Shown piece by piece: positions 1 to 64,000 of a DNA stretch of 64,000 bases. This stretch comes from an uncultured Desulfatitalea sp. (GTDB lineage Bacteria; Desulfobacterota; Desulfobacteria; Desulfobacterales; Desulfosarcinaceae). The position numbers and the translations under genes were made by a program. Within the stretch, counting starts at the first letter, position 1. Each line of letters starts with the position of its first letter. Under the pieces are notes generated by a model that saw only the letters and a program-made list of their open reading frames with translations, did no database searches and had not been told where the DNA came from. The stretch spans positions 248,001 to 312,000 of the forward strand of contig CALMNL010000005.1 in NCBI GenBank assembly GCA_937868765.1, in the 5' to 3' direction.

Positions 1-1
1 T

Positions 2-241
2 ATCTACACCTCCGGGACAACTCTCTCCGTTGAGGACCCGCGACTAATTGCTTGGCTGACTGAAGCCGCCCTCCATGCCCGCGCCAATGACTCGGCCCCA
101 CTCAGGGACCTTCTTGACAGCCCGAGCTTCTTCCCTTTCCGCATCAAATCTATTCACGCTGAGAGCATTAGAGCTGTTTCCCATAGGCTGGATATTCTCC
201 GCCACGGTATGGATGATGATCTCATAATGCTCCGTAAATGA
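2..241 (+). CDS. C-terminal end of an unrecognised cargo gene (partial)
   Basis: An open frame enters from the left edge and runs 79 codons to a TGA; no start is in the window. The tail is mixed charged and hydrophobic (it begins IYTSGTTLSVEDPRL and ends DDDLIMLRK) with no membrane segment. I do not recognise the family. It is transcribed towards the leftward core genes of the integrated element, so it is most likely cargo, a position where P4-like elements often carry defence or accessory genes (inference). A minus-strand ORF covering 44-265 is its shadow: the plus frame is open over the whole stretch and has the more natural composition. Confidence 0.5.
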   Translation: MYTSGTTLSVEDPRLIAWLTEAALHARANDSAPLRDLLDSPSFFPFRIKSIHAESIRAVSHRLDILRHGMDDDLIMLRK

Positions 242-271
242 ATGGCATAAATGAGTTAAGTGCAATCAATT

Positions 272-287
272 GCAATTTGCAAATTGC
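272..287. repeat. 16-bp perfect palindrome between convergent genes
   Basis: GCAATTTGCAAATTGC reads the same on both strands. A related imperfect palindrome, GCAATCAATTGC, overlaps its left side at 262-273. They lie between the end of the left cargo gene and the end of the leftward gene at 318-941. There is no T-run, so a protein-binding site is as likely as a transcription end. Confidence 0.4.
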
Positions 288-317
288 GAAATATTGGTGC
301 GATTACACAACTCGTAA

Positions 318-941
318 TTACTCAAACTCATTGATATCAGCTTTGGCCAAAATGCCTAAAGCCTTTTGAGTCGCGATTGCGATTTGTCGCTGCTTCTCGA
401 TATCTGCAAGAAATTCTTGAACGTGGGTATCCGGTTCGAAATCCTCATTGTTATTATAACTAACTGTATTTTTAGATAAATTAATCAATCCAGCTTTTAT
501 TTGAAATTCCCCGACCGATACATAAATCCTCCAGAGCAGCTTCAACTCTCTTGTTACCTCTGTCAGTAGATCATCCTTTTCTTCTTCAATGAGCAAACAT
601 TTTTTCAGTCGGGCCTGTTGAATGGCAATCAAGTTGCTCAACGCCGATGCAATGTTACGCTGTTCAGAAAAAGCCCTATCCGCTTTTGCAACGTTGGTTG
701 CAAACTTCAATTCTTGAAGACGCTTAATTTTAGGCATGATCGTCTCGTGCTGGAAGTTTCTAATATTTGCTGCAAGCGACTCCAATTTAATCTCTTTATA
801 GTACCCTTCTGATTGAAGCAGTTTCGCCAAAGCTCTTGATGACATTCCACGGATGATCTGGTGTTCGAACTCATAGTATCTTGGAAGCCCGAGCTCTTCC
901 ATAAAGGAATTGTATTTCTTGAGTTTGATAGTCACAGCCAT
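318..941 (-). CDS. Unknown coiled-coil-rich protein of the integrated element
   Basis: A 207-residue soluble protein beginning MAVTIKLKKYNSF. I chose the ATG at 941 because GGGAG sits 7 bases upstream; the longer in-frame start at 1028 has no good ribosome site. The N-terminal part contains a possible helix-turn-helix-like stretch (SSRALAKLLQ) and the middle (about residues 90-150) is helical, charged and coiled-coil-like. No family is recognised. It is the last gene of the leftward replication block (AlpA, primase, helicase) but is separated from the helicase by about 300 bases with a strong hairpin, so it may have its own transcript. Codon use is AT-rich like the rest of the element. Confidence 0.6.
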   Translation of the reverse strand: MAVTIKLKKYNSFMEELGLPRYYEFEHQIIRGMSSRALAKLLQSEGYYKEIKLESLAANIRNFQHETIMPKIKRLQELKFATNVAKADRAFSEQRNIASALSNLIAIQQARLKKCLLIEEEKDDLLTEVTRELKLLWRIYVSVGEFQIKAGLINLSKNTVSYNNNEDFEPDTHVQEFLADIEKQRQIAIATQKALGILAKADINEFE

Positions 942-1065
942 GTAATCACTCCCAGCGCTAATAGATTTTGAATAACTTGCTGTTTCTACGGCGAATCTAA
1001 TATCCAATAGCCAAAGAGCGAAGGCCATTCTTGTATTGGACCTACGCCCATTGAGTTGCGTTTGT

Positions 1066-1102
1066 TGATTGATATCCCCCCTAAAGGGGGGGATATATCA
1101 AC
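1066..1102. terminator. Strong GC hairpin downstream of the helicase gene
   Basis: ATATCCCCCC and GGGGGGATAT form a perfect 10-bp stem with a 5-base loop, extended by TTGAT/ATCAA flanks. It lies 135 bases past the stop of the RepA-like gene and upstream of the leftward gene at 318-941. No T-run follows on either strand, so it could instead be an operator or a recognition site of the element (a G-run/C-run palindrome in AT-rich DNA is conspicuous). Confidence 0.4.
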
Positions 1103-1236
1103 TTCGGCATGGTTGATGTTATTAGTTGAGGGGCAACCTTACGGATCAATATAATATTATGAGATTTTTTCTCTTTGGTTGCTATAATGGGTTTCGATTC
1201 AACTCCTCTGGTTAGAGTTGACCCTCAACCGTCAGT
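1103..1236. other. Noncoding stretch between helicase gene and hairpin
   Basis: Together with the hairpin this makes about 295 bases without a gene (942-1236). It is AT-rich (for example ATAATATTATGAG near 1150) and could hold a promoter for the leftward gene at 318-941, but I see no convincing -35/-10 pair. Confidence 0.3.
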
Positions 1237-2313
1237 TTACAGTTTTGAGAAAATATTGGTCACGTGGGACTTCCCTTGGGATGTGAGCTGCAAGGTATCC
1301 TTTGTAACAAATCCCAAATCTTCCAGCTTCTGTAATTCTTTGGAGACTGTTCCTTTGTTAATTTTCAAGTCTTCCACTATGCTTTTTTGGTTATTATAAT
1401 GCTTCTCGTTCAATGCTAATAAGATTTTTAATTGATTCGTATGTGGGACGTTGGAAGTGCTACTAATAAATTCGAGCCCAGATCCGGTCTCAATCAATAT
1501 GGAAATTGGTGAAAAAGGTATGGGCTTATCACCACGGCATTTTGTGAAAACCATTTGAAAAGCTGTGCTGTCATCGTGTTCTTCCTTTTTCTTCAGATCG
1601 ATAATGTAATCCATAATGTCCTCAATCCTGCTTGCTCCTCGGACCATCCCATTTTTGCCATCATGATGAACAACTACGATAGCAATACCCTTGTGACGGA
1701 GGTCCCTGAACCAACTAATCTGTTTGTCGAGGTCCGAGTTTGCATTTTCATCGCATCCGAATCTCAAACTGCTAAGGTTATCGAAAATTATTACTTCGGG
1801 CAAAATTTCGTTGATGAGTTCGTTAACCCTTTCCTGGCACGATAGTTCATTGATATTCAATGAGATATCATTTTTTGATAATAATTCCGACGAGAGCAGG
1901 TAAAGGTTTTCAGGGATACAGTCTCCGGCAAGCGCTCCAATACGAAACTGCAGATCATACAATCGCATTTCGCCGTCAATTAATAGCACCTTACCTTTGT
2001 GGGGGACATCGTACTCCATAAATGGCATCCCCATCGACACGGATACCGCCAGCTGCTGAACGAACCATGACTTTCCAATTCCTCTTTTCGCAGTCACCAA
2101 TACAATTGATCCGCTGGTTAAAAAGGGGGCAATCCAAATTATTGGTTGTTCTGCCTTATACTTTGCTATCTCTTCACCCTTTAATACCAGAGTCGCCAAA
2201 CTCATAGGCTCATGGTCGTTCTTAATTTTTACATTCAAGTCAGAATCAGGAATGTCGCTGGAATTAAGCGGTTTTGCGTTCAATAAAGCTTTATTAAAGA
2301 GAGGTGTGGGCAT
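1237..2313 (-). CDS. RepA-like AAA ATPase / DnaB-type replicative helicase
   Basis: A 358-residue RecA-fold hexameric helicase of the RepA/AAA_25 type, expected to unwind the element's origin during excision-replication. Walker A is KRGIGKS at residues 76-82; Walker B is VIIFD ending at Asp178; a catalytic Glu sits in LIDGEMR near residue 114. The C-terminal 60 residues look like a winged helix (INKGTVSKELQKLEDLG), probably for DNA binding. The ATG at 2313 is preceded by GGGAGG; an in-frame GTG at 2319 is less likely. The start lies inside the end of the primase gene (20-base overlap), so the two are translationally coupled. In phage P4 primase and helicase are one protein; here they are split into two genes. 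Confidence 0.85.
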   Translation of the reverse strand: MPTPLFNKALLNAKPLNSSDIPDSDLNVKIKNDHEPMSLATLVLKGEEIAKYKAEQPIIWIAPFLTSGSIVLVTAKRGIGKSWFVQQLAVSVSMGMPFMEYDVPHKGKVLLIDGEMRLYDLQFRIGALAGDCIPENLYLLSSELLSKNDISLNINELSCQERVNELINEILPEVIIFDNLSSLRFGCDENANSDLDKQISWFRDLRHKGIAIVVVHHDGKNGMVRGASRIEDIMDYIIDLKKKEEHDDSTAFQMVFTKCRGDKPIPFSPISILIETGSGLEFISSTSNVPHTNQLKILLALNEKHYNNQKSIVEDLKINKGTVSKELQKLEDLGFVTKDTLQLTSQGKSHVTNIFSKL

Positions 2314-3403
2314 TTGCACCTCCCAAGGAGTTCAGCTCATCCAGCCAATCGACCCCTTTCCCCCCTTCCGGTATTGGAATTGAAGGTTTTAGCAACCGAA
2401 CTATCTTGCCTTCGCGTATAAGCCTATTTGCTAATTTAAAAGCCGCCTTCTCCCCTGTTTTCGAGCGATCCGAATCAAACCATATTGAAACCCCTTTGAC
2501 CGTTTCTGGAACGAATAGGTTGCCCATACCAGTTGCGGTTGCTGTGGCCCAAACAGGGAGCCCTGCCCCCTCATGCACCGCCAGGGCCGTTTCGATACCT
2601 TCGGCCACCGCAAGTGTTTCAGTGGCTGGAAATAGTTTTATAGATGCCCCAGCAGTTGAACCGTGACTTATGCTCAGCATCATTTTCGGTGTTATTACGG
2701 GCGCTTTTAGGCCCTGGCCGGTTATATATGTGCGATGCAGTCCTACTATTTCACCTGATATATCAGTGATAAGAGCAACCAAGGCTGGAAAAGAGCAAGG
2801 GATTACACCCTGGTAGTACAAGTTTGGATGAAAAAACAAATGCGATGGAACTTCCTGCAACGACAATCCTCGATTTTTCAAATAATCAAGAGCTGGAGCT
2901 GATTCAACGGCGCTAAGTGGGATTAATTCATCTAAAATGCGTTGAACCATGATTGTACGAAAATTTTCAGAAGTGTCTGAGTAATGATTTGTCAACACCT
3001 CAGAATTTAACTCAGGCAACAGCTCGATATTCTCTAAACATTGTTCTAATTGGTTCAGTGTTTCATTGAGTTTCCAATCGTTGCTCCATTGGAGGACATC
3101 AATCCCATCCGGCATGGCACCACATGTATTGCAGACCACTCCACCAGTGTCATCAAAGTCCGCAAACGTTCTAAGGCCATCTTTGCCACCGTGAACAGGA
3201 CAAGGGACGTGATGAGAATGGTGTGTAATTGCATTTTGAAGCTCTGGGGCCAAGTGACTGATAATTTTTCGCCAATGTCCCTTGCATTGCTGTTTAATAG
3301 CTTGAATTTTATCACAATAAGAATTATTATTGTGTGCATGCAGATATCCTGAGGACTCACTCGCTGTAGGCCCAGCGGTGAGTCCTTTTTTTTTGTATGC
3401 CAT
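2294..3403 (-). CDS. P4-type primase with zinc ribbon and TOPRIM domain
   Basis: A 369-residue primase that should make RNA primers for element replication. A zinc ribbon is visible at Cys68, His71, Cys91 and Cys94 (CPVH, CNTC). The TOPRIM domain spans about residues 260-345: AEGIETALA with the catalytic Glu271, and the metal-binding FDSD at 309-312. There is no helicase domain; that function is the next gene. The ATG has AAAGGAGGG 6 bases upstream. It starts one base after the AlpA stop and overlaps the helicase start, so alpA-primase-helicase is one operon. The arrangement is typical of P4-like satellites and integrative islands. Confidence 0.85.
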   Translation of the reverse strand: MAYKKKGLTAGPTASESSGYLHAHNNNSYCDKIQAIKQQCKGHWRKIISHLAPELQNAITHHSHHVPCPVHGGKDGLRTFADFDDTGGVVCNTCGAMPDGIDVLQWSNDWKLNETLNQLEQCLENIELLPELNSEVLTNHYSDTSENFRTIMVQRILDELIPLSAVESAPALDYLKNRGLSLQEVPSHLFFHPNLYYQGVIPCSFPALVALITDISGEIVGLHRTYITGQGLKAPVITPKMMLSISHGSTAGASIKLFPATETLAVAEGIETALAVHEGAGLPVWATATATGMGNLFVPETVKGVSIWFDSDRSKTGEKAAFKLANRLIREGKIVRLLKPSIPIPEGGKGVDWLDELNSLGGANAHTSL

Positions 3404-3404
3404 A

Positions 3405-3611
3405 TCAGCCCTCCTTTCTTCCCAGACTTTTTAAGTCAGAATCGGACCAGCAAGGAATCTTATCACCAAAATAGGTCGGTTTTGGGTATCTTCCGCTCTT
3501 TACACCCGCCCACCAAGTGCTTTTGGAAACCGGGATACGTTCCAGAACTTGTTTAGTTCTGTACCAATGCTCAATGTCTTGCCTCGTTTCCTCCATCTTT
3601 TTGACCGTCAT
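3405..3611 (-). CDS. AlpA-family regulator / excisionase
   Basis: A 68-residue MerR/Xis-like winged-helix protein of the AlpA family. The diagnostic stretch is TKQVLERIPVSKSTWW followed by FPKPTYFGDK-like residues (here YPKPTYFGDKIPCW) and a C-terminal SDLKSL helix. AlpA proteins activate the integrase or the replication operon and promote excision. I chose the ATG at 3611 because GGAGG lies 5 bases upstream; the longer frame up to 3662 adds a Cys-rich, non-homologous N-terminus. It is the first gene of the replication operon and is preceded by a structured leader with a terminator-like hairpin. Confidence 0.8.
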   Translation of the reverse strand: MTVKKMEETRQDIEHWYRTKQVLERIPVSKSTWWAGVKSGRYPKPTYFGDKIPCWSDSDLKSLGRKEG

Positions 3612-3647
3612 GCTACCTCCAGAATTTTGGCAGCAACAAAAAGAAAA

Positions 3648-3701
3648 AGCCCGTGCTGACACACCACAACCGTCTCAGTCATGGTGCATACAGCACAGGC
3701 T
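3648..3701 (-). ncRNA. Leader hairpin upstream of alpA, terminator-like (possible C4/CI-type antisense RNA)
   Basis: On the minus strand AGCCTGTGCTG pairs with CAGCACGGGCT (11 bp, one G-T pair) around a 32-base loop and is followed at once by TTTTTCTTTTT, so it looks like an intrinsic terminator 35 bases before the alpA start. In phages P1, P7 and P4 the operon controlling lysogeny is regulated by a short leader RNA (C4/CI) released ahead of such a terminator. The position fits that model, but I could not demonstrate the internal antisense pairing, so the RNA identity is inference. Confidence 0.45.
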
Positions 3702-3816
3702 TTACGAGTTGGTCCGATAAGCCGGGTTCGTTCCTGTTGCTATATTATTTGAATATCAAGCCCCATAGGCCACCACTTTTGTATCTCTTGGGTCGGGTGG
3801 AGCTTGAGCAAATCAC

Positions 3817-4182
3817 TTATTTGGTTTTCACTTCAAAAAAATCTAATAAACCATTTCGGTAGTGAAGCCTGATCCTGCCATTGAATTGAGGGTCAAGATT
3901 TTTTAGCTTAGTTGCCAAAATAGGCGATACATCATTTCTAAAAATCTTTTTCTCTTCCTTAGTCGCACCTTTATTTCTTAAGCCTCCCTGTCCTATAAAA
4001 AGATCAAAGTGGTCAGAAGACAGACGATCTTCAATTTGAAATGAAACCTTCCCTCCATGCAACAAACGCTTATTCATTGCTGGTACTCCGGCTTCTACAT
4101 AGCCGAAGTATTGCAAATTTTCCCAACATTCATTCCAAGCTATGGAGCTGAAATCTTTCTTTTTTATTTTTTGCGGTTGCAT
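3817..4182 (-). CDS. Unknown small protein of the integrated element
   Basis: A 121-residue soluble protein lying between integrase and alpA, same strand as both. It contains IAWNECWENLQYFGYVEAGVP near the N-terminus and a basic C-terminal part. No family is recognised. The start is uncertain: the ATG at 4182 (used here) and an in-frame TTG at 4224 both lack a strong ribosome site. AT-rich codon use matches the element. It ends 115 bases before the alpA leader hairpin, so its transcript may supply or stop at that hairpin. Confidence 0.55.
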   Translation of the reverse strand: MQPQKIKKKDFSSIAWNECWENLQYFGYVEAGVPAMNKRLLHGGKVSFQIEDRLSSDHFDLFIGQGGLRNKGATKEEKKIFRNDVSPILATKLKNLDPQFNGRIRLHYRNGLLDFFEVKTK

Positions 4183-4334
4183 CTTATTGTCTATTTGAGA
4201 GCCCTTAAAAAATGGAGTTGTCAAGAATATATTAAATTACAATGTGTTACGACGTCCAACTTATCCATCGTGGTCCAAGTTGTCAATCATAAAATGGCTA
4301 TAGTAATTATAATCCTTGACTATAATGATCTCCA

Positions 4335-5528
4335 TTACTTGTTTTGACAGTCAGCAGCCAGCCTATCCAAATAGTCAGCCCATTCTTGCATCATCGGCTT
4401 TCGTTCTGACAGGTATTGAGCGTAATTATATGCAGCCCTAACGCTATTTCTTTCAGCATGGGCAAGTTGCCTTTCTATGACATGCTGAGGATATCCCTGT
4501 TCATGAAGAAGTGTCGATGCCATTGCCCTGAACCTATGGCCAGTCATTTCTTCCTTGGTATATCCCAATCGCCGTAGTGCCCCCAATATCGTATTATTGC
4601 TCATCGGCCTCTTGGACGATCGCAGAGAGGGGAAAACATATTGACCGTGACCTGTAAGCGGCTCGATCTCTCGCAGAATCTGAATGGCCTGATTTGAGAG
4701 CGGCACAATGTGTGGAATACGCATTTTCATTTTTCCCGCCGGAATCTTCCATTCAGCCTGTTCGAAATTTATTTCCTGCCATTCAGCATGGCGGAGCTCA
4801 CCAGGCCGAACAAAGACCAAAGGGGCCAATTTTAAGGCGCACCTGGTAATAGGGTGACCTTCATAGTCATGAATGGCCTTGAGCAGCGCCCCGATTTTAT
4901 TGGGATCGGTAATCGTGGCCATATGTTTGAGCTTGGTCGGGGGTAATGCCCCGCGCAAATCCGCTGCTGGATCGCGTTCGGCCCTGCCGGTGGCTATGGC
5001 ATACCGAAACACCTGGCCACATATCTGCTTTACCCTATGGGCAGTCTCCAGAGCGCCTCTGTCCTCGATACGCCGAAATATTTTTAAAAGTTCAGGTGGG
5101 GAAATCTCGGCAATAGGTCGTGATCCGAGCCAGGGGAAAACGTTGTTTTCGAGTCGGCTGATGATGGTCCGTGAATGCCCTTGAGTCCAGGTGTGTTTGT
5201 TTTTCGTGAACCATTCACGCGCTATGGCTTCGAAGCTATTTGCACCCTGTTCCTTTTGAAGGTTCTTGGTTTCCTTCTTGTGTTGGGATGGGTCTATATT
5301 GTTTTGAATAAGCTGCCGAGCCTCATCACGTTTCCACCTCGCATCTTTCAAGCTCACGTCTGGGTAAATCCCAATTGCATACGTCTTGCGTTTCCCGCCG
5401 AACCGGTAATCAAAACGGAAATATTTTCCTGTTTGGTTGACCAATAGGTACATGCCTTTTTCATCTGACAGTTTGTATGGTTTGTCCTTGGGCTTGGCAT
5501 TTCGGATGGCGGTATCTGTGAGCGGCAT
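4335..5528 (-). CDS. P4-type tyrosine integrase
   Basis: A 397-residue site-specific recombinase that inserts the element at ssrA. Domains in order: N-terminal DUF4102 arm-binding domain (about 1-90, LSDEKGMYLLV), SAM-like core-binding domain (about 95-190), and catalytic domain (about 205-385). The active-site set is complete: Arg241 (RPGELR), a Lys in GKMKMR near 266, His331 and Arg334 (GHRFR), His357 (LAHAERN) and the likely nucleophile Tyr367 (RAAYN). The ATG is preceded by GAGGA at 7-8 bases. The gene points away from ssrA and starts 261 bases from its 3' end, the usual int-att geometry of this family. Confidence 0.93.
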   Translation of the reverse strand: MPLTDTAIRNAKPKDKPYKLSDEKGMYLLVNQTGKYFRFDYRFGGKRKTYAIGIYPDVSLKDARWKRDEARQLIQNNIDPSQHKKETKNLQKEQGANSFEAIAREWFTKNKHTWTQGHSRTIISRLENNVFPWLGSRPIAEISPPELLKIFRRIEDRGALETAHRVKQICGQVFRYAIATGRAERDPAADLRGALPPTKLKHMATITDPNKIGALLKAIHDYEGHPITRCALKLAPLVFVRPGELRHAEWQEINFEQAEWKIPAGKMKMRIPHIVPLSNQAIQILREIEPLTGHGQYVFPSLRSSKRPMSNNTILGALRRLGYTKEEMTGHRFRAMASTLLHEQGYPQHVIERQLAHAERNSVRAAYNYAQYLSERKPMMQEWADYLDRLAADCQNK

Positions 5529-5539
5529 AGGTCATTCCT

Positions 5540-5688
5540 CGACGGTATCATTGACGGTAGCTCTAATTATGATCCCGATTCAAATGCCGCTTTAAACCCG
5601 CTCTGAAGATTCTGGGAGGGCCTTTTTACGGTATCTCAACCGGGCATTCCTGCCTGTACCGTCAAAAATACCGTCATAAATGACGGGA
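5540..5688. repeat. Array of TACCGTCA-type octamers between integrase and ssrA
   Basis: TACCGTCA occurs at 5657-5664 and 5669-5676; its complement appears as TGACGGTA at 5552-5559, as CGACGGTA at 5540-5547, as TTACGGTA at 5635-5642 and as TGACGGGA at 5681-5688. Six copies within 150 bases next to the att end are best read as arm-type sites for the integrase N-terminal domain or for AlpA (inference). Confidence 0.5.
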
Positions 5689-5728
5689 TGTCAATAGATT
5701 CTATCGGACCAAACTGGACATCAATACG

Positions 5729-5760
5729 CCAAAAAGCTATATGGTGTATAGTCTTTTTGG
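5729..5760 (-). terminator. Hairpin downstream of ssrA
   Basis: CCAAAAAGCTAT and ATAGTCTTTTTGG pair with a one-base bulge. Read on the minus strand it lies 30 bases after the ssrA 3' end and ends in CTTTTTGG, so it may terminate ssrA transcription. It is bracketed by near direct repeats GGACCAAACTGG (5706) and GGACCAAGTTGG (5759). It belongs to the element side of the junction, so termination would be supplied by the element. Confidence 0.35.
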
Positions 5761-5789
5761 ACCAAGTTGGATTGGGTAGGATGGTGATT

Positions 5790-5822
5790 TGGTGGAGGCG
5801 GCGGGAGTTGAACCCGCGTCCG
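5790..5822. other. Attachment-site end of the element in the ssrA 3' end
   Basis: The last bases of ssrA (T-arm and acceptor stem) are intact and the composition changes from AT-rich element DNA to high-GC chromosome here. Together with the P4-type integrase this marks one att junction. The other copy of this sequence was looked for between 1 and 5500 and not found, so the far junction lies left of the window. Confidence 0.55.
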
Positions 5823-6143
5823 AAAACATTCCGCACTGGCATCTACATACTTATCCTGTTGTTTGGTTTCGCGGGTCAGGGCTCCATCAGGCAAAAGGCC
5901 TGATCCGCTAGCCTGCTAAAATTTCGCCCAGGGCGTAACAGACACACGCCATGAACTATCCAGTAAGTCGACGCCCTCACCAAATCCACTGGAATGATAA
6001 GGCAGGACGGCAGCCGCCTAGGCGGCTACGGCGTAGTTATAATCGTCTGCGATTATATTTAGTTTCCCACCGAGTTAACGAGCCGATGAGAACTCGGTAT
6101 GCAACCAGCACTTCTTTGTCCCCGTCGAAGCCGTTTCGCCCCC
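5790..6143 (-). ncRNA. ssrA: tmRNA (transfer-messenger RNA)
   Basis: A 354-base one-piece tmRNA that rescues stalled ribosomes together with SmpB. The 5' end GGGGGCGAAACGG at 6143 is the conserved tmRNA start and pairs with the 3' CCGCCTCCACCA, whose CCA is encoded at 5790-5792. The T-loop GTTCAA-type sequence is visible in GGGTTCAACTCCCGC. The tag frame lies at 6018-6050 on the minus strand, resume codon GCA, encoding ADDYNYAVAA then TAG, so the full tag is AADDYNYAVAA. The 3' end serves as integration target of the adjacent element without loss of function. Confidence 0.95.
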
Positions 6144-6201
6144 ATTCAGGCTGCTTGCGCAGGGTGGTGCCAAGTGATTTGAAAGAGCAGGTGAACGCCC
6201 T

Positions 6202-6230
6202 AAATTAGTGAATCGAAGGGCGCTTGTCAA
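6202..6230 (-). promoter_or_regulatory. Probable sigma-70 promoter of ssrA
   Basis: On the minus strand TTGACA (6225-6230), a 17-base spacer and TAATTT (6202-6207). Transcription would begin near 6195, about 50 bases before the mature tmRNA 5' end, leaving a leader for RNase P to remove. The -35 lies just beyond the smpB stop codon. Confidence 0.6.
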
Positions 6231-6234
6231 ATGG

Positions 6235-6696
6235 CTATTTGTATTCTTTGCGCTGCCTGTCCAGATCCCGCTTCTCGTCCCGCCGCTTGATGGTCTCGCG
6301 CTTGTCGTACTTGTGCTTGCCCTTGGCCAGGGCGATCTCGAGTTTGACCTTGCTGTCGCGGAAATAGAGCCGCAGGGGGATCAGGGAGTAGCCGCGTTCG
6401 TTGATCTTGCCGTAGAGCTTGCGCAATTCATGCTTGTGCATCAGCAGTTTGCGGGCCCGTAACGGATCGTGGTTGTCGTAATAGGCGAAAGGATAGGGGC
6501 TGATGTGCATCTGCAGGATATAGAGCCCATCCTTTTTGAAACGGCCGTAGGAGTCCTTGAGGTTGGCGCGCCCCTGGCGCAGGGACTTGACCTCGGTGCC
6601 GGTGAGTACCATGCCGGCCTCGAACTTTTCCTCGACGAAATAATCGAACAGCGCCTTGCGGTTGTCGGCGATCAGTTTGATGTGTTCTTTGGCCAC
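6235..6696 (-). CDS. smpB: SsrA-binding protein SmpB
   Basis: A 153-residue small basic OB-fold protein that binds tmRNA and delivers it to stalled ribosomes. Characteristic stretches: NRKALFDYF near the start, GTEVKSLRQG at about 33-42, and the basic C-terminal tail (KRRDEKRDLDRQRKEYK) that enters the empty mRNA channel. Start is GTG, 3 bases after the ptsI stop, with GGGGG upstream. It lies between ptsI and ssrA, an adjacency of smpB and ssrA seen in many bacteria. Confidence 0.95.
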   Translation of the reverse strand: MAKEHIKLIADNRKALFDYFVEEKFEAGMVLTGTEVKSLRQGRANLKDSYGRFKKDGLYILQMHISPYPFAYYDNHDPLRARKLLMHKHELRKLYGKINERGYSLIPLRLYFRDSKVKLEIALAKGKHKYDKRETIKRRDEKRDLDRQRKEYK

Positions 6697-6699
6697 CGC

Positions 6700-8472
6700 T
6701 TATCGCCCCCAGTCGTGATGGTTCCCGTTGTTCAACAGGTCGCCGTAGATTTTCTGCACCATGCGTTCGATCTGCTCGGTGCTGGTTTGTTTGAGCAGCC
6801 GTTCCACGAAAGTCCTGGTCTGGTCGACGTCCAGCTGGCGGATGGCGTTCTTGACCATGGGAATGGACTGGGGGTTGGCGCTCAGCTCCTTGAGCCCCAG
6901 GCCCAGCAGGATGGGCACGTAGATCGGCTCGCCGGCCATTTCACCGCACATGAAGACCGGCTTGTCGTGGGCCGCGGCCGCATCGACGATCATCTTGAGC
7001 AGGCGCAGCACCGCCGGGTTGAGGGGGTTGTACAGGTAGGCCACGTCGCGGTTGCCGCGGTCGATGGCCATGGTGTACTGGATCAGGTCGTTGGTGCCGA
7101 TGCTGAAAAAGTCGACCTCCGGGGCCAGGGTGTCGGCCATGATGGCCGCCGACGGCACCTCGATCATGGCGCCCAGGGGAACCTTCTTCTGGTGGGGCAG
7201 GCCGTCCTGTTTCAACGAGTCGGCTGCCTTGGCCATCAACCGTTTGACCTCCAGGATCTCCTCGATCCGGGAGATCATGGGCACCAGCAGCCGCACTTTG
7301 CCATGATTTGCAGCCCGCAGGATGGCTCGCAGCTGGGTCAGGAACACCTCGGGTTTGTGCAGGCAGTAACGGATGGCGCGCAGGCCCAGCACGGGATTCT
7401 CCTCAGGGTCGGAGATGTAGGCCACCGCCTTGTCGCCGTTGATGTCCAGGGTGCGGATGGTCACCGGTTTGTCCGGCATCAGGTCCACCACATCCCGGTA
7501 GCTCTCGAAGAGCTCCTCCTCGCCGGGGAAATCCCGGCGGGCCATATATTGGAACTCGGTGCGGTACAGGCCGATGCCGTCGCCGCCGCGGTCCTTCACC
7601 GCCACCACCTCTTCGGGCAGCTCGATGTTGCCCATGACGGCCAGGTCGATGCCGTCCCGGGTCTTGGCCGGCAGGTGGCCGCTGCGGGCATACTGGGCGC
7701 GCCGCTCTTCGTAGAGGCTCTTGCGCGCCTCGGCTTCGGCCAGGGTCTCTTCGCTGGGGTTGATCACCACCACGCCGGCATTGCCGTCCAGCACGATGAT
7801 ATCGTCGTTGCGGATGATGCGCGTGGCCTGCTCGAGGCCGAGCACGGCCGGGATCTCCAGGCTGCGGGCGATGATGCTGGTGTGCGAGGCCTTGCCGCCG
7901 CGGTCGGTGACGAACCCCATGATGCGCTCCAGCTGGATCTGACTGGTTTCGGCCGGCGACAGGTCCGGCGCCACCAGGATCACCCGCTTGGTGATGGCGC
8001 CGATGCTCACCTCCTCGGCGCCGGTGAGGTGTTTCATCACCCGGTCGGAGACGTTGACCACGTCTTCGGCCCGGTCGCGCAGGTAGCCGTCGCCCATGCC
8101 CTCGAAGAGCGGCTTGATGGAGAGCACCACCTTGCGCAGGGCCCATTCGGCATTGATCAGCTCGTCTTCCATGGTCTCGATGGTGCGGCCGTAGAGCATC
8201 TTGTCCTTGAGCAGCACCACATGGGTCTCCAGGATCTTGGCGTTTTCGCGCAGCTCTTCGGGCGTGTCGGCGATGATCTGGTGCAGTTCGTCGATGGCCT
8301 TTTTAACGGCGGTTTTAAAGCGTTTTTTTTCCGCCTCCAGCTGGCCTTTGCCCAGGGTGTACTTGGGCACCACATCCACGCCTTCCCTGTCCATGAGGTA
8401 GGCTTTGCCGATGCAGATGCCCGGGGATCCGGCGATCCCGTGCAGCACGATTTCGTTTTTTCTGTCCGGCAT
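6700..8472 (-). CDS. ptsI: PTS enzyme I (PEP-protein phosphotransferase)
   Basis: A 590-residue enzyme that takes phosphate from phosphoenolpyruvate and passes it to HPr. N-terminal His domain carries GGKASHTSI with the phospho-accepting His; the C-terminal PEP-binding TIM barrel carries SIGTNDLIQYT and the catalytic Cys in FMCGEMAG. Length matches the family. The ATG at 8472 has GGAG about 10 bases upstream; a TTG at 8490 inside ptsH is an alternative. It follows ptsH directly. No enzyme II gene is in the window, so a regulatory PTS (nitrogen or mannose-type) is as likely as sugar transport. Confidence 0.93.
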   Translation of the reverse strand: MPDRKNEIVLHGIAGSPGICIGKAYLMDREGVDVVPKYTLGKGQLEAEKKRFKTAVKKAIDELHQIIADTPEELRENAKILETHVVLLKDKMLYGRTIETMEDELINAEWALRKVVLSIKPLFEGMGDGYLRDRAEDVVNVSDRVMKHLTGAEEVSIGAITKRVILVAPDLSPAETSQIQLERIMGFVTDRGGKASHTSIIARSLEIPAVLGLEQATRIIRNDDIIVLDGNAGVVVINPSEETLAEAEARKSLYEERRAQYARSGHLPAKTRDGIDLAVMGNIELPEEVVAVKDRGGDGIGLYRTEFQYMARRDFPGEEELFESYRDVVDLMPDKPVTIRTLDINGDKAVAYISDPEENPVLGLRAIRYCLHKPEVFLTQLRAILRAANHGKVRLLVPMISRIEEILEVKRLMAKAADSLKQDGLPHQKKVPLGAMIEVPSAAIMADTLAPEVDFFSIGTNDLIQYTMAIDRGNRDVAYLYNPLNPAVLRLLKMIVDAAAAHDKPVFMCGEMAGEPIYVPILLGLGLKELSANPQSIPMVKNAIRQLDVDQTRTFVERLLKQTSTEQIERMVQKIYGDLLNNGNHHDWGR

Positions 8473-8479
8473 GGGCCGA

Positions 8480-8761
8480 TTATTCTCCAAAACCGCCGGC
8501 CACCAGGGCGGCGATGCGCTCCAGCGTGTCCAGATCCTGCGGCGAGGCGATGGAAACCCGGATGGTATCGCCCTTGGCTGCCGCCAGGGTCAGCAGGTCG
8601 ATCACCTGCTTGGCATCGACTTGCAGATCCCCCAACTGAACCCAAACCTCTTTATCGGCCGATCGGGCAATTTTGGCAAGCTGTGCGGCCGATCTGGCGT
8701 GCAGTCCCAATTCGTTGACGATTACCAGATCCCGGTGAAGCGAATGCGCGTTGGATGCCAT
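8480..8761 (-). CDS. ptsH: HPr phosphocarrier protein
   Basis: A 93-residue HPr. The active His is in NELGLHARSA. The position equal to Ser46 of Gram-positive HPr, in VDAKQVIDLL, is Gln, so regulation by HPr kinase at that site is not possible. The ATG at 8761 gives the family length; the frame extends further to 8863 but the added residues are not HPr-like. The gene ends 7 bases before the ptsI ATG, forming a ptsH-ptsI-smpB operon read from the promoter at 8818-8847. Confidence 0.9.
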   Translation of the reverse strand: MASNAHSLHRDLVIVNELGLHARSAAQLAKIARSADKEVWVQLGDLQVDAKQVIDLLTLAAAKGDTIRVSIASPQDLDTLERIAALVAGGFGE

Positions 8762-8817
8762 CAAGCGTCGTGCCTGAAAAGAAGAATTGCGGATAGCGAT
8801 TGCATATAAAACGGCGC

Positions 8818-8847
8818 TTAGTACCATTATCGTCCGTGGCCTGTCAA
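8818..8847 (-). promoter_or_regulatory. Probable sigma-70 promoter of ptsH-ptsI-smpB
   Basis: On the minus strand TTGACA (8842-8847), 18 bases, TACTAA (8818-8823). It lies about 57 bases before the ptsH start. Confidence 0.5.
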
Positions 8848-8856
8848 CGCCTTGGA

Positions 8857-8885
8857 TTGACAATTGGGGCCCGGGCCGTTACAAA
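8857..8885 (+). promoter_or_regulatory. Probable sigma-70 promoter of the LOG-family gene
   Basis: TTGACA (8857-8862), 17 bases, TACAAA (8880-8885), divergent from the ptsH promoter with the two -35 boxes only 9 bases apart. Confidence 0.45.
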
Positions 8886-8947
8886 TCTTGCGGTCTGGCT
8901 GCCGTCGCATCTGCAGGGCGCCTCAATCGCTGACCTGAAGGAGCTTT

Positions 8948-9598
8948 ATGGAAAAACAATTCATCATCGATGATTTAGCGCTGGGTGAGTCCTGGCGCCT
9001 GTTCCGGATCATGGGCGAATTCGTGGAAGGGGTCGAAAACCTGCACGACCTGGGGCCTGCGGTGACCATCTTCGGGTCGGCGCGCATCAAACCCGGTGAT
9101 CCGGTCTACCAGATGGCCGAGCGCGTGGCCGGGCTTTTCGTCAAGGCCGGGTTCTCCGTGATCACCGGCGGGGGCGGGGGCGTCATGGAGGGGGCCAACA
9201 AGGGGGCGGCCGATGCCGGCGGCCAATCGGTGGGCTTGAACATCAAGCTGCCGTTCGAACAGGTGCCCAACCCCTATGCCAACCTGAAGGTGGAATTCAA
9301 ATATTTCTTCGTGCGCAAGGTGATGTTCCTCAAGTATGCGGCCGCCTACATCGCCCTGCCCGGCGGCTTCGGCACCCTGGACGAGGTGTTCGAGGTGATG
9401 ACCCTGATTCAGACCAAGCGCGTCAAGCCTTTCCCCATCATCCTCATGGGCAGCGACTACTGGTCCGGTCTGCTGGACTGGATCCAGGCGCGGTTGAAGC
9501 CGGCCGGGCTGATTTCGCCCGACGATATGGATATCATCCAGCTCATCGACGAGCCGGAAAAGGTGGTGGCGGCCGTCAAACGCATCGTGATCGTTTGA
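8948..9598 (+). CDS. LOG-family (TIGR00730) nucleotide-binding protein
   Basis: A 216-residue Rossmann-fold protein of the LOG/lysine-decarboxylase-like family. The signature PGGFGTLDE is at about residues 137-145, and GGGGGVMEGANKG provides the phosphate-binding loop. Plant and some bacterial members cleave ribose 5-phosphate from cytokinin nucleotides; bacterial members are often nucleotide 5'-phosphate ribosyl-hydrolases, so the substrate here is unknown. ATG with AAGGAG 5 bases upstream. Its stop overlaps the TTG start of the downstream regulator. Confidence 0.85.
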   Translation: MEKQFIIDDLALGESWRLFRIMGEFVEGVENLHDLGPAVTIFGSARIKPGDPVYQMAERVAGLFVKAGFSVITGGGGGVMEGANKGAADAGGQSVGLNIKLPFEQVPNPYANLKVEFKYFFVRKVMFLKYAAAYIALPGGFGTLDEVFEVMTLIQTKRVKPFPIILMGSDYWSGLLDWIQARLKPAGLISPDDMDIIQLIDEPEKVVAAVKRIVIV

Positions 9599-11202
9599 GC
9601 ATTGGAGCAGACGGCATTTTGACGGATAATCCCACATATGACACGCTCTCGCAGGAGATCGAGGCGCTCCGGCGTCAATCCGAGCGGCTGCTCGCGGTGG
9701 AAGGGGCTGTTCAGCGGCATAACGCCTATTTGACCGCCCTGCATGAGACCGCCCTGGACCTGATCGAAAAGCTGGACGCCCAGGAACTGCTGCAGACCAT
9801 CCTCGTGCGGGCCATGAGTCTGACCGGCACGGCCCACGGCTATATCTATCTGTGCATCGACGATGAGCGGTACATGGAGATGCAGGTCGGCACCGGTATT
9901 TTCGAGGGCCAGGTGGGGCGGCATGTCGCCTGGGGTGAAGGCTTGGGCGGCCAGGTTCGACAGCAGGCGCGGCCCATCGTGATCGATGACTACAAGCACT
10001 GGCCCGGACGGCTGCAGGGGGCCGCCCTCGACCCGGTGCACTGCGCGGTGGGCATCCCCTTGATGGCGGATCAACGCGTGCGCGGGGTCATCGGCCTGGC
10101 CCACCTTGCACCTGAACGCCGCTTCGACGAGGAGGACGTCCGGCTGCTGGAGCGGTTTGCGGCCCTGGCCATGCTGGCGCTGGAAAAAGGGGCCTTGTAC
10201 AAGGAGGTGCGGCACGAATTGAGCGAACGCCGCAAGGCGGAGGCCGCCATCCGCGCCAGCGAGCAGCGCTACCGAAACTTCCTGGAATCGTCCCCCGACC
10301 CCATCGTGGTGTACAACATGAATGGGGTGGCCACCTACATCAATCCGGCCTTCGAGCAGACCTTCGGCATGCCGCGCCAGGAGATTCTGGGAAAAAAGAT
10401 CGAGTTCGTACCACCCGAGGCGTGGCCCGAAACCCAGGCCGCCATTGATACCATGCTGGAAGGCAAGAAAATCAACCTGTTCGAAACCCAGCGCCTGACG
10501 CGTGACGGGCGCAAGCTGGACGTGCAGCTGAGTTCTTGCCTTTATACGGACGAGGCCGGGCGGCACATCGGCAACATCGTCACCTTGCGCGATATCTCCG
10601 ATCGCAAGCGGGCCGAGCGGGCCCTGCGCGACTACCAGGACCAGCTCGAAGAGCTCGTTCAGGAGCGCACCACCGAACTGAACGAGGCCAACCGGCAGTT
10701 GGGACGCGAGATCGAGGAGCGCAAGCGCGCCGAAAAGGCGCTGCTCCGCCGGGAGGTCGATCTGCAGGCCCAGTCCCAGCACCTGGAGGAGGTCAACACG
10801 GCGCTGCGGGTGCTGCTGCAGCAGCGGGTCGCGGACAAGAACGAGCTGCAGAAGAATGTGCTCAAGAACGTGAAGGAGCTGGTACTGCCCTATCTCGATC
10901 AGATGCAGAAGATGAACATGAACACGCGCCAGCAGACCCTTCTGCGCATTCTCTCATCCAACCTGGACAATATCGTGTCGCCCTTCATCAACCGGCTGTC
11001 GAGCCGCTTTGCGAGCCTGACCCCCACCGAGATCCGCATCGCCACCCTGGTCAAGGATGGCAAGACCAATAAGGAAATCGCCGATTTGATGGTGATTTCC
11101 CGGAATACGGTGCTCTTCCACCGCCACAATATCCGCAAGAAATTGAAGCTGACCGGCACGGCCGGCAATCTGCGCTCCCACCTGCTGACCCTGGAAGAGT
11201 AG
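9595..11202 (+). CDS. GAF-PAS sensor with C-terminal LuxR-type DNA-binding domain
   Basis: A 535-residue soluble sensor-regulator. Order: short N-terminus, GAF domain (about 45-195, with an LVRAMSLTGTAHGYIYL start), PAS domain (about 220-335, RYRNFLESSPDPIVVYNM), a long coiled coil (about 335-435), and a LuxR/GerE helix-turn-helix (about 462-530, LTPTEIRIATLVKDG, ISRNTVLFHRHNIRKKL). There is no receiver or kinase domain, so it probably senses a ligand directly. The start is uncertain: TTG at 9595 overlaps the previous stop, and TTG at 9619 has GGAG upstream. It may control the Liv operon that begins 160 bases downstream (inference). Confidence 0.85.
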   Translation: MSIGADGILTDNPTYDTLSQEIEALRRQSERLLAVEGAVQRHNAYLTALHETALDLIEKLDAQELLQTILVRAMSLTGTAHGYIYLCIDDERYMEMQVGTGIFEGQVGRHVAWGEGLGGQVRQQARPIVIDDYKHWPGRLQGAALDPVHCAVGIPLMADQRVRGVIGLAHLAPERRFDEEDVRLLERFAALAMLALEKGALYKEVRHELSERRKAEAAIRASEQRYRNFLESSPDPIVVYNMNGVATYINPAFEQTFGMPRQEILGKKIEFVPPEAWPETQAAIDTMLEGKKINLFETQRLTRDGRKLDVQLSSCLYTDEAGRHIGNIVTLRDISDRKRAERALRDYQDQLEELVQERTTELNEANRQLGREIEERKRAEKALLRREVDLQAQSQHLEEVNTALRVLLQQRVADKNELQKNVLKNVKELVLPYLDQMQKMNMNTRQQTLLRILSSNLDNIVSPFINRLSSRFASLTPTEIRIATLVKDGKTNKEIADLMVISRNTVLFHRHNIRKKLKLTGTAGNLRSHLLTLEE

Positions 11203-11239
11203 TGGGGAATACCCGCTATTATGCCGCTGGTTTCTAAAC

Positions 11240-11269
11240 TTGACAAGCGGTGCGTGGGTGCCTTTTAAT
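11240..11269 (+). promoter_or_regulatory. Probable promoter of the Liv operon
   Basis: TTGACA (11240-11245), 18 bases, TTTAAT (11264-11269), about 95 bases before the livG start, in the only gap between the regulator and the transporter genes. Confidence 0.45.
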
Positions 11270-11362
11270 GGAGCCAGGCTGCGAAGCGTCGTTCACTCTC
11301 TCCGGACAGCCTGATTTGCAGAAGTTCTGGCGCAGTTCACACGATTAAAACAGAGTGCTGAG

Positions 11363-12124
11363 ATGAACACGCTAACCGTTTCCGACGTCACCCTCGCCTT
11401 CGGCGGTCTCTATGCCTTATCCGATGTCAATCTGACGATCCAGGCGGGCTTGATCACCTCCATCATCGGACCCAATGGTGCCGGCAAAACCAGCATGCTC
11501 AACTGCATCTCCGGTTTTTATCACCCCACCCGCGGGGCGATCCGCTTCGGTGACAAGGTTCTGACCCATGCGTCGCCCCATCAGGTCTCCAACCTGGGCA
11601 TCGCCCGGGCCTTTCAGAACATCGAGCTGTTTCGCGGCATGACCGTCCTGGACAACCTCATGCTGGCCCGCCACCGCAAGCTGGACTACCGTTTCTGGCA
11701 CGCCCTGATCTACATGGGCCGGGCCTCCCGCCAGGAAGCGCTCAACCGGGCCTTCGTGGAGGAGATCATCGATTTCATGGAACTGGAACCTTACCGCAAG
11801 CAGGTGGTGGGCAGCCTGAGCTACGGTGTTCAAAAGCGCGTGGAGGTGGCCCGCGCCCTGACCCTGGACCCCGAGCTGCTGCTGCTGGACGAACCCATGG
11901 CCGGCATGAATATCGAGGAGAAGGAGGACATGGTGCGCTTCGTCCTCGATATCCAGAAAGAACGGCGCACCACCGTGGTGCTGGTGGAGCACGATCTGGG
12001 CGTGGTGATGGACATTTCCGACCAGATCTACGTGCTCGATTTCGGCCAGCTGATCGGATCCGGCCGGCCCGAAGAGGTGGCCCGTAACCCGAAGGTCATC
12101 GAAGCCTATATCGGAGAGGACTAG
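11363..12124 (+). CDS. livG: Liv-type ABC transporter ATPase, LivG
   Basis: A 253-residue ATP-binding subunit of a branched-chain-amino-acid-type importer. Walker A is GPNGAGKTS at about 36-44, the ABC signature is the variant LSYGVQKRVEVARAL, Walker B is LLLLDEP, and the switch His is in VLVEHDL. LivG-type features include ARAFQNIELF and MAGMN after Walker B. It opens an operon livG - acyl-CoA synthetase - livH - livM - binding protein - livF. In sulfate reducers such operons are thought to import carboxylic or aromatic acids as often as amino acids (inference from the synthetase genes). Confidence 0.9.
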   Translation: MNTLTVSDVTLAFGGLYALSDVNLTIQAGLITSIIGPNGAGKTSMLNCISGFYHPTRGAIRFGDKVLTHASPHQVSNLGIARAFQNIELFRGMTVLDNLMLARHRKLDYRFWHALIYMGRASRQEALNRAFVEEIIDFMELEPYRKQVVGSLSYGVQKRVEVARALTLDPELLLLDEPMAGMNIEEKEDMVRFVLDIQKERRTTVVLVEHDLGVVMDISDQIYVLDFGQLIGSGRPEEVARNPKVIEAYIGED

Positions 12125-12185
12125 GACGGCGCCGGGCCCTGACCATCGGTGCCCGCGTGCTTCGCGCCTGTCGCAGAAAGGACCC

Positions 12186-14102
12186 ATGGCAAACCGGGAA
12201 TCGCTGCTGGAAATGACTATCCCCCAACTGCTGCGCTGGCGGGTCGATCAGACCGGTGAGCGGGTGGCCCTGCGCGAAAAAGAGTTCGGCATCTGGCACA
12301 GCCTCACCTGGCGCGAGTATTATGAAAAGGTGCGCCAGGCCGCCCTGGGGCTGACGGCCATCGGGCTGGAGCGGGGCGAGACCATCGCCCTGATCACCGA
12401 CAACATTCCCGAGATGCTCATCCTGGCCATCGGCGCCCAATCGTTGGGGGCCGTCTCCGCCGGGATCTACCAGAGCAGCCTGCCCCATGAGATCGCCGAT
12501 ATTCTCAACTATATCGAGGCCACCCTGGTCTTCTGCGACGATCAGGAGCAGGTGGACAAGCTGGTGGAGGTACGGGCCAAAATCCCCCGCGTGCGCAAGG
12601 TGGTGTATGAAGATCCCCGCGGCATGCGCGGCTATCGCAAGGACGACTGGTTCGTCCTCATCGACGACCTCTACCGTCTGGGCCAGGCGGCCGAAGCCGA
12701 GGATGCCGCCCGGTTCGACCGGCTGATCGCCCAGGGCCGGCCCGACGACGTGTGCCACCTGTGCCTGACTTCAGGCACCACCGGCCTGCCCAAGGGGGCC
12801 ATGATGACCCACCGCAACTACATCAACATGGGTGTGCGCATCACCGAGGCAGACTACCTGGCCCCCACCGACGAGTATGTCTCGTTCCTGCCCTTTGCCT
12901 GGATCGGCGAGCAGATGAACTCGTTCGGCGTGGCCCTGGCCACCGGCATCACCATCAATTTTCCCGAGTCGGTGGAGACCATCATGTCCGATCTCAAGGA
13001 GATCGGGCCGCACTTCATGTTCGGCGCGCCGCGCATCTACGAGACGATCCGATCCCAGATCTGGCTGCGCATCGACGAGAGCTACTGGCTCAACCGCAAA
13101 TGCTACCAGTACTTCATGGGCATCGGCGAGAAGGCGGCCGCCTACCGCATGACCGGCCGCCGGATGCCCCCGGGGCTGGCCGTGCTGGCCTGGATCGGAA
13201 AGACCCTGGTGTTCAATCCCCTGATCAACCAGCTGGGCCTGCTGCGGCTGCGGCGGGCCTACACCGGCGGCGCGGCCCTGGGACCGGAACTGTTCACCTT
13301 CTACCAGGCCATCGGCGTCAACCTCAAACAGATCTACGGGCAAACCGAGATCACCGGCATCGCCTACATGCACCGGGACGGCGACGTTCGGCCCGACACC
13401 GTGGGCAAACCGCTGCCCGGTACCGAATGCCGCATCTCGGAAAAGGGCGAGATCCTTTCGCGTTCGGCTTCGGTGTGCGCCGGTTACTACAAGCTGCCCG
13501 ACAAGACCGAAGAGCTGCTGGAAGAGGGCTGGCTCCACTCGGGCGACGCGGGCTACATCGACGAGCACGGCCACCTGGTGGTCATCGACCGGCTCTCCGA
13601 CGTGATGCACACCCGGGAGGGGCTCATGTTCAGCCCCATGTTCCTGGAGAACAAGCTCAAATTCAGCCCCTATATCAAGGAAGCGGTGGTCTTCGGCAAC
13701 CAGCAGGCGTACGTGGCGGCCCTGCTCAACATCGATCCCATCATCGTGGGCAAGTGGGCCGAGGACCGGCGCATATCGTTCACCACCTTCATGGATCTGT
13801 CCCAGAAGCCGGAGGTGGCCGACCTGGTCCGCCGCGAGATCGAGGCCATCAATGCGCGGGTGGAGAAGGCGCATTTCAAGATCCAGCGCTTCGCCATCCT
13901 TTACAAGCTGCTGGACGTGGACGACGGTGAGCTTACCAAGACCGGCAAGATCCGGCGCGAGTTCGTCCAGAAGCGCTACCAGGCGCTCTACGACGCGCTG
14001 TACGATCCCGCCGTCGAACGCAAGAAGGTCTCGGCCACCTATCAGTATCAGGACGGGCAGACCACGACGGTGGAGACGGAGATGCAGTTTTATACGATAT
14101 GA
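12186..14102 (+). CDS. Long-chain-type acyl-CoA synthetase within the Liv operon
   Basis: A 638-residue adenylate-forming ligase that should activate a carboxylic acid to its CoA thioester using ATP. The P-loop TSGTTGLPKG is at about 195-204, the adenine motif YGQTEITG is at about 384-391, and the C-terminal catalytic Lys is present in TKTGKIRRE near 588. It resembles FadD15-type enzymes of actinobacteria and deltaproteobacteria. ATG with AAAGGA upstream. Lying between livG and livH, it probably traps the imported acid by CoA activation. The substrate cannot be read from the sequence. Confidence 0.88.
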   Translation: MANRESLLEMTIPQLLRWRVDQTGERVALREKEFGIWHSLTWREYYEKVRQAALGLTAIGLERGETIALITDNIPEMLILAIGAQSLGAVSAGIYQSSLPHEIADILNYIEATLVFCDDQEQVDKLVEVRAKIPRVRKVVYEDPRGMRGYRKDDWFVLIDDLYRLGQAAEAEDAARFDRLIAQGRPDDVCHLCLTSGTTGLPKGAMMTHRNYINMGVRITEADYLAPTDEYVSFLPFAWIGEQMNSFGVALATGITINFPESVETIMSDLKEIGPHFMFGAPRIYETIRSQIWLRIDESYWLNRKCYQYFMGIGEKAAAYRMTGRRMPPGLAVLAWIGKTLVFNPLINQLGLLRLRRAYTGGAALGPELFTFYQAIGVNLKQIYGQTEITGIAYMHRDGDVRPDTVGKPLPGTECRISEKGEILSRSASVCAGYYKLPDKTEELLEEGWLHSGDAGYIDEHGHLVVIDRLSDVMHTREGLMFSPMFLENKLKFSPYIKEAVVFGNQQAYVAALLNIDPIIVGKWAEDRRISFTTFMDLSQKPEVADLVRREIEAINARVEKAHFKIQRFAILYKLLDVDDGELTKTGKIRREFVQKRYQALYDALYDPAVERKKVSATYQYQDGQTTTVETEMQFYTI

Positions 14103-14132
14103 AAACCTAAAACTTAAAACGGTATATTAGCC

Positions 14133-15026
14133 ATGGCCTACTTTCTCCAACTCGTGATTTCCGGCATCGTCGTCGGCTCGATCTACGCCCTCTCCGGCCT
14201 GGGCTTCGTGCTGATCTACAAGTCTTCCCGGGTGCTGAACATCGCCCACGGCCAGATCATCGCCTCGGGCGCGTTCATCACCTATGCGCTGACGGTGTGG
14301 CTGGAGATCCCGCTTTATATCTCCTTTTTCATCAGCATGGGGGCGACCTTTTTCCTGGCCATGAGCGTGGAGCGGGTTTTTTTGCGCCGCCTGATCGGCG
14401 AGCCGATCATCTCGGTGATCATGGTCACCATCGGGTTGATGTCGATCCTGGACGGCATCATCTATTTGACGCCCTTCGGCAGCGTCAACTACTCGTTCCC
14501 CGAGTTCTTCCCCAAGACACCGGTCAACATCGGTCCGGCCACCATCTCCTGGACCCAGCTGGTGGGCCTGATCATCACCTTCGTGCTCATCGGGCTCTTC
14601 TCCTGGTTTTTCAAACGCTCCACGGTGGGCATCTCCATGCGGGCCGTGTCCGACGATCAGTTCGCCTCCATGTCGGTGGGCATTTCGGTGCCCCGGGTGT
14701 TCGGCCTGGCCTGGGCCATGGCCGGCATGAGCGCCGCGGCGGCCGGCGGCATCATCGGCAACATCACCGGCCTGAATTTTGAAACACTGCATGCCTTCGG
14801 CATCATTGTCTTTCCGGTGGTGATCCTGGGCGGCCTGGACTCGATCATCGGCGCGGTGGTGGCCGGTATCATCATGGGCCTGATCCAGCAGTTCGCCTCG
14901 GGCTACCTGGACGGCAAGTGGGGGCTCAACGGCACGGCCGACGTGCTGCCATATGTCATTTTGCTGGTCATTTTGTTGTTCAAGCCCCATGGGTTGTTCG
15001 GGACCCATGAGATCGAAAGGGTGTGA
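14133..15026 (+). CDS. livH: Liv-type ABC permease, LivH
   Basis: A 297-residue inner-membrane permease with about eight hydrophobic segments. It begins MAYFLQLVISGIVVGSIYALSG-like residues, and the permease coupling region is GISMRAVSDDQFASMSVGI at about 166-184. It ends in FKPHGLFG, a family hallmark. It pairs with LivM ten bases downstream to form the channel. Confidence 0.92.
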   Translation: MAYFLQLVISGIVVGSIYALSGLGFVLIYKSSRVLNIAHGQIIASGAFITYALTVWLEIPLYISFFISMGATFFLAMSVERVFLRRLIGEPIISVIMVTIGLMSILDGIIYLTPFGSVNYSFPEFFPKTPVNIGPATISWTQLVGLIITFVLIGLFSWFFKRSTVGISMRAVSDDQFASMSVGISVPRVFGLAWAMAGMSAAAAGGIIGNITGLNFETLHAFGIIVFPVVILGGLDSIIGAVVAGIIMGLIQQFASGYLDGKWGLNGTADVLPYVILLVILLFKPHGLFGTHEIERV

Positions 15027-15035
15027 GGGAAATCC

Positions 15036-16130
15036 ATGTCCGCCAATCGCTGGTTCGCCACGGGAAATTTTTTCAGCGCCTATCGCGATGAGCAGCGCAT
15101 CTTTACCACGCACCTGGACCGCGCCATCTTCATCACTTTTCTGGCGGCGCTGTTCATCTGGCCCCTGTGCTTCGAGGTCAGCAGTAAATACATGCTGGTG
15201 CTCGACAACATCCTGATCGCCATGGTGGCCATCATCGGGCTGAACCTGGTGACCGGCTTCGCCGGGCTGATCTCCATCGGCCATGCCGCTTTCGTGGGGG
15301 TGGGGGCTTATACCCTGGCGCTGCTGGCCCGCACCATCGGCGACTCCCATGTGATCATCACCCATGCCTGGCCTTTGATGCTGCTGGCCTGTGGCGCCAT
15401 GGGGGCCGTGTTCGGCGGCTTCGTGGGGTTGCCGGCCCTGCGTCTCAAGCACCTTTATCTGGCCATCGCCACCCTTTCCTTCCAGATGATCTTCCAGTGG
15501 ACCATCAATTTCCTGCCGCTCTTCAACCAGGGCCAGACCATTCCTGTCGGCCGCGTCTTCTGGTTCACCGGCGAAGTCTCCCGTCGGGATCACTACTTTT
15601 TCTGGTACTATGTAACCTTGACCATCGTGGTGATCTTCGGGCTTTCGGTACGCAACCTGTTGCGCACGCGCTACGGCCGCAGCTTGGTGGCGGTGCGCGA
15701 CAACGACCGCGCCGCCGACGCCATGGGCATGCACCCGGGCCTGACCAAGGTCTACGCCTTCGGCCTGGCCGGATTCTTCGCCGGGGTGGCCGGCGGCCTG
15801 CACGCCTATCTTTATCGGGGGGTGGGTATCGAGTCCTTTATGCTGCACCAATCCATCACCTACCTGGCCATGGCCATCGTGGGCGGACTGGGAACCCTCA
15901 CGGGCGCCTTCTTCGGTCCGGCGGCCATCCGGCTGCTGGATTTGCAGGTGGAGAATCTGGTGGGGTGGTCGGCGCAATTCCTGCCCGCCACCATGAACCT
16001 GGCCACGGCCCTCAAGCCGTTGACCTTCGGTCTGGTGATCGTTCTGTTTCTCATGTTTGAACCGCGCGGTATCGCCAATTGGTGGCGCATCTGCCGCGTC
16101 TACATTAAACTCTGGCCGTTCCGGTATTGA
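15036..16130 (+). CDS. livM: Liv-type ABC permease, LivM
   Basis: A 364-residue permease with about nine to ten hydrophobic segments. Typical features: LNLVTGFAGLISIGHAAFVGVGAY at about 68-90 and the cytoplasmic coupling loop GRSLVAVRDNDRAADAMGM at about 215-233. It ends with FEPRGIANWW. It has an N-terminal extension of about 35 residues before the first segment. ATG with AGGGAAA upstream. Confidence 0.92.
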   Translation: MSANRWFATGNFFSAYRDEQRIFTTHLDRAIFITFLAALFIWPLCFEVSSKYMLVLDNILIAMVAIIGLNLVTGFAGLISIGHAAFVGVGAYTLALLARTIGDSHVIITHAWPLMLLACGAMGAVFGGFVGLPALRLKHLYLAIATLSFQMIFQWTINFLPLFNQGQTIPVGRVFWFTGEVSRRDHYFFWYYVTLTIVVIFGLSVRNLLRTRYGRSLVAVRDNDRAADAMGMHPGLTKVYAFGLAGFFAGVAGGLHAYLYRGVGIESFMLHQSITYLAMAIVGGLGTLTGAFFGPAAIRLLDLQVENLVGWSAQFLPATMNLATALKPLTFGLVIVLFLMFEPRGIANWWRICRVYIKLWPFRY

Positions 16131-16200
16131 ACCGGAGCGGCCGGGGCTGAAAATGTATGAATGGGTCGTTCGCAAACACCCGCGAGAAGGGAGGAAAAAA

Positions 16201-17427
16201 ATGAGACACCAACATGTGTGGATGGTTCCGATCATGATCGTCCTGGGAATGGTGATGGCCTTGACCCCCGCCGCCCACGCCGAGGTCTACAAACTGGCGC
16301 TGTCGCTGGCCATCACGGGGCCCACATCGGACGCGGGCAATCCCTATTCCAAGGGGGTGGAGGACTACATTCGGTACGTCAACGACACCAAGCTGCTCAA
16401 GGGCGACACGGTGTCGTGCCCCATTCGCGACGACCAGTATCAGACCGATATCACCAAGCGCAATTTCGAAGACTTCCTGGCCGACGGCATCGTGCTCTAC
16501 CTGAACTACTCCACCGGCAGCACCCTGGCCCTCAAGCGCGACTTCGAAGAAGAGAAGATTCCGGTGATCCCGGCCTCCTTCCACGCCGGCAACCTGGAAG
16601 ACTCCAATTATATCTTCCTGCCCATCGCCACCTATTCGAGCCAGTGCATCGGTCTGGCCGAGTACATCGTCGCCAATCACAAGGGCGACACCCCCAAGGT
16701 GGCCATGTTCATCCACCCGTCGGCCTTCGGACGCGGGCCGGTGGAAGATGTGCAGAAGGCCGTGGCCGCGGGTTTGAAGATGGATATCGTCGAAGTGGTG
16801 GAACACGGCAAGGACCTGGACAACACGGCCATGCTCCAGCGACTGGTGAGCAAGCAGGTGCGCTATGTGCTCAGCCAGACGGTGCAGTCGCCGGTGGCCA
16901 CCCTGCTCAAAGATGCCCAGCGCCTGGGTCTGATCGCCAAGCAGTTCGGCGAAGAGGGCAAGCTGACCTTCCTGGGTGCCCATTACACCGGCGGCAACGA
17001 CCTGATCGAACTGGCCGGCACGGCCGCCGAAGGCTATTATTGGACCACCTCCTACACCCTGACCTCCGAGCCGGGCGAAGGCACCACCTTCCAGTTGATG
17101 CTGGCCAAGAAGTACGGTCGGGACGACAAGACCGCCAATTCGCACAACTACACCAACGGCATGATGGTGGCCCAGCTGGCCGTTGAAACCATCCGCCGGG
17201 TCAAGGCCAAGGGCGAGAAGGTGACCCGCGCGAGTCTCTACAACGAACTCAATGCCATGAACGGGAACAACGCCTACTCTCCGGGCAACACCGTGGGCCC
17301 GGTCACCTATTCGCCCACCGATCATGCCGGTGTGGATACCCTGCAGATCTACTCGGTCAAGCAGGGGGCCTTCCACAGCGTGGGCAAACCGTTCATCCCG
17401 GCTTTCGTGGCCAAAATAAAGAAATAG
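16201..17427 (+). CDS. Periplasmic substrate-binding protein of the Liv-type importer
   Basis: A 408-residue type-1 periplasmic binding protein with a clear signal peptide (hydrophobic core at 9-23, cleavage after AHA27). The mature part starts VYKLALSLAITGPTSDAG, the usual opening of LivK-like proteins, and shows the two-lobe fold with ALKRDFEEEKIPVIP and GTTFQLML stretches. The ATG at 16201 has GGGAGG 6 bases upstream; the longer frame from 16057 lies inside livM and is spurious. Binding specificity is unknown. Confidence 0.9.
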   Translation: MRHQHVWMVPIMIVLGMVMALTPAAHAEVYKLALSLAITGPTSDAGNPYSKGVEDYIRYVNDTKLLKGDTVSCPIRDDQYQTDITKRNFEDFLADGIVLYLNYSTGSTLALKRDFEEEKIPVIPASFHAGNLEDSNYIFLPIATYSSQCIGLAEYIVANHKGDTPKVAMFIHPSAFGRGPVEDVQKAVAAGLKMDIVEVVEHGKDLDNTAMLQRLVSKQVRYVLSQTVQSPVATLLKDAQRLGLIAKQFGEEGKLTFLGAHYTGGNDLIELAGTAAEGYYWTTSYTLTSEPGEGTTFQLMLAKKYGRDDKTANSHNYTNGMMVAQLAVETIRRVKAKGEKVTRASLYNELNAMNGNNAYSPGNTVGPVTYSPTDHAGVDTLQIYSVKQGAFHSVGKPFIPAFVAKIKK

Positions 17428-17524
17428 GAGCGCAAGATAAATTCACCCCGGCCGCCAATCCGGAGGCGGTTCAACTTCCGCCTCCGGCCGCGGCCCCTGG
17501 ACAGACAAAGGTTGGCCGGAAACC

Positions 17525-18346
17525 ATGACGAGCGACCCGTCCAAAGCACATTTATTGGAAGTCAACAACATCGAGGTGGTCTACAACGACATCATCCAGG
17601 TGCTGCGCGGGGTGAGCCTCAGCGTGGCGCCGGGCGATGTCGTGGCCTTGCTGGGCACGAACGGCGCGGGCAAGACCACCACATTGCGGGCCATCAGCGG
17701 CCTGCTCAAGCCCGAGAACGGGTATATCCGCGATGGCTTCATCCGCTTCGACGATCAGGACGTCACCAACGTGCTGGGTACCCGGGTGGTTCACCTGGGC
17801 GCGGTGTTGGTGCCCGAAGGCCGGCGGGTTTTCAAACACCTGACCGTGGACGAGAACATCCGGGTGGGCTCGGTGACGCGCACCGATGGCGGCGCCGCCA
17901 TCCGCAAGGACCTGGAGCGCATGTACATCCACTTCCCACGTCTGTCCAAGATCACCAATCGCCTGGCCGGGTACTGCTCCGGCGGCGAGCAGCAGATGAT
18001 CGCCATCGCCCGGGCGCTCATGGCGGCCCCCAAGATGCTCATGCTCGACGAGCCGTCCTTGGGCCTGGCGCCGCTGCTGGTCAAGGAGATCTTCGACAAC
18101 GTGGCGCGCATCAACAAGGAGACCGGCACCACCATCCTCGTGGTCGAGCAGAACGCCAAGATCGCCCTGGGCATCGCCAACTATGCCTATATCATGGAGT
18201 CGGGCAAAATCGTGCTGGAGGGCCCATCGGAGAAATTGAAGGACAACCCCGATGTCAAAGAGTTCTACATGGGTGTCACTCAGGGGGGCGGCCGCAAATC
18301 GTTCAAGGAAGTAAAGTCGTATAAGCGACGTAAGCGCTGGATGTAG
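17525..18346 (+). CDS. livF: Liv-type ABC transporter ATPase, LivF
   Basis: A 273-residue second ATPase of the importer. Walker A is GTNGAGKTT at about 43-51, the signature is CSGGEQQMIAIARAL at about 151-165 (LivF-type), Walker B is MLMLDEPSLGLAP, and the switch His is replaced: VVEQNAK carries Gln as is normal in LivF. It has a basic C-terminal tail (RRKRRW-like). It closes the operon and is followed by a long inverted repeat. Confidence 0.9.
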   Translation: MTSDPSKAHLLEVNNIEVVYNDIIQVLRGVSLSVAPGDVVALLGTNGAGKTTTLRAISGLLKPENGYIRDGFIRFDDQDVTNVLGTRVVHLGAVLVPEGRRVFKHLTVDENIRVGSVTRTDGGAAIRKDLERMYIHFPRLSKITNRLAGYCSGGEQQMIAIARALMAAPKMLMLDEPSLGLAPLLVKEIFDNVARINKETGTTILVVEQNAKIALGIANYAYIMESGKIVLEGPSEKLKDNPDVKEFYMGVTQGGGRKSFKEVKSYKRRKRWM

Positions 18347-18350
18347 GGCG

Positions 18351-18453
18351 AAGTAATTTCAAAATCTTCCCTGGCGCGCAGGCGTGGAATGTTCGTTGGC
18401 CAGGGGCGTTCAGGTCCCGCGCTTGAGCGCCAGGGAAGATTTTGAGATTACTT
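18351..18453. repeat. 27-bp inverted repeat with 49-base loop
   Basis: The arms at 18351-18377 and 18427-18453 (AAGTAATTTCAAAATCTTCC and its partner) match at 26 of 27 positions. No T-run follows. It lies between the end of the Liv operon and uspA. It could end transcription, protect the mRNA 3' end, or be a non-autonomous mobile repeat; the AT-rich outer arms with a GC-rich centre resemble a MITE or REP unit. Confidence 0.6.
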
Positions 18454-18512
18454 TGACGGATGCTTGAAGGAATCCAGGCAGTTCAATTTGCTATATGAAG
18501 AGGAGTGGTTCT

Positions 18513-18908
18513 ATGAAGCTCATGGTGGGTTATAACGGGTCGCCCGCGGCCCAGCGCGCTTTGTCCCTGGCATGCAATCAGGCCAAGACCGACCCGAATG
18601 CCGTGGTTTACGTGGTAGCCTCCATGGAAGGCGGAAGTACCGAAACCCTGCAGGACATTCAGGTGGCCGCAGAGAAACTGCAATGGGCCAGGGAGTATTT
18701 GGGCAAGGAACAGGTGACTTGTGAAACCGTGCAGCTGGCCAGGGGACTGACGCCGGGCGAAGATCTGGTGAAGTACGCCGATGAAAACGGCATCGACCAC
18801 ATCTATCTGGGGGTGGAGAAAAAATCGCGCACCCGCAAAATATTGCTGGGCTCCACGGCCCAATATGTGATCCTGCGCGGGCCCTGTCCCGTGACCACCA
18901 CCAAATAG
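18513..18908 (+). CDS. UspA-family universal stress protein
   Basis: A 131-residue single-domain Usp. It starts MKLMVGYNGSPAAQRAL, the usual Usp beta-strand plus Asp/Asn-loop, and ends with KILLGSTAQYVILRGPCPV, containing the ATP-binding G-x2-G-x9-G(S/T)-like region in the form LGVEKKSRTRKILLGSTA. The ATG at 18513 follows AGGAG by 8 bases; the ATG at 18495 is less well placed. Its position between a Liv operon and an AMP-binding gene suggests a stress link for this transport locus, but that is only context. Confidence 0.85.
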   Translation: MKLMVGYNGSPAAQRALSLACNQAKTDPNAVVYVVASMEGGSTETLQDIQVAAEKLQWAREYLGKEQVTCETVQLARGLTPGEDLVKYADENGIDHIYLGVEKKSRTRKILLGSTAQYVILRGPCPVTTTK

Positions 18909-18982
18909 GGGCGCATCGCGGCGGCCAAGGTGTGAACGGATCTTCCAATTATTTTCCGGCATGGCCGGACCAGGAGCTTATC

Positions 18983-20503
18983 ATGGGAATCTACAACTTG
19001 ACCCTCTATGACATCATCGCCCGCAACGGCCGGCTCTATCCCCGGCGTCCGGCCTGGCGCCAGGCCGAAGACGACCGCTTCATGACCTTCGCCGCCTACA
19101 AGGAGGCCGTGGACCAAATGGCCGGCGGCCTGCTGGCCGCGGGGCTGGGCCATGGCGACCGCATCGGCGTCATTGCCAAGAACGCTTTGGAATACATGGT
19201 GCTTTACGGCGCCGCCGCTGCCATGGGCGCCATCGTGGTCGGCGTCAACTGGCGGCTTTCGGCCGACGAGATGGCGTATAACCTCAACGACACCCAGGCG
19301 CGTTTTGTGTTCACCGACGATGATGACGCCGAATTGATGCAATCCGTGCAGTCCAAATTGGGCGCCAAGGTCTCTTTCTTCAACCTGACGCCCGGCAAAG
19401 GCCCCTTCGGCGACCTGCCTGCGGTCGCTGCGCCGGCCCGGGGGTTGCCACACCAGGCCGTGGCTGCCGACGACGGCCTGGTGATCATTCACACCGCCGC
19501 GGTCTCCGGCCGGCCCCGCGGGGCTCTGCTCAGTCACCGCAATGTGTTGTGCGCCAACGTGCAATTGATGCACCAGGTGGGCATGACCATGGCCGACGTG
19601 CATCTCGATCCCCTGCCGCTGTTTCACATCGCCGGGCTGGGCATGGCGTTGTGCTGTTTCCACGCCGGCGTCCCGAACATCCTGATGCGGAAGTTCGACG
19701 CGGCCCAGGCGGCCCGGTTGATCGCCGCCCACCGGGTGAGCCTGATGTTCGCCTTCGCGCCCATGATGCAGACCCTGCTGGCCCATGTGGAAAAGAACGG
19801 CGAGGATATCCGTTCGCTGCGGACCGTACTGGGCATCGATACTCCCCAGGTGATCGAACGCTTTCAGAAGATGACCGGCGGAGATTTCTACAGCCTCTTC
19901 GGCCAGACCGAAACCTCCCTGGTGGCCACCATGAGCCGCTACAGCGAAAGGCCCGGCTCGGCCGGCCGGCCCATTCCCCTGGTGGAGATCCAGTTGATGG
20001 ATGACGAGGATCGCCCGGTGCCCCAGGGCCAGGCCGGCGAGATCGCCATCCGGGGCCCCATGGTCTTCAAGGGCTACTGGCGGCTGGATGCGGAAAACGC
20101 CCACACCTTCCGCAACGGCTGGCACCATACCGGCGACATGGGCCGCTTCGACGAAGACGGCTATCTCTGGTATGTGGCGCGCAAGGCCGAAAAGGAGCTG
20201 ATCAAGCCGGGCGGCGAGAATGTCTACCCGGCCGAAGTGGAGACCGTGATCCTCGAGCATCCGGCGGTCCAGGCCGTGGTGGTCTTCGGCGTGCCCGACC
20301 CCAAGTGGACCGAGGGTATCAAGGCCGTCTGCCGCCTCAAGCCGGGAAACAGCCTCACAGCCCAGGAGCTCATCGACTTCGTGGGCGGCCGCATCGCCCG
20401 CTACAAAAAGCCCCAGTACGTGGAGTTCGTCGCCGAACTGCCCATGACAGCCGGGGGAGCGGTGGATCGCGTCAAGGTGAAGCAGATGTACGGGAAGAAA
20501 TAG
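18983..20503 (+). CDS. AMP-binding acyl-CoA synthetase homologue with altered catalytic motifs
   Basis: A 506-residue member of the acyl-adenylate/CoA ligase superfamily. The fold is complete: YGQTE-type motif (FGQTETSL at about 307-314), TGDMGRFDEDGYLWYV, and PGGENVYPAEVE. But the P-loop is HTAAVSGRPRG instead of (T/S)SGTTGxPKG, and the C-terminal PxTxxGK motif is PMTAGGAVDR, with Ala493 in place of the catalytic Lys. Loss of that Lys normally destroys adenylation, so the protein may only do thioesterification, use another Lys (VDRVKVK follows), or be a binding protein. ATG with AGGAG 6 bases upstream. It ends 1 base before the convergent marC-like gene. Confidence 0.85.
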   Translation: MGIYNLTLYDIIARNGRLYPRRPAWRQAEDDRFMTFAAYKEAVDQMAGGLLAAGLGHGDRIGVIAKNALEYMVLYGAAAAMGAIVVGVNWRLSADEMAYNLNDTQARFVFTDDDDAELMQSVQSKLGAKVSFFNLTPGKGPFGDLPAVAAPARGLPHQAVAADDGLVIIHTAAVSGRPRGALLSHRNVLCANVQLMHQVGMTMADVHLDPLPLFHIAGLGMALCCFHAGVPNILMRKFDAAQAARLIAAHRVSLMFAFAPMMQTLLAHVEKNGEDIRSLRTVLGIDTPQVIERFQKMTGGDFYSLFGQTETSLVATMSRYSERPGSAGRPIPLVEIQLMDDEDRPVPQGQAGEIAIRGPMVFKGYWRLDAENAHTFRNGWHHTGDMGRFDEDGYLWYVARKAEKELIKPGGENVYPAEVETVILEHPAVQAVVVFGVPDPKWTEGIKAVCRLKPGNSLTAQELIDFVGGRIARYKKPQYVEFVAELPMTAGGAVDRVKVKQMYGKK

Positions 20504-20504
20504 G

Positions 20505-21095
20505 CTATCGCGACGCCGCGATGGCTGCGATGAGGCCCTTGCGCACCAGCATGACGGCGATGGCCGCCAACAGCAGGCTGGCGATCTTGGAGGCGGTGCG
20601 GGTGCCGTTGCGTCCCAGCCACAACGTGATCGTGTCGGCCGTTTTCAAGACGCCGGCGGCCAAGACCAGATTGGCCGCCAGGGCCCCGACGGTGATCCAT
20701 ATGCCATAGACGTTGGCCAGCAGGATCGAGGTGGTGAAGAGCGCCGGGCCGGCCAGCAGGGGAATGCCGATGGGCACGGCCCCCAGGGCCTCCTCTCGAT
20801 CCATTTGGCTGCGTTCGCTCTCTCCGGTCAACAGATCGCTCAAGGAGATGGCGAAGAGAAGCGTACCGCCCGCGATCATGAAGTCGGCCACCGTAATTCC
20901 CAGATAACTGAGCAATCCCGGTCCGAAGATCAGAAAGGCCAGGGCCACCAGGCCGGCCGTGAGGATCGATTGCACCAGCACCGAACGCCGGCCGGCCGGG
21001 GAGAGGCCTTCGGTCAGGGAGACATAGATCGGCAGCACGCCGATGACATCCAGGGCCACGAACAAGGGGACGAAACAGAGCCAGAAGGTTTGCAT
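20505..21095 (-). CDS. MarC/NAAT-family integral membrane protein
   Basis: A 196-residue inner-membrane protein with six hydrophobic segments. The start FWLCFVPLFVALDVIGVLPIY and the mid-protein DLLTGESE plus GIPLLAGPALFTT are typical of the MarC family. The biochemical role is unknown; older links to antibiotic resistance are not supported. It ends 1 base from the converging AMP-binding gene. There is a 113-base gap to the next gene without clear signals. Confidence 0.85.
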   Translation of the reverse strand: MQTFWLCFVPLFVALDVIGVLPIYVSLTEGLSPAGRRSVLVQSILTAGLVALAFLIFGPGLLSYLGITVADFMIAGGTLLFAISLSDLLTGESERSQMDREEALGAVPIGIPLLAGPALFTTSILLANVYGIWITVGALAANLVLAAGVLKTADTITLWLGRNGTRTASKIASLLLAAIAVMLVRKGLIAAIAASR

Positions 21096-21208
21096 GGCTT
21101 TTTCACCGGCCTTTTATAAGTTGCAACCGTCGATTCCGCCTCGGCACAGCCTATTACATATTGGATGCAGGAAGAAAGGGGAAAGATAGACAAGAAGTCA
21201 TCCAGCCA

Positions 21209-22285
21209 TCAAATATAGCGGATCGGCGCCAGTCCCTTGCGCCGGCGCAGCGCTTCCAGCAGGCCCACCGTGCCGGTCATCATGTTGTCGCCCCAGGGGG
21301 CGCCCCAGCGGATGGGCAGGCGGCTGTCGGCCAGCAGGCGGCGCCTGGGGCCGGTGGCCACGATGGCCTGGATCCGGTCGAAGCCCACGGCTTTGCGCAG
21401 GTAGGCGCCGTGGCCCCCTTCGGCCAGGATCTGTTCGTGGCTGATGCGACCGTCGGGCAGCTCCTTCAACAGCCCTTCCAGGCGCGGCAGGGTGATGTCG
21501 CGGGTATGGTATTCGACGAAGCCGGCGACCTGATCCGCCTCCAATGCCGCCACCACCGTGTGGGAGGTGGCCACATCCAGAATCAGGATCGGTTCCCGGT
21601 TCAGGGCCTGGGGGGCCTGGGCCGCACCGGCCATGGCCGCCATGCCGCTGTCCATTACGTACACTTCACGGGTATTGAACCGCCGGGCGCTTTGAGCCAT
21701 GGCCCGCAGGCGGTTGAAGGCCGGGGGCACCTCGTCGTCGGCAAACAGCAGGCGATGGGGGGTCGGGTCCTGGTCGAGCATGCGTCGAAACAGCGTATGG
21801 CGGAACGCCAGGTGGGAGACCCCCTTGGGCGCCGCGCCATGATCCTGGCCGCAGACGGCCACGGCTTCGAAATCGGTGGACAAACCCATGTCGGTCAGGA
21901 GCCGGGTTATGCGCTCGGAGTGCACGTCTTCCAGGGTGAGGGGCGTATAGTCGGGGTTGCGCCACAGTTCCTGGACCACAGCGTCGTCGGCCACCGTCAA
22001 CCCCCAGGCGCGCACCGTGTCCGGATCGTGGTGCAAGGTGGCCGCGGCTTCGGCCGATATGACCACCCCGGCGGATCGAGCCCGCCGGCGCAGGGCGTCG
22101 CTCACCGGCCCGCCGCCCATCTCCACGCCCCGCACCGCCAGGGGCCCGCCGGTCTGCTCGATCTGCGCCGCCACCTGCCGAACCGGTGCGGGCATCACGG
22201 CCTTGAAGTGTTCGCCGCTGCCGGCATCGTAATAGAGCAGGTCGAGGGTACCGGCACCGATGTCGAGCATGAGAAAGCGGCTCAT
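21209..22285 (-). CDS. DUF1786 actin-fold protein
   Basis: A 358-residue protein with the actin/Hsp70/sugar-kinase-like phosphate loop LDIGAGTLDLLYYDAG at residues 7-22 and a second phosphate motif ILILDVATSHTVV in the middle. This matches DUF1786, sometimes annotated as related to pyruvate-formate-lyase activation, though it lacks any radical SAM cysteine motif. Function unknown. The ATG at 22285 has AGGAG 7 bases upstream. It is divergent from the rubredoxin-adenosyltransferase group (249-base gap with no clear promoter pair). Confidence 0.75.
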   Translation of the reverse strand: MSRFLMLDIGAGTLDLLYYDAGSGEHFKAVMPAPVRQVAAQIEQTGGPLAVRGVEMGGGPVSDALRRRARSAGVVISAEAAATLHHDPDTVRAWGLTVADDAVVQELWRNPDYTPLTLEDVHSERITRLLTDMGLSTDFEAVAVCGQDHGAAPKGVSHLAFRHTLFRRMLDQDPTPHRLLFADDEVPPAFNRLRAMAQSARRFNTREVYVMDSGMAAMAGAAQAPQALNREPILILDVATSHTVVAALEADQVAGFVEYHTRDITLPRLEGLLKELPDGRISHEQILAEGGHGAYLRKAVGFDRIQAIVATGPRRRLLADSRLPIRWGAPWGDNMMTGTVGLLEALRRRKGLAPIRYI

Positions 22286-22534
22286 GGCAGTTCTCCTGGG
22301 CACAAGGCGTTGAACGACGAAGCGTTTCCAGGAGAAAAACAGAATCGCCCAATGAAGTCAAGGCAGCTGGCACGGCCCTGCCAATCGAGCGGCGCTGGTG
22401 GCGCAGCGCGATGCCCACCCGAACCCGATCTGCGCCCGTTTCGGATGCGGGCGAGCCGTTGCGCGGCTGTTGCACGGCTTGCCAAGCAGCGGTCGCACTG
22501 ATAAAAGGGGGCATTATTCACAGGAGGAGACCCC

Positions 22535-22672
22535 ATGCGCTGGCGTTGCCTGATTTGCGGCTATATCCATGACGGCGAGAAACCCCCCGCGCGCTGCCCG
22601 GTGTGCGGTGCACCGGCCAAGATGTTCGAACGACTGGCCGATCCGGTGGCGACCAAGGCGACCCCTCGATGA
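22535..22672 (+). CDS. Rubredoxin-like small iron protein
   Basis: A 45-residue protein with two CxxC knuckles (CLICGY at 5-10 and CPVCGAP at 21-27) spaced as in the rubrerythrin C-terminal rubredoxin domain, but with a short, rubredoxin-minimal body. It should bind one Fe(SCys)4 and act as electron carrier. AGGAGG lies 8 bases upstream of the ATG. Its stop overlaps the adenosyltransferase start (ATGA), so the two are co-translated, suggesting it could reduce cob(II)alamin for the adenosylation (inference). Confidence 0.8.
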   Translation: MRWRCLICGYIHDGEKPPARCPVCGAPAKMFERLADPVATKATPR

Positions 22673-23250
22673 AAATCTATACCCAGACCGGCGATCAGGG
22701 AAAAACCAGTCTCATCAGCGGCGAACGGGTGCCCAAAAGCCACCCGCGCGTGCAGGCCTGCGGCGAAGTGGACGAACTCAATGCCGTGGTCGGCGCCCTG
22801 GCGGCGGCGCTGCCGCCGGGCACCGAGGCGGTGGCGGCCGAGCTGCGACGCATCCAGTCCGACCTGCTCGATGTGGGGGCCTGGTTGTCGGCCGCGCCGG
22901 GGTCCGACATTCAACAGCAGTTGACGCCTCTCGACCCGGATCTGGCGGGCCGTATCGAACGGCGCATCGATGCCATGACGCCCTCCCTGCCCGAACTCAA
23001 AGCCTTCATCCTTCCCGGCGGACACATGTCGGCGGCCTGGTCCCATGTGGCCCGCACGGTTTGCCGCCGGGCCGAACGATCGGCCATCGCCCTGGTGATC
23101 CCCGAAACCGGCGGCGAATCCCAGGGGGAAGCGCGCAACGGCCTGGCGCCGGCGATCGTGTTCCTCAACCGGCTTTCGGACTATTTCTTCGTGCTGGCGC
23201 GCTACCTGAACCATCACACCGGCATCGCGGATGTGCCCTGGCGAAAATGA
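22669..23250 (+). CDS. PduO-type ATP:cob(I)alamin adenosyltransferase
   Basis: A 193-residue four-helix-bundle enzyme making adenosylcobalamin. The ATP-binding N-terminus is TQTGDQGKTSLISGERVPKS at residues 5-24; the helical core includes CGEVDELNAVVG and the C-terminal NRLSDYFFVLAR. Length agrees with the family. ATGA overlap with the rubredoxin-like gene upstream and with the reductase frame downstream makes a three-gene unit: iron protein, adenosyltransferase, flavin reductase. Confidence 0.92.
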   Translation: MKIYTQTGDQGKTSLISGERVPKSHPRVQACGEVDELNAVVGALAAALPPGTEAVAAELRRIQSDLLDVGAWLSAAPGSDIQQQLTPLDPDLAGRIERRIDAMTPSLPELKAFILPGGHMSAAWSHVARTVCRRAERSAIALVIPETGGESQGEARNGLAPAIVFLNRLSDYFFVLARYLNHHTGIADVPWRK

Positions 23251-23918
23251 CCCGAGGAGCGGCGGTGCAACTGTACACAGTGCATGTCAAGGGACGACAA
23301 TGGCTGACCGACCGGATATTCGAAATTCGTTTCGACCGGCCCAGCGGATTCGATTTTCGGCCCGGACAGAAAATCGCCTTCGTGTTCGAGCAAAACTCGC
23401 GGGACTACACTCTGCTTGGCCCGGCCCACGGGCCGGAACTCTCCATTTGCGTGCGGCATGTCGCCGGCGGGCATTTTTCACCCCGCCTGGCCGCGGCTGC
23501 GCCCGGCGACGTCTTTCAGGTGACCGCCCCATCCGGTTTTTTTACATTCAAACCGTCGCCCCGCCCGGCGGTCTTCGTGGCCACGGGAACCGGTGTGGCC
23601 CCTTTTGTGGCCTTTGAACGGGCCGGGGTCCGGGATTTTCATCTGCTGCACGGGGTGCGGACCGCCGAGAACCTCATTTATGGCCCGGAGCTGGCGGCCG
23701 CGGCCCGCGCCTATGTGCCGTGCCTGTCGCAACCGGTTGCCGCCGGCGGATCGACGGTCCACTTCACCGGCCGTGTGGATGCCTGGCTGGCCACCCGTCT
23801 GCCGTCGGGGGGCTATGACTTTTATTTGTGCGGAAACGGCGATATGATACGCGACGTGATGCGTCTGATCGATGAACGGTTTCACAGCTCCCATGTATTT
23901 ACCGAGACCTTTTTTTAG
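23247..23918 (+). CDS. Ferredoxin-NADP reductase-like flavoprotein
   Basis: A 223-residue FAD/NAD(P)-binding reductase. The FAD-binding barrel carries SRDYTLLGPAHG (RxYS-type variant) near 50-61; the nucleotide-binding half carries FVATGTGVAPFV at about 111-122 and YLCGNGDMIRDV at about 192-203. It ends ETFF, an aromatic C-terminus that stacks on the flavin in this family. The start is ATG at 23247 (ATGA with the upstream stop) or GTG at 23265, which has GAGGAG at ideal distance. A likely role is cob(II)alamin or flavodoxin/rubredoxin reduction for the adjacent adenosyltransferase (inference from context). Confidence 0.85.
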   Translation: MTRGAAVQLYTVHVKGRQWLTDRIFEIRFDRPSGFDFRPGQKIAFVFEQNSRDYTLLGPAHGPELSICVRHVAGGHFSPRLAAAAPGDVFQVTAPSGFFTFKPSPRPAVFVATGTGVAPFVAFERAGVRDFHLLHGVRTAENLIYGPELAAAARAYVPCLSQPVAAGGSTVHFTGRVDAWLATRLPSGGYDFYLCGNGDMIRDVMRLIDERFHSSHVFTETFF

Positions 23919-23927
23919 GGGAACGCC

Positions 23928-25637
23928 ATGGGTTTGAACGGCATGCGACGCATGCTCTCTCTTCTGCTGCTCATCGTGATCGTCGCTTCGCCGGCCTTTG
24001 CCCAAGAGCCCCGCAAGGTGCTGGTCCTGCATGCCGGCCATCAGGGCCGGGAGTGGACCGACCACATCAGTGCAGGCATCCGTTCCGTCTTCGTCCCCTT
24101 CGAACGCGATATCCATCTTTATTTCGAGTACATGGATGTCCAGCGCAACGATCGGCCGGATTATTTGCCGGCGCTGGCCGATTTCCTGGGGTTCAAATTC
24201 AAAGCGACCCGATTCGATGTGGTGATTGCCGTGGACGATGCGGCCCTGGATTTTGTGCGCAAGCATGGGGCCGCCTTCGTTCCCAACACGCCCATTATCT
24301 TTTGCGGTGTCGACTGGAACGAATCCGGACCGCCGCCCCTGGGTGCCAACGAAACCGGCGTGATCGAACAGGTCGGCCACCAGGCCACGCTCAGCGTCAT
24401 GCTCCAGCTGCATCCCCGCTGCCGGCGGATTCTTTTCCTGTTGAATAAGGAAGACCTCCACGAGATGTTCGTGGACCAGTTGAAATCGATGCTGGCCCTG
24501 CTCGAACCCCAGGTGGCCGTGGAGGTCTGGCGCGACGCGGATCGCACCGAGTTGCCGGCCCGATTGGTGGGGTTGTCCGCCGAGGACCTGATTTACCTGC
24601 TGGCCTTCGAACATGAACAGGGGGTTTCCGATGCAGCGGCCGACGACTTGATCCGTCTGGTGGTGCGCTGGTCGCCGGCGCCGGTCTACAGCCCCCTGGA
24701 GTTCTATCTGGGCAAGGGGAGCGTGGGCGGCATGATCACCTCCGGATACCGGCAGGGGGAGCTGGCCGCCCAGATGGCGCTGCGCGTTCTTTCGGGTCAG
24801 CCCGTCAAAGAGATCGCGCCGGTGACGCGCAGCCCCAACCAGTACATGTTCGACGGCCGCAAACTGGAGCAGTACCATATCAAAACGACCCAGCTGCCGC
24901 CGGGCAGCGAAGTCATCAATGCGCAACCCCTGTTCTGGAACCGCCACGGCATGCTTTTCCTGGGTGTGGCGGTCGGGTTGCTGGTGGTGGCGGTCATCCT
25001 GCTGGGCTTCATGCTGCGCCAGAAAGATAAAGAGCGCCTGCTGGCCCAAAACAACCTGGAGCTGGACGGGCGTGTCAAGGAGAAGTCGGCGCAACTGTTG
25101 CTGGCCAGCCAGCGGCTGAAAAAGCAATCACTGGTGGACGGCATCACCGGTATGCCCAACCGCCGGCACATCTTTCAACGCCTGTCCGAAGAGATCAAGA
25201 AAGCCCAACGGTATCGCCAGCCGCTGTGCATCATGCTGTTCGATATCGACGGATTCAAAACGATCAACGAGCAATACGGATACCTCACCGGCGACAAGGT
25301 GCTGCGCGACGTGGGCCAGACCATCCGGCGCAGCCTGCGGGAGATCGACCTGGTGGGCCGCTATGGGGGCGAGGAGTTTCTCGTGGTGATGCCCAGCACC
25401 CCCATCGATATGGCCCAGCATTCGGCGGCCCGCATCCGCCGCAATATCCAGGCGCTGCAATGGGAGCAGGGCCAGGTGCGCGCCACCGTCAGCGGCGGCC
25501 TGGCCCAGGCCGCCGACCACTCGCCTGCCGATCTCATCGCCACGGCCGATCAACGCGTGCGCGCCGCCAAGCAGTTGGGCGGCGACTGCATCATCGCCGA
25601 CGACGCCGCCGCGGCTGCGGATGGGGCGGCCTCCTGA
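23928..25637 (+). CDS. Membrane diguanylate cyclase with periplasmic ABC-type ligand-binding domain
   Basis: A 569-residue receptor making cyclic di-GMP. Order: signal peptide (about 1-26), periplasmic ABC substrate-binding-like domain (about 28-325), one membrane helix (about 332-355, LFLGVAVGLLVVAVILLGFML), short coiled coil, GGDEF domain (about 395-560). The active site is GRYGGEEF at about 476-483, and an inhibitory I-site REID stands exactly five residues before it, so product inhibition is expected. It follows the reductase by 9 bases and may be co-transcribed. The ligand is unknown. Confidence 0.88.
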   Translation: MGLNGMRRMLSLLLLIVIVASPAFAQEPRKVLVLHAGHQGREWTDHISAGIRSVFVPFERDIHLYFEYMDVQRNDRPDYLPALADFLGFKFKATRFDVVIAVDDAALDFVRKHGAAFVPNTPIIFCGVDWNESGPPPLGANETGVIEQVGHQATLSVMLQLHPRCRRILFLLNKEDLHEMFVDQLKSMLALLEPQVAVEVWRDADRTELPARLVGLSAEDLIYLLAFEHEQGVSDAAADDLIRLVVRWSPAPVYSPLEFYLGKGSVGGMITSGYRQGELAAQMALRVLSGQPVKEIAPVTRSPNQYMFDGRKLEQYHIKTTQLPPGSEVINAQPLFWNRHGMLFLGVAVGLLVVAVILLGFMLRQKDKERLLAQNNLELDGRVKEKSAQLLLASQRLKKQSLVDGITGMPNRRHIFQRLSEEIKKAQRYRQPLCIMLFDIDGFKTINEQYGYLTGDKVLRDVGQTIRRSLREIDLVGRYGGEEFLVVMPSTPIDMAQHSAARIRRNIQALQWEQGQVRATVSGGLAQAADHSPADLIATADQRVRAAKQLGGDCIIADDAAAAADGAAS

Positions 25638-25763
25638 TCCTTCGAGCCGCAATAGACCCTCCCGCCACGCGGGGCTTAAACGACCGATCCGCCGCTGAAA
25701 TGGTCCGGCCGATGCCGGCCCCTTGCCTCTTACGGCCTGCGCAACGCAGCTTGCCTGCACCCG

Positions 25764-26057
25764 TTAGGGCTCATGATAAATGGGCGTGCCCAGGGCCTTC
25801 AGTTCGAACAGGCTGAAGATGCGATGGCCGTTGTAGTCCAGAACGCGCAGGTCGCTGGTTTGCTTGAGGTCGCCCAGGATGATGTCGAAATGCTTGCCGT
25901 ACTTGGTTCTCAGCCCATCCAGATCGACCTCGTAGGCGATGTACTTTTTGATGCCTTTGGCATCCATTTTTTCGACGAACCGTGGTTCAACGAACGACTC
26001 AAAGGTCGTCATCACCACGATGGGACCGGACCCAGTGAAAACAATGGCTGCTTTCAT
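25764..26057 (-). CDS. Conserved hypothetical cytosolic protein
   Basis: A 97-residue soluble protein starting MKAAIVFTGSGPIVVMTTFE, with AAGGAGA 6 bases upstream of the ATG at 26057. The pattern (FTGSGPIVVMT, IKKYIAYEVDL, FDIILGDLKQTSDLRVLDYNGHRIFSLFE) looks like a small alpha/beta protein often annotated only as cytosolic protein in sulfate reducers. No catalytic motif. The frame extends to 26240 but the added part is unlike a protein. It is divergent from uvrA. Confidence 0.7.
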   Translation of the reverse strand: MKAAIVFTGSGPIVVMTTFESFVEPRFVEKMDAKGIKKYIAYEVDLDGLRTKYGKHFDIILGDLKQTSDLRVLDYNGHRIFSLFELKALGTPIYHEP

Positions 26058-26379
26058 GGCGCTCTCCTTTCGTCTAAATAAGTTCATCTCGGGGGGATAG
26101 ATCTGGCACGCCGAACAATAACTGTTTCGGGACGCTGCAATGCCCAAAGCAGGATGATCTTGGGCAGGACCGCAGGTGCCGCCGAAGGCAGGAGGAGGTG
26201 TGAAAAGGGTCCGGCGCTTTGGGCAATGCGGGCGATGCACAAATATAATGCCGCCCCCCGGCGGTTACAATAGAACCAACCAGAGAAAAGTGGGCCCGGT
26301 GCGTCCGGGCGCATCCTGCTTATATTGGTCCTGTTTTGAACCCCATTGGAACTTGAATCGCATGAAGCAGGACCGCACC
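26058..26379. other. Intergenic region between divergent genes, upstream of uvrA
   Basis: 322 bases without a convincing gene. A TATAAT at 26244-26249 on the plus strand, with TTGGGC 19 bases upstream, is the only promoter-like signal for uvrA and is weak. No clear SOS box was recognised. Confidence 0.3.
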
Positions 26380-29300
26380 ATGGCGCATAGCATTCGCGTT
26401 CGCAACGCCCGCCAGCACAATCTCAAGGGCTTGGATATCGATATCCCCCTGAACCGCATCACGGTGATTACCGGCGTGAGCGGCTCGGGCAAGTCGTCCC
26501 TGGCCTTCGACACTCTCTACGCCGAGGGCCAGCGGCGCTACGTGGAAACCTTTTCGCCCTACGCCCGCCAGTTCATGGACCGTATGGACCGGCCCCAGGC
26601 GGACCAGATCCTGGGGGTGCCGCCGGCCATCGCCATCGACCGCAAAGACCCGGTGCGCACGTCGCGCTCCACGGTGGGCACCATGACCGAGCTTACCGAC
26701 TATGTGAAGCTGCTCTTCGCCCGCCAGGGGGTGCTCCATTGCCGGCAGTGCGGCCGGCCGGTGCGGCCCGATACCCCCGAGCAGATCTGGCAGGCCTTGC
26801 AGGCCCAGGCATTGGATCACCGCCTGACCCTCACCTTCCCCTGGGCGATGGGCGAGGATCCGGCCGCCTCGCGCAAAAAGCTGCTGCGCCAGGGATATGA
26901 CCGGCTTTGGGTCCAGGGCGCCGTTCAGGAATTGAACGCCGAATCGCCCCTGGATCCGGGGCTCGCCCTGGATGTGGTGGCCGACCGCGTGCAGATCAAA
27001 GCCGACCAGCGGCAGCGCGTCATCGATTCGCTGGAAATGGCCTTGCGCCTGGGCAGCGGCCGCACCGATGCCTGGATCGACGACGGCCGCCGCCTGGCCT
27101 TTTCCGATCGCCTGCACTGCGCCCAGTGCGATATCGCTTACGTCGCGCCCCTGCCCAATCTCTTTTCGTTCAACAGCCCCATCGGCGCCTGCGAAAAGTG
27201 CCGGGGCTTCGGCCGGGTGATCGACATGGACCTGGACTTGATCATCCCCGACCCCGGCCGCTCTCTGGCCCAGGGCGCCATCAAACCCTTCGGCGGCGAG
27301 GCCGAGGGCCGCTTCGAGTACCGCGATCTCTCGGAATTCTGCCAGCGCCGGCGCATTCCCCTGAACCGGCCCTTTCAGGAGTTGGACGAGGCGCAGCGCC
27401 GCGCCATCATTGACGGCGACAAGAAGTACTACGGCATCCGCGGCTACTTCGAATGGCTGGAAGGGCGCACCTACAAGATGCATGTGCGCGTCTTTCTCTC
27501 TCGCTACCGCAGCTACAATCTCTGCCCGGCGTGCCACGGCATGCGCTTCAAGCCCGAAACGCTGCTCTACCGGGTCGAGGGCAAGCACATCGCCGAGGTC
27601 TATGCCCTCAATGTGGATCAGGCCCTGGATTTCTTCCAGGATCTGGCCGCCCGGGGCTGGGACGAGGCCACGGCCCTGGTGCTGGAAGAGATCCTGAACC
27701 GCCTGCGTTTTCTCCAGGACGTGGGCCTGGGATATCTCACCCTGGACCGCCAGTCGCGCACCCTGTCGGGCGGCGAGGTGCAACGCGTGGCCCTGGCTTC
27801 GGCCCTGGGGGCTGCGCTGGTCAACTCGCTCTACGTGCTCGACGAACCCAGCATCGGCCTGCATCCCCGGGACAACGAGCGGTTGATCCGCATCCTGCAG
27901 CGGCTGCGCGATTTGCCCAACACCATCGTGGTGGTGGAGCACGACCCGGCCATCATCCGGGCGGCGGATTACCTGCTCGACATGGGCCCCCAGGCCGGCG
28001 AGCAGGGGGGGCAGGTGATGTACTTCGGGCCGGCGCAGCAGATCGGCGGATCGCTCACCGGCCGCTACCTCTCCGGCGCACTGCGGATTTCCAGGCCGGC
28101 CGAGCGGCGCCGGCCCGAGCGCGGCCATTGGCTCACCATCCGAGGGGCGGCGGAAAACAACCTCAAGCAGATCGACGCGGCCATTCCCCTGGGGCTCATG
28201 GTCTGCCTCACCGGTGTGAGCGGCTCGGGCAAGTCCACCCTGGCCGAAGAGATCCTCTTCAAGGGGCTCAAGCGCTTGAAAGGCCAGGGCGAAGGCCGGC
28301 CGGGGCGCTTCGCGACCATCGAGGGCGGTGAGGCCATCGCAGAAGTGGAGCTGGTGGACCAGCGGCCCATCGGCCGCACGCCCCGGGCCAACGTGCTGAC
28401 TTATACCAAGGCCATGGACCCCATTCGCAAACTGCTGGCCGATACCGCGGCGGCCCGGGAGAAAGGCTTCGGCCCCGGCACCTTCTCCTTCAACGTGGCC
28501 GGCGGTCGCTGCGACACCTGCGACGGCGAGGGCTTCGAAGTGGTGGAGATGCAGTTTCTCTCCGACGTTCTCATCTCCTGCCCCGACTGCCAGGGCCGGC
28601 GCTTCAAGCCCGAAGTACTGGAAGTCTTCTACCGGGAGCGCAATATCCACCAGATCCTGGAGTTGACCGTGGACCAGGCCCTGGATTTCTTCGCCGACCA
28701 GCCCAAGGTCCGAACGGCATTGAAACCGCTGTCGGATGTGGGCCTGGGCTACCTGCGCCTGGGCCAGCCCATCTCCACCTTTTCCGGCGGCGAGGCCCAG
28801 CGGCTCAAGCTCTCCCGCTTCCTGGGCGAACGCGGCCGGAGCCGGCTGCTGATCTTCGACGAACCCACCACCGGCCTGCATTTCGCCGACATCAGCATTT
28901 TGCTGGCTGTGCTCCAGCGCCTGGTGGATGCCGGCAACACCCTGCTGGTCATCGAGCACAACCTGGACGTGATCAAGGCCGCCGACTGGGTCATCGACCT
29001 GGGGCCCGAAGGGGGCGACGCGGGCGGTCGAATCGTGGCCGCCGGCCCGCCCGAAGCGGTGGCCGCCGCGGCCGGATCGCACACCGGCCGCTACCTGCGG
29101 CCTTACCTGGAAGACAGGGCCGCGGCGTTTCCCATGGCCGCGGCGGCGCTGCCGGCCCCCACCCTGAACGGTCACGCCATCCATGTGCGCGGGGCCCGGG
29201 AGCACAACCTCAAGGACCTGAGCCTGGCCATTCCCCACAACCAGCTGGTGGTGCTCACCGGCGTGAGCGGTTCGGGCAAGTCCACCCTGGCCTTCGACAT

Positions 29301-31683
29301 TCTCTTCGCCGAAGGCCAGCGCCGCTACCTGGAGAGCCTGGCGCCCTACGTGCGGCAGTACATGAAGATCCTGGAGCGGCCCGAGGTGGACCTGGTGACC
29401 GGCCTGTCGCCCACGGTGGCCATCGAGCAGCGCATCAGCCACACCAGCCGGCGCTCCACGGTGGCCACGCTCACGGAAGTCTACCACTTCCTGCGCCTGA
29501 TGTTCGCCAAGCTGGGCACGCCCCACTGCCCGGGCTGCCACCGGCCGTTGACCCGCCAGACCGCCACGGCCCTGGGGGATCAGATCGCGGCCCGCTACCG
29601 CGGGCGAGAAGTACTGCTGCTGGCGCCCAAAGTCTCGGGCCGCAAGGGCTTTCACAAGGAGGTGCTCGGCCGGGCCCTCAAATTGGGCTTCGACCGGGCG
29701 CGCATCGACGGCCGCATCGAGGCGGTCACGCCGGGCATGGCCCTCTCCCGCTTCAAGGACCACTCCATCGATCTGGTGGTGGGCAGGATGCCCGGCGGGC
29801 GCGGCGCCCGGGCCCGGCTCGCTGCCCTGATCGACACGGCCCTGAAGGAGGGCGACGGCAGCCTGATCCTCTTCGATCCCAACGACGGCAGCGAAGAGAT
29901 CTTCAGCCTGCACGGCCGCTGCCCTTCGTGCGGCACCGGCGCAGTGCAGGGCGACCCGCGGCTCTTCTCGTTCAACTCCCCCCGGGGCGCCTGCCCCCAA
30001 TGCGACGGCCTGGGGGTGGTGGGGGTGGATGAATTCGATGCAGGCGAGGGGGCCCGGGTTTGCCCGGCCTGCCAGGGCAGCCGCCTTACGCCCGAAGCCC
30101 TGGCCGTCAAGGTCCAGGGGCACACCATCTGGGAGCTGGTGCGCCGGCCGGCCGAAGAACTCCAGGGCGCCTTGCAGCAGATCCGCTTTCCCGAACACCA
30201 GCAGCCCCTGGCCGCGCCCATAATGGCCGAGCTGGTCACTCGCCTGGGCCTGATGAACCGCCTGGGGCTGGGCTATCTCTCCCTGGCCCGCTCGGGCGAA
30301 ACGCTTTCCGGCGGCGAGGCCCAGCGGGTGCGCCTGGCCGCCCAGCTGGGCTCCAACCTCACCGGCGTCACCTATATCCTGGACGAACCCACCATCGGTT
30401 TGCACCCCCGGGACAACCACATCCTGGTGCAGGCCCTGGCCGAACTGCGCGACCGCGGCAACTCCATCATCGTGGTCGAGCACGATGAAGAGACCATCCG
30501 GGCCGCCGATACCCTCATCGACCTGGGCCCCGGCGCCGGCGTCCACGGCGGGCGGGTGGTGGCCATGGGCACGCTGGCCGATCTGCGCCGATCGCCGCAA
30601 TCGGTCACCGGCGCCATGCTCGACGGCGGCCGCGCCGAGGCCGCCGGCCGGCAGCGGCCCCATCGCCGCCAACCCGGCCTGGCGATCCTGGGCGCCCGGG
30701 TCAACAACCTCAGGCAGATCGACGTGCGCCTGCCCCTCAACCGCCTGGTGGCCGTCACCGGCGTGAGCGGCTCGGGCAAATCGAGCCTGGTGAAGGGCAC
30801 CGTCTACCAGGGGCTGCACCGCTTGCTGCGGGGCCAGCCCCTGGGCGACGACCTGTGCCGGGAGATCACCGGCTGGCAGGCCCTGACCCGGGTGCTGGAG
30901 GTGGATCACACGCCCATCGGCCGCACGCCGCGCTCGGTGCCGGCCTCCTACGTGGGGTTCCTCACCGAGATCCGCAATCTCTTCGCCCAGACCCCCGAAG
31001 CCCGCAGCCGGGGCTACGGCCCCGCGCGCTTCTCGTTCAACGTGGAAGAGGGGCGCTGCCCGGCCTGCAAGGGTCAGGGCCGGCCCAAGGTGGAGATGGC
31101 CTTCCTGCCCGATGTCTACGTACCCTGCGAGGTGTGCGCCGGCCGCCGCTTCAATGCCGAAACCCTGGCCGTGCGCTACAAGGGCAGGACCGTGGCCGAT
31201 GTGCTGGCCATGACTTTCGCCGAGGCCCTGCAGTTCTTCTCGGCCATTCCGCGCCTGCGTCAGGCGCTGCAGTTCGTCTGCGACATCGGCCTGGGCTACC
31301 TGCAGCTGGGCCAGCCCAGTCCCACCCTGTCCGGCGGCGAAGCCCAGCGCATCAAACTCTCCAAAGAGATGGCCCAGCGCAGCGCGGGCGCCGCCCTCTA
31401 CATCCTCGACGAACCCACCACCGGCCTGCATCCGGCCGATGTGCAGCTGCTCATCGACGTGCTCCAGAACCTGGTCGATCAGGGCCACACCGTCGTGGTC
31501 ATCGAGCACAACCTGGAAGTGGTCCGGGCCGCCGATTACATCATCGATCTCGGCCCCGAAGGCGGCGGCGCCGGCGGCCGGGTGGTGGCCACGGGTGCGC
31601 CCCGGGAGCTGCTGGCCAAGCCGCGGTTGTCGCACACGGCGCATTATCTGCGGAAGTATATGTGGGAAGACGCGGAAAAATGA
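26380..31683 (+). CDS. uvrA: Double-length UvrA (two UvrA modules in tandem)
   Basis: A 1767-residue protein holding two complete UvrA units, about 1-925 and 930-1767; ordinary UvrA is about 940 residues and dimerises. Four ABC Walker A loops (GVSGSGKS) occur near residues 32, 611, 961 and 1461, and four signatures (LSGGEVQ, FSGGEAQ, LSGGEAQ, LSGGEAQ) near 462, 800, 1309 and 1650. Zinc knuckles include CRQC...C in unit 1, CDTCDG and CPDC in its second half, and [22 protein letters not shown] and CEVC in unit 2. It should recognise damaged DNA as an intramolecular dimer. Start at ATG 26380 (AGGA upstream); ATG 26362 is possible. A 1852-codon frame on the other strand is a composition artefact. 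Confidence 0.92.
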
Positions 31684-31901
31684 CTTTACACCCTGACACA
31701 AAAGCTGACGTCGTTTTTTCCGGGTCGATGGTGCCCACCATCCGGGGCCCATGGCCTGCATTTCAAAAACAAAAATGATAACAGGATGATACAACCACAG
31801 ACCACCTCCTTTCCAAACCTGGTACGGCGATTGCTCAAGTCCAAGCGGGATAGACTGGACGGCGGACGCCTGTTGCACGGCCTGGACGGAAAGGAGACGG
31901 C

Positions 31902-33605
31902 ATGAACACGTTGGAGAAGCTCGGTCTGGTGGCGCATCTGCTCAAATGGCGAATGACTTGGAATCGGGTGGATCTGGACTACAAGCCCCCAGGGGTGGTC
32001 CATCCCAGGTTCATGAGCGCCCGGGAGGCGGTGCGCCTGATACCGGACGGCGCCACGACCTTTTCCTGCGGCATGGCGGCCAACGCGCCGCCCAAGGTGT
32101 GGTTCTGCGCCATCGCACGATCTTTTGAGGAGACCGGCCACCCCCGGGGGTTGACCCATGTGATCGTGGGGGCCCAGGGCGGGCGCGGCCGGGTTCCGGG
32201 AACCGTCGAAGAGTTGGGCCGCGAAGGGTGCGTGGTGCGGTTCGTCGCCGGCCATCATGAGACCGTGAAATCGATGCTGCAGCTGGCCCACAAGGGCGCG
32301 GTGGAACTGCACACCCTGCCCCAGGGCATCGAAACCCTGCTCATCGAGGCCCAAAGCCGGGGAATCTTCGAACTGGAGAGCGAAACCGGAGTAGGGACCT
32401 TCCTCGATCCGCGGGTGGGCCACGGCTCCCTGGTGGTGCCCGGCCGGGGGCAGAGCCTGGTGACAGCGGCCGGCGACCGGCTGCGCTACCGCCTGCCCAA
32501 AATCGAGGTGGCCTTTTTCGTGGCGCCGGCCGCCGATGCCGAGGGCAACATCTATATCCGCAACTGCTCCCTGTATACCGAGAGCTACGAAGCGGCCCTG
32601 GCGGCCAGGGCCAACGGGGGCAGGGTGCTGGTGAGCGTGGCCGAAATCGTCGACACGCAGCCCGGTGATATATTCCTGCCGGCGGACAAGGTGGATGCCA
32701 TCGCGGTGCATCCGTTGAACGAGCAGGTGAGCTCCGTACGCCAGCGCAAGTACTGGAAGATGTTCACCGAGTGCGCCCAAGAAGATCTGGACCGATCCAT
32801 GGAGAAGCTGCGCTTCGCCAACCGGGTCCTGGGGATCACGCCCAAACGCGGTGCGGTGGACAATGCTCTGGCGCGCCTGGCGGCCGATGTCTTCACCCGT
32901 TATGTGCGCAAGTGCTGCAACATCATCGTGGGCGTCGGCCTGCCCGAAGAGGTGGCCCGGCTGATCTACGAAGGCGGTCTTTACAAGGATGTGACCTTCA
33001 TGTCCGAAACCGGTGTGGTGGGCGGCCTGCCGGCGCCCGGCGTTTTCTTCGGGGCGGCGGTGAACCCCAAGGAGATCATGTCGTCGGCCCAGGTCTTCCA
33101 CCTGTGCTATGAGCAATTGGATGCCGCGCTGCTCGGCATCCTGGAGGCCGACAGCCAGGGTAACCTCAATGTCTCCCGGCGGGGCGACGGCCCCCTCGAT
33201 TATGTGGGGCCGGGCGGCTTCCCGGACTTCTGCGCGGCGGCCGACACCATCGTCTTCGTCGGCAGCTGGATGGCCCACGGTCGCCTGGAGATCGAGGACG
33301 GCCGCCTGACGATCGTGCAACCGGGGCAGCACAAGTTCATCGACCGGGTCAGCGAGATCACCATGAGCGGCGAACAGGCGCTGAAGAAGAACAAGACGGT
33401 GCTCTACGTCACCAACGTCGGCGTTTTCCAGCTGACCCACCGGGGCATGACCCTTATCCAGGTGATGCCCGGCATCGATATCCAGAAGGATATCCTGGAG
33501 GCCTGTCCCATGCGCGTGGTGCTGCCCGAGGACGGGCCGGTGCCGGTCACCGAGGCCGCCATCGTCACCGGAGAGGGGTTCAAATTGCACTGGCAGAATT
33601 GTTGA
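31902..33605 (+). CDS. Family I CoA-transferase (acetate/propionate CoA-transferase-like)
   Basis: A 567-residue fused alpha-beta CoA-transferase that should move CoA between short acyl groups. The N-terminal half has FSCGMAANAPPKVW and VGAQGGRGR; the beta half carries the catalytic Glu369 in MSETGVVGGLPAPG, the equivalent of the Glu that forms the glutamyl-CoA intermediate in YdiF/Pct-type enzymes. The length is a little above YdiF. The start has AAGGAGA 7 bases upstream. It is a single-gene unit ending in a GC hairpin. The substrate cannot be told. Confidence 0.85.
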   Translation: MNTLEKLGLVAHLLKWRMTWNRVDLDYKPPGVVHPRFMSAREAVRLIPDGATTFSCGMAANAPPKVWFCAIARSFEETGHPRGLTHVIVGAQGGRGRVPGTVEELGREGCVVRFVAGHHETVKSMLQLAHKGAVELHTLPQGIETLLIEAQSRGIFELESETGVGTFLDPRVGHGSLVVPGRGQSLVTAAGDRLRYRLPKIEVAFFVAPAADAEGNIYIRNCSLYTESYEAALAARANGGRVLVSVAEIVDTQPGDIFLPADKVDAIAVHPLNEQVSSVRQRKYWKMFTECAQEDLDRSMEKLRFANRVLGITPKRGAVDNALARLAADVFTRYVRKCCNIIVGVGLPEEVARLIYEGGLYKDVTFMSETGVVGGLPAPGVFFGAAVNPKEIMSSAQVFHLCYEQLDAALLGILEADSQGNLNVSRRGDGPLDYVGPGGFPDFCAAADTIVFVGSWMAHGRLEIEDGRLTIVQPGQHKFIDRVSEITMSGEQALKKNKTVLYVTNVGVFQLTHRGMTLIQVMPGIDIQKDILEACPMRVVLPEDGPVPVTEAAIVTGEGFKLHWQNC

Positions 33606-33613
33606 AATGAACC

Positions 33614-33635
33614 GGGGCGGCCGGCCTCCCGCCCC
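33614..33635 (+). terminator. GC hairpin after the CoA-transferase gene
   Basis: GGGGCGG and CCGCCCC form a 7-bp stem with an 8-base loop starting 9 bases after the stop codon. No T-run directly follows, so it is a weak terminator candidate. Confidence 0.35.
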
Positions 33636-33638
33636 GCA

Positions 33639-33667
33639 TTGACATCCCCCTGCGTTTTTGAAATATT
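33639..33667 (+). promoter_or_regulatory. Possible promoter of the TPR lipoprotein gene
   Basis: TTGACA (33639-33644), 17 bases, AATATT (33662-33667), about 40 bases before the gene start. The -10 is only a partial match. Confidence 0.35.
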
Positions 33668-33706
33668 CCGTCGCCTCGGTTTGTTGAATGTTTACCTCCA
33701 GGAGGG

Positions 33707-34837
33707 ATGCCTGCCTTGTACCGTCCGCTCTCGCTGCTATTTTTGGTGATGGCCCTCGCGCCGCTGGCCGGCTGCGGCGGGCTTTTTTACCCGTCCATTG
33801 CCGCCGACTACCAGCGGACGCTTCAAATCTACGAAGCCGGCGGGTCCTATGAACGGGTGATCCGGGACTGCAATAAGGGGCGCCGGGATATTGCCGCCTT
33901 CGCCCGGCGCTGCCCCGAAGGGTCGCCTTGCCGCCAGAAGGAGAATCCCGGGGACCTGAACCTTTTGACCAGCCGGTACGATTACCTGGAAGCGGCTTCC
34001 TGCTACCGGCTGGGCCGGCTCGGGACGGCCTGGGTATTGGCCGCCAAGCCCGAGCATGAATATGACCCGGCCATGCATAAGCTGCTGGGATCCATTCATA
34101 TCGCCAGGGGCGAGAGCGAAAAAGCCGCCCGGGAGTACTTTTACCTTTTGCTTCTCGGGGACGGGGAGAGCGCGGCGGTGCTCCTGCCATCGCTGGAGGC
34201 AGACCTGGACCGCAAACCGCTGAGCTACCAGACGCCCCACCTGCTGAACCTGCGTGCCGCGCGTTACGAACGCATCAACGACACCCAGGCGGCGCTGCGC
34301 GATTATGCCGCTTCCATCAGCGTCGAACCCCGGCAGATCCACGCCTACCGCCAGCGCGCCCGGATCTTCAGCGATGGCGGTATGCCGGAAAAAGCCCTGG
34401 CCGAACTGAACACCGCGGTGTTCATCGATGGTCGTAAAAAGGCGTACAGCGATACCCGCATGGATGAGCTGCAAATCGCCGCGGTCTATTTCGAACGGGG
34501 GCGGCTGCGCCTGGCCACGAGCAACGTCGACGGGGCCATGGCCGATTTCGCCGCAGCGGCCCGCAAGAGCAAAGATCCCCGGCAGGCGGCCCGGGTGAAC
34601 TTCGAAATCGGCCAGATCCATGAAAGCACCGGCAACCTGGACCTGGCCATCGCCTCCTACAAAAAGGCCGCCGATCTGCCCGGCTTCGGCGATCCGTGGT
34701 ACCGCATGGCCATCTGCTATGCCCAGAACAGCATGCCCAGAGAGTCCAAGGATGCGCTGGTCACCCTGGCCCGTATCGACCGGGAGAAGTCGGAGACCCT
34801 GGCGCAGTCGCTCAAGGAGATGGAGCTGTTGAAGTAG
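33707..34837 (+). CDS. TPR-repeat lipoprotein
   Basis: A 376-residue outer-envelope lipoprotein. The signal peptide ends in the lipobox LAGC (Cys22), followed by Gly. The mature part contains repeated helical pairs typical of TPRs, clear around 175-330 (AARYERINDTQAALRDYAAS, EKALAELNTAVFID, GNLDLAIASYKKAADLPG). GGAGGG directly abuts the ATG at 33707, so the TTG three codons on may be the true start. It probably acts as a scaffold in the cell envelope; no partner is apparent. Converges with the tautomerase gene. Confidence 0.82.
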   Translation: MPALYRPLSLLFLVMALAPLAGCGGLFYPSIAADYQRTLQIYEAGGSYERVIRDCNKGRRDIAAFARRCPEGSPCRQKENPGDLNLLTSRYDYLEAASCYRLGRLGTAWVLAAKPEHEYDPAMHKLLGSIHIARGESEKAAREYFYLLLLGDGESAAVLLPSLEADLDRKPLSYQTPHLLNLRAARYERINDTQAALRDYAASISVEPRQIHAYRQRARIFSDGGMPEKALAELNTAVFIDGRKKAYSDTRMDELQIAAVYFERGRLRLATSNVDGAMADFAAAARKSKDPRQAARVNFEIGQIHESTGNLDLAIASYKKAADLPGFGDPWYRMAICYAQNSMPRESKDALVTLARIDREKSETLAQSLKEMELLK

Positions 34838-34846
34838 CCGCGGCGC

Positions 34847-35050
34847 CTATGCGCCCCGTTTGCGGCGCGCCGTCACCGATTCGCCGCCGATGCCCCAGTT
34901 GTCCGTGGGGACCTCTTCGATGATCACCACCGTGGTGGCCGGGTTCTTGCCCAGCACCTGCTGGAGCAGCCGGGTGACGCCGGCGATCACTTCCGCCTTC
35001 TTCTCGCTGGTTACGCCTTCATTGGTAATCTTGATGTTGACAAACGGCAT
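34847..35050 (-). CDS. 4-oxalocrotonate tautomerase family protein
   Basis: A 67-residue protein starting MPFVNIKIT: the Pro exposed after Met removal is the catalytic base of this superfamily. The following NEGVTSEKKAEVIAGVTRLLQQVLGK helix and VVIIEEVPTDNWGIGG strand-turn match 4-OT/DmpI-like proteins, including an active-site region with Arg further on (TARRKRG). It would keto-enol tautomerise a small 2-oxoacid. The ATG at 35050 has GGAGG 7 bases upstream. It stands alone between the TPR gene and the hydrolase-radical SAM fusion. Confidence 0.88.
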   Translation of the reverse strand: MPFVNIKITNEGVTSEKKAEVIAGVTRLLQQVLGKNPATTVVIIEEVPTDNWGIGGESVTARRKRGA

Positions 35051-35132
35051 GGTTGCGCCTCCTTGGAATAGGTATTCGAACCGGGTCATCCCACGCGCGC
35101 GGAACCGAAGCAAATGATTTTATGCGGGCGGC

Positions 35133-36890
35133 TCAAAACCGGGGGCAGCCGCGGCAGGCCTCCGGCGGCGTCGCCGAAAGCATTTGCCGCCGCCAGGCCT
35201 GCATCCGCCGTCCGTTCCAGATCTCGCCAAGCGGCACATCTTGCAGGTTGCCGAGCAAGGCTGCCGGATGGCAGTCGCAGACGCTCGCATGGCCCGCCAC
35301 ATCCACCGGCAGGGTCTGCCAGGGGGAGCGGCAATGGGTGCGGGCCGGGCTGCGCGCCGCCAGCCGTTCCGGCGGGTAGAGCAGAAATTCCCGGAAATGC
35401 CGGGACATGGCCAACGCTTCCAGGCCATGAACGCCCAGCACCGGCAACCGGCGGGCGAACGCCGTGCGCAGCGCCTGGCGGATAGCGGTGCGAGCGGCCG
35501 GATCCAGGGTCTGGTTCAGGCTCTGGCGCTGATTCCAGTCGAAATTGAGGTCGGTCAGCATCCACGCCTGTACTCCGAGATCGGCGACGGCTTCGGCCAG
35601 CCGGGGCAGGTGGGCCACAGTGCGCCTGGAGACCGCCGTAAAGACGGCCGTGGCCAGGCCGGCCGCGGCGGCTGGCGGCACACAGGCGCGGATGTTCTCC
35701 AGGCTGCGATCCACCGCCACGCCCGGTCGCACCACCGCCGCGATGGAGGGATCGACCGCATCCAGGCTGAAGGTGAAGGCCCCCAGTCCGGCCTCGATGA
35801 GTCGCAGGCACAGGTCGGTGGAGAGCACCGTGGCATTGGTCACCAGATGCACCAGGCGGCCCCGGCGGGCGCAGGCGGCCACCAGATCGGGCAGCCGTGG
35901 ATGCAGGGTGGGCTCGCCCAACCCGGCCAGGACCACACGGTAGGCATTGGGCAGCAGGTCGAGCAGGTACTCGAAAAGGGCAGGGTCCATCTCTGCCGCC
36001 GGCCGTTCGTGCCGGGTGCGGGCGCAATGCAGGCAACCCAGGTTGCAGCGGCTGGTCACCTCGATGTTGAGTTGAATGGGTTCCGGCGCTTCGGCCGACA
36101 GGTTCGGGGCCCCGTTTTCCAGGGCCTGGCGGGCGGCGGGGGAGCAGAGCAGATGGCGCCCGGCCAGTGGGTTGGCCTGGAAAAAACGTTGCAGCGCAAG
36201 GCCCTCGAGGAGCGCCAAACGTTCGGCCAAGGCGTCCTGCGTGCCGTCGCCGGGCCGCAGGAAATCTTCCGCCTGCCGGAGGATCCAATCCGCCGGCGCC
36301 GATCCGCCGGGGGTGCTGAAAAGATCATGACCGGCGCCGGGCACGGTCAGACGACGCACGGCCGAGAAGCCCTGGCGTGCCCAGGCATCGGCATTTTCTT
36401 TTGGTACCAGGGGATCATCACTTCCCTGGATCAGCAGCACGGGGATCTTGCGGGGCGCCGGCGCCGCGGCCATCTGGTTGATGTGGCGCACCAGGCGGGC
36501 CACATCTCCCAGCATCACGGCCGGACGGCTCCCGCGGTGCGATTCCCAGCGGGCCAGGGCCGTACCGTCCACACGGTGGGGCGTGGCCGCCAGGACCAGC
36601 AGGTCGGGCCGGACCCATTTCCGGGCCACGGCCGCCAGGCACAGGGTGCCGCCCGTGGAGTGGCCCAGCAGGACGAGCCGGTCGTGACGGCCGGCCATCT
36701 GCCCGACCGCAGCGACGATGGCCTGCAGGCATTCGGTTTCATCGAAAGGGGGCGCGGCATCGTGGTCATGGCCGGGCAGGGCGACCGTGCCGACCGATCC
36801 GGGTCCAAAGCGCGTGGCCAGGAAATCCGCGAGCGGCGCCAGATCCCGGCGTGATCCGGTGTAGCCGTGGACCAGGACAAAGCCCGGCAT
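35133..36890 (-). CDS. Alpha/beta-hydrolase fused to radical SAM-SPASM protein
   Basis: A 585-residue two-enzyme fusion. Residues 1-215 are an alpha/beta hydrolase: oxyanion HGYTG at 8-12, nucleophile Ser78 in GHSTGG, Asp158 or 159 in QGSDDPLV, His188 in GAGHDLF. Residues about 270-500 are a radical SAM domain with Cys282, Cys286 and Cys289 (RCNLGCLHC), then GLGEPTLHP. The end holds a SPASM-like cluster-binding cysteine set (HCRSPW, CDCH, CRGC). The hydrolase resembles carboxylesterase/thioesterase types, suggesting an acyl or ester substrate released after or before radical modification (inference). Its ATG overlaps the stop of the upstream glycosyltransferase (TGATG), so the two are co-translated. 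Confidence 0.88.
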   Translation of the reverse strand: MPGFVLVHGYTGSRRDLAPLADFLATRFGPGSVGTVALPGHDHDAAPPFDETECLQAIVAAVGQMAGRHDRLVLLGHSTGGTLCLAAVARKWVRPDLLVLAATPHRVDGTALARWESHRGSRPAVMLGDVARLVRHINQMAAAPAPRKIPVLLIQGSDDPLVPKENADAWARQGFSAVRRLTVPGAGHDLFSTPGGSAPADWILRQAEDFLRPGDGTQDALAERLALLEGLALQRFFQANPLAGRHLLCSPAARQALENGAPNLSAEAPEPIQLNIEVTSRCNLGCLHCARTRHERPAAEMDPALFEYLLDLLPNAYRVVLAGLGEPTLHPRLPDLVAACARRGRLVHLVTNATVLSTDLCLRLIEAGLGAFTFSLDAVDPSIAAVVRPGVAVDRSLENIRACVPPAAAAGLATAVFTAVSRRTVAHLPRLAEAVADLGVQAWMLTDLNFDWNQRQSLNQTLDPAARTAIRQALRTAFARRLPVLGVHGLEALAMSRHFREFLLYPPERLAARSPARTHCRSPWQTLPVDVAGHASVCDCHPAALLGNLQDVPLGEIWNGRRMQAWRRQMLSATPPEACRGCPRF

Positions 36891-38104
36891 CAGGGCCGCT
36901 CCAGCAGTTCGGCCAGCCGGGCGGCGCCGGGGTAGGCCCCCAGCATGGTCCTGGCACGGGCCAGCTGAGATGGCGTCTCGGGATGGTGCATCAAGGTATC
37001 GACTGTTTCTCTGATCCGGGCAGGGTCGAGGGCCGCCAGGGCATCCACATAAACCTGGGAATCACCCTTGTAGGCTGCGGCCGGTATCAGCCGTCGGCCG
37101 CATCCCAGGCGTTCGAGGCAGACGCCGTTGTGGGCCTGTTCGGGCTGAAAGGGCATGACCACGACGGGAACCCCTTGCTCCAGAGCCTCGAAGAGGGTCA
37201 TCTGACCGCCGTGGGAAACCACCAGGGCGGCCTGGCCGATCAAGGTTTTCAAGGGAGCGAAGGGCCAGAGCGTCAAGCGGCCGTTGTCGGCGGTGACCCG
37301 CATCAGGTCCGGCTGACCGCCGGCGGCCATGAGCACCTGGTAGCCTTGGGCCAGCAGGCAATCCACGAGCTTCTGGGCTGCGGGCCGGCTGGCGCAACAG
37401 GTGCCGAAGCTGATCAGGGCCAGGGGGCGATGCCCATCGATCCGCGATGTGCGTTCCGGGTCGGTGCCGGGCCATCGGTCCCACCGCAGCGGTCCGACAT
37501 GGTGACGGTGGGGCTGGTGGGGCAGTGGCATGAATTCGGGAAAATCCCACAAAAAGGTGCGCCGGCCTTCGAGCAAGCTGCGGGCGTCGTCCACCGGCGC
37601 CGCGCCCATTTGGACCGCAACCCGGCTGACCTTGCGGCCGGCGAAACGGAAGAAGTTGTCCAGGTATTCCGCCTGCTGCGCCGCACCGGGCTCACCGGGG
37701 CTGTACCCCAGGACCTCGCCGTGATCGGGCAGCATACAGCCGCACACCAGGCTGTCGTAGCCGATCCCCGCCACCGCGGCGGCGATCCGGGTGGTGAAAC
37801 GAAAGACACCCAGCACCCGGTCGGGGCGGTACTGGTCCATCAGATCGATTTCCGCCTGGATGCAGCCCCGGATGCGGTCTATGTTTCGGAACCACTCCCA
37901 GCTCGGCGCCGGTCCGTCGTCCGTCTCCTGGATATCGGGCAACACCGCATGGGCCTTGTTCAGCCGTTCCATGAATGGGGCGTGCTTGCGGGCCACGGCG
38001 ATGAGCACACGGTGACCCCGCCCCAGCAACTCGGTTTCCACAGCCAGGCACTTGGCCACATGCGAAAGCGAATTGTTGCCGGGAATCAGTAGGAAATTCA
38101 TCAT
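36890..38104 (-). CDS. UGT/MurG-like glycosyltransferase (GT-B fold)
   Basis: A 404-residue GT-B enzyme. The N-terminus MNFLLIPGNNSLSHVAKCLAVETEL is the acceptor-binding Rossmann start seen in MurG/UGT proteins; the C-terminal donor site shows VVSHGGQMTLFEALEQGVPVVVMPF (about 299-323), with the HGG and E residues contacting nucleotide sugar. It would transfer a sugar to a lipid or small molecule. It is divergent from the thioesterase gene and coupled to the hydrolase-radical SAM gene, so this pair may form the sugar-tailoring wing of the lipid locus (inference). Start ATG at 38104 or the next codon, also ATG. Confidence 0.82.
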   Translation of the reverse strand: MMNFLLIPGNNSLSHVAKCLAVETELLGRGHRVLIAVARKHAPFMERLNKAHAVLPDIQETDDGPAPSWEWFRNIDRIRGCIQAEIDLMDQYRPDRVLGVFRFTTRIAAAVAGIGYDSLVCGCMLPDHGEVLGYSPGEPGAAQQAEYLDNFFRFAGRKVSRVAVQMGAAPVDDARSLLEGRRTFLWDFPEFMPLPHQPHRHHVGPLRWDRWPGTDPERTSRIDGHRPLALISFGTCCASRPAAQKLVDCLLAQGYQVLMAAGGQPDLMRVTADNGRLTLWPFAPLKTLIGQAALVVSHGGQMTLFEALEQGVPVVVMPFQPEQAHNGVCLERLGCGRRLIPAAAYKGDSQVYVDALAALDPARIRETVDTLMHHPETPSQLARARTMLGAYPGAARLAELLERP

Positions 38105-38244
38105 TCAGGTGCTCAGCGTCATCGAGAATACCGAAGTTCCAGGTACCTTTATCCAAAAAGTGTGCCCCTGTCCAATGGTTCGACATCAGTGAGTCGCTGT
38201 GGAGGATTGCTTTTTGCGCTAAAGGCATGAGATAAGGGTCGGTT

Positions 38245-38652
38245 ATGAGCGCGAGTTACGAGATCCGCATGAAGGTCGCCTTTCACGACATGGACCCCTT
38301 GCAGGTGGTGTGGCACGGTAACTATTTGAAGTATTTCGATGTGGCCCGCTTCGGGCTGTTCGCCCACCACGGCATTGATCTGTATGCCTACATGGTGGAG
38401 AAGAGATACGCTTTCCCGGTGACCCGCACGGCCCTCAAGCACATCGCGCCGCTGCGGGCCTTCGACGAGTTCGTATGCCGGGCCCGGGTCACCGAGGCCC
38501 AGTACAAGATCGGGATGGCCTTCGAAATCCGGAAGGCCGAAAGCGGGTTGCTCTGCGCCCGGGGCACCAGCGAGCAGCTGGCCGTGCGCTACCCGGAGAT
38601 GGAGATGGAGTTCGCCATACCGGACGATATCCGGCAGGCGTTGGGATTTTAG
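38245..38652 (+). CDS. 4HBT-type acyl-CoA/ACP thioesterase
   Basis: A 135-residue hotdog thioesterase. The catalytic Asp is in FHDMDPLQVVWHGNYLKYFDVAR (residues 13-35), as in YbgC and 4-hydroxybenzoyl-CoA thioesterase. It should release or trim an acyl chain from CoA or ACP. Thioesterases of this type are part of aryl-polyene clusters. The gene opens the rightward operon: it ends 3 bases before the kinase-like fusion gene. The 140-base gap upstream has no obvious promoter. Confidence 0.88.
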   Translation: MSASYEIRMKVAFHDMDPLQVVWHGNYLKYFDVARFGLFAHHGIDLYAYMVEKRYAFPVTRTALKHIAPLRAFDEFVCRARVTEAQYKIGMAFEIRKAESGLLCARGTSEQLAVRYPEMEMEFAIPDDIRQALGF

Positions 38653-38655
38653 GGC

Positions 38656-40392
38656 ATGGAACCTCTTTTCAGCAGTGCCTTCATTCACGGATACGAGCGC
38701 CTGGCCGCCTGGTCGGACCTGTTGGACCAGATCAACGTCTTTCCGGTGGCCGATGCCGACACCGGCCGGAACCTGAAGATCAGTCTGGCGCCGCTGCGCC
38801 TGCTGGCCGAAAAGCCCGCCGAAGTCTCCCGACAGATGCTGCGGGCCGCCACCGGCAATGCCGGCAACATCGCCGCGGCCTTTTTCCAGCCATTGGTCGA
38901 GGTGCGGCAGCCTGATCAGATGGCCGCCGCCGTGAGCCGTGGTGTGCGCCAGGCCTTCCGGGCCGTGGCCGACCCCAAACCCGGCACGATGCTCACCCTC
39001 TTCGAAGCTCTGGCCAGCGCGCTGCCGCCGCCGGCCCAACCGCCGTCCGCCTGGGACCTGGAGGCCATCGTCGGCCGCCTGGAAAAGAGCGTGGACGAAA
39101 CCAGCGACACCTTGCCCGAACTGCGCCAGGCCGGCGTGGTGGATGCCGGGGCCCTGGGCATGTTCATCTTCATGGAGGCGTTCCTGGGAGGACTGGCCGG
39201 GTGCGACCACCAGCGGCCGGTCACCGAGCGCTTCAACGGCAAGCTTACCATCTCCGGCCAGTGGCGTCCGGAAAGAGATTCGGCCCGTTATTGCGTCAAC
39301 GCTTTGATCCAATCCGAAAAAGGGCGGAGCGAAACCCGGCATCTGCTGGGCGACTGGGGCGAGAGCGTGGTGGTCAACGAAGGGACCGACGGCGTCAAAG
39401 TGCATCTGCACACCGACGATCGGGATACGCTGCGTTCGGGCTTGTCTGCCATCGGCCAGGTGGTCTCCTGGCGTGAAGAGCAGATCGAGCCGGTGCTGCC
39501 GGCAGCCGAACCGGACCAACCGGTGCACATCATGACCGATGCGGCCGGTTCGGTGACCCGAGAAGACGCCCTCGCCCTGGGCATGACCCTGCTGGACAGC
39601 TACCTGGTGGTGGGCGACCAGGCCTGGCCCGAGACCCTGTCGGCCCCCGATGCGCTCTACGCCGCCATGGCCAGGGGCGAGAAGGTCTCTACGGCCCAGG
39701 CCTCGGTTTTTCAGCGACAGCAATCCTACCTGAGTGCCCTCAGCCGCTTTCGGAAAGTGCTTTACCTCTGCGTGGGCTCGGTCTACACAGGCAACTTCGC
39801 CACGGCCACGGCGTGGCAGGCGGCCAACGATCCGCAGCGGCGCATGTCCATTCTCGACACCGGCGCCGCCTCGGGCCGCCTGGGCATCGTTGCCCTGGCC
39901 ACCGCCCACTTCGCCCGTCAGGGCCATGAACCGCCGGCGGTGCTGGATTTCGCCCAGCGGGCCGTAACCCAAAGCCAGGAACTGGTCTTCCTGGACCAGC
40001 TCAAATTCCTGGCGGCCGGCGGCCGGATCTCCAAGACCCAGGGCTTTTTCGGCGACCTGTTGCGCATGAAACCCATTATCACGCCCGGGGCCCAGGGCGC
40101 GGCCAGAGTGGGTGTGGTACGCACACCCAAAGACCAGCTGGCCTTTGCCCGCAAGCGACTGGAACAGGAGATCGCTCCGGGCGCGGCCCCCCTGGTCCTG
40201 CTGCAATATTCCAACAACCGCGCCTGGGTGGAGGCGGCAGCGGCCCAGGAGGTGCGCCGGCTGCTGCCCGCGGCCCGCATCCTGCTGCGACCCCTTTCGC
40301 TGACCTCCGGCGCCCACATGGGGCCCGGCACCTGGGCCTTGGCCTGGTTGCCCCAAGCCTTCGACACCCTCGGTCTCCGAAGTGCACCCTGA
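38656..40392 (+). CDS. FakA-FakB-like fusion (DAK2 domain plus DegV domain)
   Basis: A 578-residue fusion of the two parts of bacterial fatty acid kinase. Residues 1-190 are a DAK2/FakA-like nucleotide-binding domain: NVFPVADADTGRNLKISL (27-44) and ATGNAGNIAAAFF. The middle (about 200-285) resembles the FakA linker. From about 292 on there is a DegV/FakB fatty-acid-binding domain: IMTDAAGSVTRED, STAQASVFQ and AAGGRISKTQ. FakA normally phosphorylates fatty acid bound to a separate FakB, producing acyl phosphate for phospholipid synthesis. Here the two are one chain, placed in an acyl-chain biosynthesis operon. Its stop overlaps the GT2 start by 11 bases. Confidence 0.85.
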   Translation: MEPLFSSAFIHGYERLAAWSDLLDQINVFPVADADTGRNLKISLAPLRLLAEKPAEVSRQMLRAATGNAGNIAAAFFQPLVEVRQPDQMAAAVSRGVRQAFRAVADPKPGTMLTLFEALASALPPPAQPPSAWDLEAIVGRLEKSVDETSDTLPELRQAGVVDAGALGMFIFMEAFLGGLAGCDHQRPVTERFNGKLTISGQWRPERDSARYCVNALIQSEKGRSETRHLLGDWGESVVVNEGTDGVKVHLHTDDRDTLRSGLSAIGQVVSWREEQIEPVLPAAEPDQPVHIMTDAAGSVTREDALALGMTLLDSYLVVGDQAWPETLSAPDALYAAMARGEKVSTAQASVFQRQQSYLSALSRFRKVLYLCVGSVYTGNFATATAWQAANDPQRRMSILDTGAASGRLGIVALATAHFARQGHEPPAVLDFAQRAVTQSQELVFLDQLKFLAAGGRISKTQGFFGDLLRMKPIITPGAQGAARVGVVRTPKDQLAFARKRLEQEIAPGAAPLVLLQYSNNRAWVEAAAAQEVRRLLPAARILLRPLSLTSGAHMGPGTWALAWLPQAFDTLGLRSAP

Positions 40393-41149
40393 AGTGGACA
40401 ACGACACCGTGGTCGATGCCAGACAAAGCAACCTGCCCGGCCGCATGGCCGTCGTCATCCCGGTCTACAACCACGGCGGCACGGTGCAGGCGGTGGTTGC
40501 CGCGGCCTGCAGTTTGGGCTGGCCGGTCTTCGTCGTGGATGACGGCTCCACCGACGGCGGCCCGGACGGCCTTGCACTCCCCTCCGGCGCGCGACTGCTG
40601 CGCCACCCGGTCAATCTCGGCAAGGGCGCCGCCCTGATCACCGGCTTTCAGGCCGCGGCCGAACTGGCCGATTGGGCGATCACCCTGGATGCCGACGGCC
40701 AGCACGATCCCCGCGATGCCCGCCGCCTGATCGCCGCCATTCCCCAGGGCCAGCGGCCCATCGTCGTCGGCCGGCGCCAGCGCATGGCCGGCGAGGGCGC
40801 CCCCTGGACCAGCCGCTTCGGCCGCGGGTTCTCCAACTTCTGGATCGGCATGGCCGCCGGCCCCCCGGTGACCGACAGCCAGAGCGGCTTTCGCATCTAC
40901 CCCCTGCCCGAAACCCTGGCCCTGGATGTGCGCGCCCGGCGCTACCAGTTCGAGATCGAAGTGCTGGTCAAGGCGGCCTGGGCCGGCCTGCCCGTGATCG
41001 AAGCGCCCGTCAACGTGCGCTATTTCGGCCCCGAGCGGATCTCCCATTTTCGGCCGTTTATCGACTTTTGTCGCAATACCGGGACCTTCGCGCGATTGAT
41101 CACGCGCAGGGTCTTCGGTCTCAAGAATAAACCAAATGGCATTAATTAG
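40382..41149 (+). CDS. Family 2 glycosyltransferase (dolichol-phosphate-mannose-synthase-like)
   Basis: A 255-residue GT-A enzyme without membrane anchors. Nucleotide-sugar binding motifs are VVIPVYNHGG (23-32), VVDDGSTDGG (53-62), and TLDADGQHDP (101-110) with the metal-binding DxD. It probably glycosylates a lipid or polyprenol acceptor. Start GTG at 40382 overlaps the previous gene; an ATG at 40445 is a possible later start. In aryl-polyene clusters a GT2 domain is often fused to an acyltransferase; here the two are separate genes with a long palindrome between them. Confidence 0.88.
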   Translation: MHPEVDNDTVVDARQSNLPGRMAVVIPVYNHGGTVQAVVAAACSLGWPVFVVDDGSTDGGPDGLALPSGARLLRHPVNLGKGAALITGFQAAAELADWAITLDADGQHDPRDARRLIAAIPQGQRPIVVGRRQRMAGEGAPWTSRFGRGFSNFWIGMAAGPPVTDSQSGFRIYPLPETLALDVRARRYQFEIEVLVKAAWAGLPVIEAPVNVRYFGPERISHFRPFIDFCRNTGTFARLITRRVFGLKNKPNGIN

Positions 41150-41159
41150 CACGGAGGCA

Positions 41160-41337
41160 GGCGTATGCGACCAAGGTTTTGCGACACATCAGCCGTCGAA
41201 TCATAGGGATGCTTAAGCGCAGCGGAGGAAAAGCGTCCTGGACTGTCTGAGCGCAGCGAGTTTCCAGGGCGCCCGGAGCGCGCTTTAGCATCCCTGACTC
41301 GATGGCGCAGTGGCGTGGCACCTTGGTCGCATACGCC
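41160..41337. repeat. Long imperfect palindrome between GT2 and acyltransferase genes
   Basis: Outer arms GGCGTATGCGACCAAGGT (41160-41177) and its exact complement (41320-41337) make an 18-bp perfect stem. Inner parts also pair imperfectly (TCGAATCATAGGGATGCTTA against the stretch near 41285-41308, and further GC-rich segments), so almost the whole 178 bases can fold into one arm. It includes TCTGAGCGCAGCGAGTTTCC-like sequence. It looks like a mobile REP/MITE-type unit inserted in the operon. Confidence 0.6.
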
Positions 41338-41344
41338 GGTAAGC

Positions 41345-42253
41345 ATGCGTTATCTTTTTTATAGAGTCCTTGCAGGATGTTCAAAAATTTTCGGCCCCTG
41401 GCTCTTCGCCCTGGTCTCCCGCGGCATCGCCGTCGGCTACTTCCTCTTTTTCCCCAGACGCTCCGCTGCCAGCGCCCGCTTCTACCGTGTCCTTTTCCCA
41501 GGCCGGCGCCGCTGGTACGCCTGGTGGTGCGCCTTTCGCCAGTTCCAGAACTTCACAACCGTCTTCCTGGACCGCTACCTCCTGCAAGATCCCGGCGCCA
41601 TCGCCTTCACCTTCGAAGGCCGGCAACACTTGATCGCTGCCGTCACAGAGGGCCGGGGAGGCATCCTGCTCATGTCCCACATGGGCAACTGGGAAGCCGG
41701 CGCCCGCCTGCTGCGGCGCAACATCCCCGACCTGCGCCTGATGCTCTACATGGGCCGGCGCGCCAAGGAGCAGATCGAGCGGCTGCAGAAAGAGGACCTG
41801 GCCGCCAGCGGCATCCGCATCCTGGCCGCCGACCCCGCGGGCGGCTCGGCCTTCGACCTGGTGGAAGGCGCCGCTTTCCTGAAGTCCGGCGGCTTCGTCT
41901 CCATGGCCGGCGACATGGTCTGGCGGCCGGAACAGCCGGGGCTCTCCGTGCGGTTTCTGGATCACACCGTGCGCCTGCCCGAGGCGCCCTTCATGCTGGC
42001 CCTGGTGTCCCGGGTGCCACTCTATGTTTTTTTCGCGGAAAAGCGCGGGCTGCGGCAATACCACTTTTCGGTCACCGGCCCCCTGGCCGTCACGGCCGCG
42101 GGCCGCGACCTGCGCCGGGAGGCCGTTCAAAAGGCCGCCCAGACCTATGCCGGCCACCTGGAGGATCAGGTGCGGCGCAACCCCTTGGAGTGGTATCATT
42201 TCGAACCCTTTCTGGGGCCGCCGTCCGGCCCGCCGCCGGCGGACGGACATTAA
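41345..42253 (+). CDS. LpxL/HtrB-like lipid acyltransferase
   Basis: A 302-residue lysophospholipid/lipid A acyltransferase family protein. An N-terminal hydrophobic helix (about 5-30) anchors it in the inner membrane; the catalytic motif is SHMGNWE with His112 and Glu117, and a second motif is SMAGDMVWRPE. It transfers an acyl chain, probably from ACP, to a lipid or glycolipid acceptor. The ATG at 41345 gives MRYLFYRVL; an earlier frame start at 41315 lies in the palindrome. The ribosome site is poor, which may reflect the palindrome insertion just upstream. Confidence 0.85.
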   Translation: MRYLFYRVLAGCSKIFGPWLFALVSRGIAVGYFLFFPRRSAASARFYRVLFPGRRRWYAWWCAFRQFQNFTTVFLDRYLLQDPGAIAFTFEGRQHLIAAVTEGRGGILLMSHMGNWEAGARLLRRNIPDLRLMLYMGRRAKEQIERLQKEDLAASGIRILAADPAGGSAFDLVEGAAFLKSGGFVSMAGDMVWRPEQPGLSVRFLDHTVRLPEAPFMLALVSRVPLYVFFAEKRGLRQYHFSVTGPLAVTAAGRDLRREAVQKAAQTYAGHLEDQVRRNPLEWYHFEPFLGPPSGPPPADGH

Positions 42254-42335
42254 GGGCTTTGCAGGGGCCGGCTTTTATAGTAGAAAACGGGCAACGCAAC
42301 GCACTGCAAAAAATGACAAAGGATTCTGATCGCCC

Positions 42336-42596
42336 ATGACGCGGGACCACATACGCGATGCTCTTTTGAAGATATTCTCGGAACGCTTCGAGATCGAACG
42401 GCCCGGTCTGGATGAAGACCTGCGCGACGCCTACGAATTCGACAGCATCGATGCCATCGAACTGCTGCGGGAGATCGAGCTGCTGCTGGGCAGCGCCCTG
42501 ACCCGCGAAGAGAAGAAGGCCGCCATGGAGATCCGCACCATCAACCAGATCGTGGACTACGTCATGACCCTGGCCGCCAGCCGGCCGGCCAACTGA
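42336..42596 (+). CDS. Acyl carrier protein
   Basis: An 86-residue ACP. Phosphopantetheine Ser37 lies in EFDSIDAIELL, and the second half has the helix II/III pattern (IELLLGSALTREEKK). Similar to the ApeE/ApeF-type ACPs of aryl-polyene clusters rather than to the housekeeping AcpP (no DSLD). It precedes the ketosynthase gene by 27 bases. Confidence 0.88.
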   Translation: MTRDHIRDALLKIFSERFEIERPGLDEDLRDAYEFDSIDAIELLREIELLLGSALTREEKKAAMEIRTINQIVDYVMTLAASRPAN

Positions 42597-42622
42597 ACCC
42601 GCAACAAGGATTGCCATTTCAC

Positions 42623-43861
42623 ATGAGTCGCAGGGTCGTCATCACCGGCTGCGCCGCCATCACCCCCATCGGCAACACCCAGGAAGGGATCGTCCGCCAC
42701 CTCACCGAAGGCATCTCCGGCGTCAAGGCCATGCGCGGCGACGGCCTGCTCACCGAGCACATCCACTCCGGCGTCTTCGGCACCGTGGACTATCCCATCG
42801 CCTACGACTTCGCCCGCCAGCACCGCAAGACCATGGGGCCGGTGGCCTACTACGCCTGCCAGACCGCCAAGGAGGCCCTGGCCGCTTCGGGCCTGAGCGA
42901 GGATTTCATCACCTCCGGCCGCCTGGGCGTGGCCTTCGGCTCCACCCACGGCAGCCCCACGGTGCAGCGCCAGATCTACCGCACCTTCTTCGGCCAGAGC
43001 GACGCCAAGCTGAGCAGCATCGGCGCCGTGGACTACCTCAAATCCATGGTGCACACGACCGCCGTGAACATCACCAAGATGTTCGGCATCACCGGTCGGG
43101 TGATCTCCTCATCCACCGCCTGCACCACCAGCAGCCAGTCCATCGGCTTCGGCTACGAGGCGGTCAAGTTCGGCATGCAGGACGCCATGCTGTGCGGCGG
43201 CGCCGACGAATACGACACCACCACCGTGGCGGTCTTCGACAACCTGCTGGCCTGCTCCACCGAGTTCAACGCTACGCCCCACCTCACCCCCCGGCCCTTC
43301 GATGTGCGCCGGGACGGCCTGGTGGTGGGCGAGGGCAGCGGCGCCGTGCTGTTGGAGGAATACGAGCACGCCAGGCGCCGGGGCGCGCCCATCCTGGCCG
43401 AGGTGTTGGGTTTTGCCTGCAACAACAACGGCGGCGATTTGATCCTGCCCAACGTGCAAGGCATCGAGCGCACCATCCGCCTGGGCCTGGAGAACGCCGG
43501 GGTGAGCACCGATGAAATCGACATGGTGAGCGCCCACGCCACGGCCACCAAGATGGGCGACGTCATGGAAGCCCAGGCCATGGGCAAGACCTACGGCCAG
43601 GGCCCCTGGGTCACCGGCCTGAAAAGCTACATGGGCCACACCATGGGCTCGTGCGGCGCCATCGAGACCATCCTGACCCTTTTCATGATGCACGAGGGGT
43701 TCGTGGCCCCCACCCTCAACCTTACCGAAGTGGACGAGCGCTGCGCCATGGTGCGTCACGCCCGGGAAGTGATCCGGACGCCGGTACGCACGGCCGCCAT
43801 CCAGAACTTCGCCTTCGGCGGGGTCAACACCTGCCTGATCCTGCGCAAGGCGGACGCATGA
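42623..43861 (+). CDS. Beta-ketoacyl-ACP synthase (FabF/ApeR-like)
   Basis: A 412-residue condensing enzyme that extends acyl-ACP by two carbons. The triad is complete: Cys167 (STACTTS), His305 (SAHATATKMGD) and His339 (KSYMGHTMG, with Lys334). The thiolase-type fold runs the full family length, ending FGGVNTCLILRK. Cys167 sits in TACTTSSQSIG rather than the usual TACASS, as in pathway-specific ketosynthases. Start ATG at 42623, with AAGGA 13 bases upstream. Its stop overlaps the following acyltransferase start (ATGA). Confidence 0.9.
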   Translation: MSRRVVITGCAAITPIGNTQEGIVRHLTEGISGVKAMRGDGLLTEHIHSGVFGTVDYPIAYDFARQHRKTMGPVAYYACQTAKEALAASGLSEDFITSGRLGVAFGSTHGSPTVQRQIYRTFFGQSDAKLSSIGAVDYLKSMVHTTAVNITKMFGITGRVISSSTACTTSSQSIGFGYEAVKFGMQDAMLCGGADEYDTTTVAVFDNLLACSTEFNATPHLTPRPFDVRRDGLVVGEGSGAVLLEEYEHARRRGAPILAEVLGFACNNNGGDLILPNVQGIERTIRLGLENAGVSTDEIDMVSAHATATKMGDVMEAQAMGKTYGQGPWVTGLKSYMGHTMGSCGAIETILTLFMMHEGFVAPTLNLTEVDERCAMVRHAREVIRTPVRTAAIQNFAFGGVNTCLILRKADA

Positions 43862-44685
43862 ACGGGGCCGCGCCCAACTGCCTCGAAGACCGGCGCACCC
43901 TGCCGCGCTGGCTGGCGCCGGTACTGGATCTGGCGGCCACCCTGATCCTGTGGCTCTACTTCACCGTCGGCTTCGTCATCTGCTTCGCGCCGTTCTACCT
44001 GCTGGCCGCTTTCCGCCCGGGGAACCGCACATCGAGCTTCCAACGCCTGAACCATCTTTTCTACCGGGGCTTCTTCGGGCTCTGCCGGGTCATCATGCCC
44101 CGGCAGCAGTGGCGCATCGATCCGGCGCTCAAGGCCGTGGCCGGATCGGTGGTGGTGTGCAACCATCTCTCCTACATCGATCCATTGCTGCTCATCTCGA
44201 TCTTCCCGCGGCACACCACCATCGTGAAAAACCGCCTGCTAAGCATCCCCATCTTCGGCTGGATGCTGCGCTTGTCCGGCTATCTGCCGGCCGCTTCCCA
44301 GGGCCCCGAGGCCGAACGCATGCTCCAGCGCCTGGAAGATATGCCCGGCTTCCTGGCCGCGGGGGGCAATCTCATCGTCTTTCCCGAAGGCACCCGCAGC
44401 CGGGACGGCGCCGTGGGCGCGCTCAACCCCGGGGCCTTCAAGATCGCCCGGTTGTGCCGGGCGCCGGTGGCCGTGGCGGTCATCGCCAACAGCCAGTGCC
44501 TGTTCACGCCCGGCCGTTTTCGCTTCAATGCCTGCCGGGCCAACACCATCACGGTGACCCTGGTGGAAGCATTTGTCCCGGCTTACGATGATCCGGACTT
44601 CTCCCTCAAAGGGCTGCTGGAAAGGGTGCGCACCTGCCTGACGCAAGGGGCGCAGAGATTGGAAGGAGTGAAAGGGACCCCATGA
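43858..44685 (+). CDS. PlsC-like 1-acyl-glycerol-3-phosphate acyltransferase
   Basis: A 275-residue acyltransferase with two N-terminal hydrophobic stretches (about 20-55) and the classic motifs: NHLSYID with His103 and Asp108, KNRLLSIPIFGWML, and FPEGTRSRDG for phosphate binding. It should add an acyl chain to a lyso-lipid acceptor. Overlaps (ATGA) at both ends couple it to the ketosynthase and to the radical SAM gene, so the product of the condensing enzyme is likely to be handed to it. Confidence 0.9.
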   Translation: MNGAAPNCLEDRRTLPRWLAPVLDLAATLILWLYFTVGFVICFAPFYLLAAFRPGNRTSSFQRLNHLFYRGFFGLCRVIMPRQQWRIDPALKAVAGSVVVCNHLSYIDPLLLISIFPRHTTIVKNRLLSIPIFGWMLRLSGYLPAASQGPEAERMLQRLEDMPGFLAAGGNLIVFPEGTRSRDGAVGALNPGAFKIARLCRAPVAVAVIANSQCLFTPGRFRFNACRANTITVTLVEAFVPAYDDPDFSLKGLLERVRTCLTQGAQRLEGVKGTP

Positions 44686-46172
44686 AAGTAGTATTGATCT
44701 CCATGCCGGACGTGGCCGCGGTCATCATGCACGAGGCGGCCTTTCACATGCCCAACCTGGGCATCGCCAGCCTGGGCGCCAACGTGGACGAAGGGCACGA
44801 TGTCTATCTCATCGACCTGATCCGCAAGCGGCGCAAGGTGCGGCCCTATCTCTACCGGACCCTGCTCAAGCTGCGCCCCGACATCGTGGGCCTCTCCTCC
44901 ATGACCTGGCAGTTCGGCACCTGCCTCAAGCTGGCCCGCCTGATCAAGAAGTGGCTGCCGCAGACCCGCATCGTCATTGGCGGCTACCATGCCACCCTGA
45001 TGTACGAAGAGATCGGCCGCCAGCCCGAAGCCGGGCCCATCGATTTCATGATCCGCGGCGAAGGCGAAGAGGCCTTCCGGCGCCTGGTCAACGCCCTGGC
45101 CGGCCAAGACGAGGTCGCCAAGATTCCTTCGCTCTCCTACCGCCAGGCCGACGGCACCTTCGTGCACAACGAACGCGGCGAGCTGCTGGACCTGACGCGC
45201 CTCAAGCTGCCCATCCGCGACAAGCGCCGCCTCACCTGGGGGTATCACATCATGGACCGCAGTGTGGAGGTGATCGAAACCTCCCGGGGCTGCACGCGCA
45301 CCTGCAACTTCTGCAGCATCCGGCACATGTACGGCCAGTCGTTCCGCCCCTTTCCCATCGAACGCATCCTGGCCGACATCGACGACATTTACTACCACAA
45401 GCGCTGCCGCTGGATCTTCGTCTCCGACGACAACATGGTGCTCGCCCCGCCCCGGGTCATCGAACTGTGCCGGGCCATCGTGGCCCGCAAGTACAAGGGG
45501 CTGCACTTCGTGGTCCAGGCCGACTGCGTCACCATGTCGCGCAATGAGGAGATGGTGGCCATGATGGCCAAGGCCGGCTTCAAGACCGTCTTTCTGGGCA
45601 TCGAGAATGCTTCCAGCAAGAACCTCAAGACCGCCCACAAGGGCGATATCGTCAGCGCCTCGCGCCAGGCCGTGGCGCTGTGCCACAAGTACGACATCAT
45701 GGTGGTGGGCGGCATGATCTTCGGCTTCCCCGACGACGAGGAGCAGGACATCATCGAAAACTACCGCTTCCTGCGGGAGATCGACGCCGACACCTCATAC
45801 TGCCAGATCCTGACTCCCTATCCCAAGACCGGCATCCGCCAGCAGCTGCTGGACCAGGGCCTGGTCACCAACCCCGACGACTTTTCGACCTACAACGGCA
45901 TCTGGGCCAACGTGCGCACGCACCACCTTTCCACCGATACCCTGCAATACCTGGTGTGGTACCACCGCCAGAAGATCATGGGCTGGTGGCAGCCCTCCCG
46001 CCAGGTGCGCGCCCAGGGCCCGGTCTGGACCGGCATCTGGCTCTACTTCTTCCGGCCGTTCCTCAAGGTGACCCTCGGCCGCCGCCTCCAGCGCATCGGC
46101 TGGCGCGGCCGCTACGAGAAGGATATGGCGCGGTTGAAGAGCGTGAATCGGTTCGCGGAGCTGGAAATATGA
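44682..46172 (+). CDS. B12-binding-domain radical SAM protein (BchE/HpnJ-like)
   Basis: A 496-residue enzyme. Residues 1-145 form a cobalamin-binding Rossmann-like domain (VVLISMPDVAAVI, VVGL-type strands, VIGGYHATLMYEEIG); as in many of this class the DxHxxG motif is absent. The radical SAM core follows with Cys204, Cys208 and Cys211 (GCTRTCNFC), then IFVSDDNMVL and GIENASSKNLKTAHKG. The C-terminal 90 residues hold an arginine-rich segment (RRLQRIGWRGRYEKDM). Such enzymes do radical methylations, ring closures or hydroxylation on unreactive carbons. Its 3' end is the sequence that is repeated twice further right. Its stop overlaps the amidohydrolase ATG. Confidence 0.9.
   Translation: MKVVLISMPDVAAVIMHEAAFHMPNLGIASLGANVDEGHDVYLIDLIRKRRKVRPYLYRTLLKLRPDIVGLSSMTWQFGTCLKLARLIKKWLPQTRIVIGGYHATLMYEEIGRQPEAGPIDFMIRGEGEEAFRRLVNALAGQDEVAKIPSLSYRQADGTFVHNERGELLDLTRLKLPIRDKRRLTWGYHIMDRSVEVIETSRGCTRTCNFCSIRHMYGQSFRPFPIERILADIDDIYYHKRCRWIFVSDDNMVLAPPRVIELCRAIVARKYKGLHFVVQADCVTMSRNEEMVAMMAKAGFKTVFLGIENASSKNLKTAHKGDIVSASRQAVALCHKYDIMVVGGMIFGFPDDEEQDIIENYRFLREIDADTSYCQILTPYPKTGIRQQLLDQGLVTNPDDFSTYNGIWANVRTHHLSTDTLQYLVWYHRQKIMGWWQPSRQVRAQGPVWTGIWLYFFRPFLKVTLGRRLQRIGWRGRYEKDMARLKSVNRFAELEI
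46002..46172 (+). repeat. Radical SAM gene tail, copy 1 (intact, in gene)
   Basis: This in-gene stretch encodes VRAQGPVWTG...RFAELEI and is the parent of the degenerate copies at 48369-48433 and 53867-54031. Confidence 0.75.
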
Positions 46173-47932
46173 AAAAAATCATTATTCTTACCGTATTCTT
46201 GGTTGTTATCGGCGGTTATCATTTCATCATGAAGGATTTTCACCATGAAAAGGATACGATTTATTACAACGGAACGATACTGACGATGGAGGATGCGCAA
46301 CCAGTTGCCCACGCGGTATATGTCAAAGATGGAATCATAACCGCGGTGGGCAGTGCCGACGATATAATGAAAATGAAAGGGGCGGATACTGTTGTTGTAG
46401 ATCTTGAAAATAGGACAATGATGCCCGGCTTTATCGATCCCCATACACATGTTGATATATCGGCGTATTTGTATGACATGGTGGATCTTTCGGGATTTAA
46501 GCATAAAACGAATAAAGACGTATGGGATTATCTTGAAAAAGAAATCAAGCAATACCCGAAAGGCGCATGGATTGTTTGCAAGGGGCTCGATCCGATCCTC
46601 ACGGCTGATCTGAAGACGCCTCATATATCCTATCTTGATAAAATATCTCCCGATAACCCCCTTGTAATTTTGTCTCAAACGCTTCATTCATATTGGGCAA
46701 ACACCAGCGTTTTCCAAGCGGCCGGCATTAGCGATAAAACATCTGATCCGTCGAGTTCCAGTTATTACGAGAGAGATAAACAGGGCAGACTTACCGGATT
46801 TATCGCGGAGCAGCAGGCCTTTTCGCCCATACGCGAAGCCATGTTAAAAGCCCTGCCGGCTAAAAAAATGCTTCAAAATTTCGAAGCGACGATGAGGGAT
46901 TATGCTGCAAAAGGCAACACCACCGTGGTCAGCGCGGGGCTTACATCGGACAAGAAGATTCTTGTGAGGCTACAGGAACATCTCTCTTCGGGAAAACCCA
47001 AACTACTTAATCAACTGCTGGCAGTCGCCGGATTTTTCCCCAAACGTTCGTCCCTGCCGCGTCATTTCGTTTATATGCGTTATGAAATGAAAGACCTGAT
47101 TCCAGATAGCCCCCATAATGGTGATGACTTCTTTAAGATCATCGGTATCAAAATCTGGTATGATGGCTCCCCTTATACAGGCTCCATGTACTCGCAACAA
47201 CCCTACATGGACTCGGAGCTGAGCCGAAACGAGCTTCATATCGAGCCCGGCTACCGGGGGCATTCCCTTTTGGATAAAGACGAACTTGTCGAGCTTATCG
47301 CAAAATACAATAAGGAAAAATGGCAGATCGCGATACACGCCCAGGGTGACAGCGCAAACGCCGAAGTGCTTGAAGCTTTTGAAACAGTAAATAAAACGAT
47401 GGATATTACTCCCTACAGGCACCGTATCGAGCACTGTCTTCTCATGGACAAAAAGCTGCTTACGGTGATGAAGCGATTAAATATGTCCCCCAGTTTTCAC
47501 GTCAACCACATTTACTATTACGGTAAGGCCCTGAAGGACTCCATCATCGGACCGGAAAGAGCGAACCTCGTATTGCCGATCAAATCGGCAGCCGATCTGA
47601 ATATGAATTTCAGCCTTCACGCCGATCAGCCGATGTTTGAAAGCAATCCTTTTGCTTTAATATACACCGCGGTAACGCGCAAAACCAGAGAGGGGCTCAC
47701 CTTGGGGGCAGATGAAGCGATTACCGTGTCCGATGCTCTTAAATCGCTCACCATTATGCCGGCCTGGCAGATTGGTTATGAGGACAGGCTCGGTTCGATT
47801 AAGATTGGCAAATATGCCGACTTGGTTATACTTGATCGTAACCCCCTTGAAGTTCCGATAGAAGAAATTGGAAGCATCCGCGTCCTGAAAACTATTGTAA
47901 ATGGGAACGATAAAGCGCCGAAACGAATTTGA
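46169..47932 (+). CDS. YtcJ-like amidohydrolase with N-terminal membrane anchor
   Basis: A 587-residue Amidohydro_3-type metal-dependent hydrolase. Residues 3-21 (IIILTVFLVVIGGYHFIM region) form a signal anchor; the barrel begins with NGTILTMEDAQP and VDLENRTMMPGFIDPHTHVD, giving the first metal ligands His-x-His (near residues 91-93). Later ligands are in IHAQGD (about 390-395), YRHRIEHCLLMD and SLHADQP; the end LGSIKIGKYADLVILDRNPL is typical. The substrate is unknown, an N-acyl or amide bond. Base composition is clearly AT-richer than both sides (many AAA, ATT, AAT codons), pointing to horizontal transfer. The ATG overlaps the radical SAM stop. An upstream extension to 45680 lies inside that gene and is spurious. 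Confidence 0.87.
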   Translation: MKKIIILTVFLVVIGGYHFIMKDFHHEKDTIYYNGTILTMEDAQPVAHAVYVKDGIITAVGSADDIMKMKGADTVVVDLENRTMMPGFIDPHTHVDISAYLYDMVDLSGFKHKTNKDVWDYLEKEIKQYPKGAWIVCKGLDPILTADLKTPHISYLDKISPDNPLVILSQTLHSYWANTSVFQAAGISDKTSDPSSSSYYERDKQGRLTGFIAEQQAFSPIREAMLKALPAKKMLQNFEATMRDYAAKGNTTVVSAGLTSDKKILVRLQEHLSSGKPKLLNQLLAVAGFFPKRSSLPRHFVYMRYEMKDLIPDSPHNGDDFFKIIGIKIWYDGSPYTGSMYSQQPYMDSELSRNELHIEPGYRGHSLLDKDELVELIAKYNKEKWQIAIHAQGDSANAEVLEAFETVNKTMDITPYRHRIEHCLLMDKKLLTVMKRLNMSPSFHVNHIYYYGKALKDSIIGPERANLVLPIKSAADLNMNFSLHADQPMFESNPFALIYTAVTRKTREGLTLGADEAITVSDALKSLTIMPAWQIGYEDRLGSIKIGKYADLVILDRNPLEVPIEEIGSIRVLKTIVNGNDKAPKRI

Positions 47933-48061
47933 GCGGCGTTGAACTGGGCGGGTATAAAAAAGCTGACAAAGGTTTTCGTTGGCTTTAGTGACCGAGATGT
48001 CGAGAAAGCGATGAAGGCCGTGAACTCTTGGAGGTGGAACCCCCATGACCAAGAAATATAG
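47933..48061 (+). other. Short open remnant between amidohydrolase and antitoxin genes
   Basis: In frame with the amidohydrolase stop, 42 codons read through to a TAG inside the antitoxin start region; they include TKVFVGFSDRDVEKAMKAV and WRWNPHDQEI. There is no good start codon. HigA-type antitoxins usually follow a toxin whose 3' end overlaps them in this way, so this may be the tail of a lost upstream gene, but it does not look like a HigB C-terminus. Confidence 0.3.
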
Positions 48062-48368
48062 GAGCGGCGCCCTGGTGGCGCTTCACAAAACCGCGGAGGG
48101 GCTCCACAAAACCGGCTTGGTGGATCGGAAGACGATGCGCGATTTCGATGTGTCCTGCCTTACCACGGTAAGACCTCTCTGCGCCAAGGAGATCGCGGAT
48201 CTGAGGGAAAGGGCCGGGGTCAGCCAGGCCGTGTTTGCCAGCTATCTGAACGTAACCGTTGGGTTGGTGAGCCAATGGGAGCGGGACGAAAAAACGCCTC
48301 GCGGACCCTCCCTGAAGCTTTTAGCACTGGTGCGCAATAAAGGGCTGGATGCCATAGCCCAGAATTAG
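48045..48368 (+). CDS. Orphan HigA-like antitoxin / XRE-family regulator
   Basis: A 107-residue protein: N-terminal MTKKYRSGALVALHKTAEGLHKTGLVD-type stretch followed by a helix-turn-helix (about 60-100, LRERAGVSQAVFASYLNVTVGLVSQWERDEK). The N-terminal and HTH patterns match antitoxins that accompany RelE/HigB-type toxins. No toxin gene lies next to it (amidohydrolase on one side, radical SAM remnant on the other), so it is an orphan or a solitary regulator. GGAGG is 10 bases upstream of the ATG. It ends at the very edge of radical SAM tail copy 2. Confidence 0.78.
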   Translation: MTKKYRSGALVALHKTAEGLHKTGLVDRKTMRDFDVSCLTTVRPLCAKEIADLRERAGVSQAVFASYLNVTVGLVSQWERDEKTPRGPSLKLLALVRNKGLDAIAQN

Positions 48369-48433
48369 CGCCTCCAGCGCATCGGCTGGCACGGCTCAAG
48401 AGGGTGAACCGGTTCGCGGAGCTGGAGAGTTGA
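48369..48433 (+). pseudogene. Radical SAM gene tail, copy 2 (degenerate)
   Basis: CGCCTCCAGCGCATCGGCTG matches 46082 onward exactly; then about 24 bases are missing, followed by a close copy of the last 40 bases of the gene, ending GAGCTGGAGAGTTGA. It begins at the antitoxin stop codon and lies 12 bases before the end of the convergent sigma-54 regulator gene. Confidence 0.7.
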
Positions 48434-48445
48434 TGGGGTTTGCTA

Positions 48446-50134
48446 TCACCGCACCTCTTTGAGCTTGAGCCGCCCCTTCTTGATCTTCCGGTGAATCGTG
48501 GAGGGATCGACCTCCAGCACCTTGGCCGCGCGCTCGATGCTGCCGGATTCGCGATAGGCCCACTTGAACAGCGCCTGCTCCACTTTTTCCATCGCCTGCC
48601 GAAGCGGCATCAGGCGGGCGACGGTGATTTCTTCTTCTGCCTGGGGCGATGTCTTCATTTCCAATTGGTTGAGCAGATCGTACTCTTCGTCTCCGACCTC
48701 GTTGGTATTGGCCACGACGAGCAATCGTTCGATGACATTTTTCAGCTCCCGGACATTGCCGGGCCAGTCGTGGTGGTACAGGCGCGGAATAAGGGCCTGG
48801 GAGATTTTGACCTCGGTGCCGTATTTGAAATTGAGACTTTTCAGGAAATAGCGGGTGAGCGGCAGGATATCGTCGCGCCGATCTCTCAAGGGCGGAATGT
48901 AAATGGGGATCACGCTCAGTCGATAAAAAAGATCGCGTCTGAACCCGAGACCCTCCATCAGTTGCTCCCGGGAGAGATTGGTGGCGGCGATGATCCTGAC
49001 ATCGGTGGGAATCGTCTTGCTGGACCCAACGCGCATGTACTCGTGTTCCTGAATGACCCGCAGCAGTTTTCCCTGCACCCCGAGGGGCAGCTCGCTGATT
49101 TCGTCCAGAAAGAGGGTTCCCTTTTCGGCCTCTTCGAACAGGCCCTTGCGGCCGCCTTTCCTGGCGCCGGTGAAGGCCCCTTCCTCGTACCCGAAGAATT
49201 CCGCTTCCAGCAAATCGGCGGGAACCGCTGAACAGTTGACGCTGACAAAGGGGCCGGCGCCGCGGTTGCCCCCCTGGTGAATCATTTTGGCGATCATCTC
49301 CTTGCCCACCCCGGATTCGCCCCAGAGCAGGACCGGCGAATCGAATCTGCCCGCCTTGGAGGCCACCTGGGCCACGCGCTTCATCGCTTCGCTGGAATAG
49401 ACGATCCTGTCCCTGCCGAGAAGGACTTCGAGGGTGTTGAGCTGTTTGTAGTACTGCTCTTTCAACGTCTCCGAACTGGACAGATCCCGCTCCAGCTTGA
49501 TGAGCCGGGTCACATCGCGACCCGTGCTCACCACTTTGCGGATCGCGCCGCGGCTGTCCGGGATGGGGACGCTTTGCCACTGCAGGGTCGTTCCCGATCC
49601 ATAGGTGACGTTCGAACATACCGGCTTTTTCGCTTTGAGGGCCTGCAGGGAAGCCGATTGGGTCAGGGCGCGCTCGTCCACCAGATCCTGGAGACGCCGA
49701 CCGATCCACTCTTTGATGTCCACCCCGATGGATCTGGAGAGGGATTCGTTCAGATGCTCCAGCGTTCCATCCTGGCCGGCCACGGCGATGCCGGCATCCA
49801 GGCAATCGAGGAACCCATCGAAGTCCATGATCTTCAGAATCGGCGCGGTCTCAAACAGGTACAGAAAACCTTTTCTTTTGTTTTCCAACCCGGCGGGAAA
49901 GATCCGGATCCGGCGGGCGCGTTTTCCTATCCCGACCGGGCGGGGACATTTGAGAAAGCCCAGGGGCTCGGCGCCGAAAAGGGGGTCGAGCTCCGTGATC
50001 GACCGTATCGATCGGATGCCGGCGCTGCGCAGCAGCCAGTCGGCGGCGCCGTTCTTTTTGAGAATCAGGCCTTTTTCGTCGGTGAAGAGCCAGGCGTCGA
50101 TCAGGTGTTCGAGAAATTTTTCGTCGAGAATCAA
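48446..50134 (-). CDS. Sigma-54-dependent PAS-domain activator
   Basis: A 562-residue enhancer-binding protein. Order: two PAS-like sensor domains (about 5-100 and 105-215), short coiled coil, AAA+ domain (about 243-480), and a Fis-type helix-turn-helix (about 520-558, SIERAAKVLEVDPSTIHRKIKKG). Walker A is GESGVGKE at 272-279 and the sigma-54-contact loop GAFTGA is intact at 319-324. The start is TTG at 50134, preceded by CAGGAGA; no ATG is available. It is divergent from the dehydrogenase-thiolase-CoA-transferase operon and must act on the palindromes and -24/-12 promoter in the gap. Those palindromes lie only 32-66 bases from its own start, so autorepression is likely. Confidence 0.92.
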   Translation of the reverse strand: MILDEKFLEHLIDAWLFTDEKGLILKKNGAADWLLRSAGIRSIRSITELDPLFGAEPLGFLKCPRPVGIGKRARRIRIFPAGLENKRKGFLYLFETAPILKIMDFDGFLDCLDAGIAVAGQDGTLEHLNESLSRSIGVDIKEWIGRRLQDLVDERALTQSASLQALKAKKPVCSNVTYGSGTTLQWQSVPIPDSRGAIRKVVSTGRDVTRLIKLERDLSSSETLKEQYYKQLNTLEVLLGRDRIVYSSEAMKRVAQVASKAGRFDSPVLLWGESGVGKEMIAKMIHQGGNRGAGPFVSVNCSAVPADLLEAEFFGYEEGAFTGARKGGRKGLFEEAEKGTLFLDEISELPLGVQGKLLRVIQEHEYMRVGSSKTIPTDVRIIAATNLSREQLMEGLGFRRDLFYRLSVIPIYIPPLRDRRDDILPLTRYFLKSLNFKYGTEVKISQALIPRLYHHDWPGNVRELKNVIERLLVVANTNEVGDEEYDLLNQLEMKTSPQAEEEITVARLMPLRQAMEKVEQALFKWAYRESGSIERAAKVLEVDPSTIHRKIKKGRLKLKEVR

Positions 50135-50165
50135 GGCGGTCTCCTGGAAAAATGAGTGGATGATG

Positions 50166-50180
50166 CTTGCAGCATGCAAG
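50166..50180. promoter_or_regulatory. Enhancer palindrome 1 for the sigma-54 activator
   Basis: CTTGCAGCATGCAAG is a near-perfect palindrome with TTGCA/TGCAA half-sites. Its twin at 50186 is centred 20 bases away, about two helical turns, as expected for cooperative activator dimers. Confidence 0.7.
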
Positions 50181-50185
50181 ATATC

Positions 50186-50200
50186 CTTGCACGGTGCAAG
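50186..50200. promoter_or_regulatory. Enhancer palindrome 2 for the sigma-54 activator
   Basis: CTTGCACGGTGCAAG, the second copy, with the same half-sites TTGCA/TGCAA, about 70 bases upstream of the -12/-24 promoter. Confidence 0.7.
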
Positions 50201-50255
50201 TCCTATTTCGGGCCGCCGACCCGCGATGCCGAGTGATGTCAATGGATTACCGGTA

Positions 50256-50271
50256 CGGCACGCCGGTTGCT
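50256..50271 (+). promoter_or_regulatory. Sigma-54 (-24/-12) promoter
   Basis: GGCACGCCGGTTGCT gives the invariant GG (50257-50258) and GC (50269-50270) exactly ten bases apart, matching TGGCACG-N4-TTGC. It points to the dehydrogenase gene 43 bases downstream. Confidence 0.75.
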
Positions 50272-50313
50272 CCGTGGCGCCCAAAACCCCTCATGACAGG
50301 AGGATAGAGAAAA

Positions 50314-51210
50314 ATGACGATCCGATTCGATGGACAGGTGGCGATTGTAACCGGCGCCGGAGCAGGGCTCGGCAGGAGCTATGCGCTCGAGCTCGCCGCC
50401 CGCGGGGCAAAGGTTGTGGTCAACGACTGCGCGATGCTGCCGGACGGCACCGCTCGCGCCTCCCAGGTGGTCGAAGAGATCCGCCGGGCCGGGGGGCAGG
50501 CGGTGGCAAACAACGACAGCGTGGCGGACCGCGTCGCGGCGGGAAGGATCGCGGCCGCAGCCGTGGAACGCTTCGGCAGGCTGGATATCCTCATCAACAA
50601 CGCCGGTATCCTCAGGGACAAGAGCTTTCTCAAGATGGATCTGGACGATTTCGAAGAGGTCCTGCGCGTCCATCTGCTGGGCGCGGTCTACCTCACCAAG
50701 GCGGCCTTTCCGATCATGCAGCGCAACCAGTACGGAAGAATTCTGCTCACCACCTCGACGGCCGGCCTCTACGGCAATTTCGGGCAGACCAATTATGCCG
50801 CCGCCAAACTCGGCCTGGTCGGATTCATGAATGCCCTGAAGCTCGAAGGCGCCAAATACAACATCACCGTGAACACCATCGCGCCGATTGCCGCAACGGG
50901 AATGGCGGGCGGAACTTTTCCCGCGGAGATCTCCGGCATCATCAAACCCGAGCACGTCGCCGCCATGGCACTTTTTCTGGTCAGCGCGCAATGCCGTGAG
51001 ACCGGAAAGACCGTGTCGGCCGGTGGCGGGTATTACGCCGCGGTGCAACTCGTCGAAGGCCGCGGCGTCCGCTTCGATCCCGCCGCGGCAGTGTCGCCCG
51101 AGCAGGTGGCCGAACACTTTGCCGAAATCAGCGCCATGGGGGCGGCGGCCCCTTACGCCAACGCCACCGAGAATGTGATGCACATCCTGACCGCTCAAAT
51201 CAAGAAATAG
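50314..51210 (+). CDS. Short-chain dehydrogenase (17-beta-HSD4 / MFE-2-like)
   Basis: A 298-residue NAD(P)-dependent dehydrogenase, probably oxidising a 3-hydroxyacyl-CoA. Cofactor loop GAGAGLG at 14-20, NNAG at 95-98, catalytic Ser148, Tyr161 and Lys165 (GQTNYAAAK). The N-terminal region and NDCAMLPDGT resemble peroxisomal multifunctional enzyme type 2. AGGAGG 9 bases upstream. First gene of the sigma-54-controlled trio; the thiolase follows 14 bases later. The set is what a CoA-thioester degradation route needs: activation by CoA transfer, oxidation, thiolysis; an acyl-CoA dehydrogenase and hydratase are missing here. Confidence 0.9.
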   Translation: MTIRFDGQVAIVTGAGAGLGRSYALELAARGAKVVVNDCAMLPDGTARASQVVEEIRRAGGQAVANNDSVADRVAAGRIAAAAVERFGRLDILINNAGILRDKSFLKMDLDDFEEVLRVHLLGAVYLTKAAFPIMQRNQYGRILLTTSTAGLYGNFGQTNYAAAKLGLVGFMNALKLEGAKYNITVNTIAPIAATGMAGGTFPAEISGIIKPEHVAAMALFLVSAQCRETGKTVSAGGGYYAAVQLVEGRGVRFDPAAAVSPEQVAEHFAEISAMGAAAPYANATENVMHILTAQIKK

Positions 51211-51224
51211 AAACGGGAGGATTT

Positions 51225-52520
51225 ATGCCGGATAGAGTCTATATCATCGGCGTGGGCATGACCCCCATCGTCAAACAAAACGGCGGTTCCTTCGAAACCC
51301 TCTGCCGGACCGCCGTCACCGAGGCCATGCAAGACGCAGGGCTGAGTTATGAGGGCGACAAGGCCGCCATCGGCGGCATCTGGTACGGCAATTGCGCCCA
51401 GGGGATGCAAACCAGCCAGCACTGCATCCGCGGCCAGGTGATCTTAAGACGGCTCGGATTCGAGCGCATGCCGGTCGTCAACGTCGAGAACGCTTGCGCC
51501 ACGGCGTCCACCGCCCTGCACCAGGCGATTCATTATGTGCTGGCCGGGGCCTCCGATCTGGTGCTGGCCGTCGGTATCGAAAAGGCCTTGCCCGACCTGG
51601 ACCGCCTGGAAGAGCTTCCGGAGATCATGGCGGCCCTGCCCTACATGACCCTGGCCGCCTTCTGGATGGGCAGCGAACAGGACCGCAAGAAGGACTACAT
51701 CGAAAAATGGCGGCGGGAGAAATCGGAAACCCTCGGGATTCCCTACGAGCAGACGGACGTGGGCAAAGACCGGAGTCCTTTCATGGACTACTATGCCGTC
51801 AAGGCCATGAAGATCATGAAGAAGTACGGCTACACCCAGGAGCAGTTGGCCAGAGTCTGCGCCAAAACCCACCACCACAGCACGATGAACCCCAAAGCCC
51901 AGTACCGCAAGGAGATGAGCTGGGAAGAGGTTTTGGCCGACAAACCCATCACCTACCCCCTGACCCGCGCCATGTGCGCGCCGGTGGGGGAGGGCTGCGC
52001 GGCGGCCGTGGTCTGTTCCGAAAGCTATCTCGCGGCGCACCGGAAGATAGCGGCGCCGATCCGGGTGCTGGCATCGGTGCTGATCTCCGGGCGCTCACGC
52101 GGGGATTACGACCAGGACATCTCCGGGCGCGGGGCGCAGATCGCCTTCCGCCAGGCCGGGTTGACACCGAAGCAGATCGACCTTCTGGAGTTGCACGATG
52201 CAACCTCGTTCGGCGAGATCTACCAGACGGCCCAGGCCGGTTTCTGCACCGCGGAAGCGGCCGGGGCCTACTGCTCCTCGGGCGCGACCGCTCTGGGCGG
52301 AGAGCTGCCGATCAACGTCAGCGGCGGCCTGATTTCGCGCGGCCATCCGGTGGGCTGCACCGGCCTGGCGCAGACCTACGAGCTGGTGACCCAGTTGCGG
52401 GGCCGCGCCGGGGCACGGCAGGTCCAGGGGGCCAAGACCGGCATGCAGGTCAACGGGGGCGGGCTGATCGGCATCGAGGAAGCCGCCCTCGGGGTACATA
52501 TTCTCAGCCAGGCGTCATAA
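51225..52520 (+). CDS. Thiolase (SCP-x / lipid-transfer type)
   Basis: A 431-residue thiolase that cleaves 3-oxoacyl-CoA. Nucleophile Cys91 in VENACATAST; the C-terminal base motif is SRGHPVGCTG with His374 and Cys378. Of the SCP2-thiolase subfamily (VNGGGLIGIEE near the end), a group used for branched or ring-containing acyl-CoAs rather than simple fatty acids. ATG with GGGAGG upstream. Middle gene of the operon. Confidence 0.9.
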   Translation: MPDRVYIIGVGMTPIVKQNGGSFETLCRTAVTEAMQDAGLSYEGDKAAIGGIWYGNCAQGMQTSQHCIRGQVILRRLGFERMPVVNVENACATASTALHQAIHYVLAGASDLVLAVGIEKALPDLDRLEELPEIMAALPYMTLAAFWMGSEQDRKKDYIEKWRREKSETLGIPYEQTDVGKDRSPFMDYYAVKAMKIMKKYGYTQEQLARVCAKTHHHSTMNPKAQYRKEMSWEEVLADKPITYPLTRAMCAPVGEGCAAAVVCSESYLAAHRKIAAPIRVLASVLISGRSRGDYDQDISGRGAQIAFRQAGLTPKQIDLLELHDATSFGEIYQTAQAGFCTAEAAGAYCSSGATALGGELPINVSGGLISRGHPVGCTGLAQTYELVTQLRGRAGARQVQGAKTGMQVNGGGLIGIEEAALGVHILSQAS

Positions 52521-52551
52521 ACCGCAATGCTTCGCGATGGAGGAAACAAAG

Positions 52552-53787
52552 ATGGAAAACACATTGCCATTGAAAGGAATCAAAGTCCTGGATTTCAGCA
52601 CTTACGCCGCCGCTCCGATCTGCGCCATGACCCTGGCGGACTGGGGGGCCGATGTCATCAAAATCGAGCCGCTCATAGGCGATATGTTCCGTTATTTCGG
52701 TATGATCATGCAGTGTCCCGTCAAGGAAGACGACAATATCCAATTCGAGATGGACAATCGCAACAAACGCGGCCTTGCGCTGAACTTGAAGACCGTTGAA
52801 GGCAAGGCGATCATTCACAAACTGCTGGAGACGGCCGACGTGCTCGTGACCAACTATCGGCCCAAGGCGCTTTGCAGCCTGGGGTTGGACTATGAGACCA
52901 TAGCAAAGGATCATCCCCGTCTGATCTATGCCTATTTGAACGGATACGGCGATGCGGGGCCGGATCGCGACAAGCCGGGCTTCGATCTGTCGGCCTATTT
53001 CGCCCGCTCCGGCATCCTGGTGGAGATGCCCGAGCCGGGCAGCCCGCCTCTGCCCGCGCTGGCCGGTTTCGGGGACCACCCCACCGGCACGATCCTGGCC
53101 GGCGGCATCTGCGCCGCCCTTTTGCGGCGGGAGCGGACCGGTCGAGGCGGCAAGGTGCAGACCTCGCTCTTCAACACCGCCCTGTGGAACCTGCAGTTGA
53201 ACATCGCTTCGGCCAACAACAACGCCCACCTGCCCGAAGAGGAGTACAACAAGCTCAAGACCCTGCGCAAAAGGCCCCGGTCGGGGTTGATGAACACCTA
53301 TCAGTCCGGGGACGGCCGCTGGATCACCGTCATGGCGCTGGAATACGACCGCTACTGGAAACCCTTTGCCGAGAAGGTGCTCATGCGACCGGATCTTGCC
53401 GACGACCCGCGCTTCAACACCCAGTTGGCCGGGTTCCAGAACAGCGAAGCGCTGGCCGCCATCATCGATGAGGTCTTCGGCCAATTGCCGGAAAAAGAGA
53501 TCACCCGGCGCCTCCAGGCCGCGGACATCGCCCACGAAATCAACCTGCGCTGGAAGGAGCTGAAGAACGACCCCCAGGCCCTGGAGAACGGTTTCATCAT
53601 GGAATACCGGATGCCGAGCGGTCGCACCGACTGGGTCATGGGCAACCCGGTGCGCTTCAACGGCGAGAAAACCGCCATCCGGCGGGGCGCACCCAGACTC
53701 GGCGAGCACAATGACGAAATTCTATCCGAGCTGGGATACGGCCCGGAACAAATTGCGGCATGGCGCGGCGCTGCGATCATCAGATAA
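52552..53787 (+). CDS. Class III (CaiB/BaiF) CoA-transferase
   Basis: A 411-residue family III CoA-transferase activating an organic acid with CoA from another thioester. The start KVLDFSTYAAAPICAMTLADWGADVIKIE is the family's N-terminal signature; the catalytic Asp is probably Asp145 in GFDLSAYFARSG. Homologues include CaiB and the benzylsuccinate CoA-transferase subunits BbsE/BbsF, so aromatic or alkyl-succinate substrates are possible in a sulfate reducer (inference). The ATG at 52552 has GGAGG 8 bases upstream; 52537 is in frame but badly placed. Followed by a strong hairpin. Confidence 0.9.
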   Translation: MENTLPLKGIKVLDFSTYAAAPICAMTLADWGADVIKIEPLIGDMFRYFGMIMQCPVKEDDNIQFEMDNRNKRGLALNLKTVEGKAIIHKLLETADVLVTNYRPKALCSLGLDYETIAKDHPRLIYAYLNGYGDAGPDRDKPGFDLSAYFARSGILVEMPEPGSPPLPALAGFGDHPTGTILAGGICAALLRRERTGRGGKVQTSLFNTALWNLQLNIASANNNAHLPEEEYNKLKTLRKRPRSGLMNTYQSGDGRWITVMALEYDRYWKPFAEKVLMRPDLADDPRFNTQLAGFQNSEALAAIIDEVFGQLPEKEITRRLQAADIAHEINLRWKELKNDPQALENGFIMEYRMPSGRTDWVMGNPVRFNGEKTAIRRGAPRLGEHNDEILSELGYGPEQIAAWRGAAIIR

Positions 53788-53806
53788 AAACCCGCAGACT
53801 TTTCTT

Positions 53807-53847
53807 TGTCCCGTGGCCCCTCCGGCGCCACGGGACAGGCCGCATTT
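53807..53847 (+). terminator. Terminator hairpin after the CoA-transferase
   Basis: TGTCCCGTGGC (53807-53817) and GCCACGGGACA (53827-53837) form an 11-bp perfect stem with a 9-base loop, starting 19 bases after the stop; a short T-run (CATTTT) follows. Confidence 0.65.
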
Positions 53848-53866
53848 TGACCCCAGGTTTTCTCCT

Positions 53867-54031
53867 CAGGTGCGCGCCCAGGACCCCATCCGGACCGGCC
53901 TCCGGCGCACCTGGCCCTTCCTCAAGGCGACCCTCTGCCAGCGCCTTTAGCGCATCGGCTGGCGCGGCCGCTACGAGAAGGACATGGCGCGGCTAAAGAG
54001 CGTGAACCGGTTTGCGGAACTGGAGAGTTGA
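53867..54031 (+). pseudogene. Radical SAM gene tail, copy 3 (degenerate)
   Basis: About 80 percent identical by eye to 46002-46172 and 6 bases shorter, reading VRAQDPIRTG..., then an in-frame TAG where the parent has CAG, then RIGWRGRYEKDMARLKSVNR and the parental C-terminus RFAELES with a TGA. It starts abruptly after the terminator hairpin of the CoA-transferase operon and ends just before the SRAP gene. It shares the altered ending GAGAGTTGA with copy 2 rather than with copy 1. Confidence 0.75.
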
Positions 54032-54147
54032 TCACTTGAAACACAATCCCGTAGACTTAGATTCTCTGACGCCAGAGCTGAATGCAAACGGGTTGGCTGC
54101 TCGTAACAAGCGAGGCCATGACGCTCTGGCTTCAGGGAGGTGCCCCT

Positions 54148-54858
54148 ATGTGCGGACGATTCGTCGGATTCCGAAAGCTGGAGGAACTCAAGCAATATTT
54201 CCCCATCGACGCGGCCACATGTGATACCGCGGAGAACTACAACGTGGCCCCTTCCCAGCAGGTGTTGGCCATCGTCCGATTGGACGGCAGGAATGTGCTG
54301 GGGCCATACTACTGGGGGTTGGTGCCCTTCTGGGCCAAGGATACGGCCATGGGCGCCCGGCTGATCAATGCCCGGGTGGAGACGGTGGCTGAAAAGCCGA
54401 GCTTCCGGGAGGCATTCAAGCGGCGGCGCTGCCTGGTCCTGGCCGATGGGTTTTACGAGTGGCAGGGACAGCAGGGAAAAAAGCAGCCCCTGTTCATCAC
54501 CCTGCCGGACAAGGCGCCCTTCGCCTTCGCCGGCCTCTGGGACGCCTGGCGCGACCGGGAACGGCCCGAGGAGCCCTACCACTCCTGCACCATCATCACC
54601 CGCGAAGCCGTGGGCGTCATGAAGGAGATCCACCACCGCATGCCGGTGATCCTGAGCCCGGCGGCCTACGCGCATTGGCTGGACCCGGGTAACAGGGACG
54701 CGAAGGCCCTGACCGGCCTGCTCGAGGAGAACGCCCGGTTCGACCTGGTTTATTGCCCGGTCAGCCGGCAGGTGAATTCGGCCCGCCAAAACCAACCGAC
54801 CAACATCGCCTGCCTTCCCGGAAGCATCGGTGGGGAAGCAGTCACAGGCTCTGAATGA
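54148..54858 (+). CDS. SRAP-family DNA-protein crosslink peptidase (YedK/HMCES-like)
   Basis: A 236-residue protein that covalently binds abasic sites in single-stranded DNA. Cys2 (MCGRF, exposed after Met removal) is the crosslinking nucleophile; the conserved Glu is in GFYEW near 103-107 and the His in HHRMP (162-166). ATG with GGGAGG 7 bases upstream; earlier frame starts from 54082 are not used. It lies between the inserted segment and the right half of the lipid locus, and its end overlaps the convergent next gene by 17 bases. Confidence 0.92.
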   Translation: MCGRFVGFRKLEELKQYFPIDAATCDTAENYNVAPSQQVLAIVRLDGRNVLGPYYWGLVPFWAKDTAMGARLINARVETVAEKPSFREAFKRRRCLVLADGFYEWQGQQGKKQPLFITLPDKAPFAFAGLWDAWRDRERPEEPYHSCTIITREAVGVMKEIHHRMPVILSPAAYAHWLDPGNRDAKALTGLLEENARFDLVYCPVSRQVNSARQNQPTNIACLPGSIGGEAVTGSE

Positions 54859-55237
54859 ATTCGATCTTTTGGGTCGCTGACCGCACCACGAAGATGCGGG
54901 CGTTGTTGCCCTTCAGGTCCGCGGGCGTGAGGAAAAAGCCGTCCCGGTCCGGTGAATAGCCCAGGGTGTAGCCGCTGATGATTTCGCCGTCGGTGAAGTG
55001 GACTCGCATTTTTCTCCCCGCGGCGGCGATTTCGTCCTTGTAGTTATAGGCGTGATCTTTATCGCCTTCGAGATCCTTTACGAAGAAGATTGCTTTCAAG
55101 GTTTCGATGGAAATTTCCGTCGTCTTCCCATCCTCGCCGGTCAGATGAAATTTGGGCTTGTTGGGGAAAAAGTCGGTGGTGGTGCCTTTGACGACCGCCT
55201 GGTTCTTGTACTTGACCACGATCTTGTTGGGTTCCAT
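54842..55237 (-). CDS. Conserved hypothetical protein (DUF6982-like)
   Basis: A 131-residue soluble beta-rich protein starting MEPNKIVVKYKNQAVVKGTTTDFFPNKPKFH-like, with GGAGG 6 bases before the ATG at 55237. The repeated VKY/KGTTTDF/FHLT pattern and the later DGEIISGYTLGYSPDRDGFFL strand pair suggest a small barrel repeated twice; I recall this as the DUF6982 type but am not certain. It overlaps the SRAP gene tail to tail. No function known. Confidence 0.65.
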   Translation of the reverse strand: MEPNKIVVKYKNQAVVKGTTTDFFPNKPKFHLTGEDGKTTEISIETLKAIFFVKDLEGDKDHAYNYKDEIAAAGRKMRVHFTDGEIISGYTLGYSPDRDGFFLTPADLKGNNARIFVVRSATQKIEFIQSL

Positions 55238-55455
55238 CGCAACCTCCATACAATATGGATTCCGGTCATGGCCTGGATCATTCGCCCTGCGCTTTGATCC
55301 CTGGAATCCAAGGCCACTTCTTATCGATGATAGCTTGCCAATAGCGCCTCGCGAGGAGACAGTCTGAAAATTAAGTGGAATCTTGTCGGTATGCAAGAAA
55401 AACTTGCAGGCGAGGTCGATCTGCCGAAGCCAGCCCGCCAACTAAGAAGGTCGGA

Positions 55456-56727
55456 TCAGCGCGCTGGATCGATGGGCTTCCCGAAGGCCTGGCCGCGCAG
55501 TTCTCGCCGCCGCGGCCGGAAGGTGCCGTCGGCCATCTCCTTGCGGATCACCTGGGCGAAGAGTTTGGACATCTTCATGGGCTGGGGCTCGTCGTGGTAG
55601 AAGGTGTCCCAGGCGTAGGTCAGCAGCTCCTGGAGCCTTTGGGCGCTCATCTGCTTGGGATGGAAGACGACTTTGTCGGCGGTGTAGTCGTTCCAGTCGT
55701 AGGAGAAGATGCGGCCCTCGCGGTGCAGGGCTTCCCAGGCCTGGGTGTGGGGGAAGGGGGTCAGCACCGTGAATTCGGCCAGGTCCAGCTCGATCTTGAG
55801 GAGAAAATCGATCAGGCGCTTGATATCGTCTTCGCTGTGCTCGTCCAGGCCGAGCAGGATGGTGCCCTCCACGCCGATGCCGTGGTCGTGGTAGCGTTTG
55901 ATCCGGTCGCGGATGTAGTCCGAGGTGTCGAAGACCGCCTGGTAAACGTACCAGGCGCCGGCCCGGGCGGCGAGATCGAGCACCCTGGGGTCGTCTTCGA
56001 TGGGATGGCAGCACCATTTTTTTTTGAGAGGGATCATCTCCCGGAAGAGGTCCAACTCCCACTGTTTGTCCTGGGCCAGGGAGTTGTCCACGATGAAGAG
56101 CCGGTTGTTGTCGATGGCGGCCATCTCGGTGATGGTCCGCTCGATGGGCCGGGGCCGGAACTTGCGGCCGCCCAGATAGGCCACGCAGCAGGGGTAGCAG
56201 TTATAGCGGCAGCCCCGGGAGGCGTGCACCAGGTCCACCATCTGCACGCCCTTGTAGTTGTAGAGGTCCCGGCGCAGGATGTCGCGGCGGGCCGGTCCCA
56301 CCATTTCGATGGGGGGCGGCTCGCGCAGAAAGTCGTAGCACGGTTTCAGCTGCCCCCGGCGCAGGTCGTCGAAGAGCATCGGCATGCGCCCCTCGGCCTC
56401 GCCCAGGAAAACGGCGTCGGCGTGGGCCATGGTCTCTTCGGCGTGCAGCATGGTGGCGATGCCGCCGAAGATCACCGGCACGCCCCGGCGGCGAAAACGG
56501 TCGGCGATCTCCCAGCCGCGCCGGACCTGGATGGTCAGCATCATGGAGATGGCCACCACGTCGGGCCGGTGGTCGAAATCGATCTCTTCCAGGTTCTCGT
56601 CCACGAAGGTGACTTCGATTTCCGGCGGCAGGGCCGCGGCAAAAACCACGGGGCCGTGGGGCGGCAGGTGAAACTCGGTCTGGCGCATGAGTTTGGGCCA
56701 GCGGGGGTAGATCAGCAAAAGGTTCAT
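55456..56727 (-). CDS. B12-binding-domain radical SAM protein, second in locus
   Basis: A 423-residue enzyme. N-terminal cobalamin-type domain (about 1-130: MNLLLIYPRWPKLMRQTEF, VIFGGIATMLHAEE, VFLGEAEG), then radical SAM core with Cys173, Cys177 and Cys180 (RGCRYNCYPC), FIVDNSLA and GTILLGLDEHSEDD. It belongs to the same broad class as the other two but is not close to 44682-46172. It is last in a leftward set (hotdog dehydratase, ketoreductase, LolA, DUF3261), separated from DUF3261 by 54 bases, which fits a shared transcript. Confidence 0.88.
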   Translation of the reverse strand: MNLLLIYPRWPKLMRQTEFHLPPHGPVVFAAALPPEIEVTFVDENLEEIDFDHRPDVVAISMMLTIQVRRGWEIADRFRRRGVPVIFGGIATMLHAEETMAHADAVFLGEAEGRMPMLFDDLRRGQLKPCYDFLREPPPIEMVGPARRDILRRDLYNYKGVQMVDLVHASRGCRYNCYPCCVAYLGGRKFRPRPIERTITEMAAIDNNRLFIVDNSLAQDKQWELDLFREMIPLKKKWCCHPIEDDPRVLDLAARAGAWYVYQAVFDTSDYIRDRIKRYHDHGIGVEGTILLGLDEHSEDDIKRLIDFLLKIELDLAEFTVLTPFPHTQAWEALHREGRIFSYDWNDYTADKVVFHPKQMSAQRLQELLTYAWDTFYHDEPQPMKMSKLFAQVIRKEMADGTFRPRRRELRGQAFGKPIDPAR

Positions 56728-56781
56728 AATGGGTGGTCTTAGGTTTTATGTTTTAGGTTTCGAGTTGGGGGATGCGGTCCT

Positions 56782-57453
56782 TCAATAATGTTCGATGGGC
56801 GTGGCTTCCACCAGGTTCATGACCAGGCGGTATCCGGCCAGGCCGGGGGCTATGAGTTCTACCCGGGCGGGAATGCCGGCTGTCAACGCATTTTCGCCGG
56901 CCAGGGGTGTGACGCTGCGCCGCAGCCGGTGGAAGGGATTGTAGCGGCGGATCTCCCAGGCGCCGTGAGCCCCCGGCCGAATTTCTTCCAGGCCGCCGTC
57001 GGGCAGAGGATAGCGGCAGACCCTTTCTTGCTCCGGGGTGTGGCCGATCTCTGCGCCCGATGGGTCCGGCGCGAAGAAGATCAGGCGGATGTCATCGACC
57101 ATTCCCTGGGCCATGCCCGGTCTGTCCAGGGGGGCGACGGCGCGCTGGATCGTGGTGGTGACGCCGTCGTGTTCGGCCATGAAGAGCACCAGCCCTTCGA
57201 TGGTCATCATGGCGATTTGGAGCTGCCCGGTTTCGGAATTGAGCCGGACCACGCCCATCAGGGTCTGGTTCGATCCGTCGGGCGGAAAGAACTGGATGGC
57301 GTGCACGAACTGCCACGCGCCTTTGGGAAAAAGGGTGGCGCAGTCGGCCGCGGTGCGTTGCGCCGTGGCCGGGTCCGTTTCGCGGATCTGCGGCAGCCGG
57401 CCGCAGGCCGGCAGCATTGTAACCAGCAGGAGGATGATGAACAACCGTTTCAA
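56782..57453 (-). CDS. DUF3261 outer-membrane lipoprotein
   Basis: A 223-residue lipoprotein: hydrophobic signal (LFIILLLVTMLP) ending in the lipobox LPAC, then a beta-rich domain. DUF3261 proteins accompany LolA in aryl-polyene clusters and are thought to help place the product in the outer membrane; they may work like a LolB. Start TTG at 57453, preceded by GGAG at 6 bases and overlapping the LolA stop. The rest of the long frame to 58113 is the LolA gene in another frame. Confidence 0.85.
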   Translation of the reverse strand: MKRLFIILLLVTMLPACGRLPQIRETDPATAQRTAADCATLFPKGAWQFVHAIQFFPPDGSNQTLMGVVRLNSETGQLQIAMMTIEGLVLFMAEHDGVTTTIQRAVAPLDRPGMAQGMVDDIRLIFFAPDPSGAEIGHTPEQERVCRYPLPDGGLEEIRPGAHGAWEIRRYNPFHRLRRSVTPLAGENALTAGIPARVELIAPGLAGYRLVMNLVEATPIEHY

Positions 57454-58064
57454 GGTACGCTCCGGAATAGGGCCTCGTCGATCCGGGCGTTGAGCACGGT
57501 GTGGTCGAAGGCCATACGGGTGAAGGCGTTTTCGTTCTCGTAGATCGTCACGCGCTGCATGACCCCCGGCTGGTCGGCCAGGTCCAGCTCGATGCGCTGG
57601 ATCACCCGGCGCATGGCCTCTTCTTTGGGTGTCAGGATGATGCGCCGGCCCGGCTCCAGCCGGGCCTGGAACATGGGATTGGCGTCGAAGCGGCCGGCCA
57701 GCCATTGGGAGATCTCTTCCATGACCACCTGCATGGCCGCAAGGCCGGCCCCCTGTTCTTCGGTCCAGCCCGAGGGGCCGTTCACGAAGCGCCGGATGCG
57801 GCCGGCGTGCATCACCATGACGCTCTGCACCGGTTCGCGGTACTCCCAGCGCAGCGATCCGGGCGCCTGGTAGTAAAAGACGCCCCTGGAAACCAGGGGC
57901 TTGGCCAGGATGGGCAGGTGCTTCTCCTGGACGAAGTGGGCCTGGACCGAGGTGACCGTGGCGGCGGTGGCCCGCAGGGATTCCCAGCTGTCGGCCCAGC
58001 CAAGACAGAATAACGCCAGCAGGGGCAGCAGCCATCCTGCTTTTCTTCTCCCCATCGCCAACAT
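57450..58064 (-). CDS. LolA-like periplasmic lipid carrier
   Basis: A 204-residue secreted protein. Signal peptide about 1-24 (LLPLLALFCLGWADS); the mature part has the LolA pattern FVQEKHLPILAKPLVSRGVFYYQAPGSLRW and ITLTPK-type RRIILTPKEE. In Lol systems it ferries lipoproteins; pathway copies like this one in aryl-polyene clusters are thought to carry the lipid product across the periplasm. Coupled by TTGA overlap to DUF3261. AAGGAAAGG upstream of the ATG at 58064. Confidence 0.88.
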   Translation of the reverse strand: MLAMGRRKAGWLLPLLALFCLGWADSWESLRATAATVTSVQAHFVQEKHLPILAKPLVSRGVFYYQAPGSLRWEYREPVQSVMVMHAGRIRRFVNGPSGWTEEQGAGLAAMQVVMEEISQWLAGRFDANPMFQARLEPGRRIILTPKEEAMRRVIQRIELDLADQPGVMQRVTIYENENAFTRMAFDHTVLNARIDEALFRSVP

Positions 58065-58099
58065 ACCTTTCCTTAAAACCTAAAACGGTCAACAGGCAC

Positions 58100-58840
58100 C
58101 TAAAACATCCCACCGTTGACCGAAATCACCTGCCCGGTTACGTAACTCGCATCTTCGGAGCACAAAAAGCGCACCACCCGCGCCACCTCTTCCGGGGCGC
58201 CCAGGCGCGCCATGGGAATCAGGCTCTTGATCTTCTGCACCGGCGCGTCATGAATCATGCCGGTCTGGATCAGGCCGGGGGCCACCACGTTCACCCGGAT
58301 GCCCAGGCGGGCGACCTCCGAGGCCACCGAACGGCTGGCGCCGATGAGTCCGGCCTTGGCCGCCGCATAGTTGGCCTGGCCGCGGTTGCCCATGATGCCG
58401 GCCACCGAGGCGATGGAGACCACGCTGCCCTTTTTTTGAACCACCATCTTTTCCAGCACGGGCCGCGTCACGTTGTAAAAGCCCTGCAGCGTGATCTCCA
58501 CCACCGAGCGCCACTTGTCCGGCGTCATCATGACGAACAGTTCGTCGGCGATGCGGCCGGCGTTGTTGACCAGTACCTCCACGGTGGGGCAGGCGGCGAA
58601 GATCTTCTCCATGGCCTGCTGGACGGCGTCGTAGTCCGATACGTCGAATCCCAGGCAGAGGCCCCGGCCGCCCTGGGCTTCCACCAGGGCCAGGGTCTCC
58701 CGGGCGCCGGCTTCATCCGACAGATAATTGACGATCACCTCGTAGCCGCTGCGGGCCAGTTCTACGCAGATGGCCCGGCCGATGCCTTTGCTGCCGCCGG
58801 TGACCAGGGCCGCCGGTTTTGGGGAAGAATTGTCCGTCAT
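58100..58840 (-). CDS. FabG-like 3-ketoacyl-ACP reductase (ApeQ-like)
   Basis: A 246-residue short-chain reductase. Cofactor loop GGSKGIG at 15-21, NNAG at 92-95, catalytic Ser143 (or 145), Tyr158 and Lys162 (GQANYAAAK). It reduces the beta-keto group after each condensation. Length and order (dehydratase upstream, LolA downstream) match aryl-polyene-type clusters. ATGA overlap with the dehydratase stop couples the two. Confidence 0.9.
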   Translation of the reverse strand: MTDNSSPKPAALVTGGSKGIGRAICVELARSGYEVIVNYLSDEAGARETLALVEAQGGRGLCLGFDVSDYDAVQQAMEKIFAACPTVEVLVNNAGRIADELFVMMTPDKWRSVVEITLQGFYNVTRPVLEKMVVQKKGSVVSIASVAGIMGNRGQANYAAAKAGLIGASRSVASEVARLGIRVNVVAPGLIQTGMIHDAPVQKIKSLIPMARLGAPEEVARVVRFLCSEDASYVTGQVISVNGGMF

Positions 58841-59280
58841 GGTTCCGCCTGCATGAGCTGAAGAGTTACTTCGGCAATGACCTCTTTTCCGATTTTCACC
58901 GTGCCTTCGATCTCCCGGAAATTTTCGTAGGCGAACTGGTTGCGTGATGCGACGGTCAGGACCGTGCCCAGGGCGATGCGGTCCATCGCCAGCCGGGCGC
59001 TCTTGATGCCCACGATCCAGCCGCGGTGGTCGCGCTCCGGTCCCTGGCGCTGGATGATCTCCCAGCCATTGTTGACCGCCGCGGTCTGGGCCACCAGTTC
59101 GATGAGCACCAGGGGGTCGGCACCCGCCGTTCCGGTCAGGGGCCAGCCTGCGTTCACCACGGCGCGCGTCACAGCCCCCTGGGAATCGAAGGAGACGATC
59201 TCCCCGATGAGCAGCATGCCGTCGCGATGGGGCACGAGGGTTTCCAGATCCACGTTGTGCTTCCTTGCCTGGGCCGGCAC
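58837..59280 (-). CDS. ApeP-like hotdog 3-hydroxyacyl-ACP dehydratase
   Basis: A 147-residue single-hotdog protein of the ApeP/FabZ-like type. The N-terminal LVPHRDGMLLIGEIVSFD (residues 15-32) carries the likely catalytic His18; VELVAQTAAVNNGW is the central helix with Glu61. It removes water from 3-hydroxyacyl-ACP. Start GTG at 59280 gives a family-length protein; GTG at 59253 has a better ribosome site (AAGGA 8 bases upstream). Divergent from the ACP gene, with a 120-base promoter gap. Confidence 0.82.
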   Translation of the reverse strand: MPAQARKHNVDLETLVPHRDGMLLIGEIVSFDSQGAVTRAVVNAGWPLTGTAGADPLVLIELVAQTAAVNNGWEIIQRQGPERDHRGWIVGIKSARLAMDRIALGTVLTVASRNQFAYENFREIEGTVKIGKEVIAEVTLQLMQAEP

Positions 59281-59417
59281 AAAATCATTGAAATGTCGGC
59301 CTGTTCCGGGTAGAAAATCAAATCCTGCGCCTCGAATGCGCTGGGGCGGATGGTACTATAAACGGCCATGGGTGTAAACTGCGCGAATACATAAGAAAGG
59401 TGACATCGGCAATCCGC

Positions 59418-59690
59418 ATGGATATGGAACAACTCATCGAAACATTGCGCGTCAAGATCGTGGAGATCCTCAACTTGCCGGATGTGACGCCCGCCGACAT
59501 CCCGTTGGACGGGCAGCTGGTGGGCGGCGAACTGGGCATCGATTCCATCGATGTCCTGGAAATGGTCATCATGATCGAGAAGGATTACGGGGTCGTCATC
59601 GACAACAAAGAGCTGGGGGCCAAGGTCTTCGCCTCCCTGAGAACCCTGGCGGCCTACATCCAGGAAAAATCCCCGAGGCTCGCCAATTGA
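59418..59690 (+). CDS. Acyl carrier protein of the lipid locus
   Basis: A 90-residue ACP. Phosphopantetheine Ser43 is in GIDSIDVLEMVIMIEKDYG, typical of ApeE/F-like ACPs. Start ATG at 59418; GTG at 59400 and ATG at 59424 are in frame. Its stop overlaps the TTG start of the ketosynthase fusion (TTGA), so carrier and synthase are co-translated. Confidence 0.87.
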   Translation: MDMEQLIETLRVKIVEILNLPDVTPADIPLDGQLVGGELGIDSIDVLEMVIMIEKDYGVVIDNKELGAKVFASLRTLAAYIQEKSPRLAN

Positions 59691-61846
59691 GCGAGATTCC
59701 GATTTACATCGCGGGCATGGGGGTGGTCAGCGCCCTGGGCTGCGGCGTGGCCGAGACCCTGCAGGCCCTGCGGGACGGCCGATGCGGCCTGGGCCCCCTG
59801 GGCGTTTTTGCCACCGCTGCCGAAGCCGGTCTGCCCGTGGGCCAGGTGGCGATGGGCGATGATCCGGACGCCGCATTGCCGCGCACCCATCGCCTGGCCG
59901 GCCTGGCCGCCGACCAGGCCCTGAGTGCTGACCCGCGTCCGGTGGATGCCATCGTGCTGGGCACCACCACCGGCGGCATCCTGGTCACCGAAGCGCTTCT
60001 GGAAAAAGGGGCCGCCGATCCGGACGCCTATCGATACCATGGCCTGGGCACCGTGGCCGAGACCCTGGCCCGGCGCTGGGGCTGCCGCGGTCCGCTGATC
60101 ACGATCTCCACGGCCTGCTCGTCCGGGGCGGCGGCCATTGCCCTGGCCCTGGCCCTGCTGCGCCGGGGGATGGCCCGGCGGGTGCTTGCCGGCGGCGCCG
60201 ACAGCCTCTGCCGCTTGACCTATTTCGGCTTCAAATCCCTTCAACTCGTCGATTCCCGGGGCGCCCGGCCCCTGGACCAGTCCCGGCGCGGCATGTCCGT
60301 GGCCGAAGGCGCCGGGATGCTGCTGCTCACCCGCGAGGCCCCGGCCGCCGGCGCCGTGCGGCTGCTGGGGGCCGGATTGTCGTGCGACGCCCACCACGCC
60401 ACCGCCCCCCATCCCGAAGGGCAGGGGGCCCTGGCCGCCATGCAGGCCGCCCTGGCCGACGCCGGCCTGGCAGCCGCCGACATCGATTACATCAGCCTGC
60501 ATGGCACCGGCACCCTGGACAACGATCTGGCCGAGGCCCGGGCCGTGGTTTCGCTTTTCGGGGAGCGGCCGCCGCCGCTTTCGTCCATCAAAGGGGCCAC
60601 CGGCCACAGCCTGGCCGCCTCGGGCGCCATCGAAGCCGTGGCAGCGGCCCTGGCCGTGACCCACGGGCTGGCGCCGGCCAATACCGGTCTGGTCCAGGTC
60701 GACCCGCAACTGGGCTTGAACCCGTTGACGGCGCCCCTGCAAACACCCGTGGCCGCCGTGCTCTCCAACTCCTTCGGGTTCGGCGGCAACAACGCCGCCC
60801 TGGTGGTCGGCTTCGGCAGCGCGCGGGCCACCGGCGCGCCTGGCCCGCGGCCGCCGCTGACCATCGCGGGCAGCGCCTGTGTCACCGGCGCAGGTCATAC
60901 ACAGGCCACCTGGGATGCTTTCTCGAACGGACAGGATTGCATGGGCTGCCTGGCCGATGCGACCCTCTGCCAGGGATTGCCGCCGCGCACCATCCGGCGG
61001 CTCAAGCGGTTGCCCAAGCTGGCCCTGGCCCTGGCGGACCAGGCCTGCCAGGCGCTGCCGGCCCAGGGGATGCCGGCCGCCGTCAGCCTGGGTACGGCCT
61101 GGGGGGCGCTCTCCGAGACCCACGATTTTCTCCAGCGCCTGTTCGAAACCCGGCAGCAGTTTCCCTCGCCCACCGACTTCGTCGGCTCGGTGCACAACGC
61201 GCCGGCCGGGCAGATCGCCATGCACCTGGGGGCCCGGGGCGCCAACCTGACCACCTCGGGGGGCGACGCCTCCTTCGAGCAGGCACTGCTGGCCGCCGAC
61301 CTGCTGGCCGCCGATCCGGACCGGCCCATCCTGCTGCTGGGGGTGGACGAGGCCCACCCGCTGCTCTCCCCCCTGCTGGACGGTTCGGTGCGGCTGTCGC
61401 CCCTGGCCGACGGCGGGGGGGCCCTGCTGTTGCGGCGCGGCGGGCCGTCGGGACCCAACATCTCCCTGATGGCCTACGGTTTCGATTCCGGGCCCCGGGC
61501 CGTGCATCATTTGATAGAACGCCTGGGGGGATCTCAAGCCGTGCGCCGGGCGTACGGCGCCATCCTGGCCGGTATCCCCGCAGCCCACGGAGAAACGGCC
61601 TGCCGGGATCTGGCGACATTCACGGCGGCCTGCGGTTTTGACGGGCCGGTGATCGATTACCGCCGATACATCGGTCAATTCGGCGCCGCTCCGGCCGTGG
61701 CCGCCGTGCTGGCCCTGCGCATGGTACAAGTTGGAAGCGTGCCGGCCGGCCCGGCCGGTGGTGGGCAATGCCCCCTGAACGGCAAGGGGGTGCTGCTGCT
61801 CGGCCTGGGACCCCATCTCTCCGCCGTGAGGATCGCCCAATCATGA
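59687..61846 (+). CDS. Ketosynthase-chain-length-factor fusion (KS-CLF)
   Basis: A 719-residue fusion of two ketosynthase-fold domains. Residues 1-380 form an active FabF-type KS with Cys144 (STACSSG), His272 (LHGTGTLDND) and Lys302/His307 (KGATGHSLA), ending SNSFGFGGNN. Residues about 388-719 form a second KS-like half with the active Cys missing: TTSGGDASFEQALL stands where the nucleophile motif belongs (about 522-535), and both His are absent. That is the pattern of a chain-length factor. In aryl-polyene systems KS (ApeO) and CLF (ApeC) are separate partners that set polyene length; here they are one polypeptide. ATGA overlap with the next radical SAM gene. Confidence 0.88.
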   Translation: MSEIPIYIAGMGVVSALGCGVAETLQALRDGRCGLGPLGVFATAAEAGLPVGQVAMGDDPDAALPRTHRLAGLAADQALSADPRPVDAIVLGTTTGGILVTEALLEKGAADPDAYRYHGLGTVAETLARRWGCRGPLITISTACSSGAAAIALALALLRRGMARRVLAGGADSLCRLTYFGFKSLQLVDSRGARPLDQSRRGMSVAEGAGMLLLTREAPAAGAVRLLGAGLSCDAHHATAPHPEGQGALAAMQAALADAGLAAADIDYISLHGTGTLDNDLAEARAVVSLFGERPPPLSSIKGATGHSLAASGAIEAVAAALAVTHGLAPANTGLVQVDPQLGLNPLTAPLQTPVAAVLSNSFGFGGNNAALVVGFGSARATGAPGPRPPLTIAGSACVTGAGHTQATWDAFSNGQDCMGCLADATLCQGLPPRTIRRLKRLPKLALALADQACQALPAQGMPAAVSLGTAWGALSETHDFLQRLFETRQQFPSPTDFVGSVHNAPAGQIAMHLGARGANLTTSGGDASFEQALLAADLLAADPDRPILLLGVDEAHPLLSPLLDGSVRLSPLADGGGALLLRRGGPSGPNISLMAYGFDSGPRAVHHLIERLGGSQAVRRAYGAILAGIPAAHGETACRDLATFTAACGFDGPVIDYRRYIGQFGAAPAVAAVLALRMVQVGSVPAGPAGGGQCPLNGKGVLLLGLGPHLSAVRIAQS

Positions 61847-63207
61847 AGGTGCTGCTCGTCTCCGCCAACACGGTGCAGGAACCCTTCCCGGTCTATCCCC
61901 TGGGGCTGGATTACGTGGCCGGCGCCATCGCCGACCGCCACGCGGTACGTTGTCTGGACTTGAATTGCCTGACCGAGGAGCTGTCTCTGGAGCGGGCCGT
62001 CCAGGCCTTCGGGCCGGAGATCATCGGCCTTTCGCTGCGCAACGTGGACAATACCGACAGCCGCGACCCCAAGGGCTTCATGGGCGATTACCGCCGGTTG
62101 GTCCAGCGCCTGCGCCGGTGCAGCCACGCACCCATCGTGCTGGGGGGCAGCGGCTTCACCCTCTTCCCAGACGAGACCCTGGCACTGCTGGGGGCGGATT
62201 ACGGTATCGTGGGCGAAGGCGAGCGCCTGGCCGCGTTGCTCGAGGCCCTGGCCGCCGGCCAGGACCCCGGCGGCCTGCCGGGGGTGGCGACGCGAAACGG
62301 CCGCAAGGGCGCCTGGCTTTCCGTTGCGCCGGAACCGTGGCCCCTGCAGGTCCACCGCCGCTTCGACCCCGGGGCCGACCACCTGGGTTTTTACCTGCAA
62401 AACGGCGGCATGCTCAACCTGCAGACCAAGCGCGGCTGCCCCTTCCGCTGCGTCTATTGCAGCTACCCCCACATCGAGGGGCGGGCCATGCGCCGCGTGC
62501 CGGCCGGGGAGGTGGCCGCCATGGCCCTGCGGCTCCAGGCGGCCGGTGCGCGCTATCTTTTCATCACCGACTCGGCCTTCAACGCCGACATCGCGCACAG
62601 CCTGGCCGTGGCCCATGCCTTCAAGGCGCAGGGGCTCGCCATTCCCTGGGGCGCCTTTTTCGCGCCCATCGCGCTGCCCGACGATTATTTCCAGGCCATG
62701 GCGGCCTGCGGCCTCAAACACGTGGAGTTCGGCACCGAGTCCCTGAACGATGCGGTTCTGGAGGCCTACGGCAAGCCTTTCCGGCGCCGGGAGGTCGAGG
62801 CGGCCCATGCGGCGGCGGTGGCGGCCGGACTGCACGTGGCCCACTATTTTCTGTTCGGCGGGCCGGGGGAGACGGAGGAGACGCTGGCAGACGCCCTGGC
62901 ACATATTGACAAGCTCGAAAGAACCGTTCTATTCCTCTTTTGCGGCATGCGGATCTATCCCCACACCGGCCTGTACGAGATCGCCTTGCGGCAAGGGCAG
63001 ATTACGGCCTTCCAAAGCATCATGGATCCTGTATTCTACCACTCCCCCGGCATCAGCCTGTCGACCATCTCCCGGCGCCTGGATGAACACGCCCGGGGAC
63101 GGGAGAACTGGGTGCACGCGGCCGGCGGAGAAGCGGCGGTGCGGATCATGCGCCGCATGTACCGGCGGGGCCGCAGCGGTCCCTTGTGGGAATACCTGGT
63201 GCGTTGA
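61843..63207 (+). CDS. B12-binding-domain radical SAM protein, third in locus
   Basis: A 454-residue enzyme. N-terminal cobalamin-type domain (about 1-135: VLLVSANTVQEPFPVYPLGLDYVAGAI, LGGSGFTLFPDE), then radical SAM core with Cys199, Cys203 and Cys206 (RGCPFRCVYC), FITDSAFNADI and FGGPGETEETLADAL. Start ATG at 61843, coupled by ATGA to the KS-CLF stop; the earlier frame from 61768 is not used. Being translated with the KS-CLF, it is the best candidate for modifying the growing or finished acyl chain. Proteins of this type are sometimes annotated as lipid biosynthesis radical SAM enzymes. Confidence 0.9.
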   Translation: MKVLLVSANTVQEPFPVYPLGLDYVAGAIADRHAVRCLDLNCLTEELSLERAVQAFGPEIIGLSLRNVDNTDSRDPKGFMGDYRRLVQRLRRCSHAPIVLGGSGFTLFPDETLALLGADYGIVGEGERLAALLEALAAGQDPGGLPGVATRNGRKGAWLSVAPEPWPLQVHRRFDPGADHLGFYLQNGGMLNLQTKRGCPFRCVYCSYPHIEGRAMRRVPAGEVAAMALRLQAAGARYLFITDSAFNADIAHSLAVAHAFKAQGLAIPWGAFFAPIALPDDYFQAMAACGLKHVEFGTESLNDAVLEAYGKPFRRREVEAAHAAAVAAGLHVAHYFLFGGPGETEETLADALAHIDKLERTVLFLFCGMRIYPHTGLYEIALRQGQITAFQSIMDPVFYHSPGISLSTISRRLDEHARGRENWVHAAGGEAAVRIMRRMYRRGRSGPLWEYLVR

Positions 63208-63238
63208 GACGGCCGGAAGTATTGAAAGGCAACGGCCC

Positions 63239-63589
63239 ATGTGGCACGACCTGGAAAATAGAAGCCAAAGCGATGGCGCCCTGGCCGCCGAGGTGCGGGT
63301 GCCGGCGTCATCCCGCTGGTTCGACGGCCACTTTCCCGGTTATCCGGTGCTGCCGGGCATCGCGCAACTGGCCATGGTCTTCGACCTGATCCAGGGCGCT
63401 CTGGGCGTTCCGGCCCGGGTCCTGGAAGTGAGCCGGGTGCGGTTCAAGCAGATGATTGTGCCCGCAGACCGCCTGCAGCTCGTAGCCGAGCCGCGGCCCG
63501 GCCGCGAGGGGGCCTACGCCTTCCGGGTCATGAAGAATGGAGAGGTGGTCTGCAGCGGGACGATGATGGTCAAGAAGTTGGCGATGTGA
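63239..63589 (+). CDS. FabZ/FabA-like 3-hydroxyacyl-ACP dehydratase (ApeI-like)
   Basis: A 116-residue hotdog dehydratase with the canonical motif FDGHFPGYPVLPG at 28-40 (His31 catalytic). It is shorter than FabZ, like the ApeI-type dehydratases of aryl-polyene clusters. Start ATG at 63239, AAAGG upstream. Between the radical SAM gene and an ACP gene; with the ApeP-like protein it gives the locus two different dehydratases. Confidence 0.85.
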   Translation: MWHDLENRSQSDGALAAEVRVPASSRWFDGHFPGYPVLPGIAQLAMVFDLIQGALGVPARVLEVSRVRFKQMIVPADRLQLVAEPRPGREGAYAFRVMKNGEVVCSGTMMVKKLAM

Positions 63590-63646
63590 TCGTTACAGGT
63601 TTCAAGTGAAGGAAGTCAGTCGAACCAGATAAGGAGAAGAACGAAT

Positions 63647-63919
63647 ATGACGGTGGCAATGGAACTGGACCAGATGATTCTCAATATCGCGGCGATCATG
63701 ATCGAAGAACTCAAGCTGGAAGATGTGACGCCGGAGAGCTTCGATCCCGATATCGATCTGGTGGACGAGGTGGGCATCGACAGCATGGATCTGGCCACCG
63801 TGGCCCTGGTGCTGCGAGATAAATACGCCGTACGCATCGATGAAGACGACTATCCCAAGCTGACTACCCTGCGGCTGATCTCCGCGTACATTCACCGCAA
63901 GCTGGCGGCCAGAGGATGA
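63647..63919 (+). CDS. Acyl carrier protein (third)
   Basis: A 90-residue ACP with phosphopantetheine Ser46 in EVGIDSMDLATVALVL. AAGGAG is about 12 bases upstream of the ATG. Two tandem-type ACPs in one locus (with 59418) is normal for ApeE/ApeF pairs. Its stop overlaps the start of the next frame (ATGA). Confidence 0.87.
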   Translation: MTVAMELDQMILNIAAIMIEELKLEDVTPESFDPDIDLVDEVGIDSMDLATVALVLRDKYAVRIDEDDYPKLTTLRLISAYIHRKLAARG

Positions 63920-64000
63920 TGGCCAAGATGAAAGAGTGGAAGTTTGCCGAGCTGATCGCCGATCCGCACGTCAAGGCGCGTTGGGAGCGCGTGCGGCGCT
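63916..64000 (+). CDS. Start of next gene (partial, unidentified)
   Basis: An ATG overlapping the ACP stop opens a frame reading MMAKMKEWKFAELIADPHV and on to the window edge. The ATGA coupling suggests a further member of the same operon. Too short to identify; ligases or ketosynthases would be expected next in an aryl-polyene-type locus. Confidence 0.5.
   Translation, partial: MMAKMKEWKFAELIADPHVKARWERVRR

Follow-up and report, generated by a model that had tools for sequence, protein, structure and literature searches.

A putative radical-SAM-rich variant of the aryl polyene-type lipid cluster in Desulfobacterota

The window analysed here, a whole stretch of 64,000 nucleotides from an uncultured Desulfatitalea sp., carries part of a set of about thirty genes conserved across many sulfate-reducer relatives, and we consider it reasonably likely that this locus is an aryl polyene (APE)-type type II polyketide (PKS) lipid cluster of a distinct, radical-SAM-rich kind. 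As read from its genes, it is a variant of the known APE-type machinery to which radical enzymes and a lipid-assembly line of its own are added, and its product is probably a membrane lipid, as yet uncharacterised. Locus comparison found the same genes recurring in conserved order in related genomes, so the cluster is more than chance, and on this sequence basis the variant is distributed in the window's own phylum. An aryl-polyene-like core with radical SAM enzymes, and a product probably carried on a membrane lipid, had already been proposed for positions 38245-64000 in a sequence-only reading, and both are supported here.

Gene content and extent of the cluster

The genes are listed in Table 1. 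The right end of the cluster lies at about 79278 in window numbering (L004:16278), ca. 15 kb beyond the window edge, and three further radical SAM genes lie off that edge. The sequence-only reading had suspected that missing parts might be found there, and the ApeH-type ligase, MMPL protein, methyltransferase domain, PlsY, PPTase domain and two additional ketosynthases (KSs) were. Within the window, Pfam recovered the thioesterase, GT2, LpxL, three acyl carrier proteins (ACPs), KS, PlsC, ketoreductase (KR), LolA and KS-KS fusion that it had named, together with the Dak2+DegV fusion and the hydrolase-radical SAM/SPASM fusion. Its two dehydratases are likewise present (58837 and ~63239), the ApeP-like one scoring below the Pfam cut-off (21.6 versus 27 bits). 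Its DUF3261 label was not confirmed: gene 56782-57468 gave no Pfam match, and we take this gene, which adjoins the LolA gene, for a DUF3261 protein only tentatively, from its position. The PlsC-type gene start was inferred from an ATGA overlap, and the 4HBT-type thioesterase label at L004:5672-6157 comes from reading the open-reading frame.

Table 1. Features of the cluster in window coordinates, with L004 positions beyond the right edge; fractions are counts in 21 window-type genomes.
Feature	Position	Strand	Basis or remark
alpha/beta hydrolase-radical SAM/SPASM fusion (abh-rSAM)	35133..36890	-	Pfam; C-x3-C-x2-C
GT28-like glycosyltransferase, abh-rSAM partner	36890..38104	-	Pfam
4HBT thioesterase, ApeK-like	38245..38652	+	Pfam; at least 6/21
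fatty acid kinase, FakA (Dak2 + middle domain)-FakB (DegV) fusion (FakAB)	38656..40392	+	Pfam; PDB FakA, FakB; 9/21
GT2 glycosyltransferase, like glycosyltransferase half of ApeJ	40382..41149	+	Pfam; 9/21
LpxL-type acyltransferase, like acyltransferase half of ApeJ	41315..42253	+	Pfam; HX4E retained
acyl carrier protein 1	42336..42596	+	Pfam; DSI serine
ketosynthase KS1, ApeR type	42611..43861	+	best PDB matches 4ewg, 7f27; Cys-His-His retained
PlsC-type acyltransferase, ApeD-like	43858..44685	+	Pfam; HX4D retained
B12-binding-domain radical SAM protein a	44682..46172	+	Pfam, NCBIfam; 8/21
apparent insert: amidohydrolase, HTH, sigma-54 activator, SDR, thiolase, CoA-transferase, SRAP, DUF6982	46172..55441		9.3 kb
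B12-family radical SAM protein b	55456..56727	-	Pfam, fold, tree
probable outer-membrane lipoprotein, DUF3261/ApeN position	56782..57468	-	lipobox-like LPAC; 16/21
LolA-like carrier, ApeL-like	57450..58064	-	PF03548
ketoreductase, ApeQ-like	58100..58840	-	SDR by Pfam (best PF13561); YxxxK retained
ApeP-like dehydratase	58837..59280	-	Pfam below cut-off; weak PDB match 6qsr
acyl carrier protein 2	59400..59690	+	Pfam; motif
fused KS-CLF (ApeO-ApeC, one chain)	59687..61846	+	PDB 7f28, 6qsp; catalytic residues
B12-binding radical SAM protein c (rSB12c), TIGR04072 rSAM_ladder_B12 member	61768..63207	+	NCBIfam
FabA/ApeI-like dehydratase	63239..63589, start inferred	+	Pfam; GHFPGYPVLPG motif
acyl carrier protein 3	63647..63919	+	Pfam; motif
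radical SAM protein rSd	start 63916..64000; L004:916-1977	+	cluster runs past edge
rSe, KS2, KS3, 4HBT-type thioesterase, dehydratase-PPTase, PlsY	L004		off edge
membrane protein, GT25, MMPL-methyltransferase fusion, deacetylase, radical SAM/SPASM, AMP-binding ligase	L004		off edge, continued, to L004:16278

Not all of the stretch seems to belong together. The core of the proposed locus stood, but the 9.3-kb block at 46172-55441 seems to be an unrelated insert: six of its eight genes occur in 0/21 related genomes, the sigma-54 activator and DUF6982 gene in 1/21 each, and the genes flanking the insert position lie close together in G043 and G002. At the left, abh-rSAM is an optional part, which only a minority of genomes carry within or close to their related clusters; its homologues were found in 2/21 window-type genomes (43-58%) and 2/26 sister loci (including L227), and a GT28-like gene adjoins it in L057, L119 and L138.

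The aryl polyene core and its starter

The cluster shares with the APE clusters of E. coli CFT073 (apeA-R), X. doucetiae and A. baumannii the KS-CLF, ApeR, KR, two dehydratases, ACPs, thioesterase, acyltransferases, GT2, MMPL/RND protein, LolA, methyltransferase and acyl-ACP ligase, but here KS and CLF are fused, GT2 and LpxL are separate, and the methyltransferase is fused to the MMPL protein. Beyond these clusters it has seven radical SAM proteins (including the fusion at 35133), FakAB, PlsY, a second KS pair (KS2/KS3), a third ACP, a dehydratase-PPTase, GT25 and a deacetylase. Catalytic residues are retained in the motif checks of the cluster enzymes. KS-CLF has among its best PDB sequence matches the ApeO-ApeC chains of A. 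baumannii (7f28) and X. doucetiae (6qsp), and the residue check found its first half catalytic and its second half without the Cys and both His. The ApeG (COG4648) counterpart is presumed from position. Of the 18 E. coli ape functions, 15 are matched here by Pfam or PDB comparison (P weakly so), two more (G and N) are matched tentatively, and for ApeA we found no counterpart, the gene table being that in the available part of PMC8253772; the genes for attachment and export are present, with counterparts of ApeD, J, K, L, M and, tentatively, N. In the available text of PMC8358021, 7F27 is AbApeR and 4EWG is judged ApeR.

The best Pfam match of gene 58100..58840 is PF13561, named enoyl-ACP reductase; we call it a KR owing to its YxxxK motif and APE position. 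Given this match, and with another SDR set aside as part of the insert, the pathway may include enoyl reduction, but no clear enoyl reductase was found among the cluster genes, so a conjugated polyene would be expected. The sequence-only reading saw no aryl starter genes, and this holds for two families, aromatic ammonia-lyase PF00221 (controls 5/14) and chorismate lyase PF04345 (controls 1/14), which had no match in the genome, so that the product may be non-aryl; known starter-supply genes of APE clusters were thus not found, and the same PF00221 result sets the cluster apart from flexirubin clusters, in which tyrosine ammonia-lyase has the defining role. A loading enzyme does exist off the right edge, an AMP-binding ligase of the ApeH-like/acyl-ACP-ligase type (Pfam); its solved relatives are all distant (best E 9.1e-15, PDB search), so its substrate is unreadable from sequence. 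An ordinary aryl polyene, with the extra radical SAM enzymes merely supplying or decorating the aryl head group, would account for the near-complete APE gene set, this ligase included, but we hold it unlikely: both aryl-starter families are unmatched, seven radical SAM proteins seem beyond the needs of head-group tailoring, and FakAB, PlsY, KS2/KS3 and the PPTase are absent from the E. coli APE gene table in the available part of PMC8253772.

Radical SAM proteins, relatives and sister clusters

The three B12-binding-domain radical SAM proteins expected at 44682, 55456 and 61768 are all present, that at 55456 with a Radical_SAM match below the Pfam cut-off (20 versus 29.5). In this protein b the C-x3-C-x2-C is invariant and the fold is that of a radical SAM protein (model pLDDT 88.4), and the radical SAM diol dehydratase AprD4 is both its first-ranked fold and its best PDB sequence match, albeit at 19% identity and acting on an aminoglycoside. 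The nearest NCBIfam models of protein a, BchE and HpnR, are both far under cut-off. Protein c (true start probably ~61846) scores 388.9 bits against TIGR04072 rSAM_ladder_B12, above the curated cut-off of 360 and low within the family, whose top 15 members score 482-651. The highly conserved rSd and rSe passed no NCBIfam cut-off; each combines the core CxxxCxxC with a set of five invariant cysteines at the C-terminus, and the second catalytic KS pair adjoins them.

Near-full-length protein c at ≥55% identity was present in 24 relatives, and the 10 of these examined, picked for record length, all had rSd, rSe, KS2 and KS3. With 11 further genomes picked for rSe or window-type genes this gave 21 genomes (~13-40 kb each), for which counts are lower bounds and that of rSe is partly by selection: rSB12c, rSd, rSe, KS2 and KS3 occur in at least 19, and the dehydratase-PPTase in at least 18. 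Across the phylum rSe was found in 22 of 297 genomes, and in 20/20 strong-rSe genomes besides the source genome rSd lies ≤2.5 kb from an rSe. Sister clusters are here the 'ladderane-type' FASII clusters that carry a TIGR04072 protein, in records whose labels include Desulfuromonadales, Nitrospirae and Omnitrophota; they share radical SAM b and c, GT2, LpxL, PlsC, LolA, MMPL, KSs and ACP with the window cluster, whereas rSd, rSe, FakAB and PlsY, all present in the latter, were undetected in 26 hand-picked sister loci carrying protein b. FakAB and PlsY were each found in 9/21 window-type genomes, a minority of the stretches read, many of which are short, against 0/26 sister loci. Protein b is 58-66% identical to its sister-cluster counterparts and separated from them by a branch with SH-aLRT 98; L147 (genome G367) falls in the protein b clade and gave no rSe match, which means that the rSd-rSe pair is not a marker of the clade as a whole.

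Parts of this gene pattern are already known, namely the rSAM_ladder_B12 family and the FASII/SAM-radical clusters reported in 2009 from an anammox bacterium and deltaproteobacteria (Kuenenia, Desulfotalea and Geobacter; available part of PMC2649909). Ladderanes, described as an anammox trait in the available parts of PMC9821293 and PMC9902471, are an alternative product; the radical SAM enzymes would then cyclise a polyunsaturated chain, in line with what has been proposed for anammox bacteria. Protein c passes TIGR04072, the anammox FASII/ladderane clusters (Kuenenia; Rattray 2009) share a B12-domain radical SAM, several KS paralogues, polysaccharide deacetylase and methyltransferase, and a locus of the anammox-like genome G459 has distant homologues of b, c, the SPASM radical SAM, KR and KS. 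We nevertheless regard a ladderane-type cluster as improbable: a search for the b family across 25 genomes treated as anammox returned distant proteins only (best 250.5 bits), TIGR04072 was above cut-off in just 5/25, and close homology of b and c with genes of all anammox genomes was not found. Furthermore, rSd and rSe are absent from 25 loci read in six genomes taken as anammox, and Pfam scans of the cluster genes showed no counterpart of the phytoene-dehydrogenase-like genes of the Rattray FASII/PUHC clusters. Slightly less probable still is a pathway of the C31 polyene type that makes polyunsaturated fatty acids or hydrocarbons anaerobically, radical SAM enzymes taking part in chain processing. 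Although C31:8 and C31:9 hydrocarbons were seen in Desulfotalea, whose FASII cluster includes SAM radical genes (Rattray et al., available part of PMC2649909), PlsY, PlsC, LpxL, the glycosyltransferases and the MMPL/LolA set favour a polar membrane lipid over a hydrocarbon, and the Desulfotalea cluster is not among the loci read by name.

A candidate route to a membrane lipid

For the APE-type variant preferred here, the FakA-FakB fusion, PlsY (off edge) and PlsC give membrane-lipid attachment a concrete route. FakA and FakB domains and PlsY are shared with the acyl-phosphate route of Firmicutes, where the acyl-phosphate formed by Fak is consumed by PlsY (PMC9136124 and PMC5700162, as available in part), but in the window FakA and FakB are fused and sited inside a secondary-lipid cluster. 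We propose that the ligase would load a carboxylic starter onto ACP, and that KS-CLF and ApeR would extend the chain with ketoreduction and dehydration to a conjugated polyene, part of which the rSd-rSe-KS2-KS3-ACP3 module would make or remodel. Radical SAM a, b and c may modify the chain by methylation, or by radical dehydration or rearrangement (b being AprD4-like). A thioesterase would release the acid, the FakA-FakB fusion convert this free acid to acyl-phosphate, and PlsY then PlsC transfer acyl groups to glycerol-3-phosphate; LpxL, GT2, GT25 and the deacetylase would build a sugar head group, and MMPL, LolA and the lipoprotein carry the lipid to the outer membrane. More tentatively, and with rather less than even confidence, we suggest a new bacterial membrane-lipid class with a radical-modified polyene or cyclic acyl chain, its key step being the action of rSd-rSe on ACP3-borne chains with KS2-KS3, and with the private Fak-PlsY-PlsC line loading glycerol-3-phosphate.

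The private Fak-PlsY route predicts the destination of the product, a glycerolipid, and this could be tested directly by lipid mass spectrometry; the cluster sits in a phylum with cultured members. A single cluster here unites the rSAM_ladder_B12 marker with an APE-type core and with a radical SAM pair that is highly conserved but untyped, and clusters bearing the ladder marker are now separable into two kinds.

Extent of the locus and its aryl-polyene-type core

The window, bases 248001-312000 of contig 5 in a 5.36 Mb genome of 18 contigs (window GC 61.5%), holds a real, conserved, radical-SAM-rich variant of the aryl polyene (APE)-type clusters. Nearly all of the parts named by the sequence-only reading were borne out by Pfam on the open-reading frames, and so was its expectation that the locus runs off the right edge: 18 kb beyond that edge were read (stretch L004), with more cluster genes there. 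Seven radical SAM proteins carry a C-x3-C-x2-C motif. A 627-aa open-reading frame at L004:5755 was rejected as a single protein, its first part looking like a shadow of the separate thioesterase-like frame. The small membrane protein of L004 we tentatively take to be COG4648/ApeG, from its position. Elsewhere in the window, an 1835-aa open-reading frame at 26176-31683 (+) has two UvrA interaction domains and three ABC_tran stretches and resembles UvrA fused in tandem, and a protein at 23928-25637 combines an ABC substrate-binding-like N part with a GGDEF domain.

Genes of the cluster and at its border, with position, basis or remark, and the number of 21 related genomes in which each was found
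Gene	Position	Basis or remark	Genomes (of 21)
abh-rSAM (hydrolase-radical SAM fusion)	35133-38104 (-), with GT28	C-x3-C-x2-C (35133)	at least 2
GT28	35133-38104 (-), with abh-rSAM		at least 1
Protein a	44682-46172	C-x3-C-x2-C	at least 8
Protein b	55456-56727 (-)	C-x3-C-x2-C	at least 16
Protein c (rSB12c)	61768-63207	C-x3-C-x2-C	at least 19
rSd, radical SAM	L004:916-1977	off right edge; C-x3-C-x2-C	at least 19
rSe, radical SAM	L004:2020-3018	off right edge; C-x3-C-x2-C	at least 19
KS2, KS3	L004, past right edge	Pfam	at least 19 each
4HBT thioesterase-like frame	L004:5672-6157	label from reading of the frame
Dehydratase-PPTase protein	L004, past right edge	Pfam	at least 18
PlsY	L004, past right edge	Pfam	at least 9
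Small membrane protein, COG4648/ApeG position	L004	no Pfam match	at least 11
GT25	L004, past right edge	Pfam	at least 9
MMPL-methyltransferase (MT) fusion	L004, past right edge	Pfam	MMPL at least 14; MT at least 13
Polysaccharide deacetylase	L004, past right edge	Pfam	at least 12
Radical SAM/SPASM protein	L004:13579	C-x3-C-x2-C	at least 3
AMP-binding ligase	ends L004:16278 (window-equivalent 79278)	last listed cluster gene	at least 9
ApeI			at least 19
ACP2, ACP3			at least 18 each
DUF3261-position gene, LolA, KR, ApeP			at least 16 each
KS-CLF			at least 15
FakAB, GT2, LpxL			at least 9 each
ACP1, KS1, PlsC			at least 7 each
TE			at least 6

In the 719-aa KS-CLF fusion, the first half finds its best PDB matches in chains of 7f28 (E 1.3e-56) and 6qsp (5.2e-56), with 9s5h a close third; the second half has neither the active Cys nor either His. 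For KS1, the ApeR-type ketosynthase, 4ewg (E 1.6e-98) and 7f27 (E 1.5e-91) come far ahead of FabB (~1e-65). PMC8358021 gives 7F28 as AbApeO-AbApeC and 7F27 as AbApeR, identifies 6QSP with the ApeO-ApeC of X. doucetiae, and considers 4EWG an ApeR. Against the E. coli ape table in PMC8253772, Pfam or PDB matches provide counterparts for B, C, D, E, F, H, I, J, K, L, M, O, P, Q and R, that of P lying below the Pfam cut-off; those for G and N are tentative, and none was found for A. The KR has PF13561, named enoyl-ACP reductase, as its best Pfam match, with a KR-like YxxxK. The earlier statement that no aryl starter genes are seen stands in part: the one genome searched, the window's own, has no match to UbiC (PF04345), the known 4-hydroxybenzoate supply, or to aromatic ammonia-lyase (PF00221), which were positive in one and five of 14 control genomes respectively, but an ApeH-like AMP ligase is present in the cluster.

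Conservation, borders and a non-conserved insert

Forty-five query genes (cluster and neighbours; one of them, DUF5132, was taken in the wrong frame and is disregarded) were compared with loci of 21 related window-type genomes, a set chosen from three sources: 10 from among 24 relatives whose protein c is nearly full-length and matches at >=55%, those with long contigs being preferred; three with lower-scoring loci for TIGR04072, the NCBIfam model rSAM_ladder_B12 (L082, L083 and L085); and eight picked for holding rSe. As the stretches read span at most 40 kb, often 20 kb, all counts over 21 are lower bounds. Among the 10 genomes not selected for rSe, rSd, rSe, KS2 and KS3 were each found in every one.

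The genes between 46172 and 55441 served as an internal control for these counts: within stretches of at most 40 kb, six of the eight were found in none of the 21 genomes, and the sigma-54 activator and DUF6982 in one each, DUF6982 occupying the same place in the same-genus genome G006. This block was rejected as a part of the pathway, being non-conserved and having flanking genes that lie close together in the related genomes G043 and G002. Within the insert, an amidohydrolase (46172-47932) was missed by the GC-frame caller, unlike its neighbours, and may have a foreign composition. The outer neighbours (CoA-transferase, TPR and DUF309) were likewise absent from the stretches read in all 21. 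The pair of abh-rSAM and GT28 recurs beside two clusters of the other, sister kind (L119 and L138) and in G023 (L057), and abh-rSAM is found without GT28 inside the cluster of G098 (L227), so abh-rSAM looks like an optional member.

Two kinds of cluster and their radical SAM proteins

Protein b is common to both cluster kinds, with 58-66% identity between the copy in the window and those of the sister clusters, and a search of genome contigs confirmed at least 548 stretches among 585 candidates; the best 80 of these 548, which were kept, come from records labelled Desulfuromonadales, Nitrospirae, Omnitrophota, Elusimicrobia, Acidobacteria, Verrucomicrobia, Phycisphaerales and others. A tree was built from 103 protein b sequences (L067, L068, L073, L080, L085 and L086 were dropped as split or not orthologous), and a row was labelled as the window's kind on the strength of its neighbouring genes: FakAB, rSd, rSe, or the DUF3261-position gene plus KR. 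A branch with SH-aLRT 98 has on one side 28 of the 29 rows so labelled and four more that fall short of the label rule, two of which (G022 and G028) have rSd-rSe in an adjoining stretch; the 29th labelled row, L225, has a long branch and is unsure. The tree thus sets the window's kind of cluster apart. Most of the named rows on the window's side belong to Desulfobulbaceae, Desulfocapsa or other Thermodesulfobacteriota, so this is probably the window's phylum. Gene content was compared with 26 hand-picked sister loci: 18 named ones and L069-L076, of which two come from a single genome. The set excludes L067/L068 as split, L121 as short, L147 as belonging to the window-type clade, and L099. In these 26, rSd, rSe, FakAB and PlsY were each found in none. 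Outside the 26, the Acidobacteria-labelled L099, which has protein b, gave a weak rSd-like match (30%, 45 bits). Two metagenome-assembled genomes (L147 and L166) show a third arrangement, with FakAB, GT2, MMPL-MT, LpxL, PlsC, PlsY and protein b at 72-75% and no rSd/rSe in the stretch read.

In the window's phylum rSe was found in 22 of 297 sampled genomes: the window's own, G077 (weak and partial) and 20 others at 71-83% identity. In all 20 of these strong genomes an rSe copy has an rSd paralogue (27-33% to rSe) no more than 2.5 kb away; one, G141, has a second rSe copy with no rSd listed near it. In 17 of the 20 the contig with rSe also carries a TIGR04072 match (E <= 1e-80) within ~25 kb of it; in the remaining three such a match is on other contigs. 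Neither 245 sampled genomes from the phylum of G364 (labelled Nitrospirae) nor 20 whole genomes of named records with protein b yielded rSe, the 297-genome phylum search being the positive control for the latter. L147 sits in the window's protein b clade yet is among these 20, so rSe is not universal in that clade. Among 247 sampled genomes from the phylum of G370 (labelled Acidobacteria) there were two distant matches (33-34%), in loci L216 and L217, with no further cluster genes within the 20 kb read. Across 24 aligned sequences 163 of 332 rSe residues are invariant, and five C-terminal cysteines are kept in both rSd and rSe in all 24, a pattern consistent with an auxiliary iron-sulfur cluster. 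Neither protein passes any NCBIfam cut-off, and the PDB matches of rSe, among them 5v1q and the tetraether synthase 7tol, are weak and confined to the region of the core motif.

TIGR04072 was matched at E <= 1e-80 in 102 of the 297 phylum genomes, over its cut-off in 63, and in none of 14 control genomes; its top 15 matches scored 482-651 bits, and the window's protein c lies in a lower range. Seven of 20 TIGR04072 stretches (L077-L081, L084 and L086, left out of the window-type set) hold protein c with few other cluster genes, and the high-scoring L077 has protein c alone; TIGR04072 is therefore not always a sign of either cluster kind.

An AlphaFold2 model of protein b (30 sequences; pLDDT 88.4, pTM 0.86) has AprD4, a radical SAM 1,2-diol dehydratase, as its closest fold (E 3.8e-19, 19% identity), followed by MgmA and TsrM, and AprD4 is also its best PDB sequence match. 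The earlier label 'B12-type' is right for protein b by domain, its use of cobalamin being putative; AprD4 is not known to need cobalamin. Stop codons in relatives were rejected as a sign of recoding, since all but one of those listed fall upstream of the start codon, beyond the gene's end or between two genes. The protein b of G037 (L064:6010-7266) has an in-frame TAG at an otherwise invariant Trp10, which may be a frame error, a later start, a pseudogene or recoding.

Relation to ladderane clusters and a proposed attachment route

PMC9902471 notes ladderane-annotated clusters of unknown function in Desulfobacterota and other phyla; among the titles and abstracts listed from the open-access literature no description of this variant was found. 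Copy number and frame length were used to select, as anammox genomes, 25 of the 77 PF18582-positive among 392 from the phylum of locus L114. In these 25 presumed anammox genomes protein b is without a close relative (best 250.5 bits, with low-level matches in all 25), and TIGR04072 is over cut-off in five and matched at E <= 1e-60 in 15. Several cluster genes have distant homologues together in a locus of G459, one of the five, and G629 and G729 are alike. On protein b, TIGR04072 and the loci read, the window's cluster was therefore rejected as a general anammox ladderane locus. No recognisable anammox enzyme was among the PDB matches of the methyltransferase domain.

The abstracts of PMC9136124 and PMC5700162 describe Fak as making acyl-phosphate for phospholipid synthesis and PlsY as consuming it. 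For APE, PMC8253772 proposes ApeK as the releasing enzyme and ApeD/ApeJ as the attaching ones, possibly via a glycerophospholipid-derived intermediate, and since that scheme already exists, the attachment idea here is an extension of a known one. The strongest new inference of our analysis is a private route in which the acyl chain would pass from the thioesterase to FakA-FakB, then to PlsY and on to PlsC. The product of the cluster is probably a glycerolipid.
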